Part shown: in pieces, positions 1-39,772 of the stretch
Numbering within the stretch: position 1 is the first letter of the stretch
Layout of the letters: every line of letters starts with the position of its first letter
DNA from: Thermoproteales archaeon
GTDB taxonomy: Archaea; Thermoproteota; Thermoprotei; Thermofilales; Thermofilaceae
NCBI GenBank assembly: GCA_021163245.1
Contig: JAGGXB010000115.1
Span: forward strand, 1 to 39,772
Length of the DNA: 39,772 nucleotides
Reading direction: 5' to 3'
Position numbers and translations under genes: made by a program
The notes under the pieces: model-generated
What the model saw: the letters and a program-made list of their open reading frames with translations, nothing else
Database searches by the model: none
Told to the model about the DNA's origin: nothing

Positions 1-3000
1 GTTAAGTTTACCCTAGAAAAACTTAATGAATTAAAAAAGGAAGGTGCACCAATAAGTATAGAAATACATAGCTTTAATACAACAATACCATATAACAATT
101 TTGCATATATTGAAATCAAGGGATTGAGCAAAAAAATCGATGCATATTCACTATATCCAAACTTGGTCGCTCTAGGTGGAACAGTAAACCTTACTGGAAA
201 ACTAATTTATGTCAAGGATGGAAGTTATCAATACATTAATGGAAAACCTATTGCTAATAATATCATTTTGATAGATTTTAATTCGGGGAAAAAATGGCTT
301 GACTTAGTCGCTCTTGGTGCCAAGGCAGTAATATTTATCGCTCCGGAGGATACTACAAGAATAGAGGCTGAGAAAAAAGTAACTTTATCTCCTTTAGATA
401 TCCCTCGACTATACGTGGATAAAGAAGCCGCGAAAATACTTGTTGAAGCAGCTAACAAAGGATTGACGGTAAGTGTAACTAACATATGTACCTGGAAACA
501 GGTAGAGGCATATAATATTATAGTTAAATACAATGGTACAGAAAACGTAGAAAATCCGATACTTATCACAGCTCATTTAGACACTATTTCCATCATACCC
601 AAACTTGCTCCAGGAGCAGAAGAGGCTATAAATCCATCTATCCTTTTATCATTTATCGAACAATTAAAGAAAAATAAACCAAAATACAGTATATGGTTTG
701 TCTTCTTCTCGGGTCACTGGCAGGGATTAAGTGGCCCTAGATATTTCGTAGAAGAATACATATTTCATAAGAACCTAAAGCCATATGTTGTGCTTAATCT
801 CGATTTATCTTCTTCTACTAGTCAGCTTGTAATTTATCCAGGTGGTTTATTTTATGGCCATAGAACACAAGGAGCACTCAATCTTTATAGGGATTTCAGA
901 ACTTCAGCACGAAGATGGATAAAAGAGTTCTATGATAAAGATAGGGAACTCTATCAGAAAATAAAGAGTGAGGCATATAACTATAATGCCACAACAGGCA
1001 TAATAACAGAAAAATCATTTGAAACAGGATATGCTATAAACCTGGCAAAAGATTTTATTCTAGATGCCGAACCATTTGGAATAGCTAAAATATTATCCGT
1101 CTCATACCTTACATACACAGATCTAAGATTAAAAACATTCACACCATTCGATACACCTGATAACATTAACTGGGAAAACATTAAGGCACAACTAAGCTTT
1201 GTAGCATTCTCTCTAAATCATATCCTTTCCGATATCAAATCTGTATATACAGGAAGTCTCGATTCATTAGGCCCAACACGTATTGAAGTCGACCCTATAA
1301 ACGGTGGTTTTGGATATGCCACTGTATCCGTCGAAGTCCTAGAATATAATCCAACCGTGCCAACATTATATGTTCCTGTACCAAAATCCCTAGTTGTAGT
1401 ACATAAAGTAACATGGTACTATAACACTGTAGGATCATTAGGAGTCACAACATACAACTTATTCTCATATATAGTTCAGTTAACCGACGACAAAGGCACC
1501 ACTAAGATAATAGGTATGGCTCCACAGGAAGTATTTATTGGTAATATAGAGGTTGTAGCCTACAAGGTTAACAATCAAGGAAGACTAATCTATGTACCAG
1601 ATATGGGCTCTAACGGTGCTGGAAAGTTTTCGTTTACACCACCACATCTAAAAGATGGAATTACAGTCAAAACTGTTGCCTTCAAAGCTGCTGGTCTACT
1701 CTTACCGTATCTAGCTATTCCAGACCAGCCGTGGGAACTTATAACCCTAAACATTTATAGAAAACCCTATTATGCTGTACCTTATACACATTATTCAAAT
1801 CCAGTACCAGTTTCAATTGATGCATTTTATGAAAACCTTGTAAGACCTGACTCTCACTCATATATCATAGATTACGAAAATAAGTTCGCTTTAGTTTTTG
1901 CACCGCCGAATAAAAATATTGAAGTGATGGGCACTCTTACAGGACTTGGTAGAAAAGCAATACTATTAATTAATTTAAAACCTGGAACAGAAGAAGGAAT
2001 AGGTTATAAACTAGGTGATATAGGTACCCTTAAAATAATACCTTTTGCCATACATCATTATGTCAGAGAATTATTTACTATAGCCGACTTAAGATATGAG
2101 AGAGCTATCAGTAGAGGTATTAGGGACTCAAGCATTGAACGTCTTATAAATCAATCAAAAATAGCTCTTACATTAGCTGATAAGTATTATAATGAAAAAA
2201 TCTATGACAAAGCATTGGTTCATACTTTTAGAGCATGGAGCTATACACTGGAACTTTATGAAAGAATGAGGACCATGTATGTCGACTTTACCAATGCTGT
2301 ACTGTTTATAATGTTGATTATTGCTCCTTTTGCAATAATAGCCGAAAAACTTGTAGGTCTAACAGGTGGCTTCAAGCGTCTTTTAATTATAGTTCTTGTC
2401 TCCCTCTCAGTATTCGCTATCTTCGCTATTCTTCACCCAGGCTTTTCAATAGTATACAGTATCTCCGCGTTGAGTCTCGGTGTAATTCTATTAATATTGT
2501 CTATTCCTACAGTCTTCTTCTTATTTCTAATATTTTCGAGAAGCCTCGGAAGAGTTAGAAAAGAGAGAGTTGGAGCACATTTCTTGGAAAGAGAAGCATT
2601 CGATTTGTTTGTTGCTGCAATGTCTATAGGCGTAGAAAATATGAAAAAGAGAGCTATACGTACTAGCCTAACACTTTTAACAATAATTCTAATCGTCATG
2701 TCTCTCGTATCTTTGACATCGGTGATTCCTGTTCCTAAGATTATAGAGGTTAATTATGCGTCTGCTTCAAAATATCCCGGTATACTTATTCAGTCCCAAT
2801 ACAATGAGCCTCTTGATATACGTATTGTCCAAGTTGTAAAGGAAATTGTTGGCGACAGAGGTTATATATCTGTTAGATATTGGTTGTATCCTCCTCTTAC
2901 AACTGAGAACTTTATATTAGGTGGAAAGAAGGGTACATACATAACGTTTAAGGCTGTAGTAGGTCTCTCAGCAGTAGAAATTAAGAAAGATTTCGCAAAT

Positions 3001-4323
3001 GTGTCACTTTACTTAGATCCCAACCTGGTTGATTTACCGAGTTCGTGTATATTACCAAAATCCATAGCTCAGTTGTTAGGTGTAAACGTTGGAGACACTG
3101 TTAGATTTAGCGGATATACATTAAATGTTGCTGGTATTTATGACGATTCACTTGCACTAAAAACTATTGGCGACATTGATGAGGAAACAGGTAAACCCAT
3201 ATATTTTGGACCAAGACCTTATGATGTTGTAAAAATGAATGATGAACAAAGATTTGATAAACTTTTCAGACTTTCATGGAGCGAAATTATCGTCATAAAC
3301 TCTGAATTTATGAAAAATATGCCAGGTGCATTTATACCTTCGATAAAAGTCATCCTGAAAGATAACTTAAATGAAACAACTGTCAGAACTATGGCTAGAG
3401 AAATATTCTCCACTTATAAGAAAATCGAAGTCTATGGAAGCTATAAAGGGAAAGGATTTCTCTTAAGCAGTAGATTTGTTCAAGAATTCTTTGGCTTCAG
3501 CTTTATAATAACACCAGTCATAATTGCTGGCTTAGTCCTTGCAACGACAATATTAAGCAACGTTCAGGAGAGAACAAAGGAAATCTCAATATATAGTTCT
3601 TTAGGTTTGGCACCACTTCACGTAGCTGGAATGTTCCTTGCCGAAACTTTAGCTTATGGTATACTGGGCTCAATAGTAGGTTATGTTGGAGGTATAATAA
3701 TGGCTAGAATATTCAACTTCGCTCTATTAACTGGAGGAATGATCGGAATGAATTATTCAAGCTCGTCAGTATTTGCTTCTATAGGCTTAGTATTTGCATT
3801 AATTCTCCTAGCCTCATTGTATCCATTCTTCCTAGTATCCAAGTTAGTTACTCCATCGCTTGAAAGAAGATGGAGAATCTCAACTAAACCCAGGGGAGAT
3901 CTTTGGGAAATTCCATTACCATTTACATTCAGAGAAGATCATCTTGTGGAGGGTTTAGCTATGTTCCTAAGCGAGTTTATGGAGACTCATAAAGTCGAAA
4001 GAGCTGGTGGATTCAGTACCATATCTTATCAAGTAGGTATCAAAAGAGGTGAATCAGCTATCATTAAAGGAAAAGTATGGTTGCCTCCATTTGAACAAAA
4101 CATAATCCAAGAATTCCAGATCATATTTAAGAAAAGCTTGACAGAAAACAAATATGTAACACAGCTACTAGTTAAAAGAGTAAGTGGCCCATATGATGCA
4201 TGGGTAACATCAGCCGAATCTTTTGCAAGAATAATACGTAAACAATTCCTTACATGGAGATTATTAACACCAGAAGACCGGAATAAGTATATTAAGGAAG
4301 CTGAAAAATTTATAGGTGTCTAA
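1..4323 (+). CDS. M28-peptidase-like ectodomain fused to FtsX/MacB-type permease (5' end missing)
   Basis: The reading frame is open from base 1, so the gene starts upstream; 1440 residues are visible and comparison with the full paralog at 27034-31593 suggests roughly 100 are missing. The order is a PA-like segment (about 240-420), an M28-like domain (about 520-1230), a carboxypeptidase-regulatory-like beta domain (about 1260-1700), a helical stretch, three or four membrane helices (2280-2560), a MacB-type helix and extracellular core (2640-3480), three further helices with an FtsX signature (ERTKEISIYSSLGLAP, near 3570) and a C-terminal domain of about 150 residues. In the M28 part the first His and Asp remain (AHLDT, His at 574), the bridging Asp is Glu (619), the catalytic Glu pair is Gly-His (712-717) and the last His is gone, so peptidase activity is unlikely. 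It runs directly into the OPT-like gene. No ABC ATPase is nearby. The fusion is clear; its role is unknown. Confidence 0.8.
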   Translation, partial: VKFTLEKLNELKKEGAPISIEIHSFNTTIPYNNFAYIEIKGLSKKIDAYSLYPNLVALGGTVNLTGKLIYVKDGSYQYINGKPIANNIILIDFNSGKKWLDLVALGAKAVIFIAPEDTTRIEAEKKVTLSPLDIPRLYVDKEAAKILVEAANKGLTVSVTNICTWKQVEAYNIIVKYNGTENVENPILITAHLDTISIIPKLAPGAEEAINPSILLSFIEQLKKNKPKYSIWFVFFSGHWQGLSGPRYFVEEYIFHKNLKPYVVLNLDLSSSTSQLVIYPGGLFYGHRTQGALNLYRDFRTSARRWIKEFYDKDRELYQKIKSEAYNYNATTGIITEKSFETGYAINLAKDFILDAEPFGIAKILSVSYLTYTDLRLKTFTPFDTPDNINWENIKAQLSFVAFSLNHILSDIKSVYTGSLDSLGPTRIEVDPINGGFGYATVSVEVLEYNPTVPTLYVPVPKSLVVVHKVTWYYNTVGSLGVTTYNLFSYIVQLTDDKGTTKIIGMAPQEVFIGNIEVVAYKVNNQGRLIYVPDMGSNGAGKFSFTPPHLKDGITVKTVAFKAAGLLLPYLAIPDQPWELITLNIYRKPYYAVPYTHYSNPVPVSIDAFYENLVRPDSHSYIIDYENKFALVFAPPNKNIEVMGTLTGLGRKAILLINLKPGTEEGIGYKLGDIGTLKIIPFAIHHYVRELFTIADLRYERAISRGIRDSSIERLINQSKIALTLADKYYNEKIYDKALVHTFRAWSYTLELYERMRTMYVDFTNAVLFIMLIIAPFAIIAEKLVGLTGGFKRLLIIVLVSLSVFAIFAILHPGFSIVYSISALSLGVILLILSIPTVFFLFLIFSRSLGRVRKERVGAHFLEREAFDLFVAAMSIGVENMKKRAIRTSLTLLTIILIVMSLVSLTSVIPVPKIIEVNYASASKYPGILIQSQYNEPLDIRIVQVVKEIVGDRGYISVRYWLYPPLTTENFILGGKKGTYITFKAVVGLSAVEIKKDFANVSLYLDPNLVDLPSSCILPKSIAQLLGVNVGDTVRFSGYTLNVAGIYDDSLALKTIGDIDEETGKPIYFGPRPYDVVKMNDEQRFDKLFRLSWSEIIVINSEFMKNMPGAFIPSIKVILKDNLNETTVRTMAREIFSTYKKIEVYGSYKGKGFLLSSRFVQEFFGFSFIITPVIIAGLVLATTILSNVQERTKEISIYSSLGLAPLHVAGMFLAETLAYGILGSIVGYVGGIIMARIFNFALLTGGMIGMNYSSSSVFASIGLVFALILLASLYPFFLVSKLVTPSLERRWRISTKPRGDLWEIPLPFTFREDHLVEGLAMFLSEFMETHKVERAGGFSTISYQVGIKRGESAIIKGKVWLPPFEQNIIQEFQIIFKKSLTENKYVTQLLVKRVSGPYDAWVTSAESFARIIRKQFLTWRLLTPEDRNKYIKEAEKFIGV

Positions 4324-4324
4324 T

Positions 4325-6229
4325 ATGAGCAAGATAGAAGAATTTAAAGAAGGTTTAACTCCTGTATCACTACTCGCCATAGTATACGCTGCCGTAGTAA
4401 TGACCCCAGTATTAATGTACATGTATCTTCTAACTGGTTTACCCAATGCAGCAAGATTTATCCCCGTTTTTGTCTCCTTACTCCTATTCACAGAAGTAGG
4501 AAGATTTGTAGGAAGATACATAACTACGCAGGAGGCATATATTATATACTTCATGACTGAGATAGTAGCGTTTGACGCACTTTATTGGATGGGATTAATA
4601 CAAGCTGTATATTATCAAAAAGCGCCTTATACAGAGCTCTTCGGTATAGCCTCAAAGATTCCATGGTGGGCAGCACCAAATATAAATTCATATGCCGTAC
4701 AATTCAGGACATTGTTCGCATGGGATTGGGTAATACCAATTTTTGTAACATTGATAGGAACAACTGGAGGTGTACTTATCGATATTGGTTTATCATTCAT
4801 ATTTGCACAGCTATTCATAGAACTGGAGAATCTACCTTTCCCAATAGCCCCGATAGATGCCCAAGCTATAAGTACATTAACTGAAAGAACCGCAAACAAG
4901 ATGGTTGTATTCTCATTCGCTGCAATAATAAGTTTCGTTTATGAAATAGTTCTTTATGGTCTACCAAGGCTTACAGAGGCTTTGATAGGAGTAACTATTC
5001 AATTTATACCTTACCCATGGGTTGACCTTACTGAATCCTTTGCATCTGTTTTACCCGGAGCACTCATAGGTATAGCTACCGATATATCTTCTTTTGCGGT
5101 AGGATGGGTTATACCATGGGACAGTGTCATATGGTTACTAATAGGATCAGTAGGCTTCTATATTGTCGGAAATACACTTGCCATACAGTTAGCAGACATA
5201 ACTAAGATACCAATGTTCTTGAAATGGAAAGCCGATTGGTCACCTGTAGCAAAAATAGACTGGCTATGGCAGAGATCAATATATGATCTATGGGCAAGTC
5301 CACAAATAGGACTATCTATTGGTGTGGGTCTATTTTCCTTCATCATATCTGCCAAATATATTCGTTCAGCCATAAACAGTCTAAGCCATATGACCGCTAT
5401 AACCAGAGAAAAAGGCTATATCAATCTTAAATGGGTTCTATTAATGATTATAGTTGGTTCTGCAATGGGTATAATGGTCGATATCTGGCTTTATCCACAG
5501 TTATGGTTTGTATGGATATTCTTATGGACAGTCATGCCATTTCTACAAGGTATTCTACTAGGACGAAGCTATGGAGAGGTAGGTTTAGGAGTTCAGATAC
5601 CCTATGTCAGAGAAGCATTTCTTATATCATTTACTCCTCCAGGAGATGTTTATCCATGGATGGTTCCTGCTAAAGTCTCGACAGCCGCAGGCATAATCAC
5701 ACATAGATTAAAAGTTGCTATGCTTACAAAGACAAAGCCAATAGATTACTTTAAGGCTTATGCTCTTACATTACCACTCGTTTTACTACTAAGCTTTATA
5801 TATTTACAAGTATTTTGGAGCATAGCACCAATGCCATCAGCATTTTATCCATGGACAGCTATTACTTGGCCAATAATGTCACTTAACTTCTCATTATGGG
5901 TTTCACGTTCAATTGAAATCTTCAAACCTGAATTAATATTAGGCGTCGCAGCCATAGTGTTATCTGTTTCATTATTAGCTAGAAAATTCAAAATACCGTT
6001 CTCTCCAATTGGTTTTGCAGCTGGCGCAGCTGTTGTACCACCCTTCGCTTTTAACTATTTCCTAGGCGCACTTGTAGGAAAATTAATAATAAGAAAATAT
6101 GGTAAAGAAGCATGGGAACAAAACAGATCTGTCATTATTGCCGGGTTATTCTGTGGAATAGGATTAGCATTAGCTCTCTCAGTAGCTATTGCGATCGTCA
6201 CGAGATCGATTTGGACAACTCCTTACTAA
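4325..6229 (+). CDS. OPT/DUF6785-like polytopic membrane transporter
   Basis: This 634-residue protein is almost wholly hydrophobic, with perhaps 14-16 membrane helices. It resembles the DUF6785/DUF6784 proteins and more distantly the oligopeptide transporter (OPT) superfamily: an N-terminal EGLTP motif, a central LENLPFPIAPIDAQ segment, an aromatic loop ending in a DLWASPQ motif, and a C-terminal small-residue-rich helix pair. It is collinear with the product of 31593-33467. I chose ATG 4325 over the in-frame GTG at 4316 because the GTG lies in a GGTG Shine-Dalgarno-like stretch and the paralog starts just before the same EGLTP motif. It begins one base after the stop of the M28-like/FtsX gene, so the two are surely co-transcribed. 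The substrate cannot be read from sequence; peptides, metal chelates or oligosaccharides are possible. Confidence 0.75.
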   Translation: MSKIEEFKEGLTPVSLLAIVYAAVVMTPVLMYMYLLTGLPNAARFIPVFVSLLLFTEVGRFVGRYITTQEAYIIYFMTEIVAFDALYWMGLIQAVYYQKAPYTELFGIASKIPWWAAPNINSYAVQFRTLFAWDWVIPIFVTLIGTTGGVLIDIGLSFIFAQLFIELENLPFPIAPIDAQAISTLTERTANKMVVFSFAAIISFVYEIVLYGLPRLTEALIGVTIQFIPYPWVDLTESFASVLPGALIGIATDISSFAVGWVIPWDSVIWLLIGSVGFYIVGNTLAIQLADITKIPMFLKWKADWSPVAKIDWLWQRSIYDLWASPQIGLSIGVGLFSFIISAKYIRSAINSLSHMTAITREKGYINLKWVLLMIIVGSAMGIMVDIWLYPQLWFVWIFLWTVMPFLQGILLGRSYGEVGLGVQIPYVREAFLISFTPPGDVYPWMVPAKVSTAAGIITHRLKVAMLTKTKPIDYFKAYALTLPLVLLLSFIYLQVFWSIAPMPSAFYPWTAITWPIMSLNFSLWVSRSIEIFKPELILGVAAIVLSVSLLARKFKIPFSPIGFAAGAAVVPPFAFNYFLGALVGKLIIRKYGKEAWEQNRSVIIAGLFCGIGLALALSVAIAIVTRSIWTTPY

Positions 6230-6233
6230 AACA

Positions 6234-6257
6234 TTTTTCTTTTTATTTTAATTTTTT
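6234..6257 (+). terminator. T-rich archaeal terminator
   Basis: Three runs of four to six T lie directly after the stop of the OPT-like gene at 6229, as in intrinsic archaeal termination. The tract overlaps the 3' end of the convergent DUF89 gene. No stable hairpin is visible. Confidence 0.5.
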
Positions 6258-7118
6258 AAAATAAGCAACTGAATCTCCAGGGTTTACTCCCAATGAGGTT
6301 GCCACAGGTATACACTTAGCCTTTAGTAGAAATGCTATATTTTTAGAATAAGGCTCATCTAGATAGGCTTCATAGTTGGCCATTCCCTTAGAAATTACAA
6401 GATCTGCATTTTTTATTTTCTCCATTGTATCCTTTGATATTTCGTCAGGAAACGGTCCAGCTGCATCACTCTCTGTTGATAGAAGCAAAGCATATTTTTG
6501 GAACCCTAAACGGAGAGCATCACTATAAAGAACATCGTTTTGATAGGGTTTTCCTTTAGCTACAACGAATATTTTTGCAGAAGTATTTTCTCTTATAAAT
6601 TTTACAAGTAGTAGATCAAAAACGGCTTCTCCACAATTATCTAACAAATATATTATTTCATTAACCGTAAATATTTCTTGAAATATTTCTTTTGTATGGT
6701 CAATCTTTAAGTTATCATCAAAAAGAATTTGTTCAAGTTCATCTGGTGTAAAGTTATATGGCGTTCCTGGGTCAAGCATGTTTGAATTAATAGAAAGAAG
6801 TACTAATTGTCTAAACTTTTTATATCCCTTTAAACCTGAGATTCTCTCCTTTATTTTTCCTAGTATGTTAGATGCAATCATCGTGGATTCTTCTTTATAT
6901 ATTTTATATGGATCTTCCACTCCAGTCAATTCTTTAACTAATCTAAAACCTATGGTAGCCAACCTTACTGTGGAAGCATTGGGACTGATATATGGTTGTA
7001 TTTTTTCTATAAACTTTGTCATTGCCTCAATTTTCTGATCGTTTTGTAGAGGAGTATCTTGTATTTCTTGTAATCTTACTTTCATTATACATGGTATACA
7101 TTGCGGCCAAATCCTCAT
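6243..7118 (-). CDS. DUF89 / ARMT1-like damage-control phosphatase
   Basis: The 291-residue protein belongs to the DUF89 family, metal-dependent phosphatases thought to clear damaged phosphometabolites; the eukaryotic relative ARMT1 acts on phosphosugars. Visible marks are the N-terminal CIPC pair (Cys7, Cys10) typical of the archaeal group, the LLDNCGEAVFD metal-site motif, the VAKGKP segment, the DLVISKGMANYE motif and a C-terminal GVNPGDSV. I chose ATG 7118, because the longer frame begins at a TTG (7130) and the TATA-like element near 7145-7153 lies about 27-30 bases before 7118. It converges on the OPT-like gene and diverges from the radical SAM gene. The family is secure; the substrate is unknown. 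Confidence 0.85.
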   Translation of the reverse strand: MRIWPQCIPCIMKVRLQEIQDTPLQNDQKIEAMTKFIEKIQPYISPNASTVRLATIGFRLVKELTGVEDPYKIYKEESTMIASNILGKIKERISGLKGYKKFRQLVLLSINSNMLDPGTPYNFTPDELEQILFDDNLKIDHTKEIFQEIFTVNEIIYLLDNCGEAVFDLLLVKFIRENTSAKIFVVAKGKPYQNDVLYSDALRLGFQKYALLLSTESDAAGPFPDEISKDTMEKIKNADLVISKGMANYEAYLDEPYSKNIAFLLKAKCIPVATSLGVNPGDSVAYFKKLK

Positions 7119-7142
7119 AAGAATCGACAATAACAGTTGAGC

Positions 7143-7157
7143 ATAATATAAATACTT
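7143..7157 (-). promoter_or_regulatory. TATA-like element of the DUF89 gene
   Basis: The reverse strand here reads AAGTATTTATATTAT. Its centre lies about 30 bases before ATG 7118, which fits a nearly leaderless transcript and argues against the TTG start at 7130. The same 101-base gap must also hold the promoter of the divergent radical SAM gene. Confidence 0.4.
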
Positions 7158-7219
7158 AACTTTTCTAGCATTAAACGAATTATATAGTATTATGATTATT
7201 ATTAATAATATAGTGATGA

Positions 7220-8272
7220 ATGTTGAGAAATGAAACTCGTTTTATTCGCGAAGCAAAATATTATGAAAAACTTGATAAACAGTTGGTGAGATGTCTCCTT
7301 TGTCCCTGGAAGTGTTTATTAGATAATACACAGACGGGACTTTGTAACGTTAGAAAAAACATCGATGGTAAACTTTACACTTTGATATATGGGCTTGTTT
7401 CCTCGGTAGCCATTGATCCCATTGAAAAGAAACCATTATTTCATTTTTATCCGGGTGCACCTATCTTTAGTATAAGTAGCGTTGGTTGTAACTTCAAATG
7501 TCCATGGTGCCAAAACTGGGAGATTTCACAGGTTTCTCCTGAAAAATTTCCAGGCGAATATATGTCTCCTGAGGATGTAGTTAAAACAATGAAAAATTAT
7601 AAAGTTCCCTTCCTTGCATTCACATACAATGAGCCGATAATTTGGTATGAATACATGTATGATACTGCTAGATTAACATCAAGAGAAGGATTTAAGAACG
7701 TTATAGTAAGTAACGGTCATATAAATATAGAGCCTCTAGATGAACTGATTCCATATATACATGCAGCAAATATTGATGTAAAAGCATTTAATCCTTCAAC
7801 CTATCTAAAAATAATTAGAGGAAAACTTGAAGCTGTTCTAGATGCTATTGTCGAGATGAAAAGGAAAAAGATTCATGTAGAAACAACGTATCTTGTAATA
7901 CCTGGTTTAAACGATACAGAGGACGAGTTCAGGAAAATGACTAAATGGCACTTAGACAATCTCGGTCCAGAAACACCCCTGCATTTGAGCAGGTTTTATC
8001 CCATGTATAAATATTCTGACAAACCTTCAACACCTGTTGAAACATTGGAAAAGCTTTGGAGCATAGCTAAAGAAGAAGGATTATTTTATGTGTATATCGG
8101 AAATGTTCCATGGCATAAAGGTGAAAATACATATTGTCCTTTCTGCGGGAAACTCCTCATTAGACGTATAGGATATGATATACTTGAATGGAATCTCGAT
8201 GAAGAAAACAGATGTAAATATTGTGGAAAAAAGATTCATATAATCGGTAACCGTTGGAAAAAGCCTAGTTAA
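7220..8272 (+). CDS. amrS: AmmeMemoRadiSam-system radical SAM protein
   Basis: This 350-residue protein matches the AmrS family (pyruvate-formate-lyase-activating-enzyme-like). The radical SAM cluster motif CNFKCPWC (Cys90, Cys94, Cys97) is intact and followed by QNWEIS. An N-terminal Cys set (Cys25, 28, 32, 42) is characteristic of AmrS, and the C-terminus carries two Cys pairs (CPFCG and CKYCG) that form a probable zinc ribbon. The family co-occurs in genomes with AMMECR1 and Memo homologs, but neither is in this window. The reaction is not settled for most members. It starts at ATG 7220, diverges from the DUF89 gene and stands alone as a transcription unit, with a 130-base gap before IleRS. 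Confidence 0.85.
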   Translation: MLRNETRFIREAKYYEKLDKQLVRCLLCPWKCLLDNTQTGLCNVRKNIDGKLYTLIYGLVSSVAIDPIEKKPLFHFYPGAPIFSISSVGCNFKCPWCQNWEISQVSPEKFPGEYMSPEDVVKTMKNYKVPFLAFTYNEPIIWYEYMYDTARLTSREGFKNVIVSNGHINIEPLDELIPYIHAANIDVKAFNPSTYLKIIRGKLEAVLDAIVEMKRKKIHVETTYLVIPGLNDTEDEFRKMTKWHLDNLGPETPLHLSRFYPMYKYSDKPSTPVETLEKLWSIAKEEGLFYVYIGNVPWHKGENTYCPFCGKLLIRRIGYDILEWNLDEENRCKYCGKKIHIIGNRWKKPS

Positions 8273-8359
8273 CAAAAATTTTAAATCTAGCTAGTTAATC
8301 TTTTTTGAGGGGATGTATATTATTTACAAGTAATCTCTCCTACAACAAAAATTTTAAAT
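8271..8359. repeat. Direct repeat aacaaaaattttaaat (8271-8286 and 8344-8359)
   Basis: A 16-base sequence occurs twice in the gap between the radical SAM and IleRS genes, 73 bases apart. The core AAATTTTAAAT resembles an archaeal TATA element, so this may be a duplicated promoter. The second copy lies about 45-60 bases before the chosen IleRS start. Confidence 0.5.
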
Positions 8360-8402
8360 TGAGTCTAGTCTTCTTAAGAAGTGTTTCTAATTGGTGAAGA
8401 TG

Positions 8403-11400
8403 ATGTTATCTTTAAAAAGGTATGAACCTCATAAAGTTGAAGAAATAGTAAAGAAATATTGGGTTGAAAACAATATATATCTGAAAGTAAAGAATTGGAA
8501 TAAGGGTAGGAAAAAGTTCTATTTTCTTGATGGCCCACCATATCCTAGTTCAAACGTTATACATGTGGGAACAGGCTGGAATAAAGTAATAAAAGATTCA
8601 GTTTTACGTTTTTGGAGAATGAATGGTTATGATGTATGGGATCAACCTGGCTATGATTGTCATGGACTTCCAATTGAATTAGCTGTAGAGAAATCTCTTA
8701 AGTTTAGAAGTAAGAAGGATATAGAAGATTATGGTATCCAAAAATTTGTTGAAAATTGTAAAGAATTAGCACTAAGGAATGTAAAAGCTATGACTGAGCA
8801 GTTTGAGGATTTAGGTATCTTTATGGATTGGAATAATCCCTATTTGACGTTAAGAGAAGATTACATTGAGTCAGGCTGGTGGCTTGTTAAGGAATCTGAG
8901 AAAAAGAATCTCTTAAATAGAGGTCTAAAAGTTATGCACTGGTGCCCTAGATGTGAGACCGTTCTTTCTGATTATGAAGTAACTGAGTATCGGGATATCA
9001 CAGATCCGTCCATATATGTTAAATTTCCCATAGTAGGAAAAGAGAAAGAATATATATTGATATGGACCACGACTCCCTGGACGCTTCCCGCAAACATGGG
9101 CGTAATGGTTCATCCCGACTATAAATACGTTAGAGTGAAGGTTAAAGATGAAGTATTCATAATGAGCAAAGAACGTATTCCACACATCTTAGACCATGGA
9201 GAAACTGAATACGAAATCCTAGAAATCTTTCCAGGCAAAAAACTTTTAAGTCTAAAATATCGTCATCCTTTAGAGGATGAAGTTCCTATCCATAAAAAAT
9301 TCAACGATGCTCATCGTGTCATCCTTAGCTCAGAATTTGTTCATTTAGAAGAAGGTACAGGATGTGTTCATACAGCACCGGGACATGGTGAAGAAGATTT
9401 TGAGATAGGTTTACAGTATAATCTTCCCATTTTTTCACCTGTAGATGATAAAGGTAGATATACAGAGGAGGCTGGAAAATATAAAGGAATATTTGTCAGG
9501 GATGCTAACAGAATAATAATCGATGACCTTAGAAGAAAGGGATTATTATTCAAAGAAGAGAAGATCACACATAAATACCCTGTGTGTTGGAGATGTAAAA
9601 CACCTTTAATATTTAGGGCAACTACACAGTGGTTTATAACTATAAGCAAGTTAAAGAATAAAATGATAGATGAGTCTGAAAAAGTAAATTGGGTACCTGA
9701 ATGGGCTGGAAAAAGTAGGTTTAAAAATTGGATTAGTAATGCTAAAGATTGGGTTATTTCTAGACAAAGGTACTGGGGTACACCTCTACCCATCTGGGTT
9801 TGCGAAAAATGTGGTAATAGAAAAGTAGTAGGTTCTAAGAAAGAATTACTAGAGTTAGCAGAAAATGTCAAAGAATTAGAAGATCTCCATAGACCTCATG
9901 TAGATAATGTTATTCTTAGGTGTGAAAAATGTGGAGGAGAAATGCATAGGGTTCCAGATATTATGGATGTATGGTTTGACTCGGGTGTCTCCTTCTTCGC
10001 TTCCCTTAACTATCCGAAAGATAAACGACTTGAGGATATGTGGCCTGTTGATTTTATTGTTGAAGGACATGACCAGATATCTGGCTGGTTTTACAGCTTG
10101 ATGAGAGCTGGAATCATCGGCTTCAATCAATCACCGTACAAAACTGTTTTGATGCATGGATTTGCTCTAGATGAAAAAGGACATGAAATGCATAAATCTT
10201 TAGGAAACTTTGTATCTACAAAGGAAGCCATCCGACCTCTTGGAAGAGATGTTTTTAGACTATATGTTTTGTCGAATACTATATGGGAAGACCTTAGATT
10301 TTCCTGGGATGTAATGAAAGAAGTATACAATGATCTTAATGTAGCATGGAACGTTTTTAATTTTGCCTCAACTTATATGTTGCTTGATAAATTTAAAGTT
10401 AAAGAACTAAATTTAAACTATAATAAACTTTTACCCGAGGATAAGTGGATAGTCTCTAGATTAAATACATTGATCCGTGACGTAACAGAATACATGAAAG
10501 AATACAGAATACATTTAGCTGCAAGAAAACTTAGAGAATTTATAGTCGAAGATGTTAGTAGGATATATGTTAAATTGATCAGACGAAGGGTTTGGATAGA
10601 AGAAGAGGCTGAAATTAAGATACTAGCATATAAAACATTATTCTATGTTCTCTATAATTATCTAATTTTAATGGCTCCATTTGTACCCTTCTTCACAGAA
10701 TATTGGTTCCATAATTTTGTTAAAAAAATAATGCCTACAGATAGAGAATCTATACATCTATGTGAATGGCCTAAATTCTCTGAGGAATATATAGATTTAA
10801 CATTAGAAGAGGAAGCTAAAATTATATTTTCTATGATCGAAAAAGCATTATCAATAAGAAGCCATGCGGGTATAAAGATACGGCAACCCTTACCCAGCCT
10901 AACAATTTATACCGATGACGAAAATCTTTCCAAGGCTACGAGGTTATTTGAGAATGTAATAATGTCTTTAGTCAATGTTAAGAAAATCTATCTAAAACCT
11001 ACTAGTGAAATAGCCGATATTCTTGAGACTGAGATAAGGCCTATTTATCCTAGTATAGGGAAGAAATATAGAGCGTTAACAAAAGATATTGTTAATGAGC
11101 TACAAAAATTAGATCCTGAAAAAGTTGAAAAAATGCTAGAGAATAATGATAGAATAGAATTAAAGGTAAACGATAGGAAAATCATATTGACAAGAGAGGA
11201 CGTTGAGATTTCAAAAAAGTCTAAAGAAGGATATGAGATAGGTGAGTTTGAGCATGGATTTATAGCTCTTAATAAGGAAATATCAGAGAAAGAAAGAATA
11301 GAGGGATTAGCACGGGATGTTGTTAGAAGAATTCAATATATGAGAAAAATGCTTGATCTTCCTGTGGATGCCTTTATCAAAGTGTATTTGAAAGCTTCGC

Positions 11401-11561
11401 ATAATATGTTAAACGATATACGTAAAATGGAATATTATATTAGAAATGAGGCGAGAATAAAACATCTAGTTTACACTAATTCCATATCAAGCACAGTAAA
11501 ATTAGTTAAAAAATGGAACATAGATGATACTGAAATAGAAATAGGAATAGATCCCTTATAA
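8403..11561 (+). CDS. ileS: Isoleucyl-tRNA synthetase
   Basis: This cytoplasmic class I synthetase charges tRNA-Ile with isoleucine. At 1052 residues it has normal archaeal length. The HIGH motif appears as HVGT (His54, in GPPYPSSNVIHVGTGWNK), the CP1 editing domain shows WTTTPWTLPAN and GTGCVHTAPGHGEEDFE, zinc-binding Cys pairs occur at CWRC and CEKCG, the RQRYWG segment is present, and the KMSKS loop is EMHKSLGN (10185-10208). The C-terminal half is the anticodon-binding region. I chose ATG 8403, since GGTGA at 8393-8397 is a Shine-Dalgarno site five bases ahead; the in-frame TTG 8391, GTG 8394 and ATG 8400 overlap or crowd that site. It converges with the methyltransferase gene 17 bases downstream. 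Confidence 0.97.
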   Translation: MLSLKRYEPHKVEEIVKKYWVENNIYLKVKNWNKGRKKFYFLDGPPYPSSNVIHVGTGWNKVIKDSVLRFWRMNGYDVWDQPGYDCHGLPIELAVEKSLKFRSKKDIEDYGIQKFVENCKELALRNVKAMTEQFEDLGIFMDWNNPYLTLREDYIESGWWLVKESEKKNLLNRGLKVMHWCPRCETVLSDYEVTEYRDITDPSIYVKFPIVGKEKEYILIWTTTPWTLPANMGVMVHPDYKYVRVKVKDEVFIMSKERIPHILDHGETEYEILEIFPGKKLLSLKYRHPLEDEVPIHKKFNDAHRVILSSEFVHLEEGTGCVHTAPGHGEEDFEIGLQYNLPIFSPVDDKGRYTEEAGKYKGIFVRDANRIIIDDLRRKGLLFKEEKITHKYPVCWRCKTPLIFRATTQWFITISKLKNKMIDESEKVNWVPEWAGKSRFKNWISNAKDWVISRQRYWGTPLPIWVCEKCGNRKVVGSKKELLELAENVKELEDLHRPHVDNVILRCEKCGGEMHRVPDIMDVWFDSGVSFFASLNYPKDKRLEDMWPVDFIVEGHDQISGWFYSLMRAGIIGFNQSPYKTVLMHGFALDEKGHEMHKSLGNFVSTKEAIRPLGRDVFRLYVLSNTIWEDLRFSWDVMKEVYNDLNVAWNVFNFASTYMLLDKFKVKELNLNYNKLLPEDKWIVSRLNTLIRDVTEYMKEYRIHLAARKLREFIVEDVSRIYVKLIRRRVWIEEEAEIKILAYKTLFYVLYNYLILMAPFVPFFTEYWFHNFVKKIMPTDRESIHLCEWPKFSEEYIDLTLEEEAKIIFSMIEKALSIRSHAGIKIRQPLPSLTIYTDDENLSKATRLFENVIMSLVNVKKIYLKPTSEIADILETEIRPIYPSIGKKYRALTKDIVNELQKLDPEKVEKMLENNDRIELKVNDRKIILTREDVEISKKSKEGYEIGEFEHGFIALNKEISEKERIEGLARDVVRRIQYMRKMLDLPVDAFIKVYLKASHNMLNDIRKMEYYIRNEARIKHLVYTNSISSTVKLVKKWNIDDTEIEIGIDPL

Positions 11562-11578
11562 TAGCTATTTTTTAGCAA

Positions 11579-12130
11579 CTATAAAAATTCAAAGCTTTTC
11601 TTATAAACATCTAATATTTTGAAACCTGTTAATTTCATCTTATTTTTTAGATTTTCTAACGAGATATAATTAGGGCCTAACAACATAAGATATTCAAATA
11701 GATACATTATCTTTGAAAGGAAATGATCATAATCAAAATCATTTATAAGAAAACATCCCTCCTTTCTTAGCACTTTATATGTTTCTGATAAAACATTTTC
11801 ATGATTCTGAAAATGATGCAGTGCATCATTCATAACTATGCACGCAATTGAATTTTCTCTCATCGGAATTTTTTCTGAGACAGACATGATAAAGTTTATT
11901 TCAGGATATAGAGACAAACCCTTTTTCAAAAGAATAAGACTTTTATCTAAAACTATTTTGTTATAATCTTTCTCTAGAAAAGAAAATAAATGGCCTACCC
12001 CTCCTCCCAAGTCAACAATTAAACCTTGATGATACCTTTTTAAATAATTAATAACTATATCGTATAATCCTTTCCTCGATGAAGAATAAAAAATTTTCAG
12101 AATATAATCTCCTATGTTTAATGAAGTCAT
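11579..12130 (-). CDS. Class I SAM-dependent methyltransferase
   Basis: The 183-residue protein has the Rossmann methyltransferase fold of the Methyltransf_11 type. Motif I is VDLGGGVGHL near residue 40, followed by an acidic VLDKS strand, a CIVMNDALHHF motif typical of this group, and a strand-helix KVLRKEGCFLINDF. The C-terminal part is short. The substrate cannot be predicted. Its ATG lies 11 bases after the stop of the sugar-isomerase-like gene on the same strand, so the two form an operon. It ends 17 bases from the 3' end of ileS. Confidence 0.8.
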   Translation of the reverse strand: MTSLNIGDYILKIFYSSSRKGLYDIVINYLKRYHQGLIVDLGGGVGHLFSFLEKDYNKIVLDKSLILLKKGLSLYPEINFIMSVSEKIPMRENSIACIVMNDALHHFQNHENVLSETYKVLRKEGCFLINDFDYDHFLSKIMYLFEYLMLLGPNYISLENLKNKMKLTGFKILDVYKKSFEFL

Positions 12131-12141
12131 AAAAATTACTT

Positions 12142-13449
12142 CTATAGAGTTTCTAGTTTTATTTTGAATATCTGTGCTAAATATTCTATCTCTTTAATAT
12201 AGTCACCTGGTATCATTGAAAAATGATGCCCATATTCAGTTAGATATTTATCGAGAAGTACTCCATTTTCTACTTTAATATCGAGTGTTTCTCTACATGC
12301 TATACCTTGATATGTTTTTAATACTTGTGCCCTGAACGCCAAAAATTTGTCGAAGGTAAAATGCATCCTTGCCAAGGTAACTATTTCTCCTTTTGGAACC
12401 TCAACATAGGTTGTAGCACCGTAACCCTTATCATGAAAATCATAAAGACAGTAACCTTTAGATTCTTTATCTAATCCATAGAATTTCAATGGAAAAACAT
12501 CATGTGTAATTCGAAAAACTCCCTTTTCTGCATCTATGCTCCATAGATTTCCCATAAATGCAGACTTATTAGAGGTAAACATCAAAAAACTCATAGCCAA
12601 CAAAGCACTTAAATCACCTTCACATGAAGATGGTATTCCTCTATCTTTGAAAAGTACTAAAGCCAAACAAGGCGTTACTCCTTTATTGTAAAATATCTCT
12701 TCTGGACATGTTATGGATAACATATTTGCCTCATATCGATCTCTAATTTTCTCCATCGCCAAGTATAGTTTTACAGCCTTTTTCAATTGTTCACTATTAA
12801 CTTTTACCTCTTTAGCATCACTTGTCAATTTATCAACAATATTATCAACATCATTTCCAAAGCTTTTTTCATATTCATTAAAAAGCTGATCAATCGTGAC
12901 ATAGACAAACTCTGTCCCGAATTTACGCCGTATTTTTTCAATATCCCATCCCCCAGTAATAATCGTAAAAGATGGTAATCCAGTAGAAGAAAAATAAATC
13001 GCTATGCTCCTCTTTATGTTTCTATAGGCTTTTAAGGATCTAACAAATCTTTCCAGTTCCTCCTTATTATTTATAAAAAATGCATTTCCTCCAAATTGAT
13101 TTATGTAAGCTATGACATCCTTGTATAAAATAGGATTTTCATAAAATATTGTAGGAAAACCAAAAAGCCCTAACTTAGCTATTCGTCTATGATCTCCACC
13201 ATATATCCTCATTACAAAAAGTGCATCTATATCTAACGTTAGTTCTTTCAGCAATTTTCGAAAGTCGCTTATTTTGGAAATAATGAATGGTTCTTCAACT
13301 TTTACATCGTCACCCATTAAATGTTTCAATTCTTCCCAATATCCTTTTTTGGCTTTCTCTAATTCTTCCTCGCTTGGTAGCTGTCTCCAAAATGCTTTCT
13401 CATAACTTACAAGCACAGGTTTTATGATTATCTTATCTTCCAAGGACAA
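12142..13449 (-). CDS. L-fucose/L-arabinose isomerase-like protein
   Basis: The 435-residue protein has the layout of the fucose/arabinose isomerase family: an N-terminal substrate-access region, then a GIPSSCEGDL segment (271-280), FMGN (298-301), ITHDVFP (314-320) and a C-terminal GHHFSMIPGD (about 408-417), all in the usual order for the catalytic half. It would interconvert an aldose and a ketose, but the sugar cannot be named, and many members of this group are uncharacterised. The start is uncertain: the frame opens at TTG 13449, but a GGGTGA site lies seven bases before a second TTG at 13443 and a TATA-like TTTAAAA near 13464-13470 suits the shorter start. The methyltransferase gene follows in the same operon. 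Confidence 0.7.
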   Translation of the reverse strand: MSLEDKIIIKPVLVSYEKAFWRQLPSEEELEKAKKGYWEELKHLMGDDVKVEEPFIISKISDFRKLLKELTLDIDALFVMRIYGGDHRRIAKLGLFGFPTIFYENPILYKDVIAYINQFGGNAFFINNKEELERFVRSLKAYRNIKRSIAIYFSSTGLPSFTIITGGWDIEKIRRKFGTEFVYVTIDQLFNEYEKSFGNDVDNIVDKLTSDAKEVKVNSEQLKKAVKLYLAMEKIRDRYEANMLSITCPEEIFYNKGVTPCLALVLFKDRGIPSSCEGDLSALLAMSFLMFTSNKSAFMGNLWSIDAEKGVFRITHDVFPLKFYGLDKESKGYCLYDFHDKGYGATTYVEVPKGEIVTLARMHFTFDKFLAFRAQVLKTYQGIACRETLDIKVENGVLLDKYLTEYGHHFSMIPGDYIKEIEYLAQIFKIKLETL

Positions 13450-13608
13450 TTCACCCTCTTCCTATTTTAAATCATATTATGCAGATATTAATATTACTAA
13501 GGAGGAAATGTATTTAAGAAATAATCCTAAAAATATTATATTAAACCTCCTATTAAACTACAAATAACTTTAGATATATCTTGAAGATTTTTATATATTT
13601 GTGAAAAA

Positions 13609-14475
13609 ATGCCATTAAAGGTCATAATTGATACTGATATAGGAGATGATATTGATGATGCGTTAGCTCTAGCTCTAGCAGTTAATTCTCCTGAAATTGA
13701 ACTTCTTGGAGTGACAACAGTTTATGGAAAAGTAGATATAAGAGCTAAGCTTGCAGCTAAAATATTAAAAGAATACAAACTTAGTTATATCCCAATAGCA
13801 AAGGGGTTTTCTAAACCTTTAATAAATCCTGAACCTATACATGTTCCTAATCAAGCTAAAGTCCTTAAACCAGATGAAACTTTCAGCAATATATTGGATA
13901 ACGATGCTGTGTCTTTATTTAAGGAGATCGTGGAGTCAGAGAAAGAGGTTTATATTATAACTATAGGAGCTATGACAAATCTTGCTACTTTTATTCTTCA
14001 ATATCCTGAGTTGGCAAAAAGGATAAAAGTTATTAGTATGGCTGGTAGCGTATACTATCCTAGAGTTGAATATAATATTCGTTGTGATCCAGAAGCTGCG
14101 AGGATAGTTTTTGATTCTGGAATAAATATCACATTAGTGCCTCTTGACATCACATTAAGATGTAGAATGGATGATAATCTTCTAAATAAATTTTATAGTA
14201 GCAAAAAGAGGGAGGTATCTCTTCTTGCAAAATATTTGAAGTATTGGCAGGAATTCACTCATAGAATTCCTATTCTTCATGATCCTTTAGCTATTGCAGT
14301 CTCATATGTTAGGAATATTGTTAAAATTAAAAGTGAAAAAATCTATGTTGAACTAGGTGGTGAAAAAGCTAGAGGAATAATTATTCCAAATATTGGTTCA
14401 TCAACGATAAATGTAGCTTATGATGTTGATAATGTAAGATTCCTAAAATTATTTGAGGAACGAGTCCTTGGGTAA
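13609..14475 (+). CDS. Ribonucleoside/nucleoside hydrolase (IunH family)
   Basis: The 288-residue protein is a Ca2+-dependent nucleoside hydrolase, which splits the N-glycosidic bond of nucleosides to give a base and ribose. Marks are the N-terminal DTDIGDDIDDA motif (residues 8-18), the IGAMTNLA segment, the MAGSVY strand, the NIRCDPEAAR motif and HDPLA, which holds the C-terminal metal-binding Asp. Length is slightly below the usual 300-320. It starts at ATG 13609; a TATA-like stretch at 13569-13580 lies about 30 bases upstream and suggests a short leader. It heads a run of forward genes to about 17310; the next gene begins ten bases after its stop. A nicotinamide or pyrimidine preference cannot be told apart. 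Confidence 0.9.
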   Translation: MPLKVIIDTDIGDDIDDALALALAVNSPEIELLGVTTVYGKVDIRAKLAAKILKEYKLSYIPIAKGFSKPLINPEPIHVPNQAKVLKPDETFSNILDNDAVSLFKEIVESEKEVYIITIGAMTNLATFILQYPELAKRIKVISMAGSVYYPRVEYNIRCDPEAARIVFDSGINITLVPLDITLRCRMDDNLLNKFYSSKKREVSLLAKYLKYWQEFTHRIPILHDPLAIAVSYVRNIVKIKSEKIYVELGGEKARGIIIPNIGSSTINVAYDVDNVRFLKLFEERVLG

Positions 14476-14485
14476 ACGTGAAACT

Positions 14486-15307
14486 ATGAAAATAAAATTT
14501 TTAGGAACGAGTGCATCTGAAGGTTACCCAGCTTTATTTTGTGAATGCGAAAATTGTAGAAGAGCTAGAGAATTAGGCGGTAGAAATATTCGAACAAGAT
14601 CATCAGTTCTTATCGATGATGAATTTTTGATTGATTTACCTCCAGAAATATTGCTAAAAATACAATTACTGGGTATATCTCTCTCAAAAATAAGAATATT
14701 AGCCATTACTCATACACATATAGACCATTTTGCATACACAGAACTATCATACAGAAAAAAGCCTTTTTCTCTGAACGAATTAGATTACCTAAATGTTATA
14801 GGTAGTCCTACGGTTATTAGAATAATTAGAGATTTTTTTAAGGAAAAAACAAATGAGTTAAAACTTAACCTTGTTGAAGTTTACCCATTCGAGAAATATG
14901 AGATAAATAACTATGTTATTTTTCCAGTTAAAGCCGTACATATTACAAAGTTCGAAGATGAAATCGCATTGAATTATGTGATTCAGAAAGGAGATAAGAC
15001 TATTCTTTATGGTTGCGATACCGGTCCTTATTTTGACGATACCCTTAATTTTTTGAAACGATTTAAGTTTGATGCTATCATATTTGAATCAACCCTATGT
15101 TATGGTGAATGGGATTACCATATGTCTTTCAATGATCTTGAAGTATTTAGGAAATGGTTAGAGACGAACAATATACTTAAAAATAATGGAAAAATGTATG
15201 TTACTCATTTCTCACATTATATGTGCCCCTTACATGAAGAGCTTATTAAAATCTTCGAACCTAAAGGAATAATACCAGCATATGATTTTTTAGAAATAGA
15301 AGTATAA
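14486..15307 (+). CDS. Metallo-beta-lactamase-fold hydrolase, PhnP-like
   Basis: The 273-residue protein starts with KIKFLGTSASEG and carries THTHIDHF, the HxHxDH metal motif (His76, His78, Asp80, His81). A Cys cluster, CECENCRRARELGGRNIRTR, follows the first strand and is typical of PhnP-like phosphodiesterases. Later metal ligands are probably the Asp in YGCDTG and the His in the C-terminal THFSHYM. Known relatives cleave cyclic phosphodiesters of ribose, which would go well with the preceding nucleoside hydrolase, but the substrate here is not proven. I chose ATG 14486, because the longer frame opens at a TTG (14453) inside the preceding gene and the family begins at this MKIKFLG. Confidence 0.85.
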   Translation: MKIKFLGTSASEGYPALFCECENCRRARELGGRNIRTRSSVLIDDEFLIDLPPEILLKIQLLGISLSKIRILAITHTHIDHFAYTELSYRKKPFSLNELDYLNVIGSPTVIRIIRDFFKEKTNELKLNLVEVYPFEKYEINNYVIFPVKAVHITKFEDEIALNYVIQKGDKTILYGCDTGPYFDDTLNFLKRFKFDAIIFESTLCYGEWDYHMSFNDLEVFRKWLETNNILKNNGKMYVTHFSHYMCPLHEELIKIFEPKGIIPAYDFLEIEV

Positions 15308-15341
15308 GTCTTCAAATAATAATAGTGTTGATGCCACAAAT

Positions 15342-16025
15342 ATGAACAAACAAAAACGGCTACTGATAATTAAAGGTCCAGGATTTGAGAATATTATAGA
15401 CTATGTTAAAAATTTAGGCTATGAGATTAGTATATTGTCTCCAAGCAATATAGATGAAGATAAAATAATAGATGAAATTAGAAGTCTTCCTCCTCAAATT
15501 AGAGGGAGGATAAGGTACGGGAAGGGAAAACCTCTACCTTTAACTCGATCAGGACATCTGAATTATTCTAACACCTCAATAATGCTAGTATATGAAGGAG
15601 ATAAACTAGTTGATGTTTACCCTAAAATGCTCGGTTCTAAATATTTTTCTTTATTAGATGGTATTAGAAAGATCCAATCAACTGAGACATATCTTTATGA
15701 AGAATCACTAGTTTTGTTATTGTCTCAACATCCTGAACTTATAAATTGTTCCAATGTAGTCAAGAAACATTTCAATATTGAAATGGGTGAGGTTGATTTA
15801 TTGTTACAAGATAATAAGGGAGAAATGGTTTTAGTAGAGGTAGAAGAAATTATAAAAGATAAAGCTGTGGCACAAATTATAGGGCTGAAAAACAAATTGA
15901 AACAAATTGGTATTTCTGTTAATAGATTAGTTTTATTTGGATTTGATATTGAGAGAAATGCTATAAGCCCTGCCAAAGAAGTAGGAGTCGAAATTTGGCT
16001 CTTAAAAATTAACAGGATTGTTTAA
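15342..16025 (+). CDS. PD-(D/E)xK nuclease-like protein (NucS/DUF91-like C-terminal half)
   Basis: The 227-residue protein has an N-terminal half I do not recognise (about 1-115) and a C-terminal half like the nuclease domain of NucS/EndoMS: an early Glu (EESLVLLLSQHPELI), then GEVDLLLQDNKGEMVLVEVE, then a helix with QIIGLKNKL. Asp152 and Glu166 fit the PD-(D/E)xK site, but the Lys expected two residues after Glu166 is Glu168. Either catalysis is lost or the Lys has moved. It follows the MBL-fold gene by 34 bases on the same strand. Its DNA or RNA target is unknown. Confidence 0.6.
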   Translation: MNKQKRLLIIKGPGFENIIDYVKNLGYEISILSPSNIDEDKIIDEIRSLPPQIRGRIRYGKGKPLPLTRSGHLNYSNTSIMLVYEGDKLVDVYPKMLGSKYFSLLDGIRKIQSTETYLYEESLVLLLSQHPELINCSNVVKKHFNIEMGEVDLLLQDNKGEMVLVEVEEIIKDKAVAQIIGLKNKLKQIGISVNRLVLFGFDIERNAISPAKEVGVEIWLLKINRIV

Positions 16026-16064
16026 ATACTAGTTTCATCTTTACCCCTGTTTAAAAGTTATAAA

Positions 16065-16319
16065 GTGTTAGAAATGATTAAGGGCTATAGTAGAACTGGA
16101 GATGTGACTGAAATTTCGTCTTTTAAAGATATAATCTTAAGCAACGAAAAAAATGTTAAAATAATTCTTGAACCTTATGGATTTCCTAAGGGATTATCAT
16201 ATGAATTTGTCCTACATCTCCATAATGCTAAGTATATGATTTTTTATTTTACAAATGAAGGATGGAATTTATGTGTAAAAACAGATATTTTTCGATCAAT
16301 GCTAAGGCTTATAGGATGA
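16065..16319 (+). CDS. Hypothetical protein (84 aa)
   Basis: A small protein I do not recognise, with mixed alpha/beta composition and no membrane segment. It opens at GTG 16065, with an in-frame ATG at 16074 as an alternative. Its stop overlaps the likely start of the next gene in an ATGA arrangement (16316-16319), which argues that it is real and translationally coupled. It lies 39 bases after the nuclease-like gene. Confidence 0.5.
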   Translation: MLEMIKGYSRTGDVTEISSFKDIILSNEKNVKIILEPYGFPKGLSYEFVLHLHNAKYMIFYFTNEGWNLCVKTDIFRSMLRLIG

Positions 16320-16939
16320 ATACTGTTAATTTCTTAAGCAAATATATTATTGAGGCAGAAATCCCACAAAAAAATCTTAAGAAATATAAGAACCTTATAG
16401 AATATCTTTTAATTACTACAACCCTCTCCTGTAGGGATACCATACTTTTATATGAAAAAATCGAAGAAAAACTTACTATAGCGGAATTATCAGACGGTAT
16501 AACTCAGGATCCACATTTATTAACAAGTCTCTATGACTTTTGGATAAGTTCTAGTTTAAACACATTACCACTATTATTGAGAAATGTTGGAACTCCTTTT
16601 TCAGTTCATTCCTATAAAGGTAAAATGGTTTGTCGATACAAAATCAGAAACAGAGAAAAGATAAAAAATATAATTAGTTTGAATAATAGGTTTTTTGATA
16701 ATTCATTCGTAGTATTCTTTAGTAAGGTTAGGAGAGAATTTATAAATAATATTCTATCCCTGTTTAAGAATATGAATTTTATACATAATACATATTACGA
16801 TATAAGTAATACATTTAAATATGGAGTTTGGATTGGTTCATTAGATTCTATAACAAATAATTATGATGCGATACATTACCTTTATGGAAGACTAACATTA
16901 AAAGACTTTCAAAAAATATATTTATTCCTTGAAAAGTAG
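16316..16939 (+). CDS. Hypothetical protein (207 aa)
   Basis: I do not recognise this protein. It is rich in Asn, Ile, Lys and Tyr, has a predicted mainly helical N-terminal third and no clear membrane segment or catalytic motif. The open frame begins at ATG 16262, but ATG 16316, overlapping the preceding stop as ATGA, is the better start because the longer version would overlap the upstream gene by 58 bases. It is probably the partner of the 84-residue protein before it. Confidence 0.6.
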   Translation: MNTVNFLSKYIIEAEIPQKNLKKYKNLIEYLLITTTLSCRDTILLYEKIEEKLTIAELSDGITQDPHLLTSLYDFWISSSLNTLPLLLRNVGTPFSVHSYKGKMVCRYKIRNREKIKNIISLNNRFFDNSFVVFFSKVRREFINNILSLFKNMNFIHNTYYDISNTFKYGVWIGSLDSITNNYDAIHYLYGRLTLKDFQKIYLFLEK

Positions 16940-16979
16940 ATGAAAAAATTAAAATCTATATAAAACTCTTCTATTTATC

Positions 16980-17310
16980 ATGTCTAAAAACATTATTATG
17001 GGATATAGATTTGAGGGATGGACGCCCCTTAACTTAATCTCTTATCTCCGTCAGGAATTTTAAAAAGAAATTTAAATGTTGAACAAACTAATTCGAACTC
17101 ACTTAAAATTAAAAAGGGTGGTTTACTTCTCTGGGAAGGTTTTGCTACAGTCACTGCATATAACCGAGGTGAGTACATAGAGTTACTAATATCATCATCA
17201 GAGACAAGATCTTTTTTGACAGGTGGTTTAATCGGTAGAAAAAAGCGGTAGAAGCTAGGAAGACTTTAATTAACACCATTCTAACTATTCTTGGTCGACC
17301 AGCATATTAA
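16980..17310 (+). pseudogene. Small gene (about 110 codons) broken by two single-base frameshifts
   Basis: No single frame spans this 439-base stretch between intact genes, but three frames join into one plausible protein. Frame A runs from ATG 16980 to a TAA at 17061 and ends SYLRQEF. Frame B continues with LKRNLNVEQTNSNS and GGLLLWEGFATV, and stops at 17249. Frame C continues with AVEARKTLINTILTILGRPA and stops at 17308. Each joint needs a one-base deletion in a homopolymer (TTTT at 17058-17061, AAAAAA at 17038-equivalent run 17238-17244). Joined, the product has about 110 residues and a normal end. I do not recognise it. The cause may be real decay, or homopolymer errors in the sequence; both breaks are of the same kind, which leaves sequencing error open. 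Confidence 0.6.
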
Positions 17311-17378
17311 AGAAATATAATTTTACAGTTTTTAGGATATGTTTTTAACTTTGTATAGTATATTATATATGATAAATT

Positions 17379-17918
17379 ATGAGTTATCAACCACCACCAA
17401 CAGGATACCCACAATATCCACAATATCCTCCTTATCCACAAAAACGAGAAAGACCTTTTGGAGTAGCTATAATTGCAGTTCTAGAGGCATTAGATGGAAT
17501 ACTGTACTTGTTAATTGGAATATTTATGATAGTTGGAGGAATAGCATTTGCTAGTATTATTATGAAATGGATCAATGCTCCTATAACAGTTTTTGGAACG
17601 GGAATGATCCTTATTGGAGTGGTAGGAGGTGTACTTATTATTTTCGGTATAATTGCGTTAATTATGGCCAAAGGATTATGGGATGGCAAAGGATGGGCTT
17701 GGACAATTACATTAATTCTAAACATAATCGGTTTAATCTTTGGTATTATTTCGTTGATATTTACAAGATCTGGAGGAGGTATTATACCGCTATTGATAAA
17801 TGTGATAATTATCTACTATCTAACTCGACCCCATGTTAAAGCATTTTTCGGTAAGGGAGGTTATGTACAGCCTCCTCCTCCACCGCCACCACCACAGAGA
17901 GGATATCCACAATACTAA
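17379..17918 (+). CDS. Four-helix membrane protein with Pro/Tyr-rich tails
   Basis: The 179-residue protein has an N-terminal Pro/Tyr/Gln tail (YPQYPQYPPYPQ, residues 1-22), about four membrane helices (about 30-155) with LDGILYLLIGI and KGLWDGKGWAWTITL segments, and a C-terminal tail with eight prolines in a row (17871-17894) followed by QRGYPQY. The membrane part resembles small uncharacterised archaeal membrane proteins of the DUF2127 sort, though I cannot assign a family firmly. The repeated PQY motif at both ends suggests that the tails face the same side and bind a common partner. It starts at ATG 17379 with a TATA-like TTTGTATAG near 17350-17358, so the transcript may be leaderless. 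Confidence 0.7.
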   Translation: MSYQPPPTGYPQYPQYPPYPQKRERPFGVAIIAVLEALDGILYLLIGIFMIVGGIAFASIIMKWINAPITVFGTGMILIGVVGGVLIIFGIIALIMAKGLWDGKGWAWTITLILNIIGLIFGIISLIFTRSGGGIIPLLINVIIIYYLTRPHVKAFFGKGGYVQPPPPPPPPQRGYPQY

Positions 17919-17957
17919 AAATTTTTAATTTTTATAAATCAAAATTTTATTTTTAAC
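17919..17957. terminator. Bidirectional AT-rich terminator
   Basis: Oligo-T runs at 17922-17935 and 17945-17955, interrupted by A runs, fill the gap between the convergent membrane-protein gene (ends 17918) and the ion-transporter gene (ends 17979). On either strand they would give a U-rich transcript end. Confidence 0.45.
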
Positions 17958-17978
17958 AAAAAAATAATTAAAACATTT

Positions 17979-19379
17979 TCACATTAATGGCAATTGTAAA
18001 TATAGTAAGAAAAATGCTATTACTATCGGGATGACGCTAAATATTGGACCATACTTAAGCCACTCCATAAATGTTATTCTTCCTGCTTTTCTAGACTCTA
18101 ATAAGCTAACTGCTACAATATTTGCTGTGCTTGCAATTATTGTAAAGTTACCAAAATATGTACCTGAAAAAAGTAACCCCCACCACAGTGGATAAACATT
18201 TAATCCCATTTCTTTCAAATGATTTATGACTGGGATAAAGAAAGCAACAGTTAAAACATTATCTAGGAAAGCGCTCAATAGAGAAGCAATAACCATAACA
18301 GCTAACAAAACCATAGCTATATTTCCACCAGCTATATTTTTCAGTGTATTTGCAATTATTTCAGTTATACCTACATGTTCTAATGCTCCCACAGAAGAAA
18401 AAAGAAATATGAAAAACAGTAGTACTGGCCAGTCAACTCCATTTTCAAGAATATCCTCGAGTTCTTCATGCCTTAGAAACAAGACTATTGTAGCTCCTCC
18501 AATTGCGGCAGCTAACAATATATTACCTTCTTGTAGGTTTAACATCTTCTCTAATACTTCATGTAAAGCTATAACCGTCAGAACACCTATAAAAAGTGCC
18601 CATGATTTTAACTGTTCTTTTATACTTATCTCGCCTTTTTCAACTAAAGCAACCTTTGACTCTTCACTCATGACTCTGTTCAATTTGTGTAAATCTTCTT
18701 TAAAAATTAAAAACGAGAATACCAAACTTATCAATAATGAGACTGTTGTTATTGGTGTAGACCATCTTATAAAGTCAAAGAAAGTCAGGTGTCCACCCAA
18801 AGCTATTAAAATTCCTACAGGATTTCCTACGGCAGTAGCACTACTACCAATATTTGCGGCAAATACAACCATAAGTATTAATGGAATAACGTTTACACGA
18901 TATTTTAAGGCGATATCCAATACTATAGGTATCATGAATAAAATAGCTGTAATGACACCTACCAAAGAAGCAAAGATTGCAGTCATTATGAAGAAAACAG
19001 AGATGAGACTAAACGCAGTTTTGCAAAGTGTTCTTAACAGAAAATTTACTATCCCTTCGAAAAACGCTACTCTTTCAAGATATTCTACTATTATCATCAT
19101 ACCTATTAGGAATATAATTACGTCTAGGTGAGAAAATTTAATGAATCCTTCTATATCTAAACCTCCGACTAAGAGTAAGAGAACCATTCCAAGTGATGAA
19201 AACGAAACTTTAAACTCCCAGTAAAAAATTATCCCTGACATCATTAAGGCTATTATAGCTAGTGTTTGTATCTGTTTAACATCTAGACCTGCTAGAAAAG
19301 ATATGATACATACTATAGTCGTAATGAGAAGGAGATATAACGGCTTAATCTTTAGTACTCTGCTTATCTTCCTCATCAT
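17979..19379 (-). CDS. ArsB/NhaD-type (SLC13-like) ion transporter
   Basis: The 466-residue protein has about 11-12 membrane helices and the signature of the ArsB/NhaD/P-protein branch of the ion transporter superfamily: HLDVIIFLIGMMI, a central AANIGSSATAVGNPVGIL loop, and in the second half LDNVLTVAFFIPV with a matching FGNFTIIASTANIVA. The two Asn/Gly-rich re-entrant loops form the usual inverted repeat. The substrate could be arsenite, Na+/H+ or a dicarboxylate; no ArsA ATPase or ArsR regulator is near. It starts at ATG 19379, preceded at the right distance by GGGTGAT (about 19388-19394), and is transcribed away from the MscS-like gene. Confidence 0.8.
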   Translation of the reverse strand: MMRKISRVLKIKPLYLLLITTIVCIISFLAGLDVKQIQTLAIIALMMSGIIFYWEFKVSFSSLGMVLLLLVGGLDIEGFIKFSHLDVIIFLIGMMIIVEYLERVAFFEGIVNFLLRTLCKTAFSLISVFFIMTAIFASLVGVITAILFMIPIVLDIALKYRVNVIPLILMVVFAANIGSSATAVGNPVGILIALGGHLTFFDFIRWSTPITTVSLLISLVFSFLIFKEDLHKLNRVMSEESKVALVEKGEISIKEQLKSWALFIGVLTVIALHEVLEKMLNLQEGNILLAAAIGGATIVLFLRHEELEDILENGVDWPVLLFFIFLFSSVGALEHVGITEIIANTLKNIAGGNIAMVLLAVMVIASLLSAFLDNVLTVAFFIPVINHLKEMGLNVYPLWWGLLFSGTYFGNFTIIASTANIVAVSLLESRKAGRITFMEWLKYGPIFSVIPIVIAFFLLYLQLPLM

Positions 19380-19475
19380 AATTTCAGATCACCCTGCAAA
19401 ACTCTCTAAGATAAACTAGAATGTAATATAATTATATTTACCTATAATTTTATTACTATATTAGAAAATAATGTG

Positions 19476-20507
19476 ATGGATATGAAGGATATAATCCAGG
19501 TGTTTATAGATAATATTATAGATATACTCCCAAAAATTGGCGGATCGATACTAGTACTAGTCACAGGTTTCATTCTGGGTAAAATTTTAGGTATGATAGC
19601 CAAGAGCTTTGCTGAGAAACTAAAGATCGATGAAAACTTTGGCAATACTGCTGTAGGCAGAGCTCTGCAAGGTTTTAATCTTTCTATTAGTGATTTTATA
19701 GGAGTTAGTTTCAGATGGTTTATCTATATTTTTTCATTACTGGTCTCTATAGATTTACTTGGTATTCCAGCCCTAGAAAGGTTTTCAACAATCGCTATTG
19801 AATATTTGCCTTGTTTACTCGGTGGAATGTTGATTTTAATTGGTGGTATGCTTATAGCTGAAATAATTGCTAAGATACTTTATGAGTCACTAACAGGGAT
19901 AAATGTTCCATATTCAAGACTAATATTATTATTTACAAGATATGTCCTCTATTCAATAGTGTTGGTAACTTCTCTATTCGTTATGAAGATAGATGTAACA
20001 GCCCTTTACTCATTGCTTAATGCTATCTTTCTTGGTACAGCTGTAGGTATTGGAGGTGCTATAGCTATTGCAGTTGGATTCGGTATGAAGGATTATATTT
20101 CTAAAAGTGTAGAGACATGGCTAGAAACCGCTGAAAAGACGGAGAAGGGACAGGTCATTAGAGAATACGAGGACAAAATTAGAGATTATCAGAGAGAAGT
20201 TGCTAGGTTAGAAGAAGAATTAAGTAAAGAACGTAAGAAGACTTTAGAATTGGAGGAATTGAGAAAAATAGAGATTGATAAATATGAGAAAGTGGAACTT
20301 GAACTTGATAAAAGACTTAAAGAACTAATTTCTGATAGAGGTCATGTAATACATGCTAAGGGAGGCTATAGGATAGAAATAAAGGATATCTCAAGCTTTC
20401 CATTGACGAAGGTATTAGTAACCCTAACAAATAATGGATTTCGCGCATCGCTCGAGAAGACAAAAAGTGGATATATTATAGTTGCTCGTCTTACTAAAAC
20501 CATATAA
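19476..20507 (+). CDS. MscS-like membrane protein with C-terminal coiled coil
   Basis: The 343-residue protein begins with a conserved TM-helix repeat found in mechanosensitive-channel relatives (PKIGGSILVLVTGFILGKIL), repeated near YLPCLLGGMLILIGGMLIAE, and has about five membrane helices. A glycine/alanine-rich segment (VGIGGAIAIAVGFGMKDYI) looks like the pore-lining TM3 of MscS. The usual beta domain is absent. Instead come about 75 charged residues with heptad spacing (about 225-300), a probable coiled coil, and a small C-terminal domain. Start candidates are GTG 19473, ATG 19476 and ATG 19482. It is likely involved in osmotic or membrane-tension response; channel activity is inferred. 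Confidence 0.65.
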   Translation: MDMKDIIQVFIDNIIDILPKIGGSILVLVTGFILGKILGMIAKSFAEKLKIDENFGNTAVGRALQGFNLSISDFIGVSFRWFIYIFSLLVSIDLLGIPALERFSTIAIEYLPCLLGGMLILIGGMLIAEIIAKILYESLTGINVPYSRLILLFTRYVLYSIVLVTSLFVMKIDVTALYSLLNAIFLGTAVGIGGAIAIAVGFGMKDYISKSVETWLETAEKTEKGQVIREYEDKIRDYQREVARLEEELSKERKKTLELEELRKIEIDKYEKVELELDKRLKELISDRGHVIHAKGGYRIEIKDISSFPLTKVLVTLTNNGFRASLEKTKSGYIIVARLTKTI

Positions 20508-20627
20508 ATTTTATTTATTCATGTTATTTTTAAAGAAAAAGTTCATGATACATTATATGTAATATGATATAACTATTAGTAAATATTATCATTTGAAATA
20601 TATAATATTAAAAATAAACATCGATAA

Positions 20628-20637
20628 TCTTTTATAG
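20628..20637 (+). promoter_or_regulatory. TATA-like element before the GATase1-like gene
   Basis: CTTTTATAGC lies about 40 bases before ATG 20673 within a 165-base gap. A GGGAA stretch eight bases before the ATG may act as a weak Shine-Dalgarno site. The rest of the gap is AT-rich, and I see no RNA gene in it. Confidence 0.45.
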
Positions 20638-20672
20638 CCCAAAAGAGAATAATTCATTTTGTAGGGAAGAAT

Positions 20673-21470
20673 ATGATTAAAATATTATATGTTGGGGATG
20701 CTGGAGTTTTAGCAGGACCTATATTCTTTGCATCTCCTTTCATCATGGAAATTAAAGGGTTAAGTGTAAATGTATTCGGCGAACCTCTTATTAAGGCATT
20801 TGAAAAAGACAATGAGATAAAAGTTACCCATATGAGTTCGTGGGATGCATATGCCAATTTTCCCAAAACTCTTGAAGAAATGAAACAATATGACATAATC
20901 ATACTAAGTGACGTTGAGGCAGAAACATTATTCTTCTATCCAGAATTCTACACTCCAAGCGAATATGGCAAAAAAACAATTACAAAGCCGAATAGACTTA
21001 AGGCAATCAAACAATTCGTAGAATCTGGTGGATCTCTTATAATGGCTGGAAGCTGGTTTACCTTTGCTGGACGTCATGGTCAAAGTGGATGGAGAAAGAC
21101 TCCTGTTGCTGATGTTCTACCGGTCGAGATACTCCCAGAGGATGATAGAGTTGAGACACCTGAAGGAGCTGTTATAGAAGTATTAAAACCCGATCATCCC
21201 ATAATGAAAGGTATACCATGGGATACATGTCCTCCATTCCTAGGGTACAACAAGGTTATTCTTAAAGATGGAGCTGAGTTACTTGCAACTATTAAGTCTG
21301 TAGATGCAAAAGAACCAGATCCCTTAATTGCAGTTTGGGAATATGGTAAAGGTAGAGTAATGGCTTTTACTTCTGATCCATGCCCTCACTGGGGCATGAA
21401 CTTTATGACATGGGATTATTACTCGAAGTTCTGGATCCAAGCAGCTAAATGGCTTGTCAAAAAAATTTAA
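20673..21470 (+). CDS. GATase1-like (PF07090-type) domain protein
   Basis: The 265-residue protein has a class I glutamine-amidotransferase-like flavodoxin fold. The N-terminal strand ILYVGDAG, a DIIILSDVEAE strand, the GGSLIMAGSWFTFAGRHGQ segment, a DVLPVEI strand and a C-terminal GRVMAFTSDPCPHWG motif match the PF07090 group. The nucleophile-elbow Cys of true amidotransferases is not there; the position reads AGSWF, so I do not expect glutaminase activity. Such proteins often sit next to carbohydrate-active enzymes or secreted proteins, and here the following gene encodes a large protein with a mutarotase-like end. The two genes are 45 bases apart and probably co-transcribed. Confidence 0.75.
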   Translation: MIKILYVGDAGVLAGPIFFASPFIMEIKGLSVNVFGEPLIKAFEKDNEIKVTHMSSWDAYANFPKTLEEMKQYDIIILSDVEAETLFFYPEFYTPSEYGKKTITKPNRLKAIKQFVESGGSLIMAGSWFTFAGRHGQSGWRKTPVADVLPVEILPEDDRVETPEGAVIEVLKPDHPIMKGIPWDTCPPFLGYNKVILKDGAELLATIKSVDAKEPDPLIAVWEYGKGRVMAFTSDPCPHWGMNFMTWDYYSKFWIQAAKWLVKKI

Positions 21471-21515
21471 AATGAATTAAAATTTTTCCTTTTTATATTG
21501 ATTCGGGTCTCTGAT

Positions 21516-24059
21516 ATGAGAGAGAAAAATTTTATTGTTAAAAAAAGATGGTCTTTCTCTGGTTATTTTAGAGGCGAATGGATTGAAAAATCTTGGTTTT
21601 GGGCAAATTTTGCAGGTCTATTGGATTTTTCTCTTCCAGATATATCCTTTGAAATTGAAAAGCTTGAAAACACATGTTTTAAGAAAATAGGACTTGGAAC
21701 AATATTTGTTCAACCAGGAATTTTTTCAGAACTTGTCTCTTTGGGTAATTTGATTGAGTTAAAGTTTCCTGAAAAAATAGAAGAGATTCCTAAAGAAGAA
21801 AATAATCTTCTAGTAATGTGTACAAAAGACTCTAATATATACAAATTTTTAAAGCGAGACAAGAAGAGTGGGTTGGAATATGATAATGAAATACATATTT
21901 CATATTTTGAAAATAAGAAAATATTTGTTTTAGCATCAAGTAGTAAAGAAAATGCTCTTAAACTATACTCTCTTGTTAAAAACACAATCGATCTATTGAA
22001 GAAATATAAAATTGTTAAAGGTTGGCCTTTCTATAATACTAACTATTATATGATATCTCAAAGAGTAGAGAATCCAATAGTCTCTCTATCAAAGGCTATA
22101 AACCAAGGCTGTAGCTGGATGTTTCTCATCGGACCATATGAAAACCTAACAGTTAAAGAGCTTAACAAATGGATAAAAAATGTTGGATTAGATTTTGTGG
22201 TTACTTCGGGTCAGGTTTCTAATGATGGAAAGGTTTTGATGTTAGATATGGAAGATTATCCAAGTTTCCAAGGTTGTAATTATAAAGTTGCTTATCAATG
22301 GTATAAAACGCATAATGGGTATCTTTTTGTCAGATTTTCTGCCTATGATGTTCTTGACGACATACCTGAAAATTCGTTTGACGGCTATATATTTGAGAAA
22401 GGAAATAGTCAATATTTAAAGGAAGTAGATAAACCTTTCCTAGTTTTTGAGCATTTCTTTGATTTTGAAAAAGTGCCAGCATCTATGTTTGTTCTAATTC
22501 CTAAAGACACAGCTTTAAATATCGAAACATTGATGAAATCCATATTAGGAAAAAAATGTATAGGTGTTTTTCCTCCAAACTATCTTGTTGGTCCTGAAGA
22601 GCTCTTAAAAGTTTTTTCTATTCTATTTCTTGAAAAAGACTATCTGTTAAGGAATTTCAGAAAAAATATATTGTTTGAAACTCACATTGAAGGAAATCAA
22701 CTTAAAATAGAAATAATTAATACGACAGACTCAGAAATCGATGGACATCTAATAATCCATGCACCCAATTGCATATCTATTGAAAAGAATAAAATCTTCA
22801 TGCAACTAGCTTCTCGAGGTAAAACATCCCTGAGAATACCATTTAAGGTTATTGGTACAATTGAGGGAAATATAGCACCGATCTTTCTTGTCTTCAAAAA
22901 CGATAAAGAAAGTTATTATGATATCACGTATATTAGTATACCCGATATTGTTTCCGTGCCACAGATGCTGTTTAGGTATTCTAACAACATTATAATTCCT
23001 GTAACAATATTTAACTTATCAGATAAAGAAAACATATATGTAAACTTAATTGTTAACAAAGATGATAAAACTATTCTAGATAAGAATCTTAACCTTCTTA
23101 TAAAACCGGGAGATATAAGTAATATAGATTTAACTCTCCAATTAGAACCTGGAGAATATGATGTTTCTATAAAATTTCTAGACAAAGAAGCAAAGTGTAA
23201 GCTATTAGTAAATGAGCCAAAGGGAAACGTTATATGGTATAAATCGGATTATGATAAAGACGGCCTTGAAGAAATAATTCTAGAAAATGAAAAAGTTAGA
23301 ATAATCGTCCTGCCTTGGGAAGGAAGAATAATTAGATTCTCATTAAAAGATAGAGATCAAGATGTGCTATTTAAGATATGGCCTAAAAGACCCTTAAATT
23401 GGAGAGACGCTAACCGCAGATCCGAGTATTGGCCATATGGTGGTTTAGAAGAATTTATAAATTATCCAACTGTGGGTTGTCATGTTCCTTTTGATCTAAA
23501 AATATTAAACGCATCCCAAAATAGTGTAACAGTTGAGGCTTCAGCTGTGATTCATGGTAACAAAATTGTGAAAAATATAACTCTATTTGGCGACCTGCCT
23601 TTAGTTGAAGTAATATATAAGATTATTGCAAAGAATCCTGAACTTAACGTTTTAGGCGTTAACCCGTTGATACGGATAGGAGGTAGCTGTGATCAAAATC
23701 ATATATTCATATTTCCAACGGAGAAAGGTTATGAAAAAAGAAGATATTTGAAAAATAGAATGTATGGAGAATTCTTTGATTTAAAGGAAGGATGGGTAGC
23801 TGGATACGATGAAGAAGAAAATATAACTCTTGTTACATTATTCCCTCCGGATGTCCCATATGTAACGCATCTTTGGATGAATACTCCACTTAACAGAGCA
23901 TCCCATCACTATTATGTTGAGATTCAACCTTGGGTTAAAATCAAGGAAAATAACCCCTTATATTTCTCTTACTACATGTATGCTGAATCAGGCTTTTGGA
24001 AAGAAACAGTCGAGAAACTTAGGAAAATTAATTTAATAAGAGAAAAGAATAAACAATAA
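21516..24059 (+). CDS. Large multidomain protein with mutarotase-like C-terminal domain
   Basis: I cannot assign this 847-residue protein to a characterised family. The N-terminal third (about 1-170) is alpha/beta, followed by a region that may be a TIM-barrel-like fold (about 175-370). Two Ig/CARDB-like beta sandwiches come next (about 390-570; for example a segment ending in LEPGEYDVSIKFLDKEAK). The last 270 residues resemble the supersandwich of galactose-mutarotase and DUF5107-type proteins, with VRIIVLPWEGRIIRF, YWPYGGLEEF and NPLIRIGG. This is the build of a carbohydrate-active protein without a proven active site. No signal peptide is seen. The open frame begins at TTG 21498; I chose ATG 21516. 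It lies between the GATase1-like gene and a 229-residue unknown, in one probable operon. Confidence 0.6.
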   Translation: MREKNFIVKKRWSFSGYFRGEWIEKSWFWANFAGLLDFSLPDISFEIEKLENTCFKKIGLGTIFVQPGIFSELVSLGNLIELKFPEKIEEIPKEENNLLVMCTKDSNIYKFLKRDKKSGLEYDNEIHISYFENKKIFVLASSSKENALKLYSLVKNTIDLLKKYKIVKGWPFYNTNYYMISQRVENPIVSLSKAINQGCSWMFLIGPYENLTVKELNKWIKNVGLDFVVTSGQVSNDGKVLMLDMEDYPSFQGCNYKVAYQWYKTHNGYLFVRFSAYDVLDDIPENSFDGYIFEKGNSQYLKEVDKPFLVFEHFFDFEKVPASMFVLIPKDTALNIETLMKSILGKKCIGVFPPNYLVGPEELLKVFSILFLEKDYLLRNFRKNILFETHIEGNQLKIEIINTTDSEIDGHLIIHAPNCISIEKNKIFMQLASRGKTSLRIPFKVIGTIEGNIAPIFLVFKNDKESYYDITYISIPDIVSVPQMLFRYSNNIIIPVTIFNLSDKENIYVNLIVNKDDKTILDKNLNLLIKPGDISNIDLTLQLEPGEYDVSIKFLDKEAKCKLLVNEPKGNVIWYKSDYDKDGLEEIILENEKVRIIVLPWEGRIIRFSLKDRDQDVLFKIWPKRPLNWRDANRRSEYWPYGGLEEFINYPTVGCHVPFDLKILNASQNSVTVEASAVIHGNKIVKNITLFGDLPLVEVIYKIIAKNPELNVLGVNPLIRIGGSCDQNHIFIFPTEKGYEKRRYLKNRMYGEFFDLKEGWVAGYDEEENITLVTLFPPDVPYVTHLWMNTPLNRASHHYYVEIQPWVKIKENNPLYFSYYMYAESGFWKETVEKLRKINLIREKNKQ

Positions 24060-24066
24060 AGATAAC

Positions 24067-24756
24067 ATGTATCAAGCAGAGGACTTAGATATAATCTATA
24101 AAATTTTAAAAAATAAAATCAATATCCTAGATAAGAATAAAGAGCGCGGAACTTTAATTATCCGCCCATCTAATTCTCCATTTGAAAACATATATATTTC
24201 GTTTAAACCTATTCCTTTAAGTCTTGAAAAACTAACTGTCTTTTTCGGAGAGATACCCATTGGAGAAATAGGTACTGACACATCTGTAATTTATAAAGAG
24301 TTGAAATCTCTAGAATGTGAAATCGATTACAAAGGCTTTTTAGGAAGAAAAGTATTGTTTATATCTCGAAAAGAATTAGTTAATCTGAAGGATAAACTTA
24401 AAGGATTAAAGATAAGAAAAGATCTTACCAGCTTTTTAAATTCAGATAAAGACCTCTTAAAAGAGATTAAAAAGTTAAAGATACATAGACTTGAAATTAA
24501 GTTAAATGTTGGAGCAGATGTAGACAGTAGTTTAACCGAAGATATTAAAGATGATATAGAAAAAATTAGTCAACTGTACGAGATTTCTTCGTTTTATAAC
24601 CCACCAGAGGATATTTACTGGAACGTAATTATAGAGGCATATTTAGTAAGAGGAATTCTTTATCCAAAAAAGGTCGCAACCACGTACCAAATCCTAGAAA
24701 ATATAGGCTATAAGTTAATTAACTTTACTCCCCTTTTTTTAAACAGAATTAGTTAA
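24067..24756 (+). CDS. Hypothetical protein (229 aa)
   Basis: I do not recognise this protein. It is soluble, Lys- and Ile-rich and probably alpha/beta, with a charged helical middle (LVNLKDKLKGLKIRKDL, about 103-120) and a C-terminal segment predicted as helices. It starts seven bases after the stop of the mutarotase-like gene, so it is almost surely in the same operon and may act with it. Confidence 0.6.
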   Translation: MYQAEDLDIIYKILKNKINILDKNKERGTLIIRPSNSPFENIYISFKPIPLSLEKLTVFFGEIPIGEIGTDTSVIYKELKSLECEIDYKGFLGRKVLFISRKELVNLKDKLKGLKIRKDLTSFLNSDKDLLKEIKKLKIHRLEIKLNVGADVDSSLTEDIKDDIEKISQLYEISSFYNPPEDIYWNVIIEAYLVRGILYPKKVATTYQILENIGYKLINFTPLFLNRIS

Positions 24757-24944
24757 AAAAATTATCGGTGTTAATAATATTTAATAATTTTATTTAATTT
24801 ATAAAAATATTTTAATCAACATTCTCTACATAGTATATAAAATTTTTAACAAAAATATTTAAAAAATAAATGTTTTTCAAGGTTAAAAACAATTATTAAA
24901 TTTTTGGGAAAAAATTTATAAGTAAATGTTAAAAAAATTAAATT
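24757..24944 (+). promoter_or_regulatory. AT-rich intergenic region with leaderless-type promoter
   Basis: This 188-base gap is over 85 percent A+T. TTTATA at 24915-24920 is centred 27 bases before ATG 24945, the spacing expected when transcription starts at the initiation codon. No Shine-Dalgarno site is visible before that ATG. I see no RNA gene or further conserved structure. Confidence 0.6.
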
Positions 24945-26978
24945 ATGAGCCAAGGAAAACAACCAAGTGAGTGGGTGCCTGGCTTTACTTCTCGCTCCGT
25001 TCTAATAACTCTTGTCTTGATCGTCTTTATTGGTTTATTGCAGACACATTGGTATAATTATACCAATATAGCTGTTCACTACAATCCCTGGCCCGAAGAG
25101 GGCACCTGTGGAAGCTTACATGAACCTATAGGTATGTTATTTCTTGTAATATTACTTCTTACCGTAATTTACAAGAAGGTTAATTTAACTATACAGGAAT
25201 TAGCTGTTATATTTTCAGGTATTGCGCTTGCAAGTATGCCATTTGCACCTATGGGTGCAATGGTAACGATGCAGTATGTTTTTGGTACATTAAGACCTGA
25301 CTACATAAAGAACATTCAATTTTTCCTACCTCACCCATGGTTCCCGCCAGCCGAAACATATATTCCCTTCTATGAATCTGGACCCGTTCCATGGGATAAA
25401 ATTGGCGGGGCTTTCTCTATATGGGTGTTAACATTCCTTATATGGTCATTATTACAATTCTTCCTATCACTAGGATTTATAAGACAGGTAGTTCATGCTG
25501 AAATGTTACCCTTCCCATATGCTACACCCGCACTACACCTATTTAGAATTACTGAAGAAAAGAAAAATATTCTAAACTTTAAGGATCTAACTCTAAAAAG
25601 AGTCTGGATAGGTTTCTTAATTGGATTTATCTTCTATGTACATTTCGTCCCTGTATTGTTCTGGAAGGATTTTCCTGCTTTATGGGGACCATATCTAGCC
25701 TATGGTAGAAGAAAAATCTTTGGCTGGCTACACTTCTATCCTGCAACTAAAACAGCTATTCCATGGTTCCCGAACAACTGGGAGATATACCCTGAACTAG
25801 TTGCAGCCACTTTATTCATACCCTTAGATATGTTAGCCACAGCCTCGATATGGTGGCTATGGGTTAACCTTATATCTCCACCTATCTTGGTTGGTCTTGG
25901 TTTAAGAAAACCATGGCCTGCTGGTGGTTATAGTGGATGGTGGAGTGCCTCTTGGGATAACTGGATGCAGCATCCAGGCAAACTAGGTCTAACATTCCAG
26001 TCCGCGATATGGGCTCTAGCCTTCTGGGAACTAATATTCAACTTTAAACCCGTATGGCAAACAATTAAAGGTATTTGGAGTCCCCCATCAGATGAATCAG
26101 AGAAGGAACCGATACCTTGTAAAATGATCTGGGGATCTGTAATAGTACTAATTATATTGTCAGCAATGATCTATTCTTACATTGGTATTCCTTTAGCATA
26201 CTTCTTTGTAATACTGTTACCTTGGGCATTCCTATATTGGTATGGTGGAATAAGGCTTCATGCAGAAGTCGGTCCTGTCCAATACTGGAGAGGAGGAGGA
26301 GAAGGAAGAGACTTCCTGATATATCTTGGTGGACAAATGGGTATTCTACAGCCTAACACAAAGGAAGCATATATGGCAGTCGAACTGAGTAGAGAACTGA
26401 CGTTTGGATACATTTCTAGTGTACAATGGGGAGCACTTTCAATGACTGGCTACTATATAGCAGCAAATACGAAGACTAATCCTAAAGACATATTTAAGAT
26501 GCAGATTATAACTATACCTTTGGTTATAGTCTTATACTTCTTACTCGAAGTCTGGTCATTATTCTCGCTAGGCTTTGGAAAAGGATGGAAAGCAGCACCA
26601 TACTGGGTACATGGTTGGAGTAATGGAGACGCAAGCAGAGCTACAGATCTTGCATCAGGATGGGCTCAGAATGTACCATATTTAGCTGGAAGCTTTGTAT
26701 TATTCGGTATCTTAGTAGCTTTACGTAGATTCCTCCCATGGTGGCCTGTTCATCCATGGGGTATAGCATTACCTGGTCTATATCTCGGAATTAAGCTTGA
26801 TAGCACTTTATTCGTAGCATTCGTAATAAAGAGCCTTATATTAAAAATAGGTGGATCCAGACTATTTGAAAAGTCTGTACCTGTTCTAGTTGGAGTCATT
26901 GCTGGAAGTACAGCAGGAAGAATAATATTAGAGTTAGTTGGAGCCGCCTTCGGACTACCAAGACCTTATCTTGCATAA
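24945..26978 (+). CDS. OPT/DUF6785-like polytopic membrane transporter (677 aa)
   Basis: The longest of the three related transporters in the window. It has many membrane helices and the clearest DUF6785/DUF6784 signs: LPHPWFPPAETYIPFYESG with PVPWDKIGG after the first helices, HAEMLPFPYATPAL (the family's conserved acidic-Leu-Pro-Phe-Pro segment), and GGIRLHAEVGPVQYWRGGGEG in the C-terminal part. Trp is unusually frequent. It is more distant from the two shorter paralogs than they are from each other. It has its own leaderless-type promoter and is followed 55 bases later by the full-length M28-like/FtsX gene, so it may head the operon that runs to 33467. Substrate unknown; peptides, glycans or metal complexes are candidates by family analogy. 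Confidence 0.75.
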   Translation: MSQGKQPSEWVPGFTSRSVLITLVLIVFIGLLQTHWYNYTNIAVHYNPWPEEGTCGSLHEPIGMLFLVILLLTVIYKKVNLTIQELAVIFSGIALASMPFAPMGAMVTMQYVFGTLRPDYIKNIQFFLPHPWFPPAETYIPFYESGPVPWDKIGGAFSIWVLTFLIWSLLQFFLSLGFIRQVVHAEMLPFPYATPALHLFRITEEKKNILNFKDLTLKRVWIGFLIGFIFYVHFVPVLFWKDFPALWGPYLAYGRRKIFGWLHFYPATKTAIPWFPNNWEIYPELVAATLFIPLDMLATASIWWLWVNLISPPILVGLGLRKPWPAGGYSGWWSASWDNWMQHPGKLGLTFQSAIWALAFWELIFNFKPVWQTIKGIWSPPSDESEKEPIPCKMIWGSVIVLIILSAMIYSYIGIPLAYFFVILLPWAFLYWYGGIRLHAEVGPVQYWRGGGEGRDFLIYLGGQMGILQPNTKEAYMAVELSRELTFGYISSVQWGALSMTGYYIAANTKTNPKDIFKMQIITIPLVIVLYFLLEVWSLFSLGFGKGWKAAPYWVHGWSNGDASRATDLASGWAQNVPYLAGSFVLFGILVALRRFLPWWPVHPWGIALPGLYLGIKLDSTLFVAFVIKSLILKIGGSRLFEKSVPVLVGVIAGSTAGRIILELVGAAFGLPRPYLA

Positions 26979-27033
26979 ATAAAATAAATATTTATTTTTT
27001 TAATTTATTTTATGTAAATAAAGGTGTAAATAT

Positions 27034-30000
27034 ATGTATAGGAATAGAAAGTATCTATTCGTAGTTATACTAACCCTGGTTTTATTATCTCCTGTTCTTA
27101 TAAATAATACTTATTCTACTCCCATGATTAAAAGTGTAGATGATATGGATATCATTATCCCAAGACTTTTGTCAAAGATAAACTATACAAAAGTTGAAAG
27201 CCATGTAAAGTATTTTACCAGCCTTGGATCACGTATGACTGGATACCCAGGTGTATGGAAAGCAGCTGAATATATCTATAAAGAGTTCTCTAAATATGGT
27301 CTAAAAACATACTATGATAATTTTAGTGTAGTTATTCCATATGATTATGGAGCTACTTTAACTCTTGATAGTGGAGAAACTATCAAAATTTATCCATTAT
27401 GGCCCAACATAGTTTGTCCACCTTCAACTCCCGGCATATCTGGAAGAATAGTTTATATCGGTGCAGGAAGCCTAAAAGAAATAAAGGGAGTGAACTTAAA
27501 TAACACCATCGTTCTCATCGATTTTAATAGCAAATTTGATTGGGTTAGAACTTTAGGTTTAGGAGCTAAAGCCGTAATATTCATCGAACCAAAATTCACT
27601 ACACGAACCGAAACTGAGCTAAAGAAGGTACCTATGGCAATAAACTTACCCAGATATTATATCAAAGCCTCAGATGCCTCAAAACTTTTAACTTTAATAG
27701 AGAAAAACGAGAAAGTTTTCGGGACAATAAAGGCTAGAATGGTTTGGGAGAAAAAATGGTCTCCTAACATAGTCGGTGTACTTCAAGGTGAAACAGATGA
27801 GATAATACAAATATGGGCTTACTTTGATTCTTATTCAATAGTTCCATCATTAGCGCCTGGTGTCGACGAAGCATCAGGCATTGCTAGCTTACTTGAAATA
27901 GCAAGGATTTTATCAAAGGAAAAACCCCAAAGAACAATAATGTTTGTTGCAATGTCTGGTCATTTTGTTTCCTTGTCAGGAGCAAGAGAATTTATAGAAA
28001 AATATTTCTTTGGAGAGAAAAAGGAGATAGGCGACAAAACAGTACTCATACTCGGTCTCGACTTATCTACTGATGTAAACACTATGGCTTTATATGCCGG
28101 TGTTTCGTTCTGGGCAGGAAAAACATTCTATAGCTTAGCAACTAAAGATATTGATCCTTTCAGAAAACTATCATATCTCTTATTCCAAAACGGCAACCCT
28201 ATATCTGCCAACTCTATACCTGGTCTCGACATATCTGATCTATTGAATTTACAAAATATCATTGGAGACGAAAGTTTACTCTACCATATGATGAAGTCTA
28301 CAAAGAGAATATATTATGCGGGAGACGGTATAGGTTTTGATTACAGATCAGGTACATTTAGCAATAATATAGCGATGGTTCCTACACTGTATATTGATAC
28401 TGAGGCAGCAGCTATGGCCGGAAAATTAGCTGTGTCATTCTCTACCAGCAGAACAAGAAGGATGCATTGGAATACTCCAACTGAAACTCTAGATGATTTC
28501 GATATTAACAATCTAAAACCACAATTAGAATTCATTCTATGCTCTGTTTACTTACTGGCAAACTTGGAAAACTTAGAAGATTATGGAATTAAAAATCTGC
28601 AAGCTACACGCTTCGACACTGGAAGATATGTTGGATTTTTAACCATTGAAGGAACCGTCGTAACATACGATACAATGGAAGGAAGATATATTCCTGTACC
28701 AAACGCTTTAGTTTATGTAACTTCATATCGTCTAAACAATTATGAATTTGTGACCATAACTGATGAAGATGGTAACTTTGTAATCCATGGCGGTAGAAAC
28801 TCTTTAGAACCAGTAACAGGCGGTCCTCCACATATATTCGAAGCATTCAAAATTAACGAGACTACAGGAAACGTAATTTATTCAGAAGACTATGGTGTAC
28901 ATGGATCCACATTTTATACATTTAACGTAGTGTTTACAGGAGAAGTAGGAAGAGTAACACTATGTATATTTAAATCTTCTACAATCGCCTTATTCGATCT
29001 AGTTGATCCTGAAAGCCTAGAATCATTAACATTCGATATAAAGGTTTTAGATTCCCGAAGCCATTCAGAACCATTACAATATGGTAAAGCTGATTTATTG
29101 ATGTCTTATATTCTTAATAGATGGAGCTATAGGTCCTCTCTTGGAGACCCAGTAGGTCCTTGGCCTATCCCAGTAACAGCTGTTTTTGTACCCGAAAACA
29201 TACCGGTAGAATTGCTTATTTATGCTGGGCCAAATCTGGTTGGATTCTTAACCAATAAGACCCATGGCTATACACTGAAGCAAGGAGAGTTATTAAAACT
29301 ATATGTACCTTACGATGTTTTAAGAGATGTACATTCCATTGACACATCGAGATTAGACAGGTTACATAGTTCATATGTTTTCTCAGGAGGTCTTGTTGCT
29401 GAAGAACATCATGATGAAGCAAGTAAACTGCTTAATGAGTCCATAATATTGATGAAAAACGGTAAATATGATCTAGCATACGCTCGAATTGTAAAAGCAT
29501 GGACCCGTGAATTAAGAGCTTATGTAGAGACCAGATCACTCTTCTATGATACAGTATTTGTAGCAATATTCTACACAAGCATTCTTCTCTTATTTGTTCC
29601 AATAGTTGAAAGCGTATTCATCGCAGCCCGTGGACTTAGAAAAATAATAAGCATAGCTAGTCTAGCAATTGTTTTTACGATCATAGTTTATTTCGTACAT
29701 CCAGGCTATACACTTGCAGCAAACATATTCTTAATTCTGTTGGGATTATCAGTTATTTACCTTCTAGGTCTCACATTTTTGGTTATAATGAATGAAACAA
29801 GAGAATTTACCAAAGAAATAAGAGAAAGGTTTGTCGGAGTACATGAAGTAGCGAAAAGCAAATTTGACGCATTTATGCTGGCATTTTCATTCGGTATTGG
29901 ATATATGAAAAAGAGAAAAATCAGAGCTGTCTTAACAGCAATTTCTATCATAATTACAGTATTTTCGCTTGTTATGCTTTCATCAGCCTACAGCTATACA

Positions 30001-31593
30001 TCAGTTATACCTGCTCCCACTGAAAAGACTGTTAAGCCATTATATAATGGCTTGTTAGTTCATGCTTTAGTGGATCCATCAACACACACAATATATACCC
30101 TATCTGTCAACTTAATAGATTACCTGAAATATAATTTTCCAGATGCGTTAATTTCACCAAGAACTTATTGGCGACCTGGTTTTGCACAAGACTCATTATT
30201 AAGAATTAAGGGACCAAATGGTACTGCTTCAGTAATAGCGGTTATGGGCATGTCACCTCTAGAAGAAAATATTACTAAGATATGGTCTAAATCTGGATTA
30301 TACGGTAGATGGTTTATTAAAGGAGATAGAAAAGTCTGTATTATCACAAAAGACATAGCTAAAGATGGTGGTTTCCAGTTAGGTGACCATATACAATTAC
30401 TCGGAGGTATGTCATATATGATTATTGGAGTATTGGATGGAGAAGTCATGTATGATATTGAAGATCTTAACGGAGAGCCTATAACACCTTTTGATTATAA
30501 CTTACTCGCCTTAAATCCCAACGTCCCAGGATTTCCACGTCTAAAACATAGCTTCATAATAATTCCCTATGAAGATTCACTTGAAATAGGAGCAGCCATA
30601 ATCAATACAATAGTTGTACCTAAAAATATGACAGCCGAACAATTAGAAAAGACTGGAATCGATATATCGTTCACAACCGGCAAAGACGTATACGTTGGAG
30701 TAGGAGATTCTGTAAGATTATACAGAAGAAGCCAAGCCATAAATGTCCAGGGATGGTCAAACGTAATAGTGCCATTAGCTATAGCAATATTAGTTATGTT
30801 AGACACCATGCTTGGAAACGTGTATGAGAGAACCAGAGAATTTTCAATACTTGGAACTCTCGGCTTATCTCCGATGGAAGTCGCAGCCCTTCTATTTGGT
30901 GAATCACTTGTTTATGCTATCCTAGGAGGCTTCCTTGGATATTTAACAGCTATGATATTCTTGAAAACGTTGATATTCACTAATACACTGCCTTTAGGCA
31001 TTCCGTTAAACTATTCTTCATGGTTCGTAATAGTCGTTATATTGGCTTCCATGGGTATAACAATGGCATCTACCCTATACCCAGCACTTAGAGTACATAG
31101 ATCAATCACTCCCTCGCTAGCCAGAAAATGGAAGATACCTAAACCTAGAGGCGATGAATGGGAAATACGCACACCATTTGGTGCAATGGAAAGAGAAATA
31201 TGGGGAGCATTAGCTTATCTAAAAGAATACTTTGAGACTCAGGGACAAGAAAGAGCTGGTCCATTCATGTTGATCGGAGACATTACTTTCAGTGAAAGCA
31301 TGACAGAAGGCAGAAAAATTAAGACTATTACAACTAAAGTATCGCTGCCTCCACATGAACAGGGTGTTACTCAAGAAGTTTCGATTAGAGGAACATGGGA
31401 TCCATCGAGGTCATTGTACATGTTTACGATTTATCTAAGGCATCTGACTGGTAGTTATGATCTTTGGGTTAGGCTAAATTATCCGTTTATAGATTCCCTT
31501 AGGAAACAATTATTAATATGGAGAGGCTTACAACCTAATCTTAAAAATAAATATATTGAGAAAGGTTTGGAGGAATTTGGTGGTGAGAAATAA
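27034..31593 (+). CDS. M28-peptidase-like ectodomain fused to FtsX/MacB-type permease (full length)
   Basis: The 1519-residue protein has a signal or anchor helix (about 7-27), a PA-like segment (157-186), an M28-like domain (about 245-510), a carboxypeptidase-regulatory-like beta domain (about 530-600), a helical repeat region, several membrane helices (about 830-925), a MacB-type helix at about 961-990 with a core domain, three FtsX helices with YERTREFSILGTLGLSP, and a C-terminal domain that shares PSLxRxWxIxxKPRGD with the copy at 1-4323. M28 ligands: first His is Tyr263, Asp265 and Asp278 remain, the catalytic Glu pair is Gly309-His310, Asp343 and the last His478 (MHWNTPTETL) remain. Peptidase activity is therefore doubtful. 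A GGTG site seven bases before ATG 27034 supports the start. Its stop shares a base with the next ATG. Confidence 0.85.
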   Translation: MYRNRKYLFVVILTLVLLSPVLINNTYSTPMIKSVDDMDIIIPRLLSKINYTKVESHVKYFTSLGSRMTGYPGVWKAAEYIYKEFSKYGLKTYYDNFSVVIPYDYGATLTLDSGETIKIYPLWPNIVCPPSTPGISGRIVYIGAGSLKEIKGVNLNNTIVLIDFNSKFDWVRTLGLGAKAVIFIEPKFTTRTETELKKVPMAINLPRYYIKASDASKLLTLIEKNEKVFGTIKARMVWEKKWSPNIVGVLQGETDEIIQIWAYFDSYSIVPSLAPGVDEASGIASLLEIARILSKEKPQRTIMFVAMSGHFVSLSGAREFIEKYFFGEKKEIGDKTVLILGLDLSTDVNTMALYAGVSFWAGKTFYSLATKDIDPFRKLSYLLFQNGNPISANSIPGLDISDLLNLQNIIGDESLLYHMMKSTKRIYYAGDGIGFDYRSGTFSNNIAMVPTLYIDTEAAAMAGKLAVSFSTSRTRRMHWNTPTETLDDFDINNLKPQLEFILCSVYLLANLENLEDYGIKNLQATRFDTGRYVGFLTIEGTVVTYDTMEGRYIPVPNALVYVTSYRLNNYEFVTITDEDGNFVIHGGRNSLEPVTGGPPHIFEAFKINETTGNVIYSEDYGVHGSTFYTFNVVFTGEVGRVTLCIFKSSTIALFDLVDPESLESLTFDIKVLDSRSHSEPLQYGKADLLMSYILNRWSYRSSLGDPVGPWPIPVTAVFVPENIPVELLIYAGPNLVGFLTNKTHGYTLKQGELLKLYVPYDVLRDVHSIDTSRLDRLHSSYVFSGGLVAEEHHDEASKLLNESIILMKNGKYDLAYARIVKAWTRELRAYVETRSLFYDTVFVAIFYTSILLLFVPIVESVFIAARGLRKIISIASLAIVFTIIVYFVHPGYTLAANIFLILLGLSVIYLLGLTFLVIMNETREFTKEIRERFVGVHEVAKSKFDAFMLAFSFGIGYMKKRKIRAVLTAISIIITVFSLVMLSSAYSYTSVIPAPTEKTVKPLYNGLLVHALVDPSTHTIYTLSVNLIDYLKYNFPDALISPRTYWRPGFAQDSLLRIKGPNGTASVIAVMGMSPLEENITKIWSKSGLYGRWFIKGDRKVCIITKDIAKDGGFQLGDHIQLLGGMSYMIIGVLDGEVMYDIEDLNGEPITPFDYNLLALNPNVPGFPRLKHSFIIIPYEDSLEIGAAIINTIVVPKNMTAEQLEKTGIDISFTTGKDVYVGVGDSVRLYRRSQAINVQGWSNVIVPLAIAILVMLDTMLGNVYERTREFSILGTLGLSPMEVAALLFGESLVYAILGGFLGYLTAMIFLKTLIFTNTLPLGIPLNYSSWFVIVVILASMGITMASTLYPALRVHRSITPSLARKWKIPKPRGDEWEIRTPFGAMEREIWGALAYLKEYFETQGQERAGPFMLIGDITFSESMTEGRKIKTITTKVSLPPHEQGVTQEVSIRGTWDPSRSLYMFTIYLRHLTGSYDLWVRLNYPFIDSLRKQLLIWRGLQPNLKNKYIEKGLEEFGGEK

Positions 31594-33467
31594 TGAGATA
31601 TAAAGAAGGTTTAACACCAAGGTCGTTCCTAGCAATAATTTACGGTGCATTTATCCTACAACCAATAATAATATTCACTTTGTTATATGCTGGAGCATCC
31701 ATTATAGGAGCAGTACAATACCTAGTAATTCTTGTTTTTACCGAGATTGCTCGATTATATGGTAGTAGATTGACTAAACAAGAAGTATTTATAGCATTTT
31801 ATGGTCTAGGAGCAGCGGCAAGCGGAGGTGTCTTTATTTCTCTTCTCTTCAAAGGCTATTTAAGAACAAGTAGCATAACGCGCGCATTTGGAATAGCTGA
31901 TAAATTACCAGTATGGGTTGCTCCTCCTTCAAGCTCAGAGGTATACTTTATTAGAACGCTGTTTCATCCCGACTGGCTCCCAGCATTAAGTATCTTACTT
32001 TTAGGAATGCTCTTCTTTATTATAGCTGATCTAGGAATAGGTATGCTTGTCGCCCAAATGTATGTTGAAGTCGAGAAATTACCCTTCCCATTGGCACAGG
32101 TAAGTGCACAAGCTATAATTACATTGACAGAAAGACCGGCTGAAAGATTAAGAATTTTTGTCTTCTCTATCATCATAGGAATGATCTATGGAGTATTACT
32201 TTATGCAATACCAATAGTAGGCGGTATCCAGGCGATACCTTATCCATGGGCTGATGCCAATGAATTTTTGGAAACAAAGCTTGGACTCTATGGTGCATCT
32301 TTTGGTGTTGCAACTGATTTAGTGTTTTTTGCAACAGGTTTTGTGATACCGTTTACTGTAGCCGTGAGTCAGTTTATTGGAGCAATGACTGTATGGTTTA
32401 TTGGAAATATGGTTATATTGAAAATGGGTTTATGGCCTAGCTGGCTCCCTGGAATGAAAATACAGCTTGCTGCACTCAGGTCAGCTCTCGACTTTTGGGC
32501 ATCTCCCACACTTGGCTTAATAGTTGCTGCAGCTGTAATGCCTTTAATCCTTCATCCTCGTTATCTTTCATCCAGTATAAAGTCTCTTTCAAAACTAACA
32601 GGTAGTTCAAGAGAAGCTGGATTTTTGCCATTATGGATATTATTAGCTCTTTATATTGTAGGAAGCTTTGGTAGCGTTGGTTTAACATTATATCTTGTGC
32701 CAGGATTTATGCCCTATTGGTGGACTTTGATTCTCTTAGGACCAATATGGTCTTTTATATATATCCTTGTATCAGCTAGAAGTATAGGCGAAACGGGTTA
32801 TCAGTTACCAGTACCTTATTTCAGAGAAGGTTTACTTGTTTTTGTTCCCTATAAAGGAGTAGATATATGGTTTGCTCCTATTTATACACCGACAGTTATC
32901 GGAGGTATATCCAGTGTCTCTGGTCAAGGATGGGCTTCAACCGTTAAGATAGCTGAACTAACCGAAACAAAGATATCGAGTGTATTAAAGACATGGATTA
33001 TTGCCACAGCATTAGCCATTGTAATGAGTTACATCTATACATCGGCTTTCTGGATGCTTGCTCCAGTTCCTTCCTCTTACTATCCTGCAACCATAATTAA
33101 CTGGCCTATCTCCGCAATGTATACTGGCTTATGGGTTTCCAAAAAACTTGTAATTTTCAGGCCAACCACATTAGTAAGCGGCTTTATAATCGGCTCCATA
33201 TTATTTGCAATTCAGGATCTTCTACATCTTCCGTTTTCATATGTTGGATTTGTAATAGGAGCGGCAAACTTTATTCCTATAAGCGTATCTACATTTATAG
33301 GAGCATTAATTGATAGAACACTACTCGTAAAGATATTTGGAAAAGAAAAATGGAGAAATCTAAAAAGCGTTGCAGTAGCTGGACTGCTAAGCGGCGAAGG
33401 TATCATACTTGGCTTTTCAGCAATATGGATGATCATAACAAAATCTGCATGGATTCTACCATATTAA
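31593..33467 (+). CDS. OPT/DUF6785-like polytopic membrane transporter (624 aa)
   Basis: Paralog of the transporter at 4325-6229, with the same KEGLTPRSFLAI start, VEKLPFPLAQVSAQAIITLTER segment, a DFWASPTLG loop and matching C-terminal helices. It has about 14-16 membrane segments and no soluble domain. The ATG overlaps the stop of the M28-like/FtsX gene as TAATG, with GGTGAG five bases ahead, so translation is coupled and near-equal amounts of both proteins are expected. A T-rich tract follows its stop. Substrate unknown. Confidence 0.75.
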   Translation: MRYKEGLTPRSFLAIIYGAFILQPIIIFTLLYAGASIIGAVQYLVILVFTEIARLYGSRLTKQEVFIAFYGLGAAASGGVFISLLFKGYLRTSSITRAFGIADKLPVWVAPPSSSEVYFIRTLFHPDWLPALSILLLGMLFFIIADLGIGMLVAQMYVEVEKLPFPLAQVSAQAIITLTERPAERLRIFVFSIIIGMIYGVLLYAIPIVGGIQAIPYPWADANEFLETKLGLYGASFGVATDLVFFATGFVIPFTVAVSQFIGAMTVWFIGNMVILKMGLWPSWLPGMKIQLAALRSALDFWASPTLGLIVAAAVMPLILHPRYLSSSIKSLSKLTGSSREAGFLPLWILLALYIVGSFGSVGLTLYLVPGFMPYWWTLILLGPIWSFIYILVSARSIGETGYQLPVPYFREGLLVFVPYKGVDIWFAPIYTPTVIGGISSVSGQGWASTVKIAELTETKISSVLKTWIIATALAIVMSYIYTSAFWMLAPVPSSYYPATIINWPISAMYTGLWVSKKLVIFRPTTLVSGFIIGSILFAIQDLLHLPFSYVGFVIGAANFIPISVSTFIGALIDRTLLVKIFGKEKWRNLKSVAVAGLLSGEGIILGFSAIWMIITKSAWILPY

Positions 33468-33500
33468 ACAAAATATTTTTTATACTAATTTTTATTTTTG
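33468..33500 (+). terminator. T-rich terminator after the transporter operon
   Basis: Runs of T at 33476-33481, 33490-33494 and 33496-33499 follow the stop at 33467 directly. They overlap the short gap before the acetyltransferase gene, so some read-through is possible. Confidence 0.4.
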
Positions 33501-33512
33501 ACTTGTATAAAA

Positions 33513-34313
33513 ATGAATATAAAAATTTTAAATCTAGATGAGCAACATATTGATGATCTCATCTACGTATGTTCTAGATTTCCTCCTTACAACGAACCAT
33601 TGTTAACAGGTATAAAAATAAAGAAAAAATGGCTCCTTCATATGCTCAACAACTATGGATCTGTTGCTAAAATTGGATATTTTAACGATAAACCAGTGGC
33701 CCAAATTATTTATTATCCAGAAATAGCTAATCCCGTAGGATATATGAGAGAAAACGTGTTAGTCTTGCAATGTGTATATAATCCAAATCCAGAAACACGG
33801 AGAAAAGGCATAGCAAAAAGACTTATTAAAAGTCTTATTGATGAGACAAAGAAAATGGACAAATATGATTTTATAGCTACGTATGCTTTTGAAACAGGAG
33901 AATATTATTCTCAACGTGAGTTTTTATTGAAAGAAAACTTTAAACCGATAATAAATGGAGATAAAGAAGATCTATATTATCCTTTAACAGACAAAGCCTT
34001 GGATAGAGGAATCTTTAATCCATGGAGAGAGCCTGTTCAACCCTATATTCCTTTAAAAGAAGATAGAAATAGAGCAATTATATTCTATACTCCTACATGT
34101 GAAAGTAGCTATGTATTTGCTAAAAAGACATACGATGTAGTTAAAATGGTGGAACCAAATCTAAATATAACGCTAATAAATTATTGGGAAAAACCCAGAG
34201 AATTTCTTAAAAGAAACAGACACTGGTTCATAGTTAACGCAAACTCTATAAAAGCAACTATCTTTAACAAAGAACAATTAATCAAAGAAATAAAAACAGC
34301 TTTAAAAAATTAG
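33513..34313 (+). CDS. GNAT acetyltransferase with YoaP-like C-terminal domain
   Basis: The 266-residue protein has a GNAT fold with the acetyl-CoA-binding motif A as RRKGIAKRLIKSLIDE (Arg96-Ala101 and onward). A second part (about 175-266) looks like the YoaP-type C-terminal domain, a thioredoxin-like region with FYTPTCESSYVFAKK (one Cys, Cys196) and HWFIVNANSI. The acceptor is unknown. I chose ATG 33513, as the open frame starts at TTG 33498 in the preceding terminator-like tract. It ends six bases from the convergent GH51 gene. Confidence 0.75.
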   Translation: MNIKILNLDEQHIDDLIYVCSRFPPYNEPLLTGIKIKKKWLLHMLNNYGSVAKIGYFNDKPVAQIIYYPEIANPVGYMRENVLVLQCVYNPNPETRRKGIAKRLIKSLIDETKKMDKYDFIATYAFETGEYYSQREFLLKENFKPIINGDKEDLYYPLTDKALDRGIFNPWREPVQPYIPLKEDRNRAIIFYTPTCESSYVFAKKTYDVVKMVEPNLNITLINYWEKPREFLKRNRHWFIVNANSIKATIFNKEQLIKEIKTALKN

Positions 34314-34319
34314 ATGAAA

Positions 34320-35762
34320 CTATTTTTCAAATACTATAAGGTTAACGGAATGCTTAGGTATGGTTATTTTATCTAATTTAGGCTTCATAGTTTTTTCTAT
34401 AGGTCTTACTTTTTCTCTATTGTCCCAATCATTTCTATCGTTTGGATGTTCACCAGTTAAAACAATTTGTTTAACAGGTTTGACATTAAAATCTTTCATG
34501 AAAATGTCACAAACATAATCTTCTTCTTTATCCCTGTTCACAATATAAACATATATTCTGTTATCATCTTCTGTAGCAGCCACATCTATATAATCTATAT
34601 ACTTACCAAATTTCTTAGAATAATAATAGTTTGAATAAACCCTAGATTCAATAGCATTAACTCCAAAGTTATTAGCATACATATAAAAAACATAGTATTG
34701 TGGTGTTAGCAATATCTCTCCCGTATTTTTCGTTAAAATTAAAGGAAGAACATTTACCAACTGTGCAAAATTTGCCATTTTAACCACACTGCTAAACTTT
34801 ATGAAAGTATTAAGTATTGCAGCAGTTAGAATAGCATCACCTAAATCAGTAATTTGTACAAGTTCTGGTGCAACTGCTTCCTTTTTCCAAACATTCCATT
34901 CATCGTAAGCTATCCATATTTTCTTATTTAGACCTGCGTCTTTTAGACCCTCTCTAATCATATGAAATGTGTCTTCAATCTTTGTCTTTATAAGCTCTGA
35001 CATCGCAACATGTTCGAGGTAGGGATTTTCACCGATATACGTATGAATTGACAAATAATCAAAATATTCTCCGGATTCACGAACCATCCAATAATTCCAT
35101 ATGCTGTTGTCGGCGTCACCAACCGCTATAAGTTTTATCTTTGGATCTACTTTTTTCATCTCATTTGCAAATTCTATTGTTCTTCTTGCACATTCCTTTT
35201 CGTCTAAGCAATAACCTACCTGCCATTTGCCATAAAGCTCGTTACCAATCCCCCAAAACCTGACGTTGAATGGCTTTTCATAACCGTATTTTTTCCTGAG
35301 ATTTGAGTAATAGGTATTTCCATTCTTGTTTGTATATTCAACCCATTTTGCTGCCTCTTCTGGAGTACCATTTCCAGCGTTAACAACGATTAAAGGTTCC
35401 GCATCAATAAGCCTTACCCATTCAATAAATTCATTTGTACCAAACTGATTAGTTTCTTCTTGTCCCCATGCTAAATCATACCTTACAGGTCTTCTTTCCT
35501 TAGGCCCAATCCCATCCTCCCAATGGTAACCTGACGCAAAATTACCACCAGGCCATCTGACAATTGTAGGATTTATAGCCTTAACACTATCTAATACATC
35601 CTTTCTATAACCTTTTATGTTGTGCAATGAAGATGTTTCACAGGTATATATTCCCCCATAGATACATCTCCCTAAGTGCTCTATAAAATGACCAAAGATA
35701 TATGGACTAACTTCACCTAATATTCGATTAGGATAAATATAAATCATGCATTTTTCAGTCAT
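34320..35762 (-). CDS. abfA: Alpha-L-arabinofuranosidase, GH51
   Basis: The 480-residue enzyme removes arabinofuranose from arabinoxylan, arabinan or their oligosaccharides by a retaining mechanism. The GH51 marks are clear: FGHFIEHLGRCIYGGIY (23-39), NPTIVRWPGGNFASGYHW (64-81), the acid/base Glu175 in GIGNELYG, HTYIG, and the nucleophile Glu288 in AYDEWNVW. The C-terminal beta-sandwich follows. There is no signal peptide, so it probably acts in the cytoplasm on imported oligosaccharides. It starts at ATG 35762 with a TATA-like element about 23 bases upstream, which suggests a leaderless mRNA. The gene diverges from the methyltransferase at 35919. Confidence 0.95.
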   Translation of the reverse strand: MTEKCMIYIYPNRILGEVSPYIFGHFIEHLGRCIYGGIYTCETSSLHNIKGYRKDVLDSVKAINPTIVRWPGGNFASGYHWEDGIGPKERRPVRYDLAWGQEETNQFGTNEFIEWVRLIDAEPLIVVNAGNGTPEEAAKWVEYTNKNGNTYYSNLRKKYGYEKPFNVRFWGIGNELYGKWQVGYCLDEKECARRTIEFANEMKKVDPKIKLIAVGDADNSIWNYWMVRESGEYFDYLSIHTYIGENPYLEHVAMSELIKTKIEDTFHMIREGLKDAGLNKKIWIAYDEWNVWKKEAVAPELVQITDLGDAILTAAILNTFIKFSSVVKMANFAQLVNVLPLILTKNTGEILLTPQYYVFYMYANNFGVNAIESRVYSNYYYSKKFGKYIDYIDVAATEDDNRIYVYIVNRDKEEDYVCDIFMKDFNVKPVKQIVLTGEHPNDRNDWDNREKVRPIEKTMKPKLDKITIPKHSVNLIVFEK

Positions 35763-35777
35763 AATTATAATTTGTCA

Positions 35778-35791
35778 TTATAAAATAATAA
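35778..35791 (-). promoter_or_regulatory. TATA-like element of the GH51 gene
   Basis: The reverse strand reads TATTATTTTATAAT, centred about 23 bases before ATG 35762. The rest of the 156-base divergent gap is AT-rich, including an alternating AT run at about 35867-35880 that precedes a second TATA-like stretch for the forward gene. Confidence 0.45.
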
Positions 35792-35918
35792 GTATATTCG
35801 ATCACATGAAAACAAGGATTTTGAGGTACATTATTCTTACTGATTATCTATATTTCATAATTCATAATATATATATATTTTTAGATATATTTTATTTTGA
35901 TTTATAAAAGTGAGAAAA

Positions 35919-36683
35919 ATGGAAAAAGAATGGTTTAGAAAATTTTTTGACAGGTATTACTATGAGACTTATAAAGTTTATGAGCCTGAAGACAGAAATA
36001 AAAGAGAATCTGAATTCATAGTTAAAGCTCTTGGTCTTAATAAAGGTTCAAAAATATTAGATGTAGGTTGTGGCTATGCTAGGCATGCAGTGTATCTGGC
36101 AAAATTCGGATATAACGTTGTTGGTATCGATCTTAGCAGTTTTCTTTTGGAGAAAGCTAGAGAGAGATGCAGAAAATTTGGAGTTGAATTAGAACTTATT
36201 AAAGTCGATATGCGTAATATGGAATTTGAAAATGAGTTTGACGGTGCCTTCTTATTCTATACGACTTATGGGTATTTTAGTGATGAAGAGAACTTCAAAG
36301 TGCTCGAAAATGTTCATAGAGCTCTAAAACAGAATGGAAGAATTCTCATCGATATCTGGAATAAAACATATACATATGCTAAATTCTATAATGCAAGAAG
36401 TAAGATAATCAGAACCTGGTATTATGCGGGTGAATATCTAGTATTAGAGGAAATAGAATTGGATCTAATGAATGATAGGCTTAATTCAAAAAGAATATTT
36501 TTTAAAGGATCTAGACAAGTTGAGACAAAAACCTTTTCCGTAAGATTGTATAGCTTAAAAGAAATCAATGATATGTTTACAAAAATAGGCTTTGATATCT
36601 TAAAGATTTATGGCAATTATAGAGAGGAAGAATATAATGTTAATAGCCCAAAATTAATAGTTATAGCTCAAAAGACCAGATAA
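35919..36683 (+). CDS. Class I SAM-dependent methyltransferase
   Basis: The 254-residue protein has the methyltransferase fold with motif I DVGCGYARHAVYLA (Asp48-Gly52 and onward), the acidic end of strand two in VVGIDLS, VDMRNMEF, and FDGAFLFYTTYGYF as motif IV. The C-terminal part resembles UbiE/small-molecule methyltransferases of the Methyltransf_25 type. Substrate unknown. I chose ATG 35919, since the longer frame opens at a GTG (35910) that sits in a GTGAG Shine-Dalgarno-like site. It converges on the MntA gene with a gap of four bases. Confidence 0.85.
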   Translation: MEKEWFRKFFDRYYYETYKVYEPEDRNKRESEFIVKALGLNKGSKILDVGCGYARHAVYLAKFGYNVVGIDLSSFLLEKARERCRKFGVELELIKVDMRNMEFENEFDGAFLFYTTYGYFSDEENFKVLENVHRALKQNGRILIDIWNKTYTYAKFYNARSKIIRTWYYAGEYLVLEEIELDLMNDRLNSKRIFFKGSRQVETKTFSVRLYSLKEINDMFTKIGFDILKIYGNYREEEYNVNSPKLIVIAQKTR

Positions 36684-36687
36684 TTAT

Positions 36688-37143
36688 TCATCTTTTTATT
36701 AATTCACGTATCCTTTTTCTCTTTAGAAGTATATCGTTTATTTCTTGCAATGCACTCCATTTTAAGAGAATAGCTAGGTATGGTACACGTTCAATAATTA
36801 TTTTTCCTTCAGATAAAACCTTTACTTTAAAACTTGGAGGAGCATAATCTAATACTTTTATATCTGGAGTAATAACAATCTCGCATTTATTTCTTACCTC
36901 GCTTTCTAACTCATCAATATATTCATTAACCTCATCATAACTTACTCTGTATCCCGTGAATACTGCAATATCTATATCTCTAAAAATTTTAGATGACGTG
37001 AATCCTCCATATATTATAGCTAATATAATCTCTTCTCTCTTAGAAAAAAAATTTCTCAATTTTTCAATTATATTCTTTCTTTCATCAATCGTAAGACTGT
37101 AAAAAGTAAATTTTTTCTCCTCTTCATACTTCCTTAGTGACAA
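36688..37143 (-). CDS. mntA: MNT-domain nucleotidyltransferase antitoxin (MntA-like)
   Basis: The 151-residue protein is a minimal nucleotidyltransferase of the kind that neutralises HepT by adding AMP to a tyrosine. The active-site loop reads YGGFTSSKIFRDIDIAVF: Gly46-Gly47 takes the place of the usual Gly-Ser, and Asp56 and Asp58 are the metal ligands. The loop is shorter than the usual GSX10DXD. The start is TTG 37143: a nine-base Shine-Dalgarno sequence GGAGGTGAT (37152-37160) lies eight bases before it, inside the HEPN gene, and no ATG occurs nearby. It overlaps that gene by 20 bases, so the two are coupled. Confidence 0.8.
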   Translation of the reverse strand: MSLRKYEEEKKFTFYSLTIDERKNIIEKLRNFFSKREEIILAIIYGGFTSSKIFRDIDIAVFTGYRVSYDEVNEYIDELESEVRNKCEIVITPDIKVLDYAPPSFKVKVLSEGKIIIERVPYLAILLKWSALQEINDILLKRKRIRELIKR

Positions 37144-37552
37144 ATTCTTTTATCACCTCCATATATTTTTTAATTGTTTCTATGCCTCCTTCCTTCGCTC
37201 CTCTATATATAAGTAAATCATCTATATCCCAATATCTATGCACTATCATATTCCTTAGAGAAGCCATTTTTTCTAAACTCTTTCCAATATTTAGAGGAAT
37301 AACTCCACTTAGAACAAGTTTCCTAAATACCTCTCTATAACTTTTAGCTGTTGTATTAAATTTTTTTTCAAGTATAGTTAATCCTAAGTCGGCTGCAGAC
37401 TCTACAGCTTGTATAACAGAGTATCTTAAAGAAAAACGTAGAGTTCTATCTTTTATGAAAACGTCTTCATCAAAACTAGTACATTTTTCCATTTCAGAAA
37501 TAGCTTCTTCTATTTCCTGTATTAAATGCTGGACAACATCTTTATCTGTCAT
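37124..37552 (-). CDS. hepT: HEPN-domain ribonuclease toxin (HepT-like, DUF86)
   Basis: The 142-residue protein is an all-helical HEPN domain. The catalytic and AMP-acceptor motif RX4HXY is intact as RNMIVHRYW (Arg100, His105, Tyr107), close in position to the characterised HepT proteins, where the tyrosine is adenylylated by MntA. HepT proteins cut RNA; some trim tRNA ends. I chose ATG 37552, because the longer frame opens at TTG 37603 and a TATA-like element at 37591-37605 overlaps that start. It is the first gene of the reverse-strand pair with mntA, and diverges from the esterase-like gene. Confidence 0.85.
   Translation of the reverse strand: MTDKDVVQHLIQEIEEAISEMEKCTSFDEDVFIKDRTLRFSLRYSVIQAVESAADLGLTILEKKFNTTAKSYREVFRKLVLSGVIPLNIGKSLEKMASLRNMIVHRYWDIDDLLIYRGAKEGGIETIKKYMEVIKEFVTKEV
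37152..37160 (-). promoter_or_regulatory. Full-length Shine-Dalgarno site GGAGGTGAT for mntA
   Basis: The reverse strand reads GGAGGTGAT, complementary to the archaeal 16S rRNA 3' end (AUCACCUCC) at nine positions. It lies eight bases before the TTG start of mntA and within the hepT coding sequence. It compensates for the poor start codon and decides the start. Confidence 0.75.
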
Positions 37553-37608
37553 TCCCAAGAATATTCCCCTATCCAATAAAGAGTAAAACTTGTATATAAA
37601 CAATAAGA

Positions 37609-37619
37609 CGTTTATATCT
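37609..37619 (+). promoter_or_regulatory. TATA-like element of the esterase-like gene
   Basis: GTTTATATCTT is centred 27 bases before ATG 37641, the spacing of a leaderless transcript. The element is near-palindromic, and the reverse strand reads AAGATATAAAC, so it could also serve the divergent hepT-mntA pair, though a second TATA-like stretch at 37591-37605 is closer to hepT. Confidence 0.5.
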
Positions 37620-37640
37620 TAACAAACTATAACATTTTTG

Positions 37641-39743
37641 ATGTTGAAAAATTGGAAATCTTTATCTTTTAGTCCTTTTATTGACGGATACTATGATACT
37701 GAAAACCAACTTCCAGCCTATATTTATAGGAAGGCAAGAAATTATTTTAGACGAGAATATGAAGAAAAGTCTCTGATAAAGACTAGAGAGGAATTTGAAG
37801 AAAGAAGAAATAGGATAAGAAGATTTTTTATTAATACGATTGGAGGGCTTCCTGAAGAAAAAACTCCTTTGAATGATAGAACTAGTCTTTTAATAGAGAA
37901 AAATGGTTATAAAATATATAAGGTATTATATGAAAGTCTACCCAAGTTTTATGTTACAGGATTATTATATATTCCAGAGAAGTTAGAGAGCGAGACGGCA
38001 GGAATTCTTTTTGTCTCTGGCCACGCAAAATCTGCTAAAGCTTATCCACCGTATCAGAAGGTTTGTATAGATCTGGTTCAGAATGAGTTTGTGGTTCTTG
38101 CTATTGATCCTATCGGTCAAGGAGAAAGACTACAATATTGGGATCCTAAGAAGGGAGAAGTTATAAGATGGGGTACATATGAGCATTCTTATGCTGGTTT
38201 ACAACATTATCTTATAGGAAACAATATTGCTAAACGTTTCATATGGGATGGTATAAGAGGAATTGATTATCTTATTGAACGAAAAGAGGTGGATCCAAAG
38301 AGAATCGGTGTAACTGGCTCCTCTGGTGGAGGAACACAGACTTCTTATTTGATGCTTGTCGATGAACGCATTTCTGCAGCTGCACCATGCACATATATTA
38401 CGAGCCGTGAAGAATACATGTATACTGGACAAGCACATGACGCTGAACAAAATATTTTCGGTGCAATAAAATATGGTTTAAACTATGATGATTTTCTAAC
38501 GTCTTTTGCACCTAAACCATTGCTTATTGGAGCCGCCGCATATGACTTCTTCTGCATTGAAGGGACTCTAAAATCATATAATATAGCTAAGAGAATATAT
38601 TCTCTCTATGGAGCAGAGGATAAAGTCAAGCTCGTTGTGGGTCCACATGTGCATATGTATTCCGACTATTTACGTGAATCCGTAGTAAACTGGTTTAGGG
38701 TTCATTTAATGGAATTAGAGCCGACATTTAAAGTAGATAAAATAAATGTTGAAGACGAAGATACATTGAGGGTGACCGCTTCTGGACAGGTTTTAGAAGA
38801 TTTTCCCAGCTCTAAGACAGTATATCATCTAAATCTTGATGACTGGAACAGAGTAAAGCCTATGAGACAAAAAATAGGTGATCTTAAAAGCCTAGAGAGA
38901 TACATTAAAGATAAACGCAGAGAAATCATAGAGCTACTATATTTGGATATGAATCTTAGGGATAATGAAATCTATCCGAGGATAATTTCCACAGTTAACC
39001 TAGGAGAATATATAGGCGAAAAACTTTTCTTCTTCAGTGAGCCTGGCATAACACTTACGGGTTCCGTCATCTATAATAAAAACGGTAACAGAAAAAGGCC
39101 CGCTATGATAGTCTTATTCGAAAATGGTACGGATAGTATTGAGGATGAGAGAAGCATCATTAAGAGCCTAATCCGGGAAGATAACCTAGTCTTTGTCCTT
39201 GATGTTAGAGGAGTAGGAGGTGTAAAGGTTCGTAAAATAAATCCTGCCGAAGTAAATGAGATTTATGGAACAGAGTTTAGACTGGCATATGATGCATTTA
39301 TGTTAGGGACAAGTACTTTTGCTTTGAGAGTATTTGATGTTCTTCGGGGATTTGATTATTTGATAAAACGCGATGACGTCGATGCTAACAGAATTGGAAT
39401 ATATGGAAAAGATATAGCTTCACTCTATGCTTTTTTTGCAATGGTTCTTGAGCCAAGAATTAAAAGAGGTATATTTGAAAACATGCTTTTTTCATACGAA
39501 GACGTCGTAGAGACCAGAATATATAATAGAAAAATTGTAAATGAGAAGATTCTTGTCCCTGGAATATTGAAACATTTCGATATTGTTGACCTAATACCGA
39601 TGCTAGCTGGGAGAAAAGTAGAGTTTAGAAAACTTATAGATGCAAAGGGTAGAATAGTGACAAAGGAAAAACTAGAAGAAAAATGGAATAGTGTAATCGA
39701 TAGATATTATCCCGTGATAAATAAACCTACGATTATAATGTAA
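37641..39743 (+). CDS. Tandem alpha/beta hydrolase, acetyl xylan esterase-like
   Basis: The 700-residue protein has two alpha/beta hydrolase units. The first (about 100-360) is like the AXE1/dienelactone hydrolase group, with a nucleophile elbow GSSGG (Ser228), an Asp/Glu-rich strand, and a likely catalytic His in the GPHVHMYSD segment near residue 337. The second (about 470-650) repeats the fold, but the elbow reads GKDIA, with Asp591 where the Ser belongs, so it is probably inactive. Two-domain proteins of this kind exist in polysaccharide-degrading bacteria. No signal peptide is seen. The proximity of GH51 suggests removal of acetyl groups from xylo- or arabino-oligosaccharides; a generic carboxylesterase remains possible. 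I chose ATG 37641 over TTG 37638. Confidence 0.75.
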   Translation: MLKNWKSLSFSPFIDGYYDTENQLPAYIYRKARNYFRREYEEKSLIKTREEFEERRNRIRRFFINTIGGLPEEKTPLNDRTSLLIEKNGYKIYKVLYESLPKFYVTGLLYIPEKLESETAGILFVSGHAKSAKAYPPYQKVCIDLVQNEFVVLAIDPIGQGERLQYWDPKKGEVIRWGTYEHSYAGLQHYLIGNNIAKRFIWDGIRGIDYLIERKEVDPKRIGVTGSSGGGTQTSYLMLVDERISAAAPCTYITSREEYMYTGQAHDAEQNIFGAIKYGLNYDDFLTSFAPKPLLIGAAAYDFFCIEGTLKSYNIAKRIYSLYGAEDKVKLVVGPHVHMYSDYLRESVVNWFRVHLMELEPTFKVDKINVEDEDTLRVTASGQVLEDFPSSKTVYHLNLDDWNRVKPMRQKIGDLKSLERYIKDKRREIIELLYLDMNLRDNEIYPRIISTVNLGEYIGEKLFFFSEPGITLTGSVIYNKNGNRKRPAMIVLFENGTDSIEDERSIIKSLIREDNLVFVLDVRGVGGVKVRKINPAEVNEIYGTEFRLAYDAFMLGTSTFALRVFDVLRGFDYLIKRDDVDANRIGIYGKDIASLYAFFAMVLEPRIKRGIFENMLFSYEDVVETRIYNRKIVNEKILVPGILKHFDIVDLIPMLAGRKVEFRKLIDAKGRIVTKEKLEEKWNSVIDRYYPVINKPTIIM

Positions 39744-39772
39744 CGATATCATATGGGTATCATATATTAGTA

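Follow-up and report, generated by a model that had tools for sequence, protein, structure and literature searches.

Giant M28-like/FtsX proteins and OPT-type transporters: a possible nutrient-uptake machine sharing one type VII ABC motor in archaea and bacteria

Results

The window analyzed here is a 39,772-nucleotide stretch at one end of a contig from a Thermoproteales archaeon. It carries two copies of a gene pair, in each of which a giant M28-like/FtsX protein is followed by a transporter, designated OPT-B. A transporter of a second type, OPT-A, heads the second copy.

1 to 4323, plus strand: giant M28-like/FtsX protein, copy 1; 1,440 amino acids remain, the 5' end being cut by the contig end; FtsX and M28 Pfam matches
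4316 to 6229, plus strand: OPT-B transporter, copy 1 (P0003); possible starts are ATG at 4325 and GTG at 4316; PF03169, 1.6e-4
24945 to 26978, plus strand: OPT-A transporter (P0005; DUF6785/DUF6784 family, DUF6784 Pfam match), heading copy 2
27034 to 31593, plus strand: giant M28-like/FtsX protein, copy 2; 1,519 amino acids
31593 to 33467, plus strand: OPT-B transporter, copy 2 (P0004); its relatives in the genome adjoin giants
34320 to 35762, minus strand: alpha-L-arabinofuranosidase beside copy 2 (PF06964, 2.5e-34), a substrate context

The coordinates confirm the two pairs described in an earlier note on this DNA, with one gap base between giant and OPT-B in copy 1 if the ATG at 4325 is used, and with one base shared between the giant's stop codon and the OPT-B ATG in copy 2. 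The third transporter, which that note had assigned to the same family, is OPT-A. OPT-A and OPT-B are homologous over their length.

OPT-A of the window matched PF20580 (DUF6784) with 51 bits (1.8e-13), and PF20581 (DUF6785) and PF20580 were each matched by 13 of 15 OPT-A relatives, placing them in these families. A literature search found no paper naming DUF6785 or DUF6784. The OPT-B match to the OPT family (PF03169) reached 20.9 bits in copy 1, below the cutoff of 25.8, and there was no OPT match in copy 2. Five of 17 OPT-B family members matched PF03169, the best of them at 2.4e-11. Sequence searches with OPT-B against solved structures gave no match.

The module thus defined consists of OPT-A, a giant of about 1,500 residues, and OPT-B. 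Two copies, the number given in the earlier note, is correct for the window and too few for the genome, where four complete or near-complete modules are spread over three contigs, the two further ones on contigs C36 and C67. OPT-A is included in both of the other fully sequenced copies, and all relatives of the P0004 OPT-B in the genome adjoin a giant. Within the genome, the giants are 30 to 33% identical to each other (30% between copies 1 and 2), and the OPT-B proteins are 28 to 36% identical (36% between copies 1 and 2). Because these identities are only 28 to 36%, the modules are, as judged from sequence divergence, old paralogues and not recent duplicates. The same identities, together with the presence of four modules on three contigs, rule out a recent duplication or an assembly artefact.

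Among 121 genomes of the phylum, OPT-B was located within 3 kb of 43 of the 55 giants, as opposed to about 1 expected. In 33 of the 43 pairs, both genes shared a strand and were separated by less than 150 bp. OPT-B occurred in 23 phylum genomes, all of which (23/23) contained giants. In a set of 80 loci, 30 giants were covered by at least 3 kb of sequence on both sides, and 27 of these had OPT-B within 3 kb. The other 3 well-covered giants had no OPT-B nearby, and giants of family f29 do not adjoin OPT-B. The family extends over at least 10 archaeal families and many bacterial phyla. Adjacency in other genomes, which the earlier note had named in advance as a point on which its proposal could fall, is conserved in archaea and bacteria alike.

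Linkage of this kind could reflect co-regulation only, with the giants being surface-layer proteins or sensors that act independently of transport. BceB, for example, is an FtsX-type protein that doubles as a sensor with a transporter, but the pairing is translationally tight (gaps of -4 to 150 bp), is conserved in both archaea and bacteria, and is accompanied by matching loss patterns. We consider this explanation decidedly improbable.

The two giants of the window matched the Pfam family FtsX (1e-13 and 3e-14); matches to Peptidase_M28 (9e-12) and, in copy 2, MacB_PCD (8e-8) were also found. The following parts were distinguished in the copy 2 giant.

27121 to 29538, plus strand: extracytoplasmic part, residues 30 to 835; M28 fold with a PA-type insert, beta domains, and a helical stalk (predicted model and Foldseek)
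27955 to 27966, plus strand: SGHF motif, residues 308 to 311, where M28 peptidases have their catalytic Glu-Glu pair (alignment of 71 giants)
29536 to 31095, plus strand: membrane half; extra helices (residues ~835 to 920), then the FtsX core up to PF02687 (Pfam, model, and Foldseek)
31156 to 31590, plus strand: conserved C-terminal cytoplasmic domain, residues 1375 to 1519 (confident model)

The AlphaFold2 model of the copy 2 ectodomain had a mean pLDDT of 87.6. Its Foldseek matches were M28 aminopeptidases, the transferrin receptor, and glutamate carboxypeptidase II (GCPII), with E values of 1e-25 to 1e-19 (2.5e-25 to an M28 aminopeptidase). A peptidase fold next to a transporter could mean that the M28 domain cleaves peptides outside the cell and that the products are imported by the transporter, and oligopeptide transport is a known activity of OPT proteins. 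On its residues, however, an active peptidase was rejected. The fold is present (PF04389, 9e-12, and Foldseek), but neither position of the Glu-Glu pair was occupied by Glu in any of the 71 giants, and His was found at the first position in 63 of them. As for the zinc ligands, 18 of the 71 giants retained the first His, and 1 retained the last His in the alignment. A peptidase-transporter pair is thus hardly credible; by its residues, the M28 domain is a pseudo-peptidase in which catalysis has been lost family-wide.

In the membrane half, a MacB-type domain is inserted between the first and second helices of the FtsX core, and an extracytoplasmic domain between helices 1 and 2 of an FtsX-type core is what marks type VII permeases. 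The top Foldseek matches of this half were all type VII permeases (MacB, LolC/LolE, HrtB, and YbbP), and the E-R..G..P..E segment, which is invariant in the cytoplasmic loops of FtsX proteins, is retained in the FtsX halves of the giants. The C-terminal domain is weakly START-like, its matches being START/PR-10 proteins only (Foldseek E values of 0.009 to 0.1).

Among 118 neighbors of the giants, Pfam counts were 8 for GFO_IDH_MocA, 3 for GH42, 3 for CBM4_9, and 2 for GH3, and sugar/MFS transporters were also found. None of these was in the top list for the 125 background genes. The counts are modest, with p = 0.017 for GFO_IDH_MocA, and copy 1 has housekeeping genes as neighbors. The ligand would probably be a carbohydrate.

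These neighborhoods bear on another explanation, namely, that the system handles lipids or glycolipids: an ABC complex would extract a membrane-anchored molecule, as LolCDE and YbbAP-TesA do, and the OPT-type proteins would be flippases or exporters, with no import of food. Membrane molecules are the typical extraction targets of type VII systems (PMC12646458). The FtsX half of the giant resembles LolC/LolE and YbbP, and START is a lipid-binding fold. On the other hand, the START likeness is weak, and many paralogous modules per genome with catabolic sugar genes nearby look like nutrient uptake. We therefore regard lipid handling as unlikely.

The earlier note had reported that no ABC ATPase is encoded in the window (a Pfam scan of the other main open reading frames gave no ABC_tran match), and it had proposed a two-component machine working without one. 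That part was not supported. In operons of Armatimonadota and Planctomycetota, the giant and OPT-B are followed by a PqqD-like protein, a 210-residue FtsX protein without a MacB domain (mini-FtsX), and a LolD/MacB-type ATPase. The genome of the window contains an orthologous mini-FtsX/ATPase pair on contig C34, unlinked to the modules. The C34 ATPase is 82 to 85% identical to its archaeal partners and 61 to 71% identical to the bacterial ones, as opposed to 47 to 52% for two further MacB-type ATPases encoded in the same genome as the C34 protein. The FtsX loci on contigs C100 and C121 were rejected as partners of the giants: each encodes a conventional MacB-type permease together with an ATPase of its own, and these ATPases are 47 to 52% identical to that of C34. 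In a Bathyarchaeota locus the ATPase adjoins OPT-A and the giant, and in G044, a genome assembled into one contig, a stretch of ~14 kb contains the whole set.

The mini-FtsX/ATPase pair is present in one copy per genome regardless of the number of giants. Across the 121 phylum genomes, mini-FtsX was found in 22 of 24 genomes with giants versus 4 of 97 others. At the family level, it was found in 10 of 10 families with giants versus 2 of 26 others (p = 3e-7). The contrast was also seen within families, where G000 had both giant and mini-FtsX and G072 and G111 had neither, and G044 had both and G002, G101, and G107 had neither. In further, mostly bacterial, giant genomes, one mini-FtsX scoring >160 bits was present in 23 of 27. 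DUF6785 follows the same pattern (24 of 25 genomes with mini-FtsX) and was absent in 14 control genomes.

No mini-FtsX was found in 4 of the 27 further genomes or in G051 of the phylum. Giants in such genomes may in some cases work otherwise, or the assemblies may be incomplete. These exceptions, and the fact that giant and OPT-B are the tightest-linked pair while the ATPase of the window's genome is unlinked, would suit a giant that gates or feeds the transporter without an ATPase, its FtsX half being a structural relic. However, invariant loop residues are unexpected for a relic, mini-FtsX and the ATPase co-occur with giants across phyla and are directly linked to them in bacterial operons and in one archaeon, and in G051 OPT-B is only a stop-ridden remnant. 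The two-component machine is therefore improbable. The substrate-recognition role that the earlier note gave to the giant fits the family-wide loss of catalysis, although the set of partners is wider and includes a shared motor.

Discussion

We propose that a type VII (MacB/LolCDE/FtsEX-like) ABC motor is common to ligand-capturing giants that pass their ligand to OPT-type transporters, a proposal to which we give an even chance. It draws on linkage, co-occurrence, the single motor copy, and the lost catalytic residues, all of which were observed, and on predicted folds. The giant would be the ligand-capturing permease half of the complex, and mini-FtsX, cut down to a four-helix core, would be the partner half in a putative heterodimer. 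The LolD/MacB-type ATPase encoded beside mini-FtsX would be the motor, one such pair per genome serving several giants. The ectodomain, a catalytically dead M28 fold acting as a receptor, would bind a ligand outside the cell, probably a sugar, an oligosaccharide, or a glycoconjugate. Its ATP-driven movement may then release the ligand to OPT-B and OPT-A, or open them, through a presumed giant-transporter contact, and the two transporters would carry the ligand into the cell.

Like MacAB-TolC, LolCDE, FtsEX-EnvC, YbbAP-TesA, and BceAB, the system combines an FtsX-type permease with a MacB-like extracytoplasmic domain, a LolD/MacB-type ATPase, and a function-defining partner (PMC12646458). The dedicated LolD/MacB/FtsE-type ATPase is assigned here by genomic association, that is, by the operons and the unlinked co-occurring pair. 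The system differs in that one permease half bears a dead M28 ectodomain of ~800 residues, the other is a 210-residue core without a periplasmic domain, one motor would serve several giants, and OPT-type secondary transporters are linked. Unlike in MacAB-TolC, no MacA-type adaptor or TolC was detected when the window and selected bacterial operon neighbors were scanned with Pfam.

As far as is known, OPT proteins act on their own as proton-coupled symporters. OPT-A carries DUF6785/DUF6784 (PF20581/PF20580) and some OPT-B proteins match OPT, but here two OPT types are tied to an FtsX giant. The giants share an M28 fold with a PA insert on a membrane anchor with the transferrin receptor and GCPII (M28B) and with M28 aminopeptidases. 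In the transferrin receptor the catalytic site has been lost and the M28 domain serves as a receptor; the giants differ in being fused to an FtsX permease and in having a conserved SGH motif instead of the Glu-Glu pair. A single energy module that serves many substrate receptors in a genome is known from TonB-ExbBD with its TonB-dependent receptors and from shared ATPases such as MsiK. This likeness is an analogy only, with no homology and with a different motor and membrane.

We know of no precedent for the coupling of a type VII system to a secondary transporter. Transfer of substrates through the membrane is not normally a function of such systems (PMC12646458). No description of the present system came from literature searches on M28/FtsX fusions, on DUF6785, or on OPT in these lineages. 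More tentatively, the modules may represent a new importer class, in which one genome-wide mechanotransmission motor powers many interchangeable receptor-permease giants, each feeding dedicated OPT-type transporters. In its logic, this class would be the archaeal and bacterial counterpart of TonB-dependent uptake. Among type VII ABC systems, it would be the first with a tie to transport across the cytoplasmic membrane.

Taken together, the data suggest a previously undescribed nutrient-uptake machine in archaea and bacteria. If this is true, DUF6785/DUF6784 and the prokaryotic OPT relatives associated with them would gain a function, and type VII ABC mechanics would extend to uptake via a secondary transporter, with one motor driving many receptors. 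The machine would also account for the way in which lineages about which little is known (Bathyarchaeia, Brockarchaeota, Armatimonadota, Latescibacterota, Planctomycetota, and Poribacteria) may take up complex substrates.

Giant-transporter modules in the genome

The assembly is archaeal, with 1.95 Mb in 148 contigs and 93% completeness; the window is all of contig C35. Two pairs of a giant (a fusion of about 1,500 residues) and OPT-B (an OPT-like transporter) had been described in the window. Both are present, at 1-6229 and 27034-33467, and Pfam detected FtsX and M28 in both giants.

Module genes in the window
1-4323: giant, copy 1, 5' end cut by contig end; Pfam FtsX and M28
4316/4325-6229: OPT-B, copy 1 (P0003); weak Pfam OPT match (1.6e-4, below cut-off)
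24945-26978: OPT-A, copy 2 (P0005); Pfam DUF6784
27034-31593: giant, copy 2; Pfam FtsX, M28 and MacB_PCD
31593-33467: OPT-B, copy 2

The earlier note regarded the module as occurring twice. Its two copies are real, but the genome contains four: a genome search with OPT-B returned exactly four genes (two in the window, one each on contigs C36 and C67), every one adjoining a giant. The gene order was OPT-A, giant, OPT-B on C36, and OPT-A, OPT-B, giant and a 991-residue FtsX protein without M28 on C67. From these orders, every copy whose sequence extends across the relevant flank has OPT-A as part of the module. This transporter bears DUF6785/DUF6784, and its homology to OPT-B spans the full length (profile-profile E 1e-35). 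Identity among paralogues within the genome was only 28-36%. Directly upstream of copy 2 OPT-A, at 21498-24756 of the window, two genes without Pfam matches (853 and 229 aa) share their strand with a GATase1_like gene and could belong to the operon of this module.

Scanning contigs of bacterial and archaeal genomes yielded 147 giant relatives, and 80 loci were kept. The archaeal hosts were Bathyarchaeota, Brockarchaeota, Thermoprotei and Thermofilaceae, and the bacterial ones Armatimonadota, Latescibacterota, Planctomycetota, Zixibacteria, Gemmatimonadota, Poribacteria and Omnitrophota. Adjacency of giant and transporter exceeded chance, the test that the earlier note had proposed. Where 3 kb or more of sequence flanked the giant on each side (30 cases), OPT-B lay no more than 3 kb away in 27. 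We sampled 121 genomes evenly from the window's phylum: OPT-B lay within 3 kb of 43 of the 55 listed giants, as opposed to about 1 by chance, and in 33 of those 43 pairs the two genes shared a strand and were no more than 150 bp apart. Every one of the 23 OPT-B genomes in this sample had an M28-giant; conversely, OPT-B occurred in 23 of the 24 genomes with giants, the lone exception being 70% complete.

The giant carries a pseudo-peptidase

The ectodomain, modelled over residues 30-835 (mean pLDDT 88), adopts an M28 fold that contains a PA-type insert; its matches were M28 aminopeptidases, transferrin receptor 1 and glutamate carboxypeptidase II. Glu of the catalytic pair was absent at both positions in 71/71 aligned giants, with a conserved S-G-H in its place (His in 63/71); of the HxD motif, the aspartate was found in 71/71 and the His in 18/71. 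Because the Glu pair is lost and S-G-H is conserved, the M28 domain of giants is, on the sequence evidence, a conserved pseudo-peptidase. The membrane-half model (residues 800-1519, mean pLDDT 86) matches MacB, LolC/LolE, HrtB, YbbP and FtsX; by hydropathy, about three extra helices precede the FtsX core. The C-terminal cytoplasmic domain is conserved in the family and gave only weak START-like matches (E 0.009-0.1). One Poribacteria giant of about 2,500 residues (L082:8882-16378), whose size may reflect an added domain, is followed by two tandem OPT-B genes.

A proposed motor, encoded apart from the modules in the window's genome

Pfam scans of the window's other main ORFs found no ABC ATPase, in agreement with the earlier note. 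The machine without an ATPase proposed there was not supported, however. In Armatimonadota and Planctomycetota operons, OPT-B is followed by a 300-residue protein, a PqqD-like protein, a mini-FtsX (about 210 residues, without a MacB domain) and an ABC ATPase (about 250 residues). The same pair, mini-FtsX (223 aa) and ATPase (250 aa), is adjacent on contig C34 of the window's genome (L106:8589-9999), with no module in the roughly 8.6 kb before or the 8 kb after it. The C34 ATPase shared 82-85% identity with ATPases adjacent to mini-FtsX in other archaea and 61-71% with those of bacterial giant operons, but only 47-52% with the two remaining MacB-type ATPases in the window's genome. At a Bathyarchaeota locus (L045) OPT-A and the giant immediately follow the ATPase gene. 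Genome G044, assembled as a single contig, places mini-FtsX and two such ATPases no more than about 14 kb from its giant, OPT-A and OPT-B. These two ATPases stand in tandem after mini-FtsX (L155:1334-2832); at 75% and 69% identity to the C34 ATPase they are members of one orthologous group, and they possibly form a heterodimeric motor.

The 300-residue protein has no Pfam match. It is conserved between OPT-B and mini-FtsX, usually with the PqqD-like protein, at L031:16613-18005 and in the equivalent bacterial operons L032, L049, L051, L071, L082, L083, L086 and L101.

Mini-FtsX (counted at >100 bits) occurred in 26 of the 121 phylum genomes. M28-giants were present in 24 genomes, and 22 of these had mini-FtsX; of the four genomes with mini-FtsX and no M28-giant, three (G016, G024, G062) had long FtsX proteins that lack M28. 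Counted by family, mini-FtsX was present in 10/10 having giants versus 2/26 lacking them (p = 3e-7), with contrasts inside two families (the window's genome, G000, versus G072 and G111; G044 versus G002, G101 and G107). DUF6785 was found in 25 phylum genomes, 24 of them with mini-FtsX, and in none of 14 control genomes. Genome G051 (96% complete) lacks mini-FtsX and keeps a giant, and its only OPT-B is a fragment with four stops (G051:C53:24772-25272), possibly a joint decay of the system. A further 27 genomes with giants, mostly bacterial, were examined, and 23 of them had mini-FtsX at >160 bits. Among the matches listed there was one such mini-FtsX per genome, while per-genome maxima were 10 for OPT-B, 39 for DUF6785 candidates and at least 4 for giants, a lower bound as four candidates were scored per genome.

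The window's genome encodes further long FtsX proteins (about 900-1,080 residues), in which the genome search found no M28 match and which may also be served by the C34 motor.

Long FtsX loci
L109:5325-11211: contig C15, beside another long, unassigned ORF
L110:6536-12786: contig C101, beside another long, unassigned ORF
L009:4384-7356: contig C67
L010:10450-13188: contig C90

In family f29 (G078, G092, G110, G116), a distance of about 3 kb separates a long FtsX protein from mini-FtsX.

Neighborhood and proposed mechanism

We compared 118 module neighbors in the phylum with 125 background genes of the same genomes. GFO_IDH_MocA oxidoreductases (8), MFS/sugar transporters (5), GH42 (3), CBM4_9 (3) and GH3 (2) stood out, whereas the families listed for the background were housekeeping ones; the GFO_IDH_MocA excess had p = 0.017, assuming one in the background. 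Copy 2 has an alpha-L-arabinofuranosidase gene as a neighbor. The C36 module is followed by what we take, by resemblance, to be a GH127-type enzyme and preceded by a presumed sugar kinase and isomerase. These sugar-enzyme neighbors favor a carbohydrate substrate.

In the literature searched, outside which lie most subscription journals and preprints, we found no description of M28-FtsX fusions with OPT-type partners and no mention of DUF6785/DUF6784. The parts belong to known superfamilies; the combination is, to our knowledge, new. Type VII ABC systems use ATP to power movement on the extracytoplasmic side, their function is usually set by a partner protein, and their substrates are typically not passed through the membrane (PMC12646458). 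The system described here differs in that the associated proteins are relatives of secondary transporters.

Linkage, co-occurrence, residue loss and predicted folds were observed; complex formation, handover, direction and substrate are the steps of our model that we infer. A common motor of ATPase and mini-FtsX would pair with one of several giants, whose dead M28 domain would capture a ligand and hand it to OPT-B/OPT-A for uptake. Such a shared motor, with exchangeable giants feeding the transporters, is the most economical model.
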